Source of the DNA: Planoprotostelium fungivorum | Taxonomy: Eukaryota > Evosea > Variosea > Cavosteliida > Cavosteliaceae | DNA length: 64,000 nucleotides | Assembly (NCBI GenBank): GCA_003024175.1 | Contig: MDYQ01000029.1 | Span: forward strand, 119,699 to 183,698 | Direction of reading: 5' to 3' | Shown here: in pieces, positions 1 through 64,000 of the stretch | Numbering within the stretch: the first letter of the stretch is position 1 | Layout: each line of letters begins with the position of its first letter | Position numbers and translations under genes: made by a program | The notes under the pieces: model-generated | The model's input: only the letters and a program-made list of their open reading frames with translations | What the model was told of the DNA's origin: nothing | Databases searched by the model: none

Positions 1-2794
1 CATATTTTTGTTGTTAGAAAACGAAAAAGATGAAAATTTTCTTCTTCTCACCTCCACTGATCACTGACAAAAGATTCCCTCTTTGATTTCATCGTTCCCG
101 CCAAAAGATCCAATCGGAGCTGCTCTACAACGAGGCTCGCAGAAGTCTTCTTCTCTCGCAGTTTCAAGAAACCCGCTGGGATCGTTGTAGATAGACCTCC
201 TCCAGCAGAAGAAGCGATGGCGTCGACCAACAGCGTCACCACCTCAGGCACGTACCTCTTCGTCTCTCTTATCACCTACCACCGTCAGATCTTCCCAAAA
301 ATTTTCCAGATTTTTCCGGGAATTTTCAATCTACAACGAACCTGCAGCACGAGGTTGCAAGTGAAGAGTGCCAAAGTGAAGTCTTTCGGTGTTCTGATGG
401 GACATCTAGAGATGTATTCGTTGATTAAGAGGATGGATGGTGTTGAGATGGGGTGCTCAAAGTCAGTGCTAGGATAGATGGAAAAGACCAACTTGACGAA
501 CAAGAGGTGCCCGAAAGAAGGCCAGCAGCTGCCCACGGCGCGGGATTCTGTCGCAGATTTGAGAATTCCGCGACGGGGTGGGTGTTCACCTCCGGATAAT
601 TTCTCGGATAAACTCTCGTGGAAGGCTACGATGCGTTCACGGCACAGCTTGTAGAGGCTGTCGGGTGAAATGTCTCGCATGTCTGTGATGTGTTTGGTGA
701 GTAGGTCCAGTAGGGTCAGAGGAAGAGTGTCTGACTCGTGCAGCGTCGACACCGTGACGATGTAATGCTCCACGAGGATGTGCAAGAAATTCTGGTGAAA
801 TGTGAGGATGGCTGGTTGTAGAACGATGGGTCACCTGCATCTTCTCCTTGTTACCCTCCTTCAGCGAAGGATGATTGCAAGATCGGATTCGTTGAATGAT
901 CGTAGAAATCTCAGTGACATTTCGGCCCTCGGTCCATGCTTGCAGCTCCTCTTGGTCTTGTGGTACGTCCAAAGTGAAGGGAATCTCACCACCTTTCGTC
1001 ATTTGTATCATCTTCTTCTCTCCCTTCTCTTCTTCCCTATCATCTTCGTCTGCTTCTTCTACCTGGTGGATTTCTTCGTCAGCGCTGATGACCGTCTACA
1101 ACGAGCCAGATGAGAATTTCACCTCTTCTTCGTCGACCATGTCATCTTCATCATCATCGGCACCCTCTTCCTCTTCTTCCTCCTCTTCTTTCTCTTCTTC
1201 TTCCTCCTCTTGTTTTTCTCCCTCTTCTTCCTTCTCTTCATCCTCTACTCTCCGTCAATCTTTAAAAAGATTTAAATGTTGCGTCTACAACTCACCAGGG
1301 TCCGATTCCAAACTGTATCTCAGAGGCTCTTCATACACCGGCACGTTCCAGTCATCGTCTAGAGCGTCACCACTCATGTGTCTCTCTCGATCAATCTTCG
1401 GCTTCAACTTCTTCACGGACTCCAACTCTTCATCATCAGGTCTCATCCTCTTTAACCTCTCCTCCTACGAAAAAATTGAATGAAAATTTAAAATGGTAAG
1501 CCTTCGAAATGAATACAATGATGGGCCACCTCGAGCTTTTCTAATTTCTCTCGCTCTTCTGCTGCGGCTTCTTCTGCTGTTTTCGTTCTCTCTGAAGGTG
1601 TAGCTCTTACGTCGAACGCCATCTCACGTACTGCCTTATCGTAATCGTCCGGACCCAAGCCTGGAATATCGCGTCAACTTTCATTCTACAACGAGCCACG
1701 TGGCGATGAAATCTCGTGGACATTTCGTGTGCGAGGAGCATTTGAAGTGACTTTTTTGTGGGAGCATTCGAACTAAATCACCTCTCTCCTTCTTCTCTTC
1801 TGTGGACAACTTTTGTCTCTTCAAACCGATCAAGTCTTGCTGCAGCTCTCCGTAGTCGCGGTCCAATTTGTCTGTCAGGTCCTCCATCTCATTGTGGAGC
1901 TTCTGTTTTTCTCTCCTGGCCAGTTTGCTCTTGGCGATGATCTCGGAGTAGATCTCTTCTCTCGTCTTCTTCCTTCCGTCTTCTCCTTCTTCTTGGTTGG
2001 CCTGGCGTGGAGTTGACATCACGATGCATCATGTTGGAATGTATATGATGATGAAGTGACGATGTCTCTTCTCACCCTCTGCAAACCACCAAAGTGAAGT
2101 TTATCTACAATCTCGGCGTCCAGAGCGTCTTCGCCATCGTCATCGGACACCACGTAATCATCAAACTTTTGCATCTCTCCGATGCTCGTTCCCAAATGGG
2201 TCAACTCTTCTTCTTCATCGTTCAGATTGTACTTTTCGTAACGTTTCTGTCGACATTGTCAACGAACACGAATCATTAGACTGGAAGACGATCTTTCGTC
2301 TGAGGAAGAAGATCACTCACTCGGGTCTCTTTCTGATAACGGATGAGATCCTTCTCATCTTGTGTCAATGTAGAGTTGTTCTCTCCAATACGATTGTCTT
2401 CAAAGACGCTAGCTTTGTCTTTCTGATTGTACTCTACGAGAAGGGTTCGATTTCTCTATTTCATAGTCAGACGCCTCGTTGACATCAAATTTTGGAATCA
2501 TTCTGATTATCATGATGATACCAGCCACAGTCACTGACAAGGCGATTGATCAATAAGTTTCTCGTCACTCACGTTCTCGATGGCTTTCGTTCTCGATTGA
2601 CCCAGATTCGATCGGATACCTTTGATCTTCTGACCATCGACCACCATCTTTGGTTTGTTGAATCTCATGTTGAACGGGTTGGTCGCGGGTGCCTTCTCTT
2701 TCTTTCCCTTCTGGATGCCACCCGATGTCCTCTTCTGTCCGAAGCCGGGCTTACTGGACCCCTTAGAGCCAGTGCTCTTGCCACCGTGTGCCAT
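1..2794 (-). CDS. NOP14: Nop14, nucleolar 40S-assembly factor (3' end outside window)
   Basis: Nop14 is a nucleolar component of the small-subunit processome needed for 18S rRNA maturation and 40S assembly. The start ATG is at 2794 (protein begins MAHGGKSTG) and is followed by the basic NPFN motif typical of the family. Reading leftward the exons give KDKASVFEDNRIGE (about 2.4 kb), KTREEIYSEIIAKSKL (about 1.95 kb), DYDKAVREMAFDVRA (about 1.65 kb), an acidic Glu-rich stretch (1.14-1.25 kb), IPFTLDVPQDQEEL and CNHPSLKEGNK (0.85-1.0 kb), LVFSIYPSTDFEHPI (about 0.45 kb) and KRYVPEVVTLLVDA (about 0.25 kb). All are conserved Nop14 blocks in the right order. The C-terminal part lies beyond base 1. 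Short introns separate the blocks; one reads gtgacc...caccag near 790-832. Several introns carry the TCTACAAC motif described elsewhere. The upstream gene starts 148 bp away on the other strand, so the promoter is shared or back to back. Confidence 0.93.
1095..1107. repeat. Intronic motif TCTACAACGAGCC (Nop14)
   Basis: One copy of a 13-14 base word that recurs in introns of several genes. Read in the sense of this minus-strand gene it is GGCTCGTTGTAGA. A second identical 13-mer lies at 1685-1697, and shorter forms at about 329-342 and 1284-1292. Confidence 0.7.
1685..1697. repeat. Intronic motif TCTACAACGAGCC (Nop14), second copy
   Basis: Identical to the 13-mer at 1095-1107, again in non-coding sequence between Nop14 exon blocks. 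Confidence 0.7.
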
Positions 2795-2941
2795 GTTGTA
2801 TGGTGGATTATCAATGTGATGTGAGAAGGAAAGGAGGAAGAAAGCGGAAAATGTGAACCGGCTCGTTGTTTGTTGGTACACAAATAATTTACCGAATTTC
2901 GTTTCGTGGTGAGAATCGAAAGCGCCAGCCGATCGCACAGC

Positions 2942-5900
2942 ATGATCTTTCGGACACTTCACATCTGCTTGCTTGTCTGTGTCGTCACCTCGTGTGACGT
3001 CTATGTAGATGGTAAGATGGGCAATGATACCTCCACCTGTGGCACGAAGGATAACCCCTGCGAGACTATAGCCGGAGCCAAAGTCATAAAAAATCAGAAG
3101 GAAGTGTGCTTGAAGTCAGGTATATACGAGAACAGCACAATCCCCCACCGCATGCGATGGTGGAAGACGGAGGAAGAAGAGGGAGAAGTGAGCTTGATGA
3201 ATTGGACGAAGAGCTGACTTCGAATAGCGTCCCACGCTCAAGTGTCTGAATTCCGTTTCTGTAACGTCTGCTGGTGATCTGATGTGGAGCGGCATTCACA
3301 TCCAAAACTGTTCTGGATCTATTTCGACCGTCAACATTCAAATCGATTCAGTTCTGGTGGATGAAGGGGAATTGAGTGTGGGCCATACCATGCTGAATCA
3401 CTTTACCTATGCACGCAGATATCCTCTTCCATCCTTCGATCCTCGAGGATCTTCAACACGAGCATCACAAATAGCACTTTTCTTTCCTCCTTCTCTCTCT
3501 CTGTACAATTTGGCGAGCATGACCAAGGGCAACATCTCTTCACACTGGATAACAATCGATTTCTCTCTGCCACATACGATTTCATGGCTATCTCACCCTC
3601 TTCTACAAAGAGTCAAGTCCAGATCTCTCACAATTTTTTGGGCCCCAACACCAAAATGACTACCAGTCTGAGGAGTTGGACCGAACTCAACATCATCAAC
3701 AACACGTGCGGAGGCATCTCATCCCGATCATCATTGTGGATCGACACCATTCAATCGGATGACTCGCGGTTCAACGTCTTACACAACCGACTCGGTTATT
3801 TATCTCTAGCAATCAAGCTGATCGTGATGCCCAATCTCATCTTTGAAGAAAATTTTATCTCGCGGGCGGTCGTCACCATACAAACAACGGGGGATTCCTT
3901 GTATACATCACGGCCAAAATCACAATTGAACATCATTCGCAATCGAATCGGCAGTGCACAGTGGCTGTTGCAGGAGGAACACACGGATGCATCGAACTCG
4001 GAAGTGATGGAGATGATGGATAATGAGATGGGTGATGTCGAGGTGATCATGAAGAATATGGGGTTTCGAATCAGTGGGAACGTCATGAAGAAGCTCGTAT
4101 TCTCAAAGGTGATATTTTACGTCCGATTTTCGATGGTCATCTACCTTGATCGTCATCCATCTTGACATCCATCTTGATCATCATCCATCTTGATCATCAT
4201 CTATCATCATCTATCACCTTCAATCATCTTCAATCATCTATCAGCATCATCATTGCATCACCTCACGTCCATCTTTCATCTCACTTCATCCCATCAACAC
4301 AAACCGCACGACACAAACGATCACAGGAAATAGGGGTGAATGAAGAAGCTCTCTCTCACAACATTCTAAATAACAACACGATCGATTCGCTCGAATACTC
4401 GATTCAAAAAACAGTCATCGGTCTCATCACGCACTACGACATACGAGGAAATCGATTCGAACAAGTCACACTGTTGGCCGCGTCTCTCAACTCTGATGTC
4501 CTCAATCTGACGGAGAACACATTCACACGCACCAACGAGACGTTCGATGCTTTGTCGATATCGCAGATACAAGGGTTCACCATCGCGGTGGCAGATTCAA
4601 ATTTCGAAAATTACGACGGGGCGGGAATCGCATTCAGAGATGTCATTCATTCGGCCATCTATGTAGATCGCGTCAAGTGAGTGAAAAGGATGAATCTAGG
4701 ATCACATATAAGAACAAGAACCGTGATGCTGATCTACAACGATGTAGTGTCTCAAACTGTCGCAACGGAGGGATCCGTATGAACTTGTACAACAGCAGGG
4801 CTCAAATCACGAGCTGTACAGTCCACAACAACACGAGCCCCAGCGACGGCGGTGGCATCGCTCTCTTTGGTGACAACGCAGCAGTGGACATCAGTCAGAG
4901 CAACTTGACGCAAAACTTTGCGTCTCACGCGTCGTGTCTGATGGGATCACTGGGTAGAGACAGCTCTGTGCAGGTAAACAACTTTGTCAGAGATGGAAAG
5001 ATGATGACACAGACAGCTGAGAGATGTGTACATGACTGTGGCAGACAACGTGACGACGACAACAGATCACAGCGTTGTAGTGTTGACGTCAAAGTACAAC
5101 ACGAGTCAGGTCAACTTGCAATGTACAGATGGCAGCTTCTTAGATGCGAGAGAGCAAGAGAAGCATCTGCTATGGAGCTGCAGCTTGTGCGAGAGTGGAA
5201 GCTACACGCTGGGTGAGAGGAGAGAAGAGAGAAGGGAGAATGACGAGAGACAGGGAGAGGCATGATTGTGGCAGACAACAAGACAGGGACGCAGTGCAAC
5301 AAGTGTCCGCAGGGAGCGATCTGTGAAGTAGGCAAGCCCGTCTCGGTGAGTCAGTCATCGAGGATATAAACGATGTCATGGTGGACTGTACTGACCGTAT
5401 GGCAGAGCAGAGGAGACTTTTGGTGCGGCGCCACAGACGGAGAGTTAAGATGTCATCCGTGTCCGAACGGCTACTGCAGACGTGACGATCACCCGTGGCA
5501 GCAGCCCTGTGTGGGTGATCGCGACGGTATTTTGTGCGGTGGCTGCAAAGATGAAACGACACTGGGATTTCTCACGTCGTTTTGCCTGCCGACGCACAAG
5601 TGTAAGCCGCAGCTGCTGGCTGTGGCGAGTCTCATGCCCTTCCTGTACTCTGCAGTGTTGATGGCTCTGCCGATAGGAGATGGATCGATATGGAAGTCGA
5701 CATCGTACTTCATACAGACCGTTCCCCTCTTGGGTGAGTCAGCATCCATAATCATCATCTCATCATCTCATCATCTCATCATCATCTCATCATCATCTCA
5801 TCATCATATCATCATCTCATCATCATCTCATCATCGATTTTTTCATCCTGCAGTCTTCTTCCTGATGTCAAGTATCACACGTTGATTCGATGCAGTGCCG

Positions 5901-7124
5901 GAGACACAGAAGAACGAGATCATCAGCCTCTTCTCTTCTTCTCTCTCCCTCGAATCATCAAGGAAGATCTTTCCTCGGTTTCTGTCTGGGCACATTCAAT
6001 TACGTGCAGAAAGAGGCATTCTCGCTCTATCTCCCATTCGGTACCGTTCTCATCTTATGCCTCGTCTCTCTCGGCTTGTGTGTCATCGATGCAATCGTGA
6101 AGAGAAGAAAGGGAGATGCGAGAGTCATGCACATCGAATGGAAGAAGAGGAGCGTCATCAGCCGATCGACTGCGGCGTCAGTGGGAGCTCTGCTGCTCGT
6201 CTACAGTGGTGTCGTGTCTTCTTGCTTGAAGTTGTTATTCTGCGTGCAGGTGAGAGATAAAACGAAGTCCATAAAGAGAAGCTGAGATTGAACGAGATCG
6301 AGCCCGGAGTGTGGGTCATGTACAACGATGGAACAGAGAGATGCAATCAAACATGGAGGACTGTTCTCATTGCCATCAGCTCAGTCACACTCATCTTAGC
6401 ACCCATTCTCATCCTCTTGTTACGGTGACCTTTTCATCCGTTGTTTCATCTCTACTGTGACTGACGTGAAGACAGACGAAGACTGAAGCGATCAGAAGAG
6501 ACAGTGCATCGTGACGTGTTGATCGTGCTAGAAGGCTGCTATCGTCCGGGCCGCAAGTGAGTGCAAAGTGATGAAAGCGACGCAAGAGACGTGACAGACG
6601 AGAAGGTACTGGGAGTCGATTTACATGGGCAGGCGACTGATGATCGCCGTGGCTTACGTGTTCATCACGAACGAAGCATGGTGACTCATCTCACAGTCTA
6701 CAACGTCTTTCTCTGACGTCACTGCAGGACTCAGCCGGTGATGCATCTGCTGATGATCACGTCGCTGATCGCACATCTCTACCTCAAGCCTTTTGTGACG
6801 AAGGTTGGACAGAACCTCGAAACCATCTGCCTCATCTCACTGACTGTCATCACACTGCCCATCAGCCACGGTGGTCTCTTCATAGACGTCGTCATTCAGG
6901 TGAAGTCTTGTGAGAGAGGGAGCTCACGTATGCAGATATTGATCGCTTTTCCTCTGATCGTCAGCGGTAGCCTGATGGGGAAGAAGTTGTTTGTGAAGCT
7001 GAGAGGGAAATGGAGGAAACGATGTAGAAAGAATGAACTGGGTGAGTCATCGCCATGTGATGTCGGACGATGCTGATGATAAGCGGAGGAATCGGAAGCA
7101 CTCTTGATCAATATCAGCTTGTAG
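2942..7124 (+). CDS. Secreted beta-helix, Cys-rich, multi-TM surface protein
   Basis: The start ATG at 2942 opens a clear signal peptide (MIFRTLHICLLVCVV) followed by DVYVDGKMGNDTSTCGT, the usual entry into a right-handed parallel beta-helix (pectin-lyase-like). Repeated N-rich rungs such as NIINNTCGGISSRS and GGGIALFGDNAAVDISQSN run to about 4.95 kb. A Cys-rich segment follows (CSLCESGSYT, CNKCPQGAIC, CHPCPNGYC, CGGCKDETTLGF; about 5.1-5.6 kb). At least six hydrophobic segments follow to about 7.0 kb, and the protein ends basic (KLRGKWRKRCRKNEL) with stop at 7122-7124. This layout suggests a plasma-membrane protein with an extracellular beta-helix and a polytopic tail. Many protists have such proteins and the ligand is unknown. 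More than ten short introns interrupt it, several made of ATC/TCATC runs. Exon joins between 3.1 and 5.4 kb are approximate. Confidence 0.75.
4131..4260 (+). repeat. Degenerate CATC/TTGATCATC repeats in an intron
   Basis: This stretch of the surface-protein gene is built of repeats of catccatcttga and atcatc. It is low-complexity and non-coding, within an unusually long intron for this locus. It is not a CRISPR or transposon repeat. Confidence 0.6.
5744..5845 (+). repeat. (TCATCATC)n microsatellite in an intron
   Basis: About 100 bases of nearly pure catcatctcatc units lie in an intron just after the exon ending QTVPLL. ATC-rich tracts are the common intron filler on the sense strand of many genes here. 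Confidence 0.7.
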
Positions 7125-7324
7125 TATTTTGGAAGGAGAGAGGCGATGTCACGAAGATGATGTGATGAATGGCTCAGCTTCTGGTTCATTGAATCATCTC
7201 CAAACGAAAAACTCACCGCCCATGTCAATTATAAATAAAACGTACGGTGAAATATGCGTCCACACACGCTCATCATCGGCACATGAAGACATCACGAGTC
7301 GGACTCTTCTATTCCATCCATCTT

Positions 7325-10300
7325 CTAAAAGCTTCCCTTCGTCTGTATGTCCTCTGCTCCCTCTCCAACCGCCATCCTGCTCAGATCATCCACGCAGGCC
7401 ATCCTGATCCTCTCCGAAGTCAGAGGACTGTTCAACTGGAAGTATTCTTCTTGTCCTTCTTCCCTTCTGGCCGCCTTGACGGCTTCCTTGATGGCAAAGT
7501 AGACGGACATGCCCAGTAGAAGGGGAGGCTCGCCGACGGCTTTAGACGATTGCACGGCGACCGTCTCTAATTTGGGATCGGTCGTGTCCGGCATGAGAGA
7601 GATGTTCCATTCGGTGGGGATGTCATCTGCGGAGGCTGGTGGGGTCAAGGAAAATTACGAGAAAATATCGAGAAGATTCTGAGAAAAATCTGAAGGATAC
7701 GGATCTTGTAGGTACCCGGGCCTGCCGTTTGCAGTTTCCCGCCCTGTTTGATCCAAGGGTGTTGATTGTCACCCCAAGCTAACTCTTCGATGGAGACGAG
7801 GCCGGCACCCTGCATGAAGGCTCCTTCCACCTGGAGGGGTGAGATTTTTTGGCGGGAACGGCCTCACCTGGCCTATGTCGATGGTGGGGTTGATCGGATC
7901 TCCGACGTCCAAGACGAGATCTACCCTTCTCACTTTGTGATCACCGGTGAGGGTATCGATCTGATTTTTCTCAGAAATTTCCGATACATTTCCCGGAATC
8001 TTCACCTCGACCTCCGTACAAGCCGTACCTAAAGTAAAGTACCTCCACACCTTACCCTTGTTCGTCATGATATCATACCCCTCGTGCTCAGACTACCCAA
8101 AGACGTCATCCCACTCTACGCATCGAAATTTCATTCGAATTTCCTCACCTTGAAGAATCCCTGGGCCGACAGGGACACCCTGTCAAAGTACGCTTTCACG
8201 GCCAATTGTCCCAGAGTGGCTCCACTGTCCTTCTCTCTGTACGGCCTCAGCCTCTCGGCCAGCTGCCGGGCGGCATCGAGAGCGGCACCTCCATAGATGT
8301 CTGTTGACATCGAGGCAGCTGAAGGTGAAGCGTTGGGAATCTTATCTGTAGCCATCTCTTTGATTCGAACGTGACTGATGTGGACTCCTAATTCGTTGGC
8401 GACCACTTGTGCCACCTATCATCGATTTAGACGTCTTACACGTGGGAGGAGGGGATGAGAGAGAGCGGAAAGATCCGCAGGGAGAGACATTCACCTTCGT
8501 GTTCAGACCCTGACCCATTTCGATGCCACCGTGTGTGACTAAGATTGTACCGTCCAAATAGATGTGTATCATGGCTGAGCCTTGATTCAAAAACATTGCG
8601 TTGAAAGCTACGCCGTATTTAGAAGGGATGAGGGTGATGCCCCTCTTTCGGTGACGATTTTGTGAGTTGTAGATCTCGATTTCCTGGAAAAGTCAGGGGT
8701 ACGTACGGTACGTCGGGTACCTGGAGACGGTCTTGAAATTTCGAGGAGATCTTGCATTCGTCCCAGGAGCGGCGTACGCTCTTTGTGACGGGGAAGTTGT
8801 AGTACGTAAGATCTCCTTCGTTGTACAGATTCCTCTCGCGTACCTACACCGAGTCTCAAAATTTTGAGACCTATTTTTGGCGGGAAATTCGAGGTGAGGA
8901 GGGACGAGAGAGATTTGAATTTTCTTCGAATTTTCTCACCACTTCAGGTCTTAATTTCAAGAAGGAAGCGACGTGTTCTACGTACGCCTCTGCCGTAAGA
9001 TAACCCTGCGGACCTCCGAACCCTTACCTCTATCAGAAATTTCATAGATATTTCCCTTAATATTCTCAGAATATTCTCACCTCGGAAGGCAGTGTGGGAG
9101 GGTATGTTTGTCCTGGCCACTCTTCCCTTGTTCCTGAGGGCGGGAACGTTGTAGCTAGAATCACAGAAGAGGAGGGCTCTGTCTAAGACGGCAACGGAGA
9201 GGTCGTGTGACATTCCACCGTTGGCGTACAGTTGTAGATCGGCGGCGAGAAGTTTCCCGGAAGAGTCGAAGCCGATCTTGTATGATGATTTGAAGGGGTG
9301 ACGACCACTGTGGGTGTCAATCTACAACGGTGTAGAGCGATTGGCTTCTTCATGAAGGAACGGAATATTGAATCATTTTGAGAGGGAATTATATGATGAT
9401 ATAATATTATCTATAATCCTCGAAATCATTCGTGATAGTACGTGTGTCCATCTACAACGAGCATCGACACCACGCATGAAAAGGAGGGATAAAGAATGTC
9501 GACAGTGACTTACCCCGTGATCTGCATGTCGACATTTCTCTCCAGGCGAACTCTGACGGGTCTACGCGTGTAGTAGGCAGCGAGGGCCGCCGCCGCGGAG
9601 AAATTAATGTTCCTCGTTTCTTTCCCGCCAAAACCACCACCTACTCTTCCCACACGGGTGACAACTTGATTGATGGGGATGCCCAACGTAGATGCCTGTC
9701 CCAATTTCAATTCCGTTTCGATCGATTGGGACTCTCATCGATCGACGAGAGATGTTTCAGATGATTTAGAATCATATAAAATAATCTAAAGTGATTTACA
9801 ATAGATGAAAACGTACCACGAATTTTTGTGTCTTGTGTGCATTCTGTGTGGAGGTGTAGACGTACATGTCTTCCTCGTCTGGCACTACCAGAGAAGTCTG
9901 CGTCTCGAAATAGAACTGTTCCTGCCCTCCCATGTAGATCTATCCTCGATTCATCTCTCTACAACTCTCAAGAAGCCGTTCGGTACGTCGGAGTACGTAT
10001 CGGCTCGTTGTAGATGGATCGATATCTCACTTGTCCTTCGAGGGTGAGAGGTGCCTTGGACATCTCTTCGTCTACGTTCTTCTGCGTAACACCGTGTGTC
10101 ACGGGGAAGAAAGAGTCCGCCTGTACGCTTCGTTACGTACGTACCGTACGTATCTCACCTGTATGGCGTCGTCGATGGTGTAGATACCAGGTAAATCTTC
10201 GTACTCGATCTTGATCAATTTTGCTGCCTCTTTCGCGGCGATCTCGTGCTCTGCCACGACAATTCCCAGCATCTGCCCGTAATGGAGGACCTTTTCTTGT

Positions 10301-13300
10301 CAATCTACAACGTTGTAGATCGACGATCATCACCTCCTTCGACGCGAATAATTCTTCGTCGCTGATGACGTCACCCCACAGGTTACTCCCCGGTACGTCT
10401 CGGTACGTATAGATTCCCACCACCCCCGGTACCTTCCCACGGTCACCTATGACATCTCAACGACATGTCTCACCTTCATGGCGGCCTCCTTATCGAGACT
10501 CAAGATCTTGGCGTGACCTCGATCGGCCAAAATGAGTGCAGATTGCAGCTCTCGATGTTGGTGTGGCATGTCGTCCACGTATCGAGCCTCACCCGTCGTA
10601 TGTTTTTTTGCAGATAAATGGGGCTCGGATTGTCCGACGGAAGTTCCGCGCTTGTTGAGGCGGTACCTATCTACAATGAGCCAAGGGGGAGGTCACAAGA
10701 CTCACTCTTGGGTGGCGCGGGTGGTTTCCGCGGGGAAGGCCTTTTCCGTGGAACGGCCGAGTTTCTCGGGAACGGGAAGGGAGTGGTGGTGAAGTAAGGA
10801 CAAGAAGAATTTGTAGAAGAAACTGAGAGCGAGGGTAGTGCGGTAACCCGCTTGGCCTCCGGGTACGTTCTCCCCCCTGAGGCCGACCTGGATGACGTCA
10901 TCGGGGGGTACGTACGGTACGTAGGATACGTAATGTACGTGTGTCGTGGTGTGAGATGTCGATGAAAATTCACCTCGCGGTTGAGGACTGCGGCGGCTTC
11001 GTTGAAGGTTTGTAGGTCGAGTTTCTTACCGATTAAGAATGCTTCAGTTTTAGGTGATAGAATGGAGGTAGGTGCGAGACCTCCGAATCCCAATTTAGCC
11101 TTGACAATCTTTTCATCTGTGACTTGTTCAGCTCAAGTTTCAAATAAAATTCTTCTATTCTTTTCTAAATGATTCTCTTCTTTCTATTCTTTTTTCTTCT
11201 CGAAATAAAGTGTACGGATGAAAATTCAATTTCGGATGTAAAGTTGATTTCACCTTGAACCTTCGCTAGCATGGCAGATGTAACGATGGCAATGTCATCT
11301 TCTCTCCTTCTACCCTGCTTGTAAGCCTCCACAAACTCATCCTCCTCGTTCCACGGAATCGCTGTCTTCGTCAGAAATCCGGATGAAATTTCGAGTTACG
11401 TACTGACGTGTGATAGAATCTCTTGGTCTTCCATTTTGACTTTCTTGTACCCCGTAAAATATTCAGAGGCAGCAACTGGCTTGGCTTTCTCTCCCGCCTT
11501 CTGCGTATAGAACGTCGCACCCTGTCGATGACGTCATCACACGTCATCACAAGTCTCGTTGTAGACGGACGGATCGACTCACCAGAGCCAACAGAACGGG
11601 ATTCAGATCCGAGATGGGTGAAGCGTTCACGATGTTGCCTCCAATGGTGGCAACGTTTCTGATCTGTGTTCCGGCGAAATAATGAAGCTGGTCTAACACA
11701 CTCTGAATGGCTCTCTCTCTGTGTCTCTACACCGTCATCAGCCGAGACGTCACGTGACTCTACAACTCTCCACCTGAGAGGGAGACAGGCTCGCAGCACA
11801 TTCTTCCAAATAACGACCGATGTTGTCTAATGTTACGGCAGATCCGATGTGGAGGCCGTTGTCGTCGTGGTGGATCTGAATGGGTCAAAAAAAACGGAGG
11901 GAGAGGGATTCGAACTCGCGTACATCCGTCAGCTCGGGCACGTTGACCGGTGAGATCAAGACGGGGAAGGTTGTTCCTTTGAATCGGAAATCAATTCCCA
12001 ATTCCGTGCTGCCAGAGATGATCTTTGCCTGGGGATATTCCATCTACAACGCGTTAATTTGTGAGATTTCTGCGAGATTTCTCACCTTGATGTCGAGTAG
12101 GTCCTTCAGAGAGGTGGGGGCGTACCAGCTGGCGGACTCGTTGGTGAGTTGTAGAGGGACGATTTTCTTCTGTTTTAATTCTTCGGGGAAGGGTTTCTCC
12201 TTCGCCGCATCGTAAGGCTTGAAGGCCTGCAATAAAATTCAGTCGCGGCTCGTTGTAGATGGATGATTTACCCGATCTTCCGGTGGCTTCACTGTGTCTT
12301 TCGTGTCGTGACAGAACTGGGAGAGTCAGCAAGACAATTTGAAATCCAAACGTACTGATTTGGCGGCATCGACGATGGGACGGTAACCAGTGCAGCGACA
12401 CAGATTTCCGTCCATACACTTTTGAAATGATTTAGAATCGGGCTCTGGATTGTTTCTCAAGCCGGTATACATAGACATGATGAAGCCTGATGGATCATCA
12501 GTCGCACGACTTTCAGAGAGAATACAGATGATGGAAAGGAGATCGAGAAGTGAAGTTCGTTCGGGTGGTAATCATCGAGAGATTCATGTGATGTCGATCC
12601 ATGATATGCAGGATGAACATCTGATGATGAGAAGAGGGGATAAGTAGAACAATGAAGAGAAGCCAACCTGGCGTGCAGAAACCACACTGAGAACCTCCCC
12701 AGATCGCCATCCTCTCCTGCACGGGATGCAGCTCGTCGAACACACTGCCGATACCTTCGACAGTTGTGACGTCCATACCTTCCACGTAACACAGAGGGAC
12801 GAGACATGAATTGACGGCTCGATGTCTGTGTGATAATCAATCGTGATACAATTACATCATCGTCCATTTGGAAGGGAAGGAAGAGAAATGAATGCCTCAC
12901 GTGACGGCTTGCTTCTCATGGTCGTAATGGGATATGGTGACGGTGCATGCACCACAACCACCTTCACCGCAGGCCAATTTTGTCCCCTTCAAATTAGCAT
13001 TATCTATCGACAGTTATTTCGGTTTGTCTGTCAATTATGTGGATAGCTCACTTCGAATATAATCGATGAGTGGCTCAGCGGGGTTTATATTTCTACTGTC
13101 GACTTGAACAGGCTTTCCGTTTAGATAAAAATTGAGAGTCTTCTTGTATGTCTCCTGCGATATGTCACCCGATGTTGATATCCATCCAGACCCACTGTCT
13201 GAAGAGAACGGAATGGAAGAGTAGACCTTCCAGAATTGCGAGAGAGCCCCTGTTTAGACACGTGAGACACGTGAGCTCCCAACCGCAGCATGGTGATAAT

Positions 13301-13555
13301 GCCCCTTCCGGTTTGTAAAATCCCGAATGGTCACGTGATGATTTAAATCGAATAAAGATCTCCTCTACAAACCACATGTGGTGATATTGCCCACAGCGTG
13401 CGCGCAGCATGAGCTTTCGAAGCAAAATGGAAACTCACTCTTCCATCCGCGTGAACACCAACTGCATAGCTGAGTTTATCGACTATGTCTCTCGGCGAGG
13501 ACCTTCCACCTCGCTCATCACGAACAGAGCTAACATACGATGATGACTTCTGCAT
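7325..13555 (-). CDS. XDH: Xanthine dehydrogenase/oxidase (molybdo-flavoenzyme)
   Basis: XDH oxidises hypoxanthine to xanthine and urate through molybdopterin, two [2Fe-2S] centres and FAD. Domains read right to left: N-terminal ferredoxin domain with [11 protein letters not shown] (about 13.1 kb) and [10 protein letters not shown] (about 12.95 kb); [15 protein letters not shown] and QCGFCTPG (12.7-12.8 kb); [15 protein letters not shown] (about 12.4 kb). The FAD domain has [20 protein letters not shown] (12.0 kb). The Mo domain has [10 protein letters not shown] (9.6 kb), [13 protein letters not shown] (8.65 kb) and [18 protein letters not shown] (7.5 kb), which holds the active-site Glu. 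The stop is at 7325-7327. Many short introns separate these blocks. The start is the weak point: GT-AG joins connect an upstream ORF starting at 13555 in frame with the ferredoxin domain, which would add roughly 100 residues not usual in the family. A start nearer 13.15 kb is possible, but no ATG is obvious there. Confidence 0.9.
9449..9462. repeat. Intronic ATCTACAACGAGC motif (XDH)
   Basis: Plus-strand ATCTACAACGAGCA lies inside the roughly 210-nt intron between the exon ending NVDMQITG and the exon starting [11 protein letters not shown]. The same intron has a second, imperfect inverted form (TCTACAACGGTGTAGA) at 9320-9335. Confidence 0.65.
10002..10015. repeat. Intronic motif GGCTCGTTGTAGAT (XDH)
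   Basis: Exact 14-mer, reverse complement of ATCTACAACGAGCC, in an XDH intron next to gtacgt-rich sequence. The identical 14-mer recurs at 12247-12260. Confidence 0.7.
10132..10153. repeat. Imperfect palindrome TACGTACGTACCGTACGTA (XDH intron)
   Basis: A cluster of self-complementary TACGTA/GTAC units in an XDH intron. Related clusters are at about 8701-8720, 9981-10000, 10392-10409 and 10908-10939. Confidence 0.6.
10303..10320. repeat. Perfect 18-bp palindrome ATCTACAACGTTGTAGAT
   Basis: Two copies of the intron half-motif ATCTACAAC meet head to head at a central CG to give a perfect palindrome in an XDH intron. It could form a hairpin in RNA or bind a dimeric protein on DNA; neither is shown by the sequence. 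Confidence 0.8.
10669..10682. repeat. Intronic motif ATCTACAATGAGCC (XDH)
   Basis: A 14-mer with one mismatch (T for C) to the consensus ATCTACAACGAGCC, in a non-coding part of XDH. Confidence 0.6.
10908..10939. repeat. GTACGTACGGTACGTA cluster (XDH intron)
   Basis: Dense self-complementary GTACGTA units, followed by atacgtaatgtacgt, between XDH exons of the FAD/Mo linker region. Confidence 0.6.
12247..12260. repeat. Intronic motif GGCTCGTTGTAGAT (XDH), exact repeat
   Basis: Identical to the 14-mer at 10002-10015. In the gene's sense strand it sits in a 45-nt intron that starts gtaaatcatcc and ends ttattgcag, so its intronic location is clear. Confidence 0.75.
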
Positions 13556-13839
13556 TCTTCAAAGGTAGGTGAGCTGTTCCTAGTCTAAGTCGATGGAAGC
13601 CAAATACGGTAGACTTAAGACGAACCTGATATTTCACGCAGTATTCAGTAGTCACTTCGAATCGGTTGTGACGGCATTAAGGGCGAAGAATGAGTAAGGC
13701 GCACAAGAGAAACTTCTTTGTCGGTGTGACCTCACACGTGAACTACCGTGATGCAGCTCGATATCATACAAAGAAAGATCAGAGGTGAAGGGAACGACTT
13801 ATACCGCGAGGCTTCTGTCAGAATTACACAAGAGACGCC

Positions 13840-15988
13840 ATGATAGCATCACCTTCATCCTCGAGTGGTTCTTTCAAGATCAAGCGATCCGTGTCCTCTT
13901 CTTCGTCACATGATGAGCTCGAGAAACAGATCCAGGTGGATGATCGACTTTGATAATCGGAAGTGATCCAGATCTCACCGCATGTAGTCCATCTTGCAGA
14001 ATGACTTCACCGCTCTACCGCACATCTTATCCATCATCCCCAAAGATGATTGGAATGTCTTCGCGGATCACCTCTTCGCGTACCACCTAGAGGAAGATGC
14101 TTGGCCGCTCAACCTATGGGCCCTCACACAGAGGCCATCGGAGGATCTATCACTGAATGAGGAACAGTTTCACGATATGATCGTCAAACGGAATGTCTTC
14201 TCCGACATGACTGTGAAATGGAACCGAAGCCTCATAGAAGGATTTTACAAGAAGGCCAAGCTCATCTATAACGACTTCGATGTGCGGATGATACAGAGAA
14301 GAAATACTGATGGAATTCACAGGACTTCGAGACGGAAGAGGAGAAGAAGAAGATGTGCGAGTTGTTGTCCATCTTCATGAAAGCCTACGCAGAGTCTACC
14401 CCGGAAGATATTCCCCTGTAAGATTTATTTCATTTTATTTCATCTACACAAATATTTGGGTGAGACTCACTTTCAAACAGACTGGCTCTCAAATCGGCCA
14501 CCCTCTTTAATGACATCGTCGGATACGGTGACGATCTGTTGAGCAACACCCACAACTTCTTCCTGGAAAAATCGCTCATCCCTCTCATCTCGAACCCAAC
14601 TTTGGTCAACTTGGACGATCTCAACTGTGAGTTTCGTTATATCAAAATTCAAACGGTGTGATTGACGCGATCGATAGATGTCCGCCCACAGAAGCTCCAG
14701 AGATTATTAGACGAATGCGTCAGGTGCTCATCATCACATGAATCTCGAAGAATGATTTCCACACAGACTTCTCCATCTGTACGGTAGAGTGAAGAGAGAG
14801 CCCACGATCGAGCCGTATCAATCTCTCATGGTACACTGGGCCACCATCACATCATCGAGATCAGACGTGCACTTCAGCTGGAAGACAGTCGAGATGGTGG
14901 AGAAGATCTACAAGGCTCAGGTGAAAAGACGTAATGAATGGAAGACTGACGCGTTGCAGCACATGCCGAACGTAAAGAAGATGAGACGATTGGAGGGGAT
15001 GATGAGAGATCTCATCAACGATCACTCTGATGATGGCATATCTGAGTCGGGTTCAGTCTTCAGTCAGGTATCCGTCACTGTTTCCAACACAAGCATCATC
15101 ATCATCTGATCACTCGCACATCGTCATGATACATCTTCTCCCCGTCCAATTTATTTCTTCACCCGATTTAATCTATTTTAAAGATCGGTTTGGGACAATT
15201 ATCCGAGAAATTATCCGACGAAAGGTGGAAGCCTGCCAAGTCGAAGAATGGCGTCATCGCATCCTCTTGGTCAGAAGGAGGTGTCGCGGCACGAGTGGAA
15301 GTAGAGATAAAGGGAGACGTCAATCAGACGAGAAAGATGGTCGACAAGATCGTTCAAGATATCTTTCAGAATGTCAAGCTCTTCTCGGTGATCATCATCA
15401 TGATCATGATCGAGATCGTCATCTGATGCGTCACGTCTTGTGATGATATTGATGAATGATAGAAACAAGAGATCGAGACAGTCGACAGAGACACCAGCAT
15501 GATGCAGTTCAGAGTCCACACTCCCTTTCCTTTCTCACCCAGATACATCAGCGCTGACATCCACTATCACACGACAAACGATGATGATAGCACAGCTGTT
15601 ATCTATCAGTCAGACAGACACAAGACGCCGTCAGGTCATCAGAGAGCAAAGATGCTGCGTGAGTCACCTCATCATCACTTCACTTCATCACATCATCACT
15701 TGTGTGGCATGATATACATGTGTATGTGTATGTGTGAGAGAGAAGAGATAGAGTGACAGAGAGACAGTGTCAGGCATACAAGTGACAGCAAAGGGCAGAG
15801 ACAGAGTGAGAGTGACAGTGATGTTGCATATGGACATGTGTTCGAGCATACCCAACTGGGTGAGCGATCACACCAACATCAAATCACAATCATCTAACAC
15901 AAATTAGGCAGCGTCAGGTCAGAGCTCAGCCATGAAGAAGGATCTGTGCAAGATCTTGGGCAGCTCTCGACAGACATTGCAGGTCTAA
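13840..15988 (+). CDS. START-domain protein, tandem copy 1
   Basis: The ATG at 13840 gives a Ser-rich leader (MIASPSSSSGSFK), then a conserved helical region (NDFTALPHILSIIPKDDW, EEQFHDMIVKRNVF) and a middle part (NPTLVNLDDL, EPYQSLMVHWATI). The C-terminal region has RYISADIHYHT, TPSGHQRAKML and GIQVTAKGRDRVRVTVMLHM...SSIPNW. This last block matches the end of START lipid-binding domains, where a hydrophobic strand, an acidic residue and IPxW close the pocket. The N-terminal half weakly recalls a RasGAP fold (FRxNSL-like IKRNLFSDLM in sister copies), but I cannot confirm that. The last exon follows GT-AG after PNW and ends QTLQV with stop TAA at 15986-15988, which overlaps an AATAAA signal. 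It is the first of three head-to-tail copies. The ligand is unknown. Confidence 0.75.
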
Positions 15989-16484
15989 TAAAGAGCGAAT
16001 TGAAGATTCATCACCTTCGTTTAGCAGAATGATACATTTCCTTGTCTTCAAGGAGAGACGTATCTTCTGTTTATTTTCCCACAACTACGTTTCGCGTTGC
16101 AGTAGTGAGCTGAGGATCTTGCTACTGATACCATTTGTATCTGGACACCCGAGGACCATTTTTCAAGTTTTATTCGCTCTTGTCCTGTGTAAGTGATCTG
16201 TCAGATAATTATCCGAGACACGGCAGCTCTCCGCATCATCGTTTAAAAGTCGTTCGCACAAGATAGATAGAAAAAGAACCTCTTCTTCTAATCACGATTA
16301 GCTCGAAACGTGGATCAGAGGACCTCGACTACCATTTATTTGGGGTATTACCATGCCGATCAGGCTGACATGGACAACTCTTAAGGTCCTCAAGTAGCTA
16401 CGAGTACTCCTTACTTTAGCAAAAGAAGGTCACACAGAAGGGACATCACCCTCCTCTTCGGTGGATTTCTTTCTCTCATAAGAG
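15989..16484. other. Gap between START copies 1 and 2
   Basis: About 500 bases with no convincing ORF. AATAAA at the left end belongs to copy 1. Nothing else was recognised. Confidence 0.6.
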
Positions 16485-18494
16485 ATGAGAGAAGACTCCG
16501 TTTCTTCTCACGACAAGCTGGAGCGACACATCAAGGTGAAAGGAATACATCCATCGAATCTTTGCCATTCTCAACCGTCCCAGTCCATCTTATCCAACGA
16601 TCTCTCCTCTCTGCCGGAGATCTTATCCGTCATCCCTAGAGATGATTGGGGTGTCTTTGCGGACCATCTCTATGCCTACCATCTGGAGCAAGACGCGTGG
16701 CCGATCATGCTTTGGGCCATCACACAGAGAACGTCCGATGATCTGACGCTGAACGAAGAACAGTTTCATGATATGATCATCAAGCGGAATCTCTTCTCTG
16801 ATTTGATGGTGCGATGGACTCGAAGTCTCATCAAAGACTTCTATGAGAAGGCCAAACTCATATACACCGAATTTGATGTGAGAATGATGTTTGACTCGGA
16901 CGATTGAATGATGCGTAGGATTTCGACACAGCGGAAGAGAAGGAGAAGATTTGCGAGCTGCTGTCCATCTTCATGAGAATCTTCGCCGAGTTGAACCCCG
17001 AAGACATCCCCTTGTGAGATCCATCTTCGTCTTATCCCTCACATCGTTCAGATTGGGCCTCAAGCCCGGCACCTTCTTCCACAATTTAGTGGGACACGGT
17101 GATGACATCCTCTCCAACGCCCATTTCTTCCTCATTTCTAAATCATTCCTTCCTCTCATCTCGAATCCGACTCTGGTCAATTTGGACGATCTCGGCTGTG
17201 AGTCTCCCACACACGGAAGAGGACTTCAACAGTAACGTACGACAGATGTGCGGCCACAGAAGCTCCAGAATCTGTTGAACGAATGCGTCAGGTGAACTCC
17301 TGTGAAGGAATCACCAGAATGATCCAAATATAGACTTCTCCATCTGTACGGTAGAGTGAAGAGAGAGCCCACGATCGAGCCGTATCAATCTCTCATGGTA
17401 CACTGGGCCACCATCACAGCGGCTCGGACTAATATATACTACAACTGGAAGACAGTTGAGATGATGGAGAAGATATGGAAGGCTCAGGTGAGTCAACAAG
17501 TTGTACAGTCCGATGACATGCGATAGAACGTACCGAACGTGAAGAAGATGAAGCGATTGGAAGAGATGATGAGAGAGCTGATCACCGATCACTCCGATGA
17601 TGCAGCGTCAGACTCTGGTTCCATCATCAGTCAGGTGAGACGCGATGTCACGAATGATCGAACGTGTATGATATCACACTTACAATCTCTCTCTCGTCCC
17701 TGCGATTCATTTCATTCAGATTGGTGTGGGACAATTATCAGAGAGATTAAGCGACGAACGATGGAAGGCCGTGAAGTCAAAGGAAGGCGTCACTGAATAC
17801 TCTTGGTCTGCCGGAGGTGTCGCGGCACGAGTGGAAGCAGAGATGAAGGGAGAAGCCGGTCAGACGCGAAGGATCGTCGAGAAGATGGTGGAAGAAGTCC
17901 TACGTAACGTCAAGCTCTTCACGGTGAGCGTCATCACATGATCGTGTTCGCGATGCCGTCGTCGGTCGTCAGCACCATCTTCATCTTCGTCACTGACTCG
18001 CAATAGAAGCAAGAGATCGAGTGTGTCGACAAGGACATCAGTGCAGTTCAGTTCAGGGTCAGTGCTCCCTTTCCCTTCTCGCCCAGATACATCAGCGCTG
18101 ACATCCACTATCACACGACAAGCAATGGCGACAGCTCAGCCATCATGTATCAGTCAGACAGACACAAGACGCCGTCAGGTCACCAGAGAGCAAAGATGCT
18201 GTGTGAGTCACTTCTTCAATCACTTCTTCACGCTATCACACGATATAAATGTGTATGTGAGAGAAGAGAGAGTGACAGAGAGACAGTGTCAGGCATACAA
18301 GTGACAGCAAAGGGCAGAGACAGAGTGAGAGTGACAGTGATGTTGCATATGGACATGTGCTCGAGCATACCCAACTGGGTGAGCGATCACATACCGTCTA
18401 GGTCTCGTACGGCTCTGATGTGGAGCAGGCAGCGTCAGGTCAGAGCTCAGCGATGAGGAAGAATATCGGCAAGATATTGAGAGGTCATAAATAG
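16485..18494 (+). CDS. START-domain protein, tandem copy 2
   Basis: The ATG at 16485 starts MREDSVSSHDKLERHIK, and a GT-AG intron joins it to SILSNDLSSLPEILSVIP. The conserved blocks follow in family order: EEQFHDMIIKRNLFSDLM, NPTLVNLDDL, EPYQSLMVHWATI, NVKKMKRLEEMMREL, GQLSERLSDERWK, WSAGGVAARVEAEM, then the START part RYISADIHYHT and SSIPNW. The last exon ends KILRGHK with stop TAG at 18492-18494. Intron positions match copies 1 and 3. The C-terminal exons are nearly identical in DNA to the other copies, while the N-terminal exon is more diverged. The family probably binds a lipid or other hydrophobic ligand at membranes or in the cytosol; no signal peptide or membrane segment is visible. 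Confidence 0.75.
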
Positions 18495-18768
18495 ACGCTG
18501 ATGTCGTGATGAATCTGATGATGTTCAAATCGAGTACGACATGAGGCAGACGGCCATATGATATACCACCGATAGAGCATCTGTTTCATACGCATCAAAA
18601 TCTTCCGTACTTCCATATTTCGAGAGAAAGGCAACTTTCGTGGTCATTAGATGACAGGTCCATTCGTAAGTAGTTAAGAGGGGAACGGTTAATCCCCCAA
18701 TCGGGGCACGCCATGTGTTTGCAAAAGCAGTGGTGTCAACAAAACAGAAGAGACAGAGATCCAATCGG

Positions 18769-20817
18769 ATGTCGTTGAGTGATTTCCCCCGTAAGACGAG
18801 TCGAGGCTCTTTCCCTCCCTCCGATAAGCTCGAGCGACACTTCAAGGTACGATGTCATTTTGAAAAGATGTTTAATGGCCAATGCTCACAGGCCATCTTA
18901 TCCAATGACTTCACCTCTCTGCCGGATGTCTTAGCTATCATCCCTAGAGATGATTGGAATGTCTTCGCGGATCACCTATACGCTTATCATCTGGAAGAAG
19001 ATGCTTGGCCTCTCACTCTTTGGGCTCTGTCACAGAGACCATCAGAGGATCTGACGCTAAATGAAGAACAGTTTCACGACATGATTATCAAGCGTAACCT
19101 CTTCTCCGATCTGATGGTAAGATGCAATCGGGGTATCATAGAAGGCCTCTACAGGAAGGCAAAATCCACCTATACCGAGTTTGAGGTCAGGATGTGACAA
19201 GAGACGTTATGACTGATTGATGTTTAGAACTTCGACACGGAAGAGGAGAAGCAGAAGATCTGCGAGATGCTGTCTATCTTCATGAAGACTTTTGCCGAAT
19301 TGAATCCGGAAGATATTCCCCTGTGATGATCCATCTTCAATTCATCTCGTCAATTTATTCTGATTTTATTCAGACTCGGTCTCAAACCTGGCACCTTCTT
19401 CCATTATCTCGTGGGTCACGGAGACGATTACTTGTGCAACAGCCACTTCTTTCTCATCGAGAAGTCTCTCGCAACCATCGTCTCGAACCCAACCCTGGTC
19501 AACTTGGACGATCTCAACTGTGGGTCCTCCATCTCATCGTGCGATCATGACTGCCTTTAGATGTGCGTCCACAGAAATTGCAGAATTTATTGGATGAATG
19601 TGCCAGGTCAGACAGTTGTGTCGATTAAAATCATAGACTGATGTAAGAACAGGCTGTTGCGGCTGTACGGTAAAGTGAAGAGAGAGCCCACGATCGAGCC
19701 GTATCAATCTCTCATGGTACATTGGGCCACCATCACGGCGGCTCGAACCGAGACACACTACAACTGGACGACGGTGGAGATGATGGAGAAGATATGGAAG
19801 GCTCAGGTGAGTTGATACGTCGTACAGTCCAATGACACGTGAAAGAACGTACCGAACGTGAAGAAGATGAAGCGATTGGAAGAGATGATGAGAGAGCTGA
19901 TCTCCGATCACTCTGATGATGCAGCTTCGGACTCTGGTTCCATCATCAGTCAGGTGAGATATCCGACTTGAATGTGATCGAATCGCTCGACGATACGTAA
20001 TTCGTCTGCGTGGATGGCTAATCTCGATTTCGAATTGACATCTCGCAAAGGGTCTGGGTCAACTATCAGAGAGATTAAGCGACGAACGATGGAAGCCTAC
20101 CAAGACGAAGAGAGGTATCACTGAATACTCTTGGTCTGCCGGAGGTGTCGCGGCACGAGTGGAAGCAGAGATGGAGGGAGACGTCAGCCAGACGCGAAAG
20201 ATCGTCGAGAAGATGGTGGAAGAGGTCGTCCGCTCCACGAAGCTCTTCTCGGTGATGATTCACGTCTTCGTCTCTCGACTGAGATCGATCAGAAACAAGA
20301 GATCGAGTGTGTCGACAAGGACATCAGTGCAGTTCAGTTCAGGGTCAGTGCTCCCTTTCCCTTCTCGCCCAGATACATCAGCGCTGACATCCACTATCAC
20401 ACGACAAGCAATGGCGACAGCTCAGCTGTTATCTATCAGTCAGACAGACACAAGACGCCGTCAGGTCATCAGAGAGCAAAGATGCTGCGTGAGTCACCTC
20501 ATCATCACTTCACTTCATCACCTCATCACTTGTGGCGTGATGTACATGTGTATGTGTATGTGTGAGAGACAAGAGAGAGTGACAGAGAGACAGTGTCAGG
20601 CATACAAGTGACAGCAAAGGGCAGAGACAGAGTGAGAGTGACAGTGATGGTGCATATGGACATGTGCTCGAGCATACCCAACTGGGTGAGCAATCATACA
20701 TACACTCTAGATTTCTGGTGTTGGTCGCTCTCTGATTCTCAGCAGGCGGCCTCAGGGCAAAGCTCAGCAATTAAGAAGGATCTGAGCAGGATCTTGAGAG
20801 ATCATCAGACCATCTGA
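18769..20817 (+). CDS. START-domain protein, tandem copy 3
   Basis: The chosen ATG at 18769 (MSLSDFPRKTSRGSF) matches the leader length of the sisters; an in-frame ATG at 18715 is possible. The first intron lies after KLERHFK, as in copy 2. Blocks: NDFTSLPDVLAIIPRDDW, EEQFHDMIIKRNLFSDLM, EEEKQKICEMLSIFMKTF, NPTLVNLDDL, ARLLRLYGKVKREP, WSAGGVAARVEAEMEG, and the START-like end GIQVTAKGRDRVRV...SSIPNW. Stop TGA is at 20815-20817. The 3' third, introns included, is almost the same as in copy 1, which points to recent duplication or gene conversion. AATAAA follows about 14 bases after the stop. Confidence 0.75.
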
Positions 20818-21500
20818 TGATCGCTTGCATGAATAAATCGATTGACGACTAGTCTAGATACCTTCGAAATCACCGCCTGAGGTTCATCAAATTCGGATGG
20901 ACGCGTCTTATCAGTTGAATCATCTGTATATGTACGTCACACAGAGGAGATTACATCATTACCAGTTCTTCCGGAGTGACCCTAGATTCGAAGGCATCAG
21001 GGTTTCATCGCATAAACAAGCCGAACACGGTTTCCATCTTCAGTTTCCTCTTCTGATCGCACAAGGTGTTCGTATTGTATGTTATGTTCTTCAACTGAAC
21101 TTGAGATAATTCTTCGATATGACGTCGCCCCAAGCCGACGATCTGCCCGAAGATGAAGGCCAGTTGTAATCGCTTACACCCACACATGGAAGATTTACTC
21201 GATGCTTCATCTTCGCTCTTTCGTGACTCAAGAGTGATTTAAAACTAATTCAGCCAAATAATTTCTCTTCAAGAGGGCGAAACTCTTAGGGTGAAGAGTA
21301 ATAATTTGACTGAATTAGTTTTGGATCCGCACTGACAACATTTGTCATGGGAACTCCTTTTTGGACAATAAATTGTCCACATCACGCAAAGGTAGCAATG
21401 ACATCACCGCCCGCTGGTCTGACATTCGAATAGAACCTTCCGTCCCTTCTTCTCCAAACAATACCAGCGACTCAAGTCATATTTTCTTCGCAACGCAGAG
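20818..21500. other. Intergenic region before the GH53-like gene
   Basis: About 680 bases. It holds a long inverted repeat (21241-21322) and a short open frame on the minus strand (21005-21187, starting MCGCKRLQLAFIF) that I do not recognise and cannot call a gene. Confidence 0.5.
21241..21322. repeat. 82-bp inverted repeat (hairpin or MITE-like)
   Basis: The left arm starts AAAACTAATTCAGCCAAATA and the right arm ends TTTGACTGAATTAGTTTT. The arms are about 30 bases each and complementary with a few mismatches, around a loop of about 20 bases. It is AT-rich compared with its surroundings. No transposase ORF is near. Confidence 0.75.
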
Positions 21501-23446
21501 ATGAGAGCCGCTCTCTTCTTGATCCTCGCGGTGGTGGCCACTTTGGGAGAGAAACAGTGGTATTACTCTGGAGCAGCTCTTGGAGTCCTCTATCGAGAGA
21601 GGAACATCCCAGGTCGCATCTTCTATGACTTTGATCGAAAGACCGTAAAAGGTGTGGACGGATGCATCACATTCAAAGATGATCGGATGGACTCACACGG
21701 CTGCAGATCCCACGGAGGTGATGAACTCCGCCGGATTCAACTCCTTCCGCGTCGAGACCTGGTCTAACACTTGTGACGGACCTTCTGTCTTCAACAATAC
21801 GAACGTTCTGCCCCGCGAGAGGAACTATCAAATCTTTGGAAAAGACAATTGTATGGACACACAGGTGAACATCGCGAGGAGACTCCACGATCTGATGATG
21901 ATGGCAGCTTGTGGTCGCACAGGAGTTGGTGGCTAAGGGATGGAAGTATGTTCACACCATCAACATGGGAGAGGATATACCACAAGCTTGGATGAACTAC
22001 ACTTATAAACAGATGTTGGGAGCCATCGATCAAGAGGTGATGTGTCATGATATCACGTCTTTCGAAGAAGATGTTCAAAGAGAGATCAGGTGAGAAGACA
22101 GTTGAAGCCCTTCCTCTCTGCTGGACTGAGACCCGACATCATCTTGTTCGAGAACGAAGGAGAGAGCGGCTTCCTCTTCTACGTGTGTCAGCTGCCCTTC
22201 ACTTCTTTGCTGACACCTCACAGGAAGTGAAAGCTGATGGAAGCAGAGTGATCAGGAGCGGAGATTCGGTAATCAACATCATCTGATGGTTCATCACATC
22301 ATCGCATCTTGTCATCTGGGTGAATACTGACTCTCTACAGTGTGGTGCGAAGCCAACCGGTAATTTCGAAGCATCTTGGCCTCAACTCGCTGGCTACCAC
22401 AAGCAGCAGATCGCTTCCGTCCGTGCTGCGGTCACAGAAGCCGGTATGGACCCATCTTACACTCGTTTTGGCCTGCACAACCACGGTCAGTCTCGTCATC
22501 ATCTCTTCCTTCTTCTCACAGTACATCAGTGCAATATACACAGTGGAAGACACCTCTTGTGAGTCATCGATGATGTCTCACGATCACAAATGACACGATG
22601 CAGATCTGGGGAGCCAAGAGACTCAGCGAGCAGATCCAATCGGTCGGTTCGAACCGTTGCAACTTCTCTGCTTACATTCCTAGCAACATATTGAATGCCA
22701 ACGTCACTGGTGAGGTCTTCTACCGATGATGAGACGATCGTCGCGGGTAATGACTTTAGACGTCCAGATGATCTCGACATCATCGGCTACAGTGCTTACG
22801 TTTCGAAGCCTGATAACAGTAGTATGGCCGCTCTCAACGCTTCTTTTGCTGATACTTACCGGTGCGTCTCGTCATCCTCGATCGTTCAGGCTGAGATGAA
22901 ACAGGAGGAACGATCAATTGAACAAGATCATACCCGCTTGGGGCAGGTGGCAGAGTGGACCCTTCGCAGGACAATACAAAAAACAGGTGATCGTCATCAC
23001 GACGCATACACTCATTCATCCATCTCATCTTCGTTTTAATCGGACCACAGGCGTTGGGTGTGGAATATGCAACACCCTTTAACCCCAACACTGAAGCGAC
23101 TGATGCCGCCAATCAGATGAACATGCTTTTTAAGGTCACAAAAGCTTGGGAGTGGTACCTCGGCACACTGTGGTGGGAGCCCACATACAACTTCAACAAC
23201 TGGAACGGAGGCCTCGCCGTCCTCTATTCGGGCATCTACAATGGTACACAGACACCAGCGTGGCCAGTGTCCTATCTGAAGGATTGGGGAGCTGCGTCCA
23301 TCACCTATCATGATGAAGTGACGAAGTCTAATGGTGCGTCCACGTCCAACACCAACTCGATGGTGAAGACCGGTACACTGGGTGGAGCGTCGTCCAGCGT
23401 GACCGTGTGCTCCACCTTGATGATGGCAGTCCTCTTGATGGTGTGA
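21501..23446 (+). CDS. GPI-type glycoside hydrolase, GH53-like
   Basis: The ATG at 21501 begins a signal peptide (MRAALFLILAVVATLG). The body reads AGFNSFRVETWSN, KGWKYVHTINMGEDIPQAW, LRPDIILFENEGESGFLFY, DLDIIGYSAYVSKPD, ALGVEYATPFN and WYLGTLWWEPTYNFNNW. The order RxxxW, NE, a late Glu and WWEP resembles GH53 endo-beta-1,4-galactanases (TIM barrel, two catalytic Glu). The likely acid/base is the Glu in FENEGE and the nucleophile the Glu in GVEYATP; both are inferred. The C terminus is Ser/Thr-rich and ends in a short hydrophobic tail (STLMMAVLLMV), as in GPI-anchored proteins. Introns of 40-60 bases occur at several places (for example after FGLHNH). The enzyme may act on polysaccharides at the cell surface. 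The family call is moderate and the substrate unknown. Confidence 0.65.
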
Positions 23447-23639
23447 CGATAAAGTAGGACGTCTGTTTCTTTGATGGTGTGTGATGTACTACGGTGAGAC
23501 AGATGAAGGAAAAGATGATCATGTTGCGTCCTGGAAATTCATTTTATTCTTCTTTCCAAGAAGTCGATCTTCTCATACATTGTACTTCTACATCCGCTCT
23601 GCCGGCATCATTCGATTCATACTTCACATGTTTCCTCCA

Positions 23640-23870
23640 TTACTGCGTCAACAGCGACAATCGTCCCCCGAATTGCTGATGCAATCTCTGAAAGTCATGT
23701 TCTAATAAGGGGATCTTCGTCTTGATGTCTCTGCTCTGTCTCGGTGGTGGCGATGGAACAATCTTCCCCATCGATTCCCTCCTCTTCCATGTTCCATAAT
23801 CCGCCGTCTTCTCGTTTTCGATCAGAGACACTGCCGGTGTGTTCCTCTTTCTTCTCGACCAGCAGCCCAT
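23640..23870 (-). CDS. Small basic protein with MGC N terminus (candidate)
   Basis: A 76-codon single-exon frame starts MGCWSRRKRNTPAV and ends LSLLTQ with stop TAA at 23640. Gly2-Cys3 followed by basic residues is the pattern of proteins anchored by myristate plus palmitate. The composition (PSPPPRQSRD, FQRLHQQFGG) looks protein-like. It lies in the 640-base gap between two larger genes. No homologue is recognised, and a chance ORF cannot be excluded. Confidence 0.35.
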   Translation of the reverse strand: MGCWSRRKRNTPAVSLIENEKTADYGTWKRRESMGKIVPSPPPRQSRDIKTKIPLLEHDFQRLHQQFGGRLSLLTQ

Positions 23871-24088
23871 TTCAGATCGTATGATCCTCGTTCGTGTGTT
23901 TGTGGTGATGCTGTGAGAAAAAGAGAAGGCAAATTCCAAGAAATACAGCCGTTACTTTTTCCTGGAAGTGACACGCCGTCCGGCACGACAAATGAGCAAC
24001 AGCCACACTCGTGTCATCCCTTTAAGAAGGTGATGAGGTCGTCGCGAAGCATCATCAACAGACCATCGACAACAACAACACATCCTCT

Positions 24089-27000
24089 TTATCTCCTCAG
24101 TTTGATGGTCTTCTTCTTGTTCTTCTTTCCCTTCGGAAACGTGATGGACTGCAGATAACTCTGCAGGTACTCTTGAGGCGGAACAGCTGCACTGTCTAAG
24201 ACCCCGTTCGTCTCCCGCATGGTGGCCTCCTCTTCAAACAGTCCCTTTCGAATGAGCTCGCTGACATCGTGCTTGACTCCATCTTCATGTGTAAAGTAGT
24301 TTCCATTGTTCGTCTCTTCGTGCTGCTGTTGTTGTCCACGTAAGACGGTGTGATGTTGAGAGCACACATCACACCATCTCCTCTCCGATCCGATCTGTAT
24401 GAGAGAAGACATCAGACGCAGGTACCCCGTCGTCAACGTTCGAAAGACATCAAATGCAAAGCGCAGCCAGTTCGAGTCGCCCTTCTTCATGTCATCGCGA
24501 TGGAAGATGAGATCGGGCATGGCTTCGTCTTCGTCTTCGTGGATCGAACGGCCGAGCCCGTCGGTGTAGTCTGACGTGTCGGTGTCTTCTTCCGTGTCGC
24601 TGTCGTCGGATGATGATGTGATGGCGTCTGCTTCATCTTGAGAGGATTCGGACGTGTCTTCCTTGTCGATGGCTGTCGCCTCCATGTTGTCATCATCTCC
24701 ATCGGGATGAGATGGTGTCTCCGATGTCGCGATGATGGACGCGTCCGTCTGCTCCGGGCGTTGAGAGGATGATGTCGATGACGATGATGCCGATCGGGAT
24801 GGTGTCTTGTCGCGAGGCGAGGGTGGAGACGTCTTCTTTGTTTCAGATGTGGAAGAGGCTTTGGATTTTGTTTCCGGGGTGCTGGTCTTCACCAATTCGA
24901 TTTTTTTCGGATCGCTGTCGGTCTTCTGTGTGGGTTTAGAAGTCGATCGCATCATGTCGATGACGATCTTATGTGATCGTGGTAGATGTTGATGATGATG
25001 ATGTGATGGAGATCATGATCGGGAGGTGATCGTGATCGTGATTGATGAAGAGATGATGTGCTCACCTGTGGTAACAACTTTGACTTCTTCACGGCTGCCT
25101 CCGTCCCCTTCTTCTTGTCTTCCACTCTCACATCGACCTTCTTCTCTTCCCTCTTGTCTTCCGTCTTATCTTCCCTTGTGGGCTTCTGCTCCACTGCCTT
25201 GTTCATCTTAGCCTTCTTCTCTTCCTCTCTCCTTCTCTTCTCTTCTGCTTGTCTCTTCTCCTCTGCCACTCTCTTCTCTTCTGCTTGTCTCCTCTCTTCT
25301 GCTTGTCTCCTCTCTTCCGCTTGTCTCTTCTCTTCTGCCACTCTTCTCTCTTCAGCCTGTCTCCTCTCCTCTGCCCTTCTCTTCTCTTCAGCTTGTCTCT
25401 TTTCTTCTATTTGTCTCTTCTCTTCTCCTTTTCTCTTCTCTTCTGCTTGCCTTCTCTCTTCAGCTTGCCTCTTCTCTTCAGCTTGTCTCCTCTCCTCTAC
25501 TTGTCTCCTCTCTTCAGCTTGTCTCTTCTCTTCAGCTTGTCTCTTCTCTTCCGCTTGCCTCTTCTCTTCAGCTTGTCTCCTCTCCTCAGCTTGTCTCTTC
25601 TCTTCAAACATCTTGTCCATCCTGTCGTCCCTGACGCTGACGGGCGCCTGTATCATAGACTTGCTCTTCTCCTTCCTGTTCGTAACTTCTACATTGTCCC
25701 TCACAATATGATCTGAAGCTCTCAGCGTGACGTCTTTCTTAGCTGTCTTGCTCCTCCTCTTGTTCTCTTCCCTGGTCTCTCTCTTTCTCTCTTCTTCTCT
25801 CTTCCTCTCTTCTTCTCTCTTTCTCTCGTCTTCTCTTCTCTTGTCTTCTTCTCTCTTCTTCTCTATCATGGAGGGGGGGATGATGAGAAGTCCTCCCTTC
25901 TTGTGTTGGACGTTCACATCGAGAGGTGGCATCGGCATGGTGGATGAAGAACGTGAATCTGAATCTCGTCTCGTTTCGTGAGCGAGTTTGAGGTGGTTGT
26001 TGGATTCGACTTTGGTTGGGGGTGGAGGGGGCTCGTAGATCATGGGTTTGTGTAGGCCGGTCTCGTGAATGAAAAGACAGTTGTCACCCTCTCTGCAGTA
26101 GCCGTTCGAGTAGTATTTGCAGACGCTGTCGATCTGTGGATGGTTAGTGTTCCTGAACGTGAAATGGATGTATAGACGAGTGGAGATGGATGAGATCCAT
26201 GAGATGAAGTGGATTCCTCACCTTCTTCTTCTCTCCGTGAAGGAATGGACAGGAATCGCCATTCTTACATCCGTGTGTGGCGTAGAACTTGCACGTCATG
26301 CTGGAGGATAATCTGTTGCTGTGACCGTCTCCGTATGTGTTCGAGTGTGTCTCTGTCTGGTTGATGAGATTTCTCTGTATCGTTCCAACTTTTCCCCCCG
26401 AGGGCATAGAACTCCTCATCCAAGTAGTGTTGGGCGGACCAGTGTTGTTGGTGTTCGCATGACTCGCATTCTCTCGGTTGGGCTTACTCATTTGGGATGA
26501 TCTCTCGTGGGGCACATTTTTCTGATTGGATGCATTGAACAGCCGGCTCGTCTCGTGAGCTACCCAGACACTGTTCGACTTGTTGTGTTGAGAGAGGGGA
26601 TCGAATGGGGCCGATTGATTTGAGGGCGAGCGAGGTCTGGTGTGATGTCTCTGCGAATAAGTGTTCATATTGGGCCCTGGATTGTACCATGATTCCGTCT
26701 CGTAGGCTCCCCACGGTGCACCTGGCGCCAGGTGATTGTGTCTAGCCTCTTCGTGGCTCCACTCTGGGTCCTCAGCGAGAGATAACATGCTCTTCTGAAT
26801 GTCTAAATCGATATCCCAGAGAGGAGAAGATTGTGTATATCCCCTCTCATTGATCATCGAAGCGTGTCTACTGCCAATGGGCAGAGGAGAAGACATGTAC
26901 GTGTCTGAAGGATCGCTCAGGAAAGTCTTCTCTTCTTCTCCTCCGTTCTGCACATTATCTGCTGGCGGATGTGCTAGCGTCCACAAACCAAAGTTGCCGC

Positions 27001-27100
27001 CAAATAATTGATAGCCCTCTTGGCCACCATTGTTATTGATGGAAAAGGAGTTGTCCATCGTGATGATCTTCTCCAAATGATGTTTCTGCAATCCCGCCAT
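24089..27100 (-). CDS. CCCH zinc finger protein with coiled coil and Jiv90-like tail
   Basis: The ATG at 27100 (MAGLQKHHLEKI) starts a low-complexity N terminus. Two CCCH fingers follow: CKFYATHGCKNGDSCPFLH and, after a GT-AG intron (gtgaggaatcc...catccacag), CKYYSNGYCREGDNCLFIH; both are C-x7-C-x5-C-x3-H. A long helical stretch of EEKRQAE-type heptads follows (25.23-25.61 kb). A second intron (gtgagcacatc...cacataag) joins in frame to a Ser/acidic region and a C-terminal segment WLRFAFDVFRTL, RRWCDVCSQHHTV, NYFTHEDGVKHDVSEL. This resembles the Jiv90 segment of DNAJC14-type chaperones (CxxC, then a phenylalanine/DGKxYDVTEW-like motif), yet no J domain is present. It ends KGKKNKKKTIKLRR. CCCH fingers usually bind RNA. 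The fusion is read across two introns and needs cDNA proof. Confidence 0.7.
25230..25612 (-). repeat. Coding repeat encoding EEKRQAE/EERRQAE units
   Basis: About 18 tandem 21-base units (sense gaagagaagagacaagcagag-like) encode a single long charged helix. The opposite strand carries long spurious ORFs of Ser/Leu/Cys. Confidence 0.85.
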
Positions 27101-27161
27101 TTCATAGTTGTAGATGACCGTACTTTTTTACGTCAATATGACGCACCATCTGAGGACTAGG

Positions 27162-28159
27162 ATGGCATCATCCAGCATCCTTCCTTCAACTGAAGTAGAG
27201 GTAAGACAACGAGATGTTCGTGACATAGTGATGGATGATGACAGACACCTATAACGAGCTTTTCGATCGATGTGTTGGGGGAATCGTTGACGATCCATGA
27301 GCAGCCGCAGAATGTCAGTAGCACGGGTACAAAAGTGTGGGATACGGTGTGTTTCTCGTTTGATCCGTAAAGCATAGAAAGCGATTCTGTGATTGCGAAC
27401 GAACATTGAATTAAGACTTCAGGGTGTTGCACTCAGCAAATACTTTGAAAAGAATCGTCACAAGTTAAATCTCAAGGGTAAGCAGCTGATCGAGATTGGA
27501 GCGGGTGATCTGAGACGATCAGATCGTCGATGTGCTGATTGGTTTTTAAGGCTGTGGATTGACTGGTATTGTGACCGCCATTTTGGGAGCACACGTAACG
27601 ATCACCGATCGTGTAGAGGTACGGACACCATGTAGCCATCATCTATAACAGTGCCCGCAGGTTCTCCATCTGATCAAGAAGAACGTCGACTTCAATCTCA
27701 GCGGTAGAGAGAATGTCGGAAAAGTCCAAGTGAAAGAGTTGAATTGGGGCGTGACGGACGTGAAAGAATTCAAGCCTCCCTTTCATTATGTCATTGGGTC
27801 AGGTACATCACACCTTCGATGTTCTCTTTCTGTATCGCTCTCATACAAAAGCCCAATCTCAGATCTTTTTAGATGTTTTATACCAGATGGAGTCCATCGA
27901 TCCGCTCATCCAGGTCTTGGCCTCATTGTGTGACACAAGAACAGGTGATGCACATCTTTTTCTCGTTCTGTTCTATCACTCTGTTCTAAACCTTGTTCCA
28001 GTCTGTCTACTCTCTTTAGAGATGAGAGATCAACAGATCCACGACACCTTCTTTCAGAGGGTGACAGACCACTTTGTCGTCTCTACCATTCCTCGCGCGA
28101 AACAAGATCCAGCCCACACATCAGAGTTCATCACCATCTATCAACTGAAGAAGAAATAG
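27162..28159 (+). CDS. METTL21/EEF1AKMT-type protein lysine methyltransferase
   Basis: The ATG at 27162 gives MASSSILPSTEVE, and a GT-AG intron leads to FSIDVLGESLTIHEQ and TGTKVWDT. The next exon starts GVALSKYFEKNRHKLNLKGK, then LIEIGAG (motif I, SAM binding), GLTGIVTAILGAHVTITD, LHLIKKNVDFN and, after a further intron, DVLYQMESIDPLIQVLASL. The end is EMRDQQIHDTFFQ...ITIYQLKKK, stop TAG at 28157-28159. This is the complete order of the METTL21 (family 16) seven-beta-strand methyltransferases, which methylate lysines on chaperones or elongation factors. The exact substrate cannot be read from sequence. The start codon is only 61 bases from that of the zinc finger gene on the other strand. 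Confidence 0.85.
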
Positions 28160-28287
28160 ACATCAGACGATGATGGAAAAAGTGATCGAGTTGAATGATG
28201 GAACGGGCACACATTATGAACCGTATGATAAAGAAGAGGGATAAAAAAGAGATGTAAAAATCGGATTTATATACATTGCATCTCTCA

Positions 28288-29243
28288 TCAGCATGAACAG
28301 CCACCAGTGCGTCCTGATGGTTGGATGAACTCAGATACAGACTCGCTCGACTTCTGAACCCTCTTCGTCAACTCTTTCGCGATCTGTAAGAACATGTCTT
28401 CGACTCCTGATGTCGTATGAGATGAGATGCAAGAACGAGATGGAAGTCTCACCGACGTCCTTCTTAGCAGACGTTTCAAAGTAACGAGCCTCGATGCTCT
28501 CGGCGTAGATTCTACCCTCCTCTTCTGTCACGATACGATCTGTCCTGTCGATCTGATTGCCCACAATGGCGACGACTGTGATGATCAACAATCACATGCA
28601 CACTCCATGAACTCACTGATGTGGTTTTCGTTGTTCGATCTCAATTCTGTACAGAAGATGAGAGGAGTGAGACGTGTAATGCATCACCTTCTATCCAACT
28701 CTTTGTCATCTCGAAGCTCTCTCGGTTACAGACGTGATAGACGACGAGAGCGACGGAGGCACCGCGGTAGTACATGGGTGCCTGTCATTCCAATTCAGAA
28801 ATGGTCACAAAGACAATCGAACACCGATGAAACCCGATCGAATAGAAATTCATCTCACCAACGAACGGAAGCGTTCTTGACCTGCAGTATCCCACAACTG
28901 AAGTTTGATCCTTATATCATCCACCCATCTGCAACGTATGAGGTTCCGAGAGAACATGAAGATGAAAAGATGGAAGATCTTCATTCTGAGTCGCAAAGAC
29001 GACCCACATGGTTCGACTCAAAAAAGATGCACCGATGGTAGGAAGCTGTTGAGTTGCAAATCTCTGTTCCACATATCTCAAGACGAGGGACGTCTTTCCC
29101 ACACCTCGTTCCTGTTAGCGGATGACGAAGTTTCGAATTGAATCGATGATCCACTGTACGAGAGGGTGAGATATTGAAGTACCTGTGTCTCCAAGCAGAA
29201 CGATTTTGCTCTCGTAGAGATCGCCTCCCGATGGATCGGACAT
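28288..29243 (-). CDS. Rab-family small GTPase with unusual NQID motif
   Basis: The ATG at 29243 starts MSDPSGGDLYESKIVLLGDT, and an intron splits the P-loop (GVGKTSLVLRYVEQRF). Next come PTIGASFL (switch I), LQLWDTAGQERFRSL (switch II), YYRGASVALVVYHV, AIVGNQIDRTD, FETSAKKDV (G5) and the tail GGCSC with stop at 28288-28290. The C terminus CSC fits double geranylgeranylation of Rabs. PTIGASF and the WDTAGQE segment place it near the Rab5/21/22 endosomal group. The G4 motif is NQID where nearly all Rabs have NKxD; the codons AAT CAG ATC GAC are plain in the sequence. Four or more introns of 40-90 bases are present. Confidence 0.9.
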
Positions 29244-29459
29244 GATGATTCTGTTCCTCCCAAGCCAAAAAACGAATAAAATACGATTTTACAAGCCCTC
29301 ACCGACACAGTCCCAAACTCAACAGAACGAGACGTAATGAACAACAGTAACTCTCTACATCGAAGACATCAAGATATCAACCATCTCTCACCGAGGACGT
29401 TCACTTTACTGATCACGATCATGTAACAGAGCCCATCGACATGATGACTCTTCAAAATT

Positions 29460-30276
29460 TTATTTCTTCTTCTTGAATCCTCCCTTCTTCTTCCCTCCTT
29501 TTCCTCCCTTCTTGACTCCCCCCGATCGCTCCATCTTCGGTGCCGCCCTCGCCATCGGCGATGACTCGGACCTACTCTTCTGCTCTTTGAAGACACTGCT
29601 CGGTACGTGCAAAACACCCGAAGCCTTGTCGTAATTCATCGTCTTCTCCACTTCTCTCACTATGATGGAGTAAGAATGAGGATCAGATGTAAATGATACT
29701 CACTCTCATGTCCCTTTCTGTTTCCTCGCAGTTGGTTGATCTTCGTCAGATCCTTATCGCTGAGGCCTCTCTTCTTTTGTAACGCTTTCGTGTCGAATGT
29801 GACGATCTGATCGACATCAATCGTAATGCAACGATGGTTCGATCGATCTCACGCCGGTTTCTTTTCTCTCGGCCTTCTCTTGTTCTAGCTCTTTCGTTGA
29901 TTTCGGTCGTTCCAGAATCTGTTGTAATAGACTCTTCTTCTCTCTTTCCTTTCCTTTGCCCTTCTTTTTGGGAACCTATGCGAATCAGTATCATTTAATC
30001 ATCACTCGAAGTGAATTTGCATTACCGTTGCACGTTTTGCGATCAAAGCGGCTATGTTCTGTTTGTGTGCGATGACATTAGCCTTTCTCTCTGATCCTTT
30101 CTTTTTCGCCTGCGACTCAGCTGGCATACAATTCAGAAGCCGTAAAAGAGGATGAACGACGCACTGTACAGCGTTGGTAGCTGATTTCTGACCCAATCTC
30201 GCATGTCTTCCAGATGCTGATTCTTTCTCCCTCTGTTTTGAATCTTAACATCGAGGAGGTCTTTAGTGAACGGCAT
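29460..30276 (-). CDS. Lysine-rich basic protein, unknown
   Basis: The ATG at 30276 (MPFTKDLLDVKIQNRGRKNQ) is followed by in-frame GT-AG joins to AKKKGSERKANVIAHKQNIA, VPKKKGKGKEREKKSLLQQI, DTKALQKKRGLSDKDLTKIN and VREVEKTMNYDKASGVLHV. The tail is GGVKKGGKGGKKKGGFKKKK. The stop TAA is at 29460-29462 and forms part of an AATAAA signal. The strongly basic, helical character suggests a nucleolar or ribosome-associated role, but I recognise no family. The open frames agree across four introns, so a real gene is likely. Confidence 0.6.
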
Positions 30277-30744
30277 CTTGAATGTGTTATGGTGATGCGA
30301 TGTCTGTTATTGAATCCGAAATTTTTCCGACGCAAGACGAGAATAAATCAATTTAAATCTCTCTTTTCCACAATATCGCACATCATCACACAGATCCACC
30401 CCTCCATCATCCCTTCACTCTACCTATTTGTAACTCGAGACGGTATCCCAACTGACGGAGGGCGAACCATTACCACCTTTCCACAATACTGCTGCTGCCT
30501 CTTCCGTATCTCTACCGCATAGAAACCACTGTCCAACGACAAAGAAGGTGCTTCTAACCACAACTCCCCGATAACGATATGACCACGACAGTGTGTGGTA
30601 TGTTCCCGTATGGCTCGTAACAACTTCGTAACAACTCGAAGATGATACGAGAATATTGGTTTTAGGGTTTTACCTCGTAACAACTATCGGATCGAGGGGA
30701 GGTGCGTCGGCGACGCAAACGGCTTTAGAAGGTATACTTGGAAG

Positions 30745-33700
30745 ATGACCGGATCCTCCATCGTGGCCGGCGGCATGCCGAACGATCAGAACATCACCAT
30801 CTTTCTCATCCAATTGGTCATCGTAGTGGCCCTCTCCAGGACATTAGCTTGGCTATTCGGTTTCCTTAAGCGTGAGAGAGAAGGATGGTATTTGAAGGTG
30901 AATGACTTTACGTGCAGAGCCGTCAGTCATCGCGGAGGTAGTCGCTGGTATCTTGTTGGGACCGTCTGCCTTCGGTGAATCCTCTATGTCTAAGAGAAGT
31001 CTGACGATAGAAGGTCGAATCGATGGTTACGTTACAAATATCTTCCCCCCGACCAAGTCGAACTCATCCGTCTGTGGCTACATTCCGCGTAACGGAAAGG
31101 TGATGGACGATGCGTCGTCCGTGAAACTCACACGACTGTGCAGAACATCTTGGCACCTTACGGACCCATCGATGTTCTCTCCGTCTTCGCCAACTTTGGA
31201 CTCATCTTGTTCATGTTTCTCATCGGACTCGAACTCGACACGTCAATCATGAAGAGAAATCTCAAACAAGGTCTATCTATCTCTCTGGCAGGTATCGCTC
31301 TACCTTTTGCCTTCGTGAGCTCTCCATCACATCTATTCATCATCTCATCCTCTATAGGGAGCCGCCATCGCTTATCCCATCTTCACCACCGTAGGAACCC
31401 CTCCAAATCCAAACGTTCAGTTCAGCACCTTCCTCGTCTTCGTCTGCGTTGCCATGTCCATCACTGCCGTGAGACATTCATGCACCATCGTCCGGTCGTT
31501 GACTCTCTCAGTTTCCCGTCTTGGCTCGTATCTTATCTGAAACCGGTTTGATGGAAACGAGAATCGGTAACTTGGCCCTCTCTGCCGCTGCCGTAGATGA
31601 TGTCATGTGATCGGATCGCGTCTCATTTTCATCGTTCTCATCAACTTCAGCGCTTGGATTTTATTGGCCGTCGTCGTCGGTATCGCGAACGCATCCACAC
31701 CCCTCGCTGCCCTCTATACCTTCCTCCTTCTCATCTCTTTCGTTGCTTTCATGATCCTCATCGTGAAGCCCGTCCTCGCCGCGTTAGCCAAATCACGCTA
31801 CCTCTTAACCGATTCGGGAGAGTTATCTCTCAATGTCTTGGCCATCTTCTTATTAGGTAACACTCTTCCATTCATTTTTTATTCCATCTACAACGCCGGC
31901 AGGCATCTTCATCTGCGCATGGTGGACGCAGGTCATCGGCGTGGACGTCATCTTTGGAGGCTTCGTCATGGGTATAGCTACTCCGAGGTCGAATCGCTTG
32001 CCCGAACGCTTCATGAAGTCTATCGAGGACGTCGTAGTCGTTCTCCTCTTACCTCTCTACTTTGCCAATTCGGGTCTAAAGTGACGACTGTTCCCAAATA
32101 TTTTCATCATCGAATCATTCACCATCGTCACATCGAGATCATCATTACATCATCACCCGATGTCTTTACGATGATGATGCTGACATCGAAACAGAACGAA
32201 CATAGGCTCTCTATCTCACGGAACCTCATGGGGTATTGTTGCGCTCGTCATCACTGCCGCCTGCTGTGGAAAGATCTGGGCCGCCGTTTTTACCGCCAAA
32301 TTAGTAGCCAAGACGACTTGGAAGGAATCCTGGACCATTGGATTCCTCATGAACACAAAGGGTGAATGATGTTCATCTACAAGACCGTTGTAGATGGAGA
32401 CGTTCATCTCGTTGAAACTTTGTTAGGCCTCGTCGAGCTGATCGTACTCAACGTGGGATTATCTTCCGGTATTTTGAACACTGAAGTGAGCGCGATCGAG
32501 ATCATCATTACGATCATCAAGACAAACATCATCACACGCTCGTCATTGTTCATCGCACTCATCAGACGTCAGACGTTCACCATCTTTGTTCTCATGGCAT
32601 TGATCACCACTTTCATCACGACACCGGTGGTACACTTTTTGTACTTGAGGGATAGGAAGAAGAAGAGGAGAAATCTCAACGAAAACTACATGACTTCCAT
32701 CGCCGTGAGAAACGTAAGTGTGGTCGCCTGGGCAACCGAAGTCCTGCCCAAAATTTTGGGCCGCGAGAAGATGACTATGAAGATTTTCGTTTTGAAGGTG
32801 GGAGTTTCAGATGATATCTTCTTTTATGCGAATGCGATATGCGATGCTGACTTGATGATGTCAGGAGATCAACGACAGACCTTCTACTTACATGTCGAAC
32901 GAGTTTGTAAACTTGCTGGAGAGCTTACGATTGAAGAAGAGAGACGAAAAGACAAATCTCATCACAAAGGTGCGTGCATTGTGATGAACATCGTCCGAAA
33001 AACTGAATCGAAAATAGGTGGCCGAGAAACACGAGATCAATGCCAAAATTTTGGCAACGGCTAGGATCAACGCTGACCTCACCGAGAAGTGGAAGCACAG
33101 GAACTACGACGTAGTTTTCACCGAAATCCACGTGAGTTTTCACTTCGACGATGACGTCACACTCACCTTGTTCAGATCGACACGAAATCTACGGACGAAT
33201 CGGACCTCCTCGTACAAGTGAGTCTTCACGTTTGAAGAGAGAGTGATCCTCTCAAAGTCATCATCCCTGGCCGATCACATGATCCATCATTACACGCGAC
33301 CTCTTGGCATCATCATCCACGGGTCTGACGTGAAGATACCCTGTCGCTCTATCCTCTTCCTCTACGAGGGTACACCCGCTGAGGAATTCGCCCTCGACTT
33401 CGTCAAGGTGGGATGGCGGGCGATTCAAATTTCAAACTGAAAATAGATGGCAGAATCTGGCGGGAAGTGGTAGCGACATCAGGTTGACTTGCATAGTTAA
33501 GACGGGAGTCGATTTTAAGTTGCCAGAGAGAGAAGGAGATGAGATCATCACCGTCGATCACCCATTCGGGAATCACGCGTCGAGAGAAGAGGACACCGAC
33601 CTCATCGTCTTTGGAGGCGACAGGTGAAGATCTTCCCTTCTTCGTCTCACCATGTGTTGCACGCTTGTCTCATTCTTTCAGGCAATCGAGCGGAAACTTC

Positions 33701-33892
33701 CGCACGGCCGTTAGAAACTGTAGGGGATGTCCGTATCTAGTTCTCTTCCCCAGTGGTAGTAGCGCTGAGGACAACAGTGGTGTCTTCTCAGTGAAGAAGA
33801 GCGAATTGGAAGACACCCCGGAACGGATTGTGCAAGTCGAGACGGATGCACTGGAGCTGCATGAGAGAGATGCAACACCTTCCATTGTCTGA
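30745..33892 (+). CDS. CHX-type monovalent cation/H+ antiporter
   Basis: The ATG at 30745 starts MTGSSIVAGGMPNDQNITIF. Twelve or so membrane segments follow: QPSVIAEVVAGILLGPSAFG, NFGLILFMFLIGLELD, FLVFVCVAMSITAFPVLARI, GNLALSAAAVDDVIAW (the Asp pair of the CPA2 transport site), VIFGGFVMGIATPRS, LYFANSGLKTNIGSL, GFLMNTKGLVELIVLNVG and FVLMALITTFITTPVVHFLY. A soluble C-terminal part runs from about 32.7 kb to the stop at 33890-33892. This is the plant CHX/KEA-like CPA2 layout; it likely exchanges K+ or Na+ for H+ in a plasma or endosomal membrane. About ten introns; two near 31.89 and 32.38 kb contain the ATCTACAA motif. Confidence 0.92.
31886..31896. repeat. ATCTACAACGC motif in a CHX intron
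   Basis: Sense-strand ATCTACAACGCCGGCAG forms the 3' end of an intron that starts gtaacactcttcc, so the motif runs into the acceptor CAG. Confidence 0.6.
32375..32395. repeat. Inverted repeat ATCTACAA-N5-TTGTAGAT in a CHX intron
   Basis: Two 8-base arms separated by gaccg, inside the intron that starts gtgaatgatgtt and ends actttgttag. It is the same half-motif as the perfect palindrome in XDH. Confidence 0.75.
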
Positions 33893-33965
33893 ATGAAGAA
33901 ATGAGTCGTGAAGATTTTGAATGCCTCTAACGAGTTAGATAGTCCCAATTTTATCCATATCGATG

Positions 33966-34300
33966 GGTAGTCGTAGGGAGCATGGCGTACCACAGACCAC
34001 CTCCGTCTACAACGCACCCATTCGGGGACATTTCCTCCCAGATTGACGTGCCATAACATCTCCATCTTAACCATCTCATCGTACCTCCTCACGACGACTC
34101 CACTGGCTGCATCGTCATCAGCCTCCATCATCATCACCTCTGTGAAAAAACGTGTAGTTACGCGGTGATGATGCACATCACAAACTATCTGAAACGCGAG
34201 AGATTGCTGTCTGTGGGACTCACATCATTTCAGACCGTGTCGAATACTGTTCTCCTCACGAATATCCTTGATCTGCGCGTGTTGACGTTCAGATGATGAT
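33966..34300 (-). pseudogene. START-domain fragment (C-terminal half)
   Basis: On the minus strand, exon-like sequence reads RVTTRFFTEVMMMEADDD, ASGVVVRRYDEMVKMEM, then LWHVNLGGNVPEWV, followed at once by a GT donor (gtgcgttgtagacgg). The last block matches the closing START motif (hydrophobic strand, GGxxPxW), and the intron begins right after the Trp, exactly as after PNW in the five START family members here. The N-terminal START region and the family's other domains are missing. Downstream frames would run antisense into the CHX 3' end. It may be a decayed or partial copy, or part of a short gene with a TATAAA-like box at 34346-34352. Confidence 0.45.
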
Positions 34301-34437
34301 GTCACAAACTGGCGATGCGAACACATCTGAAGACGTGACGATCTTTATAAATAGGAGCTTTTGGGTATACAACCATCAAGGAATACTCGGTTGCGGACGT
34401 TCACCGAGGTGAGCACTCCTTCGTATCATGACATGAT

Positions 34438-34875
34438 TCAACATAGCAGATTGGCTATATCGATTCTCTTCATTTGACTATCTATCGGTGTAGGTTGAGG
34501 ACGATCGACGGGATGATCCTTCTCGTGAGTAGTGCCACGAGAGATGTTTGGTTGTGGGCGTTGGGTTTTACCCTTCCGTCTAAACTTTAGGTGTATGGCT
34601 CTCTGTGGTCCGCTCAGTCTTCGATCGCGTGATGCAGAGTTGTCTCTCACTTGCGGTTGTTGTTGGGTCACATGTCTGAACATCTCTATGTCCTTTTTCT
34701 TGCTCTTCATCATGGGGCGCTGCCATTTTGAGAAGTCGCAGGTGGCTGGGGGCATGATGGGGAGGTCGTCCTTGTATGTATGGTTACGATTGTGACCCGA
34801 AAAACGACTCTGTCGTGACAGCCGCCACACTGATTCTTGAAACGCAAATTCCACCTTTTCGAGTGAGGCTGTCAT
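34438..34875 (-). CDS. Small basic protein, paralogue A of a tandem pair
   Basis: An open frame from ATG at 34875 (MTASLEKVEFAFQESVWRL) to a stop at 34438-34440, ending MKRIDIANLLC. The core CDFSKWQRPMMKSKKKDIEM and VTQQQPQVRDNSASRDRRL is repeated in diverged form in the next gene, which argues for a real coding sequence. A short intron near 34.78 kb (gtaaccatacatacaag) is possible. No family recognised. Probably a lineage-specific intracellular protein. Confidence 0.5.
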   Translation of the reverse strand: MTASLEKVEFAFQESVWRLSRQSRFSGHNRNHTYKDDLPIMPPATCDFSKWQRPMMKSKKKDIEMFRHVTQQQPQVRDNSASRDRRLSGPQRAIHLKFRRKGKTQRPQPNISRGTTHEKDHPVDRPQPTPIDSQMKRIDIANLLC

Positions 34876-34959
34876 TGTCCTACACGATACCTACTATCAT
34901 CTCAAGGGACACGACGAGACAAAAAACGCCTGTTGAACACCCTTCTCATGCGATATCGT

Positions 34960-35390
34960 TTAGCAAAGCAGGTTGGCGATGATGATTCTGTCGATTTGAC
35001 TTCCCTCTAGGAGGGGGCGAGGAGGACTCAGTCTGATCGCGACTCTCATGAGCTGGACCACGTGAAATGTCTGATGGTGGTGTCTCAGGGGTTACATTCA
35101 ATGGAGGCAGACTCGATGTCATAGGTGTTGTGATCGAAGAGGGGGAGCAGTGGTGTCTCCGACCCTTCTGCAGTCTGATGATCCATCCTCTGTCGTCCGA
35201 TCAGTCTTTGTTTGTCACTTGATGCGAAATCGTGTCCCACGTGTGGTTCTTGTTGTACCAGGTATTTCACCATCTCAATGTCCCTTTTATTCCTCTTCGT
35301 GCTCGGTCGTACCCAATGAGAGAAATCGGAGGTGGTCGAAGACGTCGTGCTGGTGTGCACCCTCTCGTACTGTTGGTAATGATGTGATAA
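34960..35390 (-). pseudogene. Paralogue B of the tandem pair, with one-base frame shift
   Basis: The exon after acceptor taccaacag (about 35.37 kb) reads TSDFSHWVRPSTKRNKRDIE and YLVQQEPHVGHDFASSDKQR, clearly related to paralogue A. An intron (gtaacccctgagacaccaccatcag, about 35.1 kb) leads to YISRGPAHESRD, matching NISRGTTHEKD of A. From there copy B has one extra base compared with A over about 75 bases: the matching C terminus (SQIDRIIIANLLC, stop TAA at 34960-34962) is in another frame. In its own frame B would end PALLNDIA. Either B is a pseudogene or its tail differs. The 5' start is not resolved. Confidence 0.45.
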
Positions 35391-35652
35391 AAGAATCTTA
35401 CATTGTGACAGCCGTCACAGGATTACTGAAAGGAACGACTTTTTCATGAACTACAATGGTAATATCTTCTGTGACTTCACCAACTTAACTTGATGCAAGA
35501 TACTATCTTCATGTGATTTCATTCTATTTGTACGATCAGCGTCGTCAGGTCTGATGAGGTCGTCTGTTGCTCATCCTTCGTGCGGTCGCCTCAATGGCTC
35601 AATTTTCCGTCAAGGTTCCATTGTCCTCCATCCGTGACACGTCCATCATGTT

Positions 35653-36138
35653 CTATGGAAGGTCCACTACCTTATATGGGTCCAGCATAGCTCTGCATCC
35701 TAGGAAGATCCCATTGTGAAATTCTGGCGATGACGCCAGCGCTGCATCCCCCATCGCCGTGATCTTGACCAGCAACGACAGCCTCTTCAGAACTCGAAAG
35801 TGGCTCATGCCTACTTCTCTTTTGTCTTCTGTGTGGATGAGTCCTAAGTCATCCTCTCTCTCCGGCGTTCTCAGTTGGGGTGTAAACACCATGGTGATAA
35901 ACTCCGAATTTGATGTGTCGTAAGCTTCTGTTTGCATTTTTTCAACCCATCGCTTCCACTCAGTTTCGAAATTCAATAGAAGACGACCCAGGGCCCACGA
36001 TGCTTCCTCGATCGACAATTTACCTTGTCTAATTAAAAGGAAGGAAGTGAAAAAGGGCCCCACGGTGAGTGTGATGTGATTCCACGGAGGTCGCTCACCT
36101 GCTGACATCTTCAGATGTTGAATGCATCGATCGACCAA
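35653..36138 (-). CDS. Unknown helical protein (start unresolved)
   Basis: The frame reads ASETLVDRCIQHLKMSAG, then a probable intron (gtgagcgacctcc...ttagacaag), then KLSIEEASWALGRLLLNFET, EWKRWVEKMQTEAYDT, GMSHFRVLKRLSLLVKITAM and CRAMLDPYKVVDLP with a stop at 35653-35655. Codon pattern and the clean intron suggest a gene. No ATG is visible at the left end of the first exon, so an upstream exon is likely. No family recognised. Confidence 0.4.
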   Translation of the reverse strand: MVDRCIQHLKMSAGERPPWNHITLTVGPFFTSFLLIRQGKLSIEEASWALGRLLLNFETEWKRWVEKMQTEAYDTSNSEFITMVFTPQLRTPEREDDLGLIHTEDKREVGMSHFRVLKRLSLLVKITAMGDAALASSPEFHNGIFLGCRAMLDPYKVVDLP

Positions 36139-36375
36139 GGTCTCGGAAGCATCACGCTGATGTGTAGAGATCGTTCAACGTTCAGCGATCGATGAGATTT
36201 TGAATTTCAAATCCGAGCGGGAAAGTAATATCGTGTTGTAGATGTGGAATGGTTTCCTGGGTGCGGCGGTCGGAAGCGCTAGGCCCCTGCCGGACCCTCT
36301 TCTTCCATTCTCAGGCAGGAGGAGTCGCTTGTGTTTCATCGCTAGCCATCACATCATCCAAACCGAGACAATCGA

Positions 36376-36744
36376 GATGGTGGATAAGTTCTCCTTCTTC
36401 ATGCCAAAGAAGAGGTGTGTGATGGCAGATGGAGATCAAGTCGATGGTGATTAATGCGAGGACAGTCAACCAGAGAAAGAGATGACGGTAGTTCACGTGT
36501 GTCCAGTGATACCACGTGTGAAGCATCACAAGTGTGGACAGAGGATGTCAGCACCGATCAGCATCCCCACGAGACGTTGCATACATTGTGAAGACGACGT
36601 GAGTTGATCGTGTGCCTCATCACTCAACGTCCTGACGTGCGACAGATGGAGCCACGATCTCGATCACCCATGGATGAGGAAGAACTCCGGTCGTTTGATG
36701 TCCCTTTCTCCCATAACAGAGTCAGAAGCTGGACTCTTGTATAA
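36376..36744 (+). CDS. Small Cys/His protein, possible zinc ribbon
   Basis: Two short GT-AG introns (33 nt: gtgattaatgc...gagaaag; about 50 nt: gtgagttgatcg...gcgacag) join three frames into about 100 residues: MVDKFSFFMPKKRCVMADGD, then VVHVCPVIPRVKHHKCGQRM, RRCIHCEDD, MDEEELRSFDVPFSHNRV, ending WTLV with stop TAA at 36742-36744. AATAAA follows about 20 bases later. The spaced C, H-x-C and C-x2-C residues could bind zinc. Too short for automatic exon detection; not recognised. Confidence 0.4.
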
Positions 36745-36963
36745 CAGCTAATGTTTCACTGGATCGAATAAATTAAATGTGTGATGTACAAAGAGATTGT
36801 CATCGACTTCACCTTCAGATTTGTCACGTCAAGCGGACAGAGACCTCTATGAGAGAGAAGTAGATGCTTCTCACTGTCGTGTGATCGTATTTTATTCTAT
36901 TTTTCTTCAACTCGTGACACGTTTGAGATGATGTCGTTCTTGTCATTAACCGGAATCAACAAC

Positions 36964-37883
36964 ATGAACAAGGCACTCGTCTTTGCGTTTGTGGCTCTCT
37001 TCGCCCTCGCTTCCGCTTACCCCAAGGATCGCAACGGAAAGTTCATCATCGACCCTTCCAAACACGATTACATTGCCCCTGGACCCAATGATGTTCGTGC
37101 TCCTTGCCCAGGTGAGTCCTCGAATCACATATTCATCCCTCCTGACGTCTTCAGCTCTCAACACATTGGCCAATCACGGACATCTTCCCCGCAACGGAAA
37201 GAACATCACAAAGACCGACCTCATCTACGGACTCTTCAACGGCTTGAACGTCGGCAGAGACATCGGATTCATCTTGGCCGAGGGAGCCTTCAAGAAGTTT
37301 GATAACCCCGCAGTTCTGGATCTGGAGATGCTTCAGAAGCACAATGCGTGAGAGATTAGAAATCGAGACGTTCGAGCTGATAGAGACGAAGCATCGAGCA
37401 CGACGCCTCCATGACGAGAAACGATAACGCCCTGGGAGACAGCACCGTGGTCAATGCGACACTTCTTGATGCCCTCATTGCCTCTTCTGCTGACGGAAAG
37501 GTCCTCAACTGGAGAGACATGGTCGCTCACCGTCTCGTGAGTCAACTTCTACATGTTCCTTCGATGTCTAAATACTGATCGATTTACAGAGACGTCAAGC
37601 CGATTCCGTGGAGAGAAACCCCACTTTTGTATGGAACGAGGCACAGGTAACATCATTTCAACCAGCATCCATCATTCTAAAGACATGACAGAAGGAGGCC
37701 GCTGCTGGAGAGGTCGCCATCTTCCAATTGGTCTTTGGATCATGGTGGAGCGGAGTCGAGATCGCCACCGCCGACAGCATCTTGAGACACGAGAGATTCC
37801 CCGACGGATGGAAGCCTCATGAAGGCACCGTCCTCTTAGCCGATGTCCTTCCTCTCACCGCTCTCGTTCGCCTCAAGATCTGA
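36964..37883 (+). CDS. Heme-thiolate peroxidase (chloroperoxidase/peroxygenase family)
   Basis: Exons 36964-37111, 37155-37347, 37392-37536, 37590-37646 and 37692-37883 add to 735 bases in frame (244 residues). The signal peptide is MNKALVFAFVALFALASA. The key heme-thiolate motif APCPALNTLANHGHLPR carries the proximal Cys ligand (PCP), and EHDASMTRND is the EHD/xEHD motif with the acid-base Glu. GSWWSGVEIATADSI and the end ALVRLKI fit the short peroxidase family 2 size. These enzymes use H2O2 to halogenate or oxygenate substrates and are best known in fungi and oomycetes. Here it is probably secreted. An in-frame ATG at 36928 would put residues before the signal peptide and is less likely. 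AATAAA lies about 35 bases after the stop. Confidence 0.92.
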
Positions 37884-38142
37884 GCACAAGATGAGGAACC
37901 TCTATGTCCTTCCTGGAGAATAAAAGCATTCGACAGATGCGAAGGTTCTTTGAGAGGACAAACCTTATAAATCGGCTGGTGTTGTGGTGGATTTGAGCGA
38001 ACATTGCCACAATTGAGTGGGAGATTGTTTCAAAAGAACACCCTTAGGAGTAAAAAGGTGGCTGCAGTTGTCATTTCGGTCAGTTCGACACGAGAATGCA
38101 TATCCACATTATACCCTCGTACAACCGACGAGCAGCAGAAGC

Positions 38143-40142
38143 ATGGGAGTAGAGAGGACGCCCTCGCAAGTGTCCATCACCAGCACCAGGTCGACGTCTT
38201 CTGCATCCGTCGAGACGGATCGACACATTCGAGTGAGTCGCATGATGCATCGGGAGTGACAGGTGCAGGCTATCCTGCAAAACGACTTCACCTCTGTCCC
38301 TAACATCTTATCGATCGTCCCTCCCAACGAGTGGAGCATCTTGGCGGATCATCTCTATGCATATCACTCCGAGATCGATGCTTGGCCTCTCGTCCTGTGG
38401 GCTTCTTCACAGCGATCGGCGGGCGATATGGTCTTGAGCGATCAGCAGTTTCATGATATGGTTCTGAAACGCAATGTCTTCTCAGAACAATTCGTTAGAT
38501 GGAACAAGAGACTCATCCAAGAGTTCTACCAGAAGGCCAAGCTATCTTACAACGACTTCAACGTGATCCGCTTCACAATGCACCGACTCATTCTGACACT
38601 CATGCGACAGGATTTCACGGGAGAAGATGAGAAGCAGAAGATCAGCGACCTCCTATCCATTATCTTGCAGAATTACGCCGAATGCCCATTTGAAGACATA
38701 CCTCTGTGAGTCTTCTCCTTGGACATCACATGATGTTGAACGTCGAATAAGGATGTTTCTCAAAACGGCAGCCATCTTCAAAGGCATCATCGGTCTGGGA
38801 GATGATTATCTCGACAACATGCACCTGTTCTACATGGGGGAGTCGATCGTTCCTCTAGTCTTGAATCCTACCCTCGTCAATTTAGACGACCTCCACTGTG
38901 AGTCATTGCGTCCTGCACGCCATCTGATGCATCTCAGATGTTCGTCCAGTCAAGTTGCAAGCTCTCTTGAACGAGTGCGGAAGGTGATTCAACACTTTCG
39001 TTTGCACGATAGACTCAGACGTGATGAGGTTGCTGCTGCGTTATGGACAGATCAAGAAGAACCCTTTGGAAGAACCATACCAGAGCATGATGAAACATTG
39101 GGCTGAAACTACAACGGCCACCGTACCCCTTCGATTCAGCTTCGAAGAGGTAGAAGTCATGGAGAAGATCTGGAGGGCACAGGTGATCTCGTCGATGTGA
39201 GATGATGATGACACAAACAGCGAACGATCAATTCGAAGAAATTGAAGAAATTAGAAGAAGCCATCACTGAGTTGGTCGAAGGCCACACAGATGACGCCAG
39301 AACCGATGGCTTATCTGAAACCAGCGAGGTATTTTATTTCCTTTTATTTCTATCTTCCATTGATGTGTCAACAGTATGGCCTGTGCAAATTTTCAGACAA
39401 ATTGAACGATCCAAAGTGGAAGTTCTCGAAACAAGAGAAGGGTATCACTGAATACACTTGGTACAAGGGCGAAGTGAGTCACACGAGATGATGATGACGA
39501 TCGATGGTTGATGAGACGAAGGGCATCGGGGGAAGAGTGGAAGCAGAGATAAAGGGAGATATCAGTCAGTTGAAGAAGATCGTCGAAGATGTCTTTCGTA
39601 ACATCAAGCTCTTCTCGGTGAGCCGTCGCTTGTCTTCATCATCATCTCCATCATGATGACGATCACTACAGCACTTGGAGATGGAGGAACTGGATAAAGA
39701 GACCAGCACGATCCAGTTCAGAGTCCACGCTCCATTTCCCTTCTCGCCAAGATACATCAGCGCTGACATCCACTATCACACGAACAACGGAGAGAGTTCG
39801 GCCATCTTCTATTACTCTGAGAGAAACAAGACACCGTCAGGTCATCAGAGAGCAAAGATGCTGCGTGAGTCACATCATCACATCATCACTTCACATCGTC
39901 GCTACATGTATGTGAGAAGAGAGAGAGTGACAGAGAGACAGTGTCAGGCATACAAGTGACAGCAAAGGGCAGAGACAGAGTGAAGGTAGCAGTGATGCTG
40001 CATATGGACATGTGCTCGAGCATACCCAACTGGGTGAGTCGTATTGCGTACAGTACGCTTCCCCTTCTGAACATTTGAACAGGCAGCGTCAGGTCAGAGC
40101 TCATCCATCAAGAAGAACATCTCCAAGTTATTGCGCTCGTGA
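38143..40142 (+). CDS. START-domain protein, dispersed copy 4
   Basis: The ATG at 38143 starts MGVERTPSQVSITSTRSTSS, with the first intron after DRHIR (gtgagtcgcatg...ggtgcag). The N-terminal region (AILQNDFTSVPNILSIVPPN, DQQFHDMVLKRNVFSEQF) is clearly more diverged from the tandem copies than its C-terminal part, RYISADIHYHT, TPSGHQRAKML, GIQVTAKGRDRVKVAVMLHM, SSIPNW. One junction differs: the exon after YNDFN appears to run straight into VIRFTMHRLILTLMRQDF. It ends SKLLRS with stop TGA at 40140-40142. The near-identity of the START exon to copies 1-3, 20 kb away, suggests ongoing sequence exchange or strong constraint. Confidence 0.72.
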
Positions 40143-40204
40143 TGACAACGTGCGACATTCAACAATAAATGCCATATTATTCTCCATTTTCGATGCAAAT
40201 GATT

Positions 40205-41854
40205 TTATACAATCGTTTCATAAGAGCTTCTTCTCTGTTCTCTCTTGAAAAGGAAGGCCGCTATACCGATGATGACCATCAGAATGACACCGGCGGCCGA
40301 TGCGATGATGTAGAGAGGGACAGAGTTGGTCTTAGCTCCCGTTGGCTCGCGGGGGCCACCGATGCGAATCGATTCAACTGAGGTCTCTTCTTTCTTGTCA
40401 TCCGAGTGGGTGATGGACTTCGACATGGCATCGAGCACCGTCTCTGATGATGTCTCCGATGATGTCTCCGGTTGCCTTGTGGTGGAAGACTCTGTTGAAC
40501 TTTCCGTTGAACTCTCCGTGGAAGATTCTGTTGAACTTTCTGTGGAAGATTCCGTTGAACTTTCTGTGGATAATTTGGTGGAACTTTTCGTGGAAGGTTC
40601 GGTGGATGTAGTCTCAAATGTTTTGGCGGGACATTGTTTTGGGACGTCTACCAGGTACTTGACATCCTTCGGTGGTACGGCAGCATCACACCAGCTTCCG
40701 ACCTGCAACATGAAATCAGCCACAGCCGATCGACATCATCGACACTCACATCAACTTTGAGATACGTGTAGTGGTCGGACAGAGCAGCCGGAAACCAAAA
40801 AGGGTTGCAAGTTGTGTTCTCTCCATCGTTCTCACAGATCTCATATGACGTGTGATCGTGATTGTATAAGATGGCACGGCCGATGTGATGGTACTTCCAG
40901 AAGGGAGTGTAGAGGGGAGGACTTCTTGGAACGGGGTCGCGGTGGTGGATGAGCCTCCACGATCCTGAAGATTCCATCAGCATGTGACATTGGATGATTC
41001 GTTTCGATCTCACCGGTCAACATGTCCTCTACGGCGTGAGCGAAGGTCTCGTCTCCGACTCTGGGGCTTCCAAAAGTGTAGAGGTGGATGCCATGCTGGC
41101 TCTTGTTGATGAAACCTTCAGCTACTAGATCGGCGATGGCCAATGTGGCGAGAGCTCCTCCGAGAGAGTGACCGGTGAAGTACATCTCAGGATATTCAGG
41201 GAAGAGAGGATCGCATGACGAGCTCTCCTTGTAATAAGCCATCAAGGTCTGCATACAAATGAGATGAATGGCGGAAGAGGATGAACTCACGCTGAGTTGA
41301 TGTTTGAGAGACACTTTCAGACCGTTCCAGGCCTCCCAGAAGCCGCTGTGAACATATGAGCCGGGGGCTATGTGGTCTGTCATGGTGGGTGCGATCTTGA
41401 TGTCGACCAGGAGGTTCTTGAGATCTTGTGGTAGAGTTCCTCTGAAGGCCATCACGATGGAGTGCTTGCCTGAGAACCTCCTACACAATGTTAGAATGGA
41501 AAGGTGGAGCGCGAGGTAGATAGAGAGAGGTCTATACTTACGTGCTGCCGATGTAAGCGAAGGTGTCTGTGTTGGTGTCCTCTATGATGGAACGATTGCA
41601 AAAGTATAAATCTTCATAACAGGCGCCACAGGTCCAGCTTTGAACGAGGGACTCGTTCATGCAGTAGCTGACGGTGCTGTAGGTCTGTAGGTAGTTCAGA
41701 ACTCGGCCTCTATAAGTCAAGTACTCACAAGGAGCTTCTTGGCAAGCTCTTCGGAGTACGGGCTACTGTTGTCCAGTGCTTGTATGTTCGGAATCATGAT
41801 TCCAATCAAGAAGACAAGCAAGGTCATTCTCAGCGTGCCACAGTAGCTCTTCAT
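40205..41854 (-). CDS. Membrane-anchored class 3 lipase
   Basis: The ATG at 41854 gives MKSYCGTLRMTLLVFLIGIM, a signal peptide. The lipase domain has IVMAFRGTL (oxyanion region), GSYVHSGFWEAW, MYFTGHSLGGALATLAIADL (nucleophile Ser in GHSLGG), LYTFGSPRVGDETFA, HHRDPVPRSPP (catalytic Asp) and a late His (KYHHIGRAI). A Ser/Thr/Glu repeat (STESSTESS units, about 40.48-40.62 kb) forms a mucin-like stalk. Then comes one membrane helix (VPLYIIASAAGVILMVIIGI) and a short basic tail, ending SSYETIV with stop at 40205-40207. So the hydrolase probably sits on the cell surface or faces a lysosome lumen. Several short introns. It converges with START copy 4, 62 bases away. Confidence 0.88.
40484..40602 (-). 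repeat. Coding STESSTESS repeat of the lipase stalk
   Basis: Tandem 12- to 24-base units encode Ser-Thr-Glu-Ser repeats, a probable O-glycosylated stalk between lipase domain and membrane helix. Confidence 0.75.
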
Positions 41855-42647
41855 GTCTATATATCGTGTTCGTGTTCGTGCGTTCGTGCGTGTGCGTGTG
41901 GTTCGTTGATGCGTTTTGTGATCGTAAAATGAAACCAAACCCGCGACTGGCAGTGCCCGCCTTCACCTTTGATGAAACTTCCACCAGCTCCACACTAGTT
42001 TTTCATTTGATCAAATTGTCACGTCACGTCAGCGATCACACTGCGAATCCACTCTACTACGAACGTCCTTTATATAGAGCCTTCTGAAGAGTCTCCCTAT
42101 TGTGTGGCCCAAGCGATGATTTACCTTTTGAAAAAGGGCGTTAAGAAGACGAGTATCCGCTAGATCGTACCGCGTGCTAAAGAAAGGTAAATATTCGCTT
42201 GGGTCGCACAATATTGCTCGCAGCGAGGAGTGTGATACGGCGTGAGATCTATCAAAAGAGAGAATCTTCATCATGTTTCGAGATGCATCGCGAGATCGGT
42301 CGCAAACTTGGGGAGGGTTCGTTGAATTTCGGTCTTCATTGATCGTTCTTCGTGAAAAGAGAAGAAGAGAGAACACGTTTCGGTGAACGAAAAGTGTTCG
42401 TACAGAAGAACGTTCACTGCATTTGTTTGAGGATCAGTTTTCAATCCTAATTGAGAATCGAGAAATGAGAATCAGATGCGTGAGATCAATGGGTCTGACG
42501 ACTATCTGGATCACTTTATTTGTGTGACTTGAAGAACTCACGCTTGATTTGTATCATACCCATTTGGATTATTCTCGGTCGAATGTTATCAAAACATGTG
42601 ATATCATCATATCGGATCACTGTGAATCGTATGTATCCTTCTCGACC
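41855..42647. other. Intergenic region between lipase and CDCA7-like gene
   Basis: About 790 bases with start-to-start divergent genes on either side. It contains TATATA-like sequence just above the lipase ATG (about 41857-41864) and a tatataga string near 42070. No ORF is convincing. Confidence 0.5.
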
Positions 42648-42935
42648 ATGTTTCCCTCGGCCATTCCTGACTCGAACCCATTATCATCTCACCCCTACGA
42701 TCCTCTTGCGAAGATGTATCATCCACCTGACCCTCTCTCCCCAATCTCTTTCCCCGTCCTCTTTATGTGCCACGTGAGTCGACGCATCACGGACCAATGT
42801 CGGTTCTCGATCAGGAATTCCAAGAAGGCGTGAATTTTCCAAGAACAGGCGTGAATTGGGCTTCTGTTCACAGCCGACCATTTTTCGACGCTGTCGATAT
42901 CCGAACAGCAGCAACAACACACATATCCTCCATAG

Positions 42936-43625
42936 ATGCCACGCCTGACCACGAGACCGACCACACCGCTGATGGAAGAAGAGGAGGAATGCAGCGAGCA
43001 GAGGAAGTTCATCATACGACCACGAACCATCGTCAACGGACCAAAGAGAGTGTGCTGTCACATGTGCAGGAGTTCACAGAAGAATAGACCTCAGCCACAG
43101 AAACAATGCTCGCAATGTCCGAATGTGATCTGCAAGGGATGCATAGACAGCAAGCTCAGCGACCTCACGTGGAGTCGAAGGCTAGTCGAAGACAAGACGT
43201 GGCTGTGTCCACAATGTACGGGGGACTGCACCTGCACGCGATGTGTCAGAAAGACGAATCAACACAAGTACAAGCAGAAGCAGAGGAGAACAATGGACTA
43301 CTCGCTGATACCCTCTGAGAGGCTCTCTTCGGACGAGATCGACCCCGATTATACCCCATCGAGGAGGAGATGTACCACTATCCACGGAGAAGATGAAGAA
43401 CTGGATCAAGACCAACACCGTCCACACATGGACGACGTGCTGCTCCAGACGGCGAAAGATGTACAGAGTGTCATGGGGCAACCGACCACCCTCGAAGAGG
43501 TGCTGTTCGCCATACAACGACACATAGAGGAGAAAGAGGCCGCCGCCCAGCTCTTGAGGCTGAGAGGAGAAGAGGAGAAGGAAGAAAAGGTTGTAGAGAA
43601 GATGGAAGCAGAAGAATGCGATTAA
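42936..43625 (+). CDS. CDCA7-type CXXC-R1 zinc finger protein
   Basis: The frame reads RVCCHMCRSSQKNRPQPQKQ, CSQCPNVICKGCIDSKL, TWLCPQCTGDCTCTRCVRK, the four-CxxC arrangement of the zf-4CXXC_R1 domain found in CDCA7, which in animals and plants targets the HELLS/DDM1 remodeller to chromatin. The signature RYGE-like residues of true CDCA7 are not obvious, so it may be a class II relative. The C terminus is acidic and helical (EEKEAAAQLLRLRGEEEKEE), with stop TAA at 43623-43625. The ATG at 42936 comes right after TAG, which could be a 3' splice site. An upstream frame (MFPSAIPDSNPLSSHPYDPL, from 42648) with donor at about 42776 may be the true first exon. AATAAA lies about 45 bases after the stop. 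Confidence 0.75.
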   Translation: MPRLTTRPTTPLMEEEEECSEQRKFIIRPRTIVNGPKRVCCHMCRSSQKNRPQPQKQCSQCPNVICKGCIDSKLSDLTWSRRLVEDKTWLCPQCTGDCTCTRCVRKTNQHKYKQKQRRTMDYSLIPSERLSSDEIDPDYTPSRRRCTTIHGEDEELDQDQHRPHMDDVLLQTAKDVQSVMGQPTTLEEVLFAIQRHIEEKEAAAQLLRLRGEEEKEEKVVEKMEAEECD

Positions 43626-43663
43626 GCCCAGCGGGGCGGACGCGATCATGTTTAAAACGTATA

Positions 43664-44066
43664 TTATGAATAATAAAACGGAGTATCGAAACAAATGTTC
43701 TTCTCTCGTGTGATCGCTCGCTTCAATGCGTCACATGGACATCTTTGCAAGTTGGCTTCGATCAGATCACACGTATCATTCCAAGTCATCTTCACCAACC
43801 ACAGGAGGTGAGGAAGAACCTCACAGTGACAGACTCTTTTATCTGACATCACCATCTCACATTTGCAATGCATGTTCTTCTTCGGGTACAGTGAACAATC
43901 GCATCTTGTCACCTTGAGTGTCCATATCCTCTCGCTCTGTATCCATCTCCTTGTTCCAACCGAGTGGAGCATCTCTCAACCTCTGCAGGTGTCTTCGCAA
44001 CGCTGCCTGCGCATGACTCCTCCTAAGATCAGTCTCTGTCTGTGGCTCGTGTGGTTCTCGACTCAT
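43664..44066 (-). CDS. Hypothetical Cys-rich small protein
   Basis: The ATG at 44066 (MSREPHEPQTETDLRRSHAQ) leads through ALRRHLQRLRDAPLGWNKEM. Possible short introns near 43.9 kb join to CHCEVLPHLLWLVKMTWND and LIEANLQRCPCDALKRAITR, with a stop at 43664-43666. The second part looks protein-like (CxC and CxC motifs), but the splice phase is not settled. It converges with the CDCA7-like gene, 38 bases apart. Confidence 0.35.
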
Positions 44067-44546
44067 GATGGTGTTCCGGATGTTGTGTGCGTGACTCTAA
44101 CAAACCGTGTCACGCCAAAGTACCGCGGGATGATGCCGGCGATTTTATGATATCATCCGACTTATCAACAGTGTACGCTCTCGTTACAAAGGTCCGTGGT
44201 GCGTGGGAAATTTTCCGAGTTATGTGGCTTCACACAGCTGAAGTTCAGAGCACAGCGAGGCGAAATAGAGGACTCCTTCTGTGGGTCTGTGCATTTCCCA
44301 GCCTCCGCACCTTCTACTACGAGTCTTTAGTGGTGATAGTATGTGCTGGAAGGGCAGACATAATGCGACCTCAACAAACAGACGAAGAGAGAAGAGAAGA
44401 GAAAATGGAAAACTCTGCCTCAATTTATATCAAACACGATGACACCTCTTATGTTTCATCTGTCCTCCAGCCATCGCTCATATCCTGTCTCGGCGTCAGC
44501 ATGCGACATTGAACCGAGACGTCATCGAGGATCAAAATCCACACAC

Positions 44547-44963
44547 CTCGCTCTTCGATTCTGAAACCAAACTTGAATCTTCCTAGGGGTCGTGTTGAAT
44601 CGATTGGCGATCGCATTCCTCTGATCGGGTGTGGGATATGGTCTCTCTCGAAAATAGACCTCCATGTACTTCCTCATGTCTGGCGGGAAGTTCTGGCGAG
44701 AGAACTTCTTTCGTTTGGTGCAGTTGGAGATCTTGCTCTCGTCCAATGATGTCGCCGTCACCTTCTCGATCGCACCACACGATGTGGTCTGGATTTGACA
44801 GTCATTGTGATGGATCAGTTCGGATATCTTCATGGTCTGATCGGTAGGTTGATCGGTGATGGTGTTCGATTCTTCTGGTCTGTCGGTGTGAGCAATCGAT
44901 AGGGGCCCTAGTACGGGATAGAGACTCTAGTACTCACGTTCGTTTTGACTCATCCGGTGTCAT
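44547..44963 (-). CDS. Homeobox protein (3' exons unresolved)
   Basis: Exon 1 from ATG at 44963 (MTPDESKRT) joins by a clean intron (gtgagtactagag...cacaccgacag) to PEESNTITDQPTDQTMKISE and then a homeodomain: KRKKFSRQNFPPDMRKYMEV, YPTPDQRNAIANRFNTTPRK, ending IQVWFQNRRAR. Helix 3 carries the invariant W, F, N and R residues, so DNA binding is expected. Directly after RRAR a GT donor (gtgtgtggattttg, from 44546) is likely; reading through would give only about seven more residues. Where the next exon lies is unclear. Homeobox genes are few in amoebae and usually act in development such as encystation or sporulation. Confidence 0.8.
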
Positions 44964-45192
44964 TTTCAAATATCTGGGGCAAGCTGTTCTGAGCATTTCA
45001 TCACGCTTAGACATGCCGAATGAAAGAATGCGGCTGTTCCTGTGTTATGTAGGGTCCTTACACATAAAATTAGACATCTCGAGGTGCGGATGCAGAGCCG
45101 CAGTCATCCGATGCTGTTAAAATACGAGTACCTTTGGTGTAATATCTCTCCCTATTACTCTCGTTAAAGGGCTCTATATGAGCTCATCAGAC

Positions 45193-45697
45193 CTAAACCC
45201 CACACTTGTACCTGAGGTGCTTCTCAATCCACCACACCGTCTCATGTTGCGTAACACTGGCACGATAATTCTGAGTCGAGATTTGCGGCATCTCTTTCGA
45301 TGTGAGAGGTGAGTTCGTATGATGGCCGGACTGATCTGCGACGGTGGCGCGGGACGTTGGTGCACGGCCGGAAGAACACATGATCAGCAGCTGCATACCG
45401 AAGATCGTCGCCAATTTGGTAGAGGATGCCACGATCAAGAAAGATCCCTTTAGGTGAGCCTGCTTATAGTCACTGTCAGCATCTTCAATATGTTCAGTGG
45501 AATCTGAAGGTCTTGATGAAACGATGTAGTTCTTTTTCAGTTACTCATCGTGTGGTGATGAGAGCTATCGTGCGGGAGATGATGTCAGACAGCTACGATC
45601 ATACCTGATTGAAAACCCACGAACCCATTCCGAACTCGTAAGGAAAGCAATCATGGGCGATGCTAATACTGTGATGGGAGACCGCACGGGAATCCAT
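45193..45697 (-). CDS. Hypothetical protein, two exons
   Basis: The ATG at 45697 (MDSRAVSHHSISIAHDCF) runs to SWVFNQ. A GT-AG intron of about 155 bases (gtatgatcg...taagcag) then joins in frame to AHLKGSFLIVASSTKLATIF, MQLLIMCSSGRAPTSRATVA and QHETVWWIEKHLRYKCGV, with a stop at 45193-45195. There is a hydrophobic patch in exon 2. No family is recognised; the model rests only on frame and splice sites. Confidence 0.3.
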
Positions 45698-46001
45698 CGT
45701 GTCGTAGCTTTTGATCTGTACAGTGTGCACACATCACTGTTGCCATCGTCGCATCATTCACTTCCTCGAAGACATTTGAGCAAAGAATCACATTTCGAAA
45801 TTTCGCACGTCAGACGCTGATCACATCATCTGCTATCATCCTTCATCATTACTCTCAAAATGTATACATAAGCCAATCAAATCACTAGAATAAGTGCTCA
45901 TTGTACCTACGCGAACCTCATACCGACACAGATGACGACATCATATGATGAGATCGATAGCCAGAGGACATCTCGACAGAATTTTTCAGAGACTTCTTAT
46001 T

Positions 46002-47072
46002 TTACATAGTTCCATTCTCATTGTACATGTGCATCGCCGTGCACCCTTCCCCCGTTTGATATTCCTTGACTGAACCCTCCCAATTGTTATAGAACCCCGG
46101 CAGACTGTGGGCTCTCTCTCTCGTATAGCCATTGTCTTCCGTCGATGGAGGCATCGGAGTCGGCCGAACAACAGTTGCATTGTGTGATGGGACTCGCATG
46201 ACTCCTCTTCCTTTGTCGAGTTAGACGTCGTGGATGATCGACGGGCATTACCTTGTGTGATACCCGTGTTGATTAGAGATGCATAATCGTGCCGAGTGGC
46301 CTTCGGTTTATGAGCTGTGGGTCGCATCGGTTTCGTCTTGTTGATGGGAGAAGCAGGTCGAGGTAGTGGTGAGAGTCTGCCCGATGGTGAGTCCCTCCCC
46401 GATTGTAATGGTGAGGAGCGGCCGGATACAGACACAGATCTATGTCTGGCGACGGCCGGTGGTGTAGGGACCGCTGCTGCTTGTGTGTACTCTGCCATCA
46501 AGAGCATATCGCTCTGCGGAGAAAAGTTTTCAGAGCCAGTGAGATCTGATATGGAAGATGGTGGAGAGGAATCTTGGACGATGGAGGGTGGTCGATCGTG
46601 TCTCTGTGATGTCGAATATGTCTGAGTGGGTAATGATGCGAGAGGGTCTAATTCCAAACAACTGATAGAATCGAGCAACCGTTGACTGTCTGCCAGACTA
46701 GACATGAGGTCGTCTGTTGCATCGAAAGACTGTTCGACCTTAAGAAGCGAATTTCGAGATACAATTCACCTCCGAATGGAAGACAGGAACTGACTGAGAG
46801 CGGTGTTCGAAATCGATGGAATGAAACATTGGTATGTTTGGTTCTTGTGCGTGTGAGATACTACGCATCTCTTGGCTGGGTTGCCAAGAGCTGGGCCGTA
46901 TTCCATTCGATCCATTCTGTATGGGTTGCTGGATCGATGCAAACTGGGGCCCCTGAATCAAGTCTCCCTGGCTCGTTTGCATCTGCCACACTTCGTTCGA
47001 ACCCAGACCTCCATCATCCCCAAACTCGTCCAACTGATGACCGCTGTCAGCCATCATGGCTTTCATTTTCAT
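46002..47072 (-). CDS. Ser/Pro-rich disordered protein
   Basis: The ATG at 47072 gives MKMKAMMADSGHQLDEFGDD. A 31-base intron (gtgaattgtatctcg...cttcttaag) joins HSE to VEQSFDATDDLMSSLADSQR. A long Ser/Pro stretch with phosphorylation-type repeats follows (RSVSVSGRSSPLQSGRDSPS, GRLSPLPRPASPINKTK). A second intron (gtaatgcccgtcg...ctaactcgacaaag, 42 bases, with a textbook ctaac branch point) shifts to RGVMRVPSHNATVVRPTPMP and the end MYNENGTM, stop TAG at 46002-46004. No fold is visible; repeated SP and RxxS sites suggest a kinase target. Unknown function. Confidence 0.6.
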
Positions 47073-47235
47073 TTCATCACCTCTGCCAAGAGAGCCTGAG
47101 TTATAGAGGCCATCATCTTCGCTGAGCGGGTGTTTGAGATGAAGAGAGAGAAATAAGCGGAACGGTTACAGTTCAGAGTGGCACTTAAAGGTTCGATAAG
47201 GTTGTCAAGATCTCCGTGTTTCTCTTCCACTGCAG

Positions 47236-47511
47236 ATGTTTTCCTCCTCTAAACCAGAACGACCCTATATCTCGCCTCGTTCCTCTCCCCACATAGACCC
47301 TCTCAACCACCTTCAACATCGCATCTACACAGCACCTGTACGTATATCGCGGGTGGTTCAGACATCGCGTTGTCATGGTGACAATGCAATCAACGTTGAG
47401 GCACCTGAAGGCGAAAGGATAGAGCATTCACCCTGCGTCAGTGGAGATTCGGATGAGAAAGATGAAGAAGTTGGCCTCTATACTTTACCGTCTCACGTGA
47501 TAACCACATGA
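47236..47511 (+). CDS. Hypothetical short ORF
   Basis: The frame MFSSSKPERPYISPRSSPHI continues through LYTLPSHVITT (stop 47509-47511). A short intron (gtacgtatatcgc...aacgttgag) may be present. It lies in the 600-base gap between two minus-strand genes. Composition is protein-like, but nothing is recognised. Confidence 0.25.
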   Translation: MFSSSKPERPYISPRSSPHIDPLNHLQHRIYTAPVRISRVVQTSRCHGDNAINVEAPEGERIEHSPCVSGDSDEKDEEVGLYTLPSHVITT

Positions 47512-47671
47512 TCTTGCGACGCGTTCTCCATGATGCGTGTTGCTTTTCTAAAGCCGATAGTTATCGGCGAGTGTAAGATGAGACACTTTATCATACTCTG
47601 TACAATAGTACGCAGAGTAGTTACGAAGGAAGCTCGAGGGTCCATAATTTTCAGAAGACGAGAGGATCGAT

Positions 47672-48437
47672 TCAGGATGATGTCGTCTCTGTTGTCATGA
47701 TGGAGAAGACGCTCTCTTGACCTCTCTCCCCTCCGAAGAGCTCGAGATCGACCGTGACTCGATCGATCTCTGTGAAACCACATCGAACATACAAGTTGAA
47801 TGCCTTTGGCATGGCGTCCACGTAGGCAAGAATACCTCTGCGACGGGCCTCATCGAGTCCCCAATCAACGAGGCGAGTACCTAATCCCTTCTCTCGATGA
47901 TCCGAAAGAACATACAGCTCGCGAAGATCTGATTGATGTCAATCAGAGACGGGATAGAATGAAGAGAGACTCACGATACCACGGACGTTGACCGATGATG
48001 ATGGCTCTCTTTAGAGTACGAACACCTCCGATAGCATCAGCGAGGGGGACGTTGATCTCTTTGGGACGACTCCTGGTGTTGTACTTTGTCAACCATTGGA
48101 GAGGTGAATGGCTCTCATTGAATTGCCACCACGCATAACCGACGATCTCGTTGGTGGTGTCGTCAATCATGGCAATGTAACTGTTGTTCGGATTCTTCAT
48201 GTTGTCGATGGTGTCTCTGACCTCTCGGTCGTCGGCTCCCTGCTTCAATGATTCTTGGGACGATGATGCCGATCCAGTCTTCTCTTCTTCAATCACCATG
48301 GCGGGCGTCTTGATGCCGTGAAGACCTGGCCACAGGAGACGTCCGAGACCAGGTGTGGCCGTCGACCTCTCGATGGCAAGAATGGTCTGGGCAGTCGCTT
48401 CATCAAAGTCTGTGATGACGGTGAAGGAGTATGGCAT
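47672..48437 (-). CDS. GNAT-family N-acetyltransferase
   Basis: The ATG at 48437 starts MPYSFTVITDFDEATAQTIL. The GNAT core follows: SYIAMIDDTTNEIVGYAWWQ (beta 2-3), then, after an intron of about 40 bases, ELYVLSDHREKGLGTRLVDW, which contains the acetyl-CoA loop R-x-x-G-x-G/A (REKGLG), DEARRRGILAYVDAMPKAF and YVRCGFTEIDRVTVDLELFG. It ends MTTETTSS with stop TGA at 47672-47674. The layout resembles fungal-type small-molecule GNATs; the substrate is not predictable. An in-frame upstream ATG would add MQVSGPIDVIPSY, part of which overlaps likely 5' non-coding sequence. Confidence 0.8.
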
Positions 48438-48490
48438 CCTGGATGGTGATGGTGATGAATAGGATGGTATCACATCGATCGGACCCGACA

Positions 48491-48506
48491 CCTGCAACGT
48501 TGCAGG
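48491..48506. repeat. Perfect 16-bp palindrome CCTGCAACGTTGCAGG
   Basis: Lies about 55 bases upstream of the GNAT start. It shares the CAACGTTG core with the intron palindrome at 10303-10320. Confidence 0.7.
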
Positions 48507-48667
48507 GTATTACGAATTGTAGATTTCATCTGGATAATTAGACAATATCGGGCCGTGTGGTGATGTGAAGGAGATGATCCCACCTGAGGTGGAAGCTGCT
48601 GCCCAATGGACCTCTGTCCCATTCCACAGCCCAAAGAATAGATCGCAGAATACTCAGTGGATGTACT

Positions 48668-49013
48668 TTATAGAGAATTGCGACGGTTGGTCCACTCTTC
48701 TGGACTCTCTCTGATGATGGGTAACGCATTGTCTATGTTATCCACGTGCGATCCTCTGAAGCTCTGACCGTATCCCCATCCGTATGTCTCTCCTCCGTTC
48801 GTTCTACCGAGAGCGATAGAACGCACATTGATGATGTACCTCTCCCAAACAGGGTTCAACACCGACCCAGTAGGCATGAGCACCTCTCTGTGGAAGACCT
48901 TCGAACGGACCTGAAGAAACGTATCGAGTCCAGGGCTTTGTGGCCACCTTACATGTGAAGTTTACGCGGCTGACGTGAGAACACCGAGATATTGGAAGGA
49001 ACATCATCAGCAC
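48668..49013 (-). CDS. Hypothetical short gene between GNAT and USP
   Basis: Two overlapping frames are open. One, with a possible intron gtaaggtggcc...tttcttcag, gives VRSKVFHREVLMPTGSVLNP, VWERYIINVRSIALGRTNGG and ETYGWGYGQSFRG. An ATG at 49013 (MLMMFLPISRCSHVS) could start it. The frame to use is not settled and no family is recognised. Confidence 0.25.
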
Positions 49014-49023
49014 CGAGAGCTCT

Positions 49024-51555
49024 TTATTCTCCCTCCTCGGGCATCTCGTAGAATAGGAGGAGAGGTTGAAATTTTCCTCCTCTGCAACGCTCGATCACTT
49101 CCTTCCAGCTTCCAATCATCTTGACTGTCGTGTCATCAAAGACCATCCACTCATGCGTCCGTCGATTCTTAAAGTATGCGTTGTAATGTTTTCCATAGTA
49201 ACAGACCATGCCTCTGAAGTTGTATAGCTTGGACGTGTTAGAGCTGTCGAACATGTTTTGCGGGCTGCATTCCATCAGTCGTGTCACACGAGATGTCGGT
49301 GTCTCACTCGATGGTTGGAGTAATGGAATCCAAGATATCGTAGATCATGTCTAGAGGTGGAGTGTCTGTCGGCCAGATGATGCACACGCTCACCACCTAC
49401 ATCATTTCGAAAATGAGTCGAGATCTCATCTTCTATCTTCTTCACCTCCGGGCTATTTGTAAGGTAACACCTCGGCTCTGCTTCTCTTCCACATCCCTAA
49501 TCACCATCAATGCAAACATCATCATCATCCGATCTGACCTCTCTCGGGCATTTTTGTGGGTCTCTCACGTTGGCCATTCTGGCGGCCCGATCGAAAGGTA
49601 TAGAGGATGTCACTGCTCCCTCTGGTGTCTCGATGAGAGCCGATGATCGAACGTCCCTGATGCACGTCACATCATCACATGATGTTCTCAAGTCCATACC
49701 GTAATTTGTTGGCGGGAATGTAATGGATGAACTGTCTGAATGGAAAGTGTCGGCTCACGGTGCCACAGGAGCAGGTCATCTATAGAGGATGAGTCATGAA
49801 GCAGCTGATGAAGTGAGGGCCGTTTGTGATTCGGTAGAAGAAATTAAGTAACTTACAAATTCGATCAACTCCATGCCAAAGATTCTGTGAATGAGACATC
49901 TACAACTACCTCCATCATCGAACGTGCCACGAATGCACTGGTGGAGACACAAGAGCAGTGCATCCTGGATGATATCAACGATCACTCGTCATGATCGTGA
50001 TCGCGACGCGAGCAATGTCGCGATCGATGATGATGATCATAGTCATGATTGTGATCGTGAGCGTTTGCATCAGCTTCATGAAGAGAGTTGCGTGATATAG
50101 TTTCATATGTATGAAGGATTCAGACTCACGAATAACTCAGTCGCATCATCGGTCTGTCCGAGTTGAAATTTCTGCGAAGAGATACAAGCCATGGCCATCC
50201 TGTGCGTCTCAATCGATCGTGCCGTCTCAAGTAATCGTGCCGTCTCGAATATTCTTGCAGGATCAATATTTCATGCCCACCTCAGTGCATCAGGTGGTAA
50301 GACTTTCTCATCACCATAATAATAAGCACTGAACGTCGTCTCCAATGCACAATATGGACATGAACTATCTTCTACTTGTCTATCCTTCGCATCAGGTCTC
50401 CCAATGTGAGAATAGTGAGTGTGATCCTGGTGGCTGAAGAAACTTCTACGAAAAGTTCTGAGATGCCACAGACTCTGGATGATGACGTTCTGATGGAGAT
50501 CAATTTTGAATAAAATGAAATAAAAGTCGAATAAAAGTGGAATGACAAGTATTCAAGTGTGAATGAGAGGTTCACCAGAAAACAGTTGTTCTGACCACTC
50601 TTGTTCGTCAGACCTTTGTCCATGACACTCTGCATGAGAGAATTCTATTGCGGCATCAATCTGCAACGCTTCGGATCGTCATCTCACCTCTTGTTTCCAC
50701 ATCATGTTCATCACCGGGAGGGAAGGAGGTAATATTCCAGAGAGAGAAGAGTAAGAGAGGACGCTGCTGAGACTTCGATGAGGTAGGTAGGTGTGGATGG
50801 TGGGGATCGGTTGGTGTGGATCGACTGTCGTGAGACTTCGTTCCTCCTGTTTTCGTTTAGACGTCTCGTGAGGAGTGTGGGTGTGCGATTCTGATGGAGG
50901 ATGACGCATGTTGTGTGATGGAGTGAAGTTTGTTGGCGAAATACACCGCCATGTAGAGATGGCAGGAGGTTCTCTTGTTGTCACGAGGATGGGAAGGATG
51001 ATGAATGATATCATCAATAATATAAGACTTGTGAAGACCCACCGTTCTCGTGTAATCTTCTATCGAAGTGAATTCTAAACCGCTCGGTGATGTAGAAAAG
51101 ATGGGATTCGTCCTGATGTCATCATCGACTCGACCCAAAAGTCTCATAAAGTCCTCTACAGGCTCCTCTATGGGACGGATCCGGATGGGCTCTGATGTGA
51201 CGACGTGATCGGGAAGATTGTCGTCTATAAAGATGAGATCTCTTGCGCTGTTCAGAACTGCACCTTTTTTGGGTGAAGTGGGTTCTTTTGATATTTCTTT
51301 TAGTTTGTCCTTTTCATCAGATGTATGGTGTTTTTGGGCTTCATACTTTCTAGGTGGTGGAATGTCATGTTTTTTCTTTGTATCTATCCGACAATCTTGA
51401 ATGGTCAGGAGGGTATCTATCGCATCTTCCAATCGATTGTGTCTGTTCTTCAAGACGTCAACAATCATCGATTGGCTGAGATCAGAGGTCCCTTGAAATA
51501 AGTTCTGGATCGTCGTCACATTGTGTTGCAGCGCTTGCTCCTCCGTAATCTTCAT
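49024..51555 (-). CDS. CUE-domain ubiquitin hydrolase, USP53/54-like
   Basis: The ATG at 51555 gives MKITEEQALQHNVTTIQNLF followed by SMIVDVLKNRHNRLEDAIDT, a CUE-type ubiquitin-binding fold. After a basic linker (DIPPPRKYEAQ, SPKKGAV) the peptidase starts with GLTNKSGQNNCFL, intron, NVIIQSLWHLRTFRRSF (Cys box). It continues with CRCLIHRIFGMELIEF, MTCSCGTVSRHFPFRQFIHY, MIYDILDSITPTIE, and ends with FRGMVCYYGKHYNAYF, EWMVFDDTTVKMIG and FQPLLLFYEMPEEGE. The His box (GKHY) and FDD fit an intact Cys-His-Asp triad. LxNxxGQNxCFLN...WHL and CYYGKHY are signatures of the USP53/54 group (once called inactive; animal members were later reported to be active). The stop TAA at 49024-49026 forms part of AATAAA. 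About seven introns. Confidence 0.85.
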
Positions 51556-51831
51556 CGATGCGATGATGTGGGTCTGTGTGAAATTTGTAATCGCATTCGC
51601 AGGTTATCGATATTGCGACCCACGGAGCAGACACCAACCTCTACGACAAGAGTTGCTCACGCTTGCCTCGTGTTCTCTTAGACATGCAGAGACACAGCGT
51701 ATCCCTCTATTCCATATTTATTACGACAACCCAATACCTTAAGTCGCTTGGACAAAGGTGAAATACGAATCGAATATTTCCTCTCCTTTCTGCATCAGAG
51801 ACACATACACATCACAGCCACTCGGGCATCG

Positions 51832-53765
51832 ATGCCTCTAACGGTATGTCATTTGTTACAACTTCCGCCTCCCAAGGAATGTGCGGGAAGCGATTGACAT
51901 ACTAATGCATTCTATCAGCTGGGTAGCGAGCGTGAGAAAAGAAAGAGCGATCCCACGTTATTTGATAATAAGCGATCGAGAACAAGAGATACACGCTCTT
52001 TCCGATGGGAAATCTTACCTGCAGAGATCATACAGCTGATCACCTCTTTCCTCTCGCTACAACCTCTCCTTCATCTGGTGATGAATATCTTGCATAGTAG
52101 ACGCTGATCGATGCAGTCTTGCACAAACTCAATCTTGCGGAGCGTCGCGTGGCCGTCTTATCTGAAGCGAAAATACGGAGAGTTAATATTGAACAGCAAT
52201 ATGACAATGTCTAAATTGTTGGCCAACCCGTCATGGACACATCATACGAGATCGCTCGCCATCTGTGACCACATATACGGATCGCCTTGTCTATCGAATC
52301 GAATGAAAGCATTAGAGATTCAATCCAGTGAGTGCCACTACCATCCGTCATTTAAAAAAGGATCGTCCAGAATGATGCATGATTGACGTCATCTTCAGCT
52401 GCAACCACAGACCGCTGGCTGAACACGAATGACTTTCGAGTCTTAGAACACTTCCGTCGAAATTTTCCCAACTTGCGGACATTGGAGTTAGATGATGTCC
52501 ACAGTCCAAAGCTGCTCGAGTCGTTCAAGGGAAGACATTTGGACAAATTTTCGATTCGCTTGGACATTTCCACGCCGGAACAAGCTCTTCTCTTTGAAAA
52601 GTGAGAGATCAACTCATTCGTGGATGAAACTGATGATTACGACAGACCGATCATCAACATGATGACAAAACAACTCACTGAGCTCAGTCTCGGTAAGTCA
52701 TCAACATGACATGAGTTAATCAGATCATCACGATTGCGCAGATGATGGAATATAACTCGTGGAGATCACTGCTGAAAAATCCGACAGCCCTTCCGAACAG
52801 TCTGGCCGCCTCTATTGGACCTCACATCAACTCCTGCACATCTCTTCAGAGTCTATCCATCGAGTTCAATTGGCTGGAGGCCGTGGCCGATCACAGGTGA
52901 AGTACACCTGACGCGATGGTCCACATCATGATGGTCCATCATCGTGTTGTTCTTTGTTCTTTTTTTTCTCATCATCGTGCAGATGGGAGTCTTTAACTTC
53001 TCTGGAAGTGACGGACCTCTTTGAATTCAGCCGCACGAACCCATCCTCTATCGAATCACACCTCGCCCGCTTCGCCAGTCATCATCCGGGGATAAAGAAC
53101 TTGCAATGGGCCCTCGATCACCTGCCCATCGGGGATTCTTTTCACTCGTTAGAGAGTGTATCTCTCTGGACGGAGTCAAACGAAGCGTTAGACGCCGTCA
53201 TTCAACCCATGACAAACGGTAATCACATCATCTCGCAAGATCCGATCTCACATGATTCAACATCACACTTCCTCGAGACGTCTAAAATTACTCTCTAGGT
53301 CGTCAACGTCCCATCCAGACCCTCTCATTAGAAGTCTATCGTCTCGGACGTCCCATCTCAAATCACATCCGCAACATCACATCTCTTCGCGAAGTCCGAG
53401 TCAACATCGTGGCCGCTCAGCGTCTCTTCTCATCTCATCGAAGATGGACCGCCGATGAGACCATGTCTGAGTGGATCCCAACTGCCCTCGCTCGCGATTG
53501 GTTCAACGCGAATCCCGTTTTAAACACATTTATTTGCTCGTTCGTCGGGCTGGAAGTCGTGGTGGTGGTCACACGTGAGCCCAGGGACGTTCTCGTCTAT
53601 CAGCACGATCGAAAGACACAAGCGAGGAAGATGAAGTGGAAGCCGGTGACGAGGGAGGGAGGTCTCATGGACATCGTCTTCGATCGAGAAGATGAGATGA
53701 TGTTCAAGACGTTGGGACCGAGGAAGAAGAGCCGACCGGGGACGAGAAAACTGAGAACCATCTGA
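51832..53765 (+). CDS. F-box protein with LRR-like region
   Basis: The ATG at 51832 (MPLT) is joined by an intron (gtatgtcatttg...ttctatcag) to LGSEREKRKSDPTLFDNKRS and RWEILPAEIIQLITSFLSLQ, the N-terminal half of an F-box. A second intron (gtgatgaatatc...gatgcag) leads to SCTNSILRSVAWPSYLKRKY. The later exons hold leucine-rich turns such as FPNLRTLELDDVHSP, LDKFSIRLDISTPEQ and WESLTSLEVTDLFEF. It ends SRPGTRKLRTI with stop TGA at 53763-53765. Such proteins are substrate receptors of SCF ubiquitin ligases; the target is unknown. About seven short introns. It is divergent from the CUE-USP gene, 276 bases between starts, so two ubiquitin-system genes are neighbours. Confidence 0.7.
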
Positions 53766-53856
53766 AAATACAATTTTGAAAGGCAAAGTCTTCTCATTAG
53801 TTGGCATATTTCTGTTGGACGTGTGAAATGATTCGAGGGAAATGGATTTTAAAGTT

Positions 53857-55158
53857 TTATTGTTCGATTGATTTACGTGCTTCTTCCCAGTGATCTGGAA
53901 ACACGGTGGAGAGAATCTATGGACACATGAGTTCACGATCTCTTCACGATCATCGACATCAATCATCGAGATGATCGTAGATCGATATCTTTATATTCAT
54001 GATCATCACCTTTGTACAAAACTGGATGCGATCTACGACAGAAGTCATTCCCAATAGCCTCTGTTGCTCTGAAAACTCGACACGATCCCTCGGAAGGTGA
54101 GTGCAGATCCACCAAACGAAATCTGGTGACTTCACGTTGGGTATGCTCTGTTTCCATCATCAGACACTTCATACAGACGTGACACACCTTCTCTTTTCTC
54201 AGGCGCGTCAATATCTCGGAGGATGCCACCTTCTCCAACATCTTCTCTATGATCTTCAGATTCTTCTTGTTCTCTTGGTCCACTGCGGTCTTCTGCTTTA
54301 GAGGTACCACCTGTGACAACATCATGATGATGTCGTGTGATGACATCACCTCCGAATTCCACACCCCCGTCAGTTCTTTCTCTAGCTTGTGAAGTTTTAC
54401 GGGTTGTAGACCGAGAACGAACACTCTTCTCTCTTGGCCAGAGTCTAGATTGGATAATTGTGGTACATACTCGACTTTCTATCATCCTTTCAGAACACCA
54501 TCAACGTCGACGTCTTGATGATGTGCATTATCATCTCCAACATGGAGGTGTCTTGTGTATTGATGTGGACATCACCTGACTGATAACAGTGGCCATGACA
54601 CCTGGAGAGGAGATTTAGAAGGATTCGAAGAGATCGAATGAGATGTGATCCTCACCCACATCCGATTGATCATCGAGCGATGCCTTCGGAACCAACACAA
54701 AGTGTTCTGCGGGGGCAATCAGCAAATCAACTGCAGATCATCATCGTCTCACCTTTGTCCTCGCCCTTGAAGTTCTTCGCTGGTTCTAAGAGGAGTGCCT
54801 CTGTCTAATATGGATCAGAATGGATGAATGTTCGACGAATACATACGTGCTCTTTCTTGGGCTCGATAGACTGGTGGATTCGATCAAATACGAGATTATT
54901 TCTATGGAGTCCATCAGGTGACAGAACAAATGATGACGACATACATCACATCGGTGAGGACAAAAGTTGCTCTTTCTCCAGGATATAATACTTCTTTGCA
55001 CCACATGATGGGAAATGGTCCTTTCGTTTTTGGCTGCTCACATCATCAATTGGGATCATTTGACGCAGCCAGTTCACCTGTCTCGTAGAAGTGGTCACAT
55101 TGCGTGAGATTGGAGACCGTATGAGAGGATTGCATCTGATTCGGCACACGTTCAGCAT
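53857..55158 (-). CDS. Unknown multi-exon protein
   Basis: The ATG at 55158 (MLNVCRIRCNPLIRSPISRN) is Arg-rich, compatible with a mitochondrial targeting peptide. In-frame introns then give KKYYILEKEQLLSSP, NNLVFDRIHQSIEPKKEH, TEALLLEPAKNFKGEDK, EHFVLVPKASLDDQSDVG, RRVFVLGLQPVKLHKLEKEL, SSHDIIMMLSQVVPLKQKT, EKVCHVCMKCLMMETEHTQ and, by the best join, ILSTVFPDHWEEARKSIEQ. The stop TAA at 53857-53859 is again inside AATAAA. I recognise no family. The last two exon joins are uncertain because more than one frame is open. Confidence 0.5.
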
Positions 55159-55567
55159 GGTCGGTTGATCGGATAAATGAATTGTTTGTAGATGAAACCG
55201 AGATGAATTTCGGTGGATTTCATCTCTTCACACTGCTTGTTGTTTTAGCTATTCATTCTAAAATGAACTATGCGTCATCTAGTCCACTCCAAGTGGTCTA
55301 ATATGAACGCAACATCAGAGACTGATTGATACTTGAATATGACGGCAGATGGTTCTGCGTCTTGTCATCTTTCGTTTCGTCAGCAGTCAGCAGAGTTTCA
55401 GAAGAGAATGTCACCGTGGCAGAGCATAGAGGTGTCGTACAGCTGCCAGCATAGGTGGAGATATTTGCCTGAGCATCTTTTTTCGGATCACTGTGGTAGA
55501 ATTTACAACCAGGCCAACAGAGGCCTGCGCTCATTTTCATCGGCGCAAGGCCACAAACCCATTCAAC

Positions 55568-56959
55568 ATGTCCAGACCCGCTGACTTCTCAGAGATCTCT
55601 CACCTGAACTACGCCGAGCAGGTGATCACAGATCCGCATTTCCATCCGATGTCTTCTGGCATCGACGATCTAGAGTGCATTAGACCTGTTGAGCGTGCCC
55701 GATACTGACCTATTCAGGCCAAGTGGTTTCTCAACGGATTCTGGGCCAATGAGGGACAGAAGGGTGATTGATTGAGGATGTCAACTGCACCACCTTAACT
55801 CTGCACAGATACTGAGCTGATCTGGAAGTTCGCTCACAAGTTCATGGAGCTCGACCAGTCAAAGAAGAAGGAGGGAAACTGCCTTGACGAGTTCTGGACT
55901 CACAAGTTCCTCGAGGACTTTAAGGAGACACACACTGTCATCGCTCTCCGTGATAAGCTGAGGTGAACATCTATCATCCTCTCAGACTCTTCGTCTGATT
56001 CGATCATCAGAAACGCCGGCATGTTGGTCAATGGAAAGAACGTCTCTCTCATCGAGTACCTCGCTTTCAGGTAGTCATCGAAACGGAAGGCATTTCTCAT
56101 TGTGCGACAGATACAACAAGAACTTGAGGGACATCGTTGATGCCCCACAAGGAGACAACCAAGACGAGGTCAACCAAGCTGCCGCTCTCCTCTCCGAGGC
56201 ACAGTCTCTCTGCGCTGAAGTACAGAGACAACTCGAGCAAGAGAAGCAGGCCCTTCAGAAGCAGAGGGAACAGGAGTCCGCCTCGAAGAAGCAACAAGAG
56301 GCCCTCAAGGCTGCTGAAGACGAGGTAAGTTTTCCTCTCATTTCGATCTCCAATCAGCACACGTCTAATCGTGTCTAATCATGCAAAGGTCAGAAAGGCT
56401 GAGGCCGCCCAACAGGCCGCCGTCGACGAGCTCAAGTCCCAAGAGGATGCTTACGCTAACCTCGTCTCTTCTTTGGAGACCAAGTCGAAGGACACATCTG
56501 TCGGTGTCGTCACAAGAAACAAAGCCGCCGCCGAGCTGGCACAAGTCAAGAGCGAAGATCCTCTTCCCCTTCGCAAGGCCAAGATCTCCCAGGTTCGTCT
56601 TCGATATCTTTCATCATCTGATTTTCGATCGTCTCATTTTCGATCATCCCATTCCGCATCATCTGACGTCCATCCAGGAAGCCGCTCTCAGAAAAGTAGA
56701 GAAGGAGAGAAAGATAGCTGAAGACAGAAGAAAAGAAGCCGATGCCGCCCTCGAGTCTGCCAAGCAGGCCACCGTCCAAGCCGAGGCGAAGACTGCCGAA
56801 GTCGCTCGCGCCGTCCAAGAGGCCGAAGACAAACTGCAGGAGGCACAAAACTTTTTAGAGGAGGTGAAGAAGAAGGGAGGAGTCGCTCACGGATCCATCT
56901 GGTGGATGCAGAGGGAGCTGGATGAGGCCAAGAAGTACATGCCAAAGAGAAAGCAATAG
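55568..56959 (+). CDS. Actin-bundling protein, amoebozoan 30/34 kDa family
   Basis: The ATG at 55568 starts MSRPADFSEISHLNYAEQ. Exons give AKWFLNGFWANEGQK, DTELIWKFAHKFMELDQSKK, CLDEFWTHKFLEDFKETHTV, MLVNGKNVSLIEYLAFRYNK, then a long coiled coil (ALLSEAQSLCAEVQRQLEQE and on), PLPLRKAKISQEAALRKVEK and the strongly conserved end GVAHGSIWWMQRELDEAKKY, MPKRKQ, stop at 56957-56959. This order matches the calcium-regulated actin-bundling protein of Dictyostelium and relatives, where it cross-links filaments at phagocytic cups and filopodia. The two EF-hand-like segments here lack the acidic loop residues expected for calcium. About seven introns of 40-90 bases. Confidence 0.85.
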
Positions 56960-57512
56960 ATTGTAGTCGTCGTCACGCAGATGCAGTCGATGATCTCATG
57001 TTTTATGTTACCTCTGCTGTGTGTTGCATGGAGCTTTTGGGTTGAGAATAGAAAGCATCGTTCATCTCTAAATGTCGGTGTCAATTGTGGAGATTTCACG
57101 TGAAGACAATATAACATTGTTGCTGCTGCCACAGTATATCTCGTCGCAGACACCTGATGCCGTCATCAATCATCCTTATCTACTCTCGAATACAGCCAGG
57201 TGTCTGCGGTGTCCTCCACCATACATCCAGGGCCTTTTTTCACCGTCACCAGCCGCTTTGTCCCTCCACCAATCACCACTCGACTCCTTTTGTACCTCTA
57301 CCTTACCTCGTGCTCACCGTGCTTGGTGGTTAGAAGATCAGCAGACACCGAAACCGCTCGCGATAGAGGTGCCGCGCTGTTGGTGTTCTAATCCCAGCGT
57401 AAAATGTCAATCAAAGCTATACGTAATAACAGTTCTCTCCTTCGTATTCCGATCACCCCGCCGAATCGGGCCGATTATTTGTAGTTGAGAGTGTCGGCAG
57501 ATCAGACGCAAC
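56960..57512. other. Intergenic region before the PAS/CG-1-like pair
   Basis: About 550 bases; a plus-strand open frame (57072-57488) looks like chance. No motif recognised. Confidence 0.5.
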
Positions 57513-59489
57513 ATGAAGAGACAAAAGTGCGAGCGCTCGTACGGCTTCGCAGAGGAGGCAGCACTGAAGATACTCCTCACATCAGAGAGAGCGACAGTTG
57601 CCATTGCTTTTCCAATCGATGGTCCGCCAGAGATCCGTTTGATTAACGATAGAGGTAGAGAGCTTTTGACACCTCTACTCGACGAATCTTCTTCCGTCAG
57701 GTGTGTATAGAGAGTGACGGTGAAAATGACGGATTCAGTGGACCTGCCGCTTCATTTTGGAAGTCGATCGATTACGTAGTCAAGGGTGGAAAGACCATGG
57801 AGGGTAACCTTCTCACCCCGAAAGGTCAGCTCCGCATCAAGTGGGTCTTTTCGGGAAAGCAATCACCATCACTGACAGAGCGGTAGGTATAGACGGACGG
57901 TATTAGAACATGAAGCCATCGTTGTGGCTACGGCGAAGAAGGTGGATGGAACGAAGGAAAAGGAGCCACGACTCCAGTTGGTGCAGTCCCGACAGACAGG
58001 TGATCTCATTTTCATCTTCTATGCCCCAGATGGGATCGAATCCAACTCACCTCCTTAGGGTCCCTCGGATATCCCATTGAGCTGAGTCCTCTGGTCAATG
58101 CTTTGGAAGAAGATATCGTCGGTCGTGTGCTGGGCACGAATCAGCTTCAACTGTGTATCATCAAGGTGAGGCACAATGGATTAGGTTATGTCCATCTCAT
58201 CATGTCGAATAGTTTCATCAAGAGAGAGGAGTCCATCAGTATCTGGCGACGAACGACAACCTGGCTCGGTTTCTTAAATTCGATAATGCTTACGAGCTGA
58301 GAGGAAAGACTACAAGTAATCATCTCCATCCATCATCCGATCTGACATCTTCCAGTCGACTTGAACATGATGACGGCCGATGGAGTCACCGTTCGTGACC
58401 AATTCTACGGCAACTTGAACCCCCAAACGAAAACCGCCAGTTTCTCACTTGACCTCCTGCAGTACCAAGACACAACCTTCTACTGCGCTTTCCGAGAGGT
58501 GCATCATCCTCTTTCATCATCGTCATCTCCGAGAAAATTTTTCTCGAGACCATTTTATTTCATTTTAATCTTTCTCACACACCGCAGGTCATCCCTGAAG
58601 TCATATTGGGTATTACCATCGTCCACAGACGTACCATACGCCCCGCCGGTCCGAAACCTCCAACAGTTCCAAGATTGACCATACCAAAAGTTTGGATAAG
58701 AAATCGGTGGGACGAATTCATGGAGGACTGTCTTCACTACATCCACGAGAATCAGAGCCACGCGACGCAAGACCGAATGAAGCTACCCGGTGGGTCGCAT
58801 GAGTGCATCGTTGATGGCTGATGATGAGACAGAGGAATTTCTGAAGAATACACAGAAAGTTTATTGTTACGCTTATCACGGATACCAAGGTGAAGTGACA
58901 GGGAGGATCAAGATTGACCTGATTTAGGTTTCCTACCTTCGGGGGACAGTGATGGCTATCGCTGGAAGTCCAGCCGAGGCACTTGTAACACAGGTATACG
59001 TCTTCACCTCTCCGTCGTCATCACATCTCATCATCCATGTGCATCGATCTGATTCTGCTCTTCAGGAAATCTGCAGAGGAAATACTTTTATACCGATCTT
59101 CCAGATGGAAGGAAGCTGAGACGCCGCGTCATGTGGTTAGAAGGCATCCCAGGCATATACATTGTAGAATACAGACATTTCCACCAGAACAACACCGAGC
59201 CCGATCAGCTCATGGGACCCGAATGCATGGACTGGCCCCTCCTATTGAGTTCCATTCAATCCCAAACCAACCGACAATTCACCACCACGGTCGATCGCAT
59301 CGTGAGACATCATCATTCACACGTCCATCATGCGAGACATCACCTTCTCACATCACACAGAGCTCACACTTTGAGTTGGCAGAAGCGAGAGTCAACCAAT
59401 CGGAGTTGGGCTCGGGCAACGTCTTGTCTTACGTCAACGGGATACTTCACAACTGGGCCAGTGAATACGGCAGAGTTGAGAACGTATAG
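57513..59489 (+). CDS. PAS-like and CG-1-like protein, tandem copy 1
   Basis: The ATG at 57513 starts MKRQKCERSYGFAEEAALKI, then LLTSERATVAIAFPIDG, IRLINDRGRELLTPLL and FWKSIDYVVKGG: the spacing of a small-ligand PAS domain. The middle has LGYPIELSPLVNALEEDIVG, a region ELRGKTTIDLNMMTADGVTV, TFYCAFREV and IPKVWIRNRWDEFMEDCLHY. The C-terminal module reads VYCYAYHGYQGFLPSGDSDG, YRWKSSRGT, RKYFYTDLPDGRKLRRRVMW, LEGIPGIYIVEYRHF. The order DGYxWK, YY, RRxxWL, IxIVEYR parallels the CG-1 DNA-binding domain of CAMTA factors. It ends SGNVLSYVNGILHNWASEYG, stop TAG at 59487-59489. A sensor-type transcription factor is possible; this is inference. Confidence 0.6.
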
Positions 59490-60277
59490 GAGAGGAACCA
59501 TGGCATACGCGGTGTACCGTATATAGAGCGAACACATTGGGAGGCAGAGACATCAGCAGGATGTTTAAGAATGTATAAAAGAGAGGCTGAGGTGCTGATG
59601 TGATGCTGTGGTAACGTACCCGGTTCCCTCTCTTCCCGGGGGAGTTCTCTACACCATCGCCGAAACCGAAGGGAACTCGACCTGATTGTGGCAGTCAACT
59701 CTTGAGTTTGCACAGGCTCACTGCCGACCTGTACAAACAATAACAACAATAGCCTGATCGGCATCATGCCTGCGTAATATTTCATAGACACGACCTTTCA
59801 AAAGAGTACACGCAATAAATACACCTTGTCCTTTAGGTGGGAGTCAGGCCGAAGATTCTGCGTAAATCCTGCGAAGTGAAGGGGTGAGTGTTTGACCTGG
59901 TCCGACAGCGGCAATCGTTAAGAGGTTCGGTACTTTACGAAGTCATATTTCGGGTCCCGATCTTACTGTTTTGACAATTCGATGTGACCACAGACGCTCT
60001 CGTATGGACGTACAAAGACAATGAACCCATGAGATGAACCGGAAAGGTCTGATATCGTGAGGTGTGATGAGAGCATGGGTGAGAGTGTGCACGCTCGGCG
60101 GCTCGTCTCCACGGACCATGTCAGTTGCATCTCCTTAGAGTTATGTGAAAAGCCTTTAGGAGGATCCGACCTATCATTGCCATCAGGGGCCACGATATCA
60201 GAGACCTTTCAAGGGCACACGTGACATTACCTACGTCTTCGGAGAATTCAAAGCCCGAGCGCCGATCATCGTAAACG
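59490..60277. other. Gap between the PAS/CG-1-like copies
   Basis: About 790 bases. A minus-strand frame at 59447-59791 begins with a hydrophobic, signal-like stretch (MPIRLLLLLFVQVGS) but overlaps copy 1 and has no clear body, so it is not called. Confidence 0.5.
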
Positions 60278-62350
60278 ATGCTGAAGAGACAGAGGACGGA
60301 GGAGCCCTCTCCTCCGAATGTAGCAGAAGAGACGGCTCTGAAGATCATCCTCACCTCTGATAAAGCAACGGCGGCCATTGCATTTCCTACGAATGGAAGT
60401 CGACCGCACGTTCGACTGGCGAACGAAAAGGCCAGTGAATTGATGTCTCAGTTACTCGAAGGATCAGACGGTACAAAGTGAGATCCGATTGAAACGTAAT
60501 CAAGAACATCATCTGAACGGGAACAGTTCCACCGCTCTCTCTTTCTGGAAGTCAGTGCAGAGCGCGGCCAGAGGTGAGAGAGTCACAGAAGACGAATTCT
60601 TTCACACATCGGGAACACACCTACGCATCAAGTGAGCCGATAATTCTTGACCCTTCTGACACCAATAGGTACCGCAGGACCGAAGTTAAGGATGAGACCA
60701 TCGTCATTGTCACGGCAAAGAAAGTCGTGGTCAAGAAAGAAGCGGGTGTAAAGACACCACCACCGCCGACCACAACGCATTCGAGTCATGGTGAGTGGCT
60801 TCGCAATGTTCGATCGAAAGCTCAGAGACACAAGCCGAATCACCTCTGAATGAATTGTCTTCACTGGTCAATGCATTAGAAGAAGATGTCGTCAACAAGG
60901 TTCTCGGTAATACCCAAATGCATCTCTCCCTCTTACAGGTACTCATCCGAACAAGTCACATCGTCTCGATAGAATCGTTAGATCTCGATCTGTGGACTCA
61001 TATTATTTCAGTTTCAAGATAGAGGTGTCTTTCGTTATCTCGCCGTAAATTCAGAACTAGCTCATTTCCTACAAGTTCCCTCTCCGCAGGCCATCCGTGG
61101 AAAGACATCATGTGATTTGACGGATCCATCTCAACTTCATCTGACTCAACCATCAGACGAACTCAATATGCTATTGACCGACACCGCCATCTTATACGAT
61201 CAACTCCATTGCAACTGGAACCCAGTCACAAAGACATCAAACTTTGCCATCCGCTTCGAACAGTTTCCAGGAGCCACGTTCTTCTGTGCTCTCCGTGAGG
61301 TGACCCTTCTTCACCATCATCTCATCTCATCTGCATCATATCACATCCAATGTCCAACTCCATCCGAACACGGTCATCTCACAACGATCCCTTCTGACGA
61401 GTGCAACAGGTCATGAGTGGAACCTACCTCTGCATGACCATCGTCCACAATCGACCTCTGCGAGTGCCTGGTCCCCGAATACCTTCAGCACCTCTCTTAG
61501 GCATTCCAAAGATGTGGGTCAGAAATCGCTGGGACGAGTTTGTAGAGGACTGTCTGCGATATCTACACACGAACCGAAAGCATGCGTCAGAAGATCGCAT
61601 CAAGTTGCCGGGTGATGATGATGGAATCCCCCATCGTGTGGCTGATTCGACACAGAAGCATTCTTGAACAATTCTGAGAACGTCTACTGCTATGCTTATC
61701 AAGGACAGAGGGGTGAGGGGAAGAGAAGAGACATTTTATTTACATTTATTTAGGTTTCTTACCTTCTGGAGACAGCGATGGCTATCGATGGAAATCGAGC
61801 CGTGGAGCCGTTTGTGCAGGTGACACCCTCCATCTCTTCATCATCGATCACATGTCACATCCATCTTCGTCCTCGATCTGAACCTCTTTAGGTAATCTGC
61901 AGAGGAAATATTTTTACACCGAGTTACCAGACGGAAGGAAGTTGAGACGCCGAGTCATGTGGTTAGAAGACATCAAAGGACTCTGTGTCATAGAGTATCG
62001 TCATTTTACAAACAACGGTAACACGGAGGCGGAACATCTCATGGCACCTGAATGTATGGACTGGCCGAAGATCATCCGCGAGGTCTCGTCTCAACTGAGC
62101 CAAAGATTCACCGCCACCGTAGACCGCATTGTGAGACATCATCCACATTATCATGGACATCATCATTAACATTATCATCATCATCGACATCAACATCATC
62201 GACACACGTTCTAATTTTCTGCCTCAGAGTTCGCACTTTGAGATGGGAGAAACGAGAGTGGACCAAGCGGAGCTGGGATCAGGCAACGTGGTGTCTTACG
62301 TCAACGGGATACTTCACAACTGGGCCTCAGAGTTTGGAAGAAATGTATAG
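60278..62350 (+). CDS. PAS-like and CG-1-like protein, tandem copy 2
   Basis: The ATG at 60278 starts MLKRQRTEEPSPPNVAEETA, with LKIILTSDKATAAIAFPTNG and VRLANEKASELMSQLLEG aligning to copy 1. Later blocks: LNELSSLVNALEEDVVNKVL, MLLTDTAILYDQLHCNWNPV, IPKMWVRNRWDEFVEDCLRY, VYCYAYQGQRGFLPSGDSDG, YRWKSSRGA, RKYFYTELPDGRKLRRRVMW, LEDIKGLCVIEYRHF and SGNVVSYVNGILHNWASEFG. Stop TAG is at 62348-62350. The CG-1-like module and C-terminal tail are the most conserved parts, the N-terminal half the least, so the constraint is at the C terminus. Intron positions match copy 1. AATAAA is not seen right after the stop. Confidence 0.6.
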
Positions 62351-62757
62351 AATGTATAGAATCGAAGGTATAAATGGTCTTGTCTCTACGTCGTTCATCA
62401 TTCTCATGTGATCCGCTTGTGACCGTGACGTCACGACGGTCGCAGGATAAGGATGACCTCTCTCGTGACGATTCCACACAATTATGAACCCTACCACAGG
62501 TCTCATCTATCGACGGCTCCACACGGGGCTGTCTCTGTTCGGTCAACAACGATTGACACGTGCGAAAGGAGTAAAAGCATCTGAGGAGCCTGAGCTATGA
62601 AATTTCTGGTGCGGCTTCGTTCTTGTCATGCCATTTACCGCGAGACCATAGGGGGTCTCAGCGAAAAGTTCAAAAGATCCTAGTTGACAGCGAGAGCAAA
62701 GCGGGACGCGCCTCAGAGGCGAGACTAATATTTCGAAGACACGGGGACGTTTGGAAG
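62351..62757. other. Intergenic region before START copy 5
   Basis: About 400 bases with no supported gene; open frames on both strands look like chance. Confidence 0.5.
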
Positions 62758-64000
62758 ATGCCGTCCTCACATGCATCACCCCCCATCGTCAGGTCTTCTT
62801 CTTCTTCTTCTTCGCATCGGTCGATCGACACAGATCGCCACATTAAGGTGGGTGGCATGCGGTATCGACAGACCTGACTTTGAGGAGACCATCCTCCAGA
62901 ATGACTTCTCTTCCATGCCTGAGATCTTGTCCATCCTTCCGCGAGAAGATTGGAACGTCTTCGCCGATCTCCTCTATGCCTATCACTCGGAAACCGATGC
63001 GTGGCCTCTCGTCTTGTGGGGTATACAACAGAGGACACGTGACGATCTGTCTATGAACGACGAGAAGTTTCACGATATGGTGGGGAAGAGGAATCTCTTC
63101 AATGATTTGACGGTCAAATGGAACCGAGCGCTCTTGGAAGAGTTCTACACGAAAGCAAAGGCGACGTATCAAGAATTCAATGTGGATGATTAGATAACGG
63201 AATGGATGAACTGATCGAAGGCAGAACTTTGATACCGAAGAAGAGAAGCTGAAGATCTGCGATCTCATTTCGTTGATGATGAGATTCCAAGCAGAGGCTG
63301 ATCCAGCGGATGTCCCTGTGTGAGCCCGATCTTCATTCCATTTCCCCATCGTCCATCTTCTCACAGATGACAGCATGCTCATCAAAACCGGTGCTCTCTT
63401 CACCCAGTATGTCGGTTTGGGCGACGACATCTTGGACAGCACCCACTTCTTCTGGTTAGACATCGCGATCATCCCCATCATCAAGAACCCCACATTAGTC
63501 GGCCTCGACGATCTCAACTGTGAACGTTACGTAAGACGATCGACATCTGACTCGTTGTAGACGTGAGACCCGCCAAGCTGCAGAACCTCTTGGACGAATG
63601 CGCCAGGTAGATCTCTTCTTAAAGTCAGATCTGACACTCGATCAGATTGATCCACAGATACGGCTACGTAAAGAGGGACCCGATTGGAGAACCTTACCAG
63701 TCGGTCATGGAGCATTGGGCCACGGTGGCCAGGAACGCAGTTCCACATCAGTTTTCCATGGAAAACGCGGAGAGGATGGAGAGGATCTACAGAGCTCAGG
63801 TGAACCCGTGCATGCGATCATGATGATCGATGGATGATGATGAACAGAACACGCCGAATCCGAAGAAGATCAAGAAGTTGGAGGAAGACATAAGGAATCT
63901 GATCGAAGAGAACACGGAAGGATACGCCGACACCTCCTCCCTGATCAGCGAGGTGATCACGATCACCATCATGCTCCATGATCACGATCACCATCATGCT
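62758..64000 (+). CDS. START-family protein copy 5 (truncated by window)
   Basis: The ATG at 62758 (MPSSHASPPIVRSSSSSSSH) has the family's Ser-rich leader, and the first intron follows DRHIK (gtgggtggcatgc...tgaggag). Exons: TILQNDFSSMPEILSILPRE, DEKFHDMVGKRNLFNDLTVK, EEEKLKICDLISLMMRF, NPTLVGLDDL, YVRPAKLQNLLDECAR, EPYQSVMEHWATVARN and NPKKIKKLEEDIRNLIEENT. The window ends before the START part. This copy is the most diverged in the N-terminal region. One intron has its 3' end inside a CTCGTTGTAG string (about 63551-63560). Confidence 0.7.
63953..64000 (+). repeat. Tandem repeat GATCACGATCACCATCATGCT
   Basis: Two copies of a unit of about 25 bases at the window edge, in an intron of START copy 5; it may continue beyond the window. 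Confidence 0.65.

Follow-up and report, generated by a model that had tools for sequence, protein, structure and literature searches.

A repeated DNA word in gene interiors of Planoprotostelium fungivorum and its candidate role as a DNA-level site

Promoters and enhancers are the expected places for regulatory DNA words. In a stretch of 64,000 nucleotides from Planoprotostelium fungivorum (assembly GCA_003024175.1, contig MDYQ01000029.1, positions 119,699 to 183,698; hereafter the window), an earlier note described a short motif that recurs, in either orientation, in the introns of unrelated genes, and proposed that these introns derive from a common inserted, introner-like element, or that the word is a splicing or DNA-binding signal. 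The locus raises the question of whether the word records the ancestry of the introns that carry it or is itself a signal, and at which level such a signal is read. The evidence assembled here makes it likely that the word is a DNA-level site of gene interiors. Gene models were ab initio and self-trained, covering 324 kb (339 kb for some analyses) of the 36.9-Mb genome; 200 kb of this sequence was picked for motif matches, and the remainder is referred to as the unchosen regions. The analysis covered this one genome.

Copies of the word in the genome and in the window

The genome-wide count that the earlier note had proposed yields 719 exact copies of the 14-mer ATCTACAACGAGCC in 36.9 Mb and none of its reversed-pattern control. 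The form TCTACAACGAG has 3462 copies (53 in the reversed control), the palindrome TCTACAACGTTGTAGA has 681 sites (reversed control 0), and CTACAACG has 14371 copies (2122 reversed). In the window, 12 matches to the 14-mer were found at two or fewer mismatches, compared with a mean of 0.49 and a maximum of 2 in 100 dinucleotide shuffles. The repeated-word phenomenon holds in the genome, and exceeds the extent first stated. The site spans about 18 bp, with a core of (T)CTACAAC(G) that is often followed by GAG(C/T/A)C or by the reverse complement of the core, and in a logo of 124 intronic copies the information is at background about five bases to the left and six to the right of the core. Decayed copies of the CTACAAC word are nearly absent, as the 27 one-base variants of TCTACAACG have a summed excess of about 27 against 115 perfect copies, and the transition variants have no summed excess.

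The window begins with a Nop14-like gene on the minus strand (48-2794; gene model and Pfam), which carries the core in introns 4, 7, 8, 9 and 11 and twice in an exon. The two exonic copies lie at 123-136 (plus strand, two mismatches to the 14-mer) and 179-192 (minus, one mismatch). A copy with one mismatch is found at the edge of intron 276-341 (329-342, plus), followed by copies in intron 792-834 (810-823, minus, two mismatches), intron 1063-1122 (1094-1107, plus, one mismatch) and intron 1661-1781 (1684-1697, plus, one mismatch), while intron 1245-1295 contains the core TCTACAAC (1284-1291, plus). The same core is located in a predicted exon of the gene at 3584-7123 (4733-4740, plus) and in intron 6681-6727 (6697-6704, plus).

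The xanthine dehydrogenase (XDH) gene (7325-13291, minus strand) has 29 predicted introns (two models imperfect), and its identity, named in the earlier note, is backed by alignment to solved xanthine oxidoreductases. Intron 9308-9513 contains the core within the imperfect palindrome TCTACAACGGTGTAGA (9321-9328, plus) as well as a copy with one mismatch (9450-9463, plus). In intron 9940-10030, the core (9958-9965, plus) is accompanied by an exact 14-mer (10002-10015, minus), and a second exact 14-mer lies in intron 12227-12271 (12247-12260, minus). The perfect palindrome TCTACAACGTTGTAGA occupies 10304-10319 of intron 10291-10333; a copy with one mismatch (10669-10682, plus) lies in intron 10667-10705, a few bases short of its predicted 3' end; and intron 11522-11582 combines a copy with two mismatches (11553-11566, minus) with GATGACGTCATC. 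In intron 12044-12085, which has a boundary that the protein alignment bears out, the core (12043-12050, plus) gives CGTTGTAG on the gene strand, which is the 3' end of the intron. Coding sequence of this gene carries the core as well, at 9231-9238 (minus), where the protein aligns with the solved structures, and likewise inside aligned coding exons at 8666-8673 and 9147-9154.

Further along, the gene that had been called CHX (30745-33891) does resemble a Na/H exchanger, though its Pfam match (E 9e-5, 100 residues searched) is below the curated cut-off; it carries the core in introns 31857-31902 (31887-31894, plus) and 32362-32426 (32387-32394, minus). For the gene called a surface protein, a search of 100 residues gave no Pfam match. 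The core at 34006-34013 (plus) is outside predicted genes, and a copy with two mismatches (63549-63562, minus) is at the 3' end of intron 63520-63560.

The six main positions in the earlier note are thereby recovered to within one base (exact at 10002 and 12247, both minus; one mismatch at 1094, 1684, 9450 and 10669), and its shorter forms were found 0 to 12 bases from where it had placed them (for example, 4733 for 4731, 6697 for 6703 and 32387 for 32375). Core copies beyond its list include those at 124, 184, 815, 5073, 8666, 9147, 9231 and 9958 and the perfect palindrome. Its placement of the copies in introns is right for many of them and fails for others, which lie in predicted exons (e.g., 124, 184, 4733, 5073, 8666, 9147, 9231 and 12148) or outside predicted genes (e.g., 27107, 34006, 36235 and 49899).

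Distribution among introns, exons and positions within genes

In the self-trained models, CTACAACG occurs at 2.46/kb in introns (164 copies), 0.32/kb in exons (68) and 0.16/kb between genes (7), a 15-fold higher density in introns than in intergenic DNA and in line with the enrichment that the earlier note had proposed to look for. The unchosen regions contain 38 intronic, 13 exonic and 1 intergenic copies. A promoter-type factor would predict intergenic sites, where the word is scarce, and this scarcity counts against the DNA-site reading. Both orientations are present in introns, with 53 sense and 71 antisense copies and a further 40 antisense copies forming the 3' splice site; this unevenness (53 against 111) is likewise a point against the DNA-site reading. 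Exonic copies occur in all three frames.

Relative to synonymous-codon shuffles, coding sequence lying 900 bases or more beyond the start contains TCTACAAC 52 times against 8.8 expected and CTACAACG 39 times against 5.5, and these two words rank first and second by z-score among 1200 8-mers seen at least eight times there. A control word itself reaches 1.6 to 2.0 times the codon-shuffle expectation in coding sequence. At least two exonic copies probably do lie in missed introns (in L024 and L014, judged by eye), yet with possible missed GT-AG introns removed (23% of coding sequence at the laxest cut, GC-AG introns not being considered) CTACAACG is found 50 times against 9.2 expected, and 10 times against 3.5 in the regions unchosen for the motif. 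Fifteen of 65 exonic CTACAACG copies fall inside possible missed introns, which is what the share of coding sequence in those stretches predicts. A masking artefact of the gene finder was also rejected, as 1307 of 1315 introns come out the same when the mask is dropped.

The CTACAAC word is one of several intron-enriched words, the others being TGACGTCA, GTCACGTGAC, GAAATTTC, TACGTA and TTCCCGCC, and genes rich in CTACAAC are also rich in the other words (rho 0.66, 116 genes); in 60 of the 116 genes, each having at least four predicted introns, no word is found in introns. In deep introns, 10-base palindromes are in excess when centred on CG (50 against 2.9 expected) or AT (30 against 4.5), with no excess of those centred on GC (2 against 2.3) or TA (5 against 4.2), suggesting that specific words, rather than palindromes as such, are enriched. 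Besides the exact dimer, inverted pairs have no preferred spacing, which counts against an RNA hairpin or the terminal inverted repeats of a short transposon. Nucleosome-like spacing of the words is only hinted at by the 563 word pairs, with a best period of 160-165 bp (z 1.9 among 29 periods scanned). CpG methylation as the cause of CG-centred words is unsupported for CTACAACG, whose CpG variants are few: the CpG-decay variants of the CTACAAC word, ATCTACAATG and ATCTACAACA, have 2 copies each (0.8 and 0.9 expected) against 84 perfect copies. Both such variants of TGACGTCA are in excess (46 against 25.7 and 46 against 25.0), which a CATCATC-type background may also explain, and CpG observed/expected in intron interiors is 1.04-1.31 across distance bins.

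A new observation is that introns close to the start codon rarely contain the CTACAAC word or its companions. Measured from the predicted start codon, as opposed to a mapped transcription start, 35 of the 563 introns lying no more than 750 bp from the ATG contain any word, as do 211 of the 626 beyond, and 33 near-start introns with any word are observed where within-gene permutation gives 64.4 +- 4.9. In XDH, the five introns closest to the start have none of the words. A logistic model of 497 introns in 81 complete genes gave coefficients of 2.2 per kb from the start (bootstrap 1.5 to 3.4) and 1.2 per kb from the stop (0.5 to 2.3) and no effect of log2 gene length (0.02; -0.9 to 0.5). The depletion towards the stop falls short of significance in the 11 complete genes of at least 2.5 kb. 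In the unchosen regions, the start effect is significant for all words pooled (P 0.013 at 750 bp, 0.0035 at 1000 bp) and is not for the CTACAAC word alone (at 750 bp, 8 against 10.5 +- 2.3, P 0.19; at 1000 bp, P 0.07). When each is considered by itself within genes, TGACGTCA, TACGTA and CACGTGAC have no significant start effect (P 0.13, 0.16 and 0.20), and no gating was demonstrated for TTCCCGCC. Start gating is weaker in exons than in introns, as exonic CTACAACG exceeds expectation near the start too (11 against 3.2 in the first 600 coding bases, 31 against 4.7 beyond 900).

Ancestry, splicing, promoters and self-identity

If the motif introns came from a common mobile element, with the word as its best conserved part, the word would be expected in the introns of unrelated genes in either orientation, as is seen. 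In support of such an origin, about 25 bases around the word are common to some unrelated introns (L025 5495/L028 98; L014 2368/L028 3289), a hint that copying may occur now and then, and three CRE-type introns from separate genes (L013 5399, L023 2413, L016 5064) are alike over most of their length. Word-rich genes also have a median of 6.7 introns per coding kb against 5.7 (35 versus 108 genes), and for two motif introns the gene models place no intron at the matching position of a paralogue. By eye, however, both of these look shared, as each partner has a stretch with the same word (51 bases, GT-AG, in one and 39 bases, GC-AG, in the other) that the gene finder took for exon, and in reliable paralogue comparisons motif introns are at shared positions, three with the word in one copy only. 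The shared sequence ends after about 18 bp, short of the splice sites, inside ordinary introns of about 43 nt (median 43.5 with the motif, 44 otherwise). In a comparison of 1146 introns, the best 40 of the 25568 seeded pairs include, outside paralogues and CATCATC-type repeats, no set of at least four introns alike to both ends, though the CRE-type trio comes close. Moreover, intron density hardly changes with position in the gene (between 5.4 and 6.5 per exonic kb across nine distance bins) while word frequency rises several-fold, and the excess in coding exons and the small number of decayed copies also stand against descent from an element. As the main explanation, an introner-like origin is largely refuted, and we consider it very improbable. 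In a survey of introners, similarity had to start close to the exon-intron boundary on either side, and shared interior parts were filtered out (Gozashti et al., 2022, PMC9860276); introners as presented there likewise bring repeated sequence into the introns of unrelated genes in either orientation, but differ in that here an interior word of about 18 bp is common and exons carry it too.

The other alternative named in the earlier note divides into a part that fares well, recognition of DNA, and a part that fares poorly, a signal for RNA splicing. An intronic enhancer, or a composite of branch point and 3' splice site, would account for the concentration in introns, for the 40 of 1242 predicted introns that terminate exactly in CGTTGTAG (bearing out the remark that some copies form the 3' end), and for the variant ending in CTGACTCGTTGTAG, which couples a branch-point-like CTGAC to the splice site. 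The presence of both orientations and of exonic copies in all three frames favours DNA recognition and disfavours a splicing signal, as does the scarcity of words in introns close to the start codon, whose splicing is equally necessary; we regard such a role as highly unlikely. Ordinary factor sites from which internal or antisense transcription of long genes would be driven, a reading that we hold to be doubtful, would fit the E2F-like TTTCCCGCCAA (880 copies, 3 reversed) and the words TGACGTCA, CACGTG and TTTCCCGCC, which we take to be classical CRE, E-box and E2F-like sites. Against internal promoters or enhancers, the 18.8 kb of intergenic sequence in the unchosen regions contains only 1, 1 and 0 copies of CTACAACG, TGACGTCA and TTCCCGCC, and few words are found in near-start introns. 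Short, orientation-free words that occur together over many genes, exons included, could also label the genes of the host as self, or multiply through biased inheritance as bacterial uptake sequences do; the many genes without words in their introns speak against such a code, for which gating by start distance is not an obvious property, and we think it very unlikely.

Sites of gene interiors and their counterparts

Occurrence in either direction, also in exons, and rarity in near-start introns point to interior sites read in DNA rather than to copied introns. Freedom of orientation, a tolerance of substitutions that varies with position in the word, and presence in coding and non-coding DNA alike are the behaviour expected of a DNA-binding site. 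Gene-interior DNA-binding sites, most likely chromatin-organising, are on balance the probable best explanation of the words, with the factor and its function being what we infer. A sequence-specific factor would read the site of about 18 bp on double-stranded DNA, and the bound words may organise chromatin in long genes, for example as nucleosome barriers or as guards against internal initiation beyond the reach of promoter-set order. That chromatin organisation inside long genes is the job of the word is a tentative proposal. Somewhat more readily, though still short of an even chance, the words might form a code in the interiors of long genes, written mainly in tiny introns and also in exonic codon choice, that sets in at about 0.9-1 kb beyond the start codon, declines towards the stop, and organises chromatin or polices transcription where the order imposed by the promoter has died away.

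Known general regulatory factor sites act at promoters, whereas the words described here are rare in intergenic DNA and in introns near the start. In exonic transcription-factor sites, or duons, protein-coding DNA doubles as binding sites; the present words differ in being far denser in introns and gated there by distance inside the gene. Signals of intron-mediated enhancement are intronic words that depend on start distance and act near the start, where the words here are scarce. In nematodes, Periodic An/Tn cluster (PATC) DNA is found in introns and reported to mark genes as self in the germline.

The PATCs of C. elegans are non-coding DNA signals (PMC7725773), spread over many genes as the words here are but A/T-periodic by name, unlike discrete words of which several are CG-centred and which are also exonic. 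General regulatory factor sites, described as nucleosome barriers in yeast (PMC8163753, PMC8636622), are likewise short DNA sites, and the ordering of chromatin by the present words is by comparison only supposed. DNA uptake sequences of Neisseria and Pasteurellaceae are likewise short, recur in hundreds to thousands of copies and are biased in their intragenic distribution (PMC2346458), but are bacterial and tied to competence for DNA uptake, with introns not involved. Among the papers listed by literature searches on such patterns and on nucleosome barriers, no title or abstract described one, which is not proof of absence.

A word common to many introns need not mean a common intron ancestor. 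If the proposed reading is true, the words would be a counterpart, encoded in the sequence itself, of the chromatin marks found on gene bodies, and P. fungivorum would offer a clean system for testing DNA-level reasons for keeping intron sequence.

Form and genome-wide abundance of the word

The earlier note had placed the 14-mer ATCTACAACGAGCC and near copies at a series of window positions, and these were recovered (12 matches at up to two mismatches versus 0.49 expected). Across the genome (36.86 Mb in 471 contigs, the window being the terminal part of a contig of 183,698 bases), the count it had proposed gave 719 exact copies, split 371 / 348 between the strands, and 0 for the reversed pattern. 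Counts against the same control were 3462 versus 53 for TCTACAACGAG, 681 versus 0 for TCTACAACGTTGTAGA and 14371 versus 2122 for CTACAACG.

Around the core CTACAAC, the 124 intronic copies with sufficient flank on either side have informative bases from about five before it to about six after it, and background beyond; all copies taken together behave alike. Counted per strand, TCTACAAC occurs 286 times in 339 kb; the next bases are GAGCC in 40 cases, GAG(A/T)C in 29 and GTTGTAG in 30, the last being 15 palindromic sites counted on both strands; a further 20 lie within two mismatches of the palindrome. Given these continuations, CTACAAC is a half-site, and what follows it is often either a second, differing half or the mirror image of CTACAAC itself. 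For TCTACAACG, the spectrum of one-mismatch variants has no cloud of decayed copies, and its variant excess lies chiefly at the first, seventh and last bases and chiefly in transversions. This applies to TCTACAACG itself; TGACGTCA and GAAATTTC have some one-base variants in excess.

Placement in introns and along genes

Genes were called with a simple finder, self-trained on the examined sequence and modelling GT-AG introns only, in which the motif was made neutral and was thus unable to steer calls; leaving it unmasked changes 8 of 1315 introns. Predicted introns are tiny (median 44 nt), with GTGAGT-like donors and YAG acceptors. The predicted xanthine dehydrogenase (XDH; window 7325..13291, minus strand) matches xanthine oxidoreductases of solved structure over almost all of its length, the alignment revealing at least two small model errors: the start assigned to the intron at 12487 and a spurious 22-base intron called at 9006.

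The intron enrichment that the earlier note had proposed checking is present in the sequence examined from this one genome: CTACAACG counts are 164 for introns (66.6 kb), 68 for exons (212.3 kb) and 7 for intergenic DNA (45.1 kb). Twenty regions (200 kb) were chosen for holding the motif, a choice that inflates absolute densities but does not alone raise the contrast from class to class or position to position; in the unchosen set (the window and ten regions picked without regard to the motif) the counts are 38, 13 and 1. Other intron-enriched words are TGACGTCA, GTCACGTGAC, TACGTA, GAAATTTC and TTCCCGCC. Genome totals are 993 versus 4 control for GATGACGTCATC and 880 versus 3 reversed for TTTCCCGCCAA, a putative E2F-like site; the CRE and E-box labels are likewise putative. 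Several same-strand TTTCCCGCCAA pairs at 13-15 bases occur among the first 100 matches listed (for example G000:C6:10547/10562, C12:159212/159226, C21:111691/111704). Across 116 genes with at least four introns, richness in CTACAACG tracks that in the other words (Spearman 0.66), counts of any word are overdispersed (chi-square 329 versus 115.5 +- 14.3 in 2000 permutations) and 60 genes have none.

Distances were measured from the predicted start codon, a stand-in for the transcription start, and for genes truncated at a region end a predicted start or stop was required. Of the 563 introns within 750 bp of the start codon, 35 carry at least one word, compared with 211 of the 626 beyond; for the CTACAAC word the figures are 21 and 124, and GAAATTTC-type words appear in 1/563 within that distance. 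The CTACAAC frequency climbs at about 875-1000 bp. The observed number of near-start words is 33, against 64.4 +- 4.9 when words are shuffled among introns of the same gene. In unchosen regions the pooled contrast is 13/230 versus 57/232 (Fisher 9e-9), and the within-gene test is weaker (P 0.013 for all words, P 0.19 for the CTACAAC word). Deep introns carry more than near-start introns of TGACGTCA (25/390 versus 5/450), TACGTA (16 versus 3) and CACGTGAC (13 versus 1), each without a significant start effect when tested singly within genes. In a logistic model of 81 complete genes, start and stop distances both matter and gene length has no effect; the 11 complete genes that reach 2.5 kb show a significant 5' effect (2/36 versus 48/146, P 0.0006) and a non-significant 3' one (2/16, P 0.15). 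Introns less than 600 bp from the start codon have their own word, TGCATT/AATGCA (29/450 versus 2/390 deep). Intron wording seems to change in layers along the gene, since introns of CATCATC/GATGATG type make up 8% in the first 250 bp and about 30% near 1 kb, and are mostly fewer beyond.

Exonic copies were ranked among 1200 8-mers with at least 8 occurrences, using shuffles that preserve protein and codon usage. In coding sequence 900 bases or more past the start, TCTACAAC (52 versus 8.8 expected) and CTACAACG (39 versus 5.5) have the two highest z-scores, TTCCCGCC is third (16 versus 1.5) and GAAATTTC eighth (16 versus 2.0); other high-ranking 8-mers are largely purine-rich simple sequence. 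All four are also in excess in the first 600 coding bases, none top-ranked. The start contrast of the word is weaker in exons than in introns (near start 11 versus 3.2 expected, deep 31 versus 4.7). As missed introns could mimic this excess, in-frame stretches resembling GT-AG introns were excluded at the 5th percentile of called-intron scores, removing 23% of coding sequence; these held 15 of 65 CTACAACG copies, not above their share, and 50 versus 9.2 expected remained (10 versus 3.5 in unchosen regions, 40 versus 5.7 in chosen). With exact 14-mers taken out of chosen regions, the excess is 44 versus 7.6. A control word reaches 1.6-2.0 times expectation, so background accounts for part of the excess. 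Exonic copies use all three frames, translating to LQR, STT, YN, VV or CR, and several in XDH lie within exons backed by protein alignment. In region L028, the motif recurs three times at 15-base spacing within a Ser/Thr/Pro-rich coding stretch (5242-5290).

Comparison of motif-bearing introns

The suggestion that these introns derive from a common inserted element is not borne out. Motif introns are of ordinary length (median 43.5 versus the usual 44), what they have in common is the word, and intron density along genes is flat (5.4-6.5 per exonic kb) despite a several-fold rise in word frequency. Introner surveys demand similarity reaching both splice sites (PMC9860276), whereas the introns here share the word. 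Word-rich genes are slightly more intron-dense (6.7 versus 5.7 per coding kb), which is a point against this non-introner reading.

Of twelve paralogue comparisons, L013/L018, at 37% identity, was discarded, as was part of L017/L020, where the partner is truncated. In the others, the word is present in one copy only at three shared intron positions (two of them from the L019 pair and the third from window genes 38143/62915) and in both copies at two (L014/L021, L017/L020). Two motif introns were called unshared (L021 codon 303, L024 codon 33); as their partners hold matching stretches with the same word, called exon by the finder, both are probably shared after all. The window also holds a multi-copy gene family (13690-15987, 16485-18493, 18769-20773, 38143-40141, 62915-64000), with no Pfam match for the 100 residues tried; two neighbours with 83% protein identity share 9/9 intron positions, and most of their intron sequences look unrelated.

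Among the best 40 of 25568 intron pairs, about 25 bases around the word are common to a few introns of unrelated genes, and a CRE-type trio is alike over most of its length. The same comparison includes introns of different genes with a longer string around GATGACGTGTGATGACGTCATC than a single word would account for (L013 5673; window 11522-11582; L022 422 and 758), and a pair from a single gene that match along most of their length (L023 4776 and 5969), each holding an imperfect CTACA..CGTTGTAG palindrome.

Interpretation at the level of DNA

Of the earlier proposal of a splicing or DNA-binding signal, the DNA level is favoured over the RNA level: the two orientations, exonic copies, palindromic form and sharp tolerance profile say that the word would be read as DNA rather than RNA. 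The gating of intronic copies by position says that it would be read, or tolerated, in gene interiors. The words may be internal promoters, may form a self-licensing code or may serve other uses. In yeast gene bodies, regular nucleosome arrays are considered to damp cryptic transcription (PMC8636622), and sites from about 1 kb into the gene could renew regular nucleosome order in P. fungivorum; a spacing of 160-165 bp between words is no more than a hint (z 1.9).
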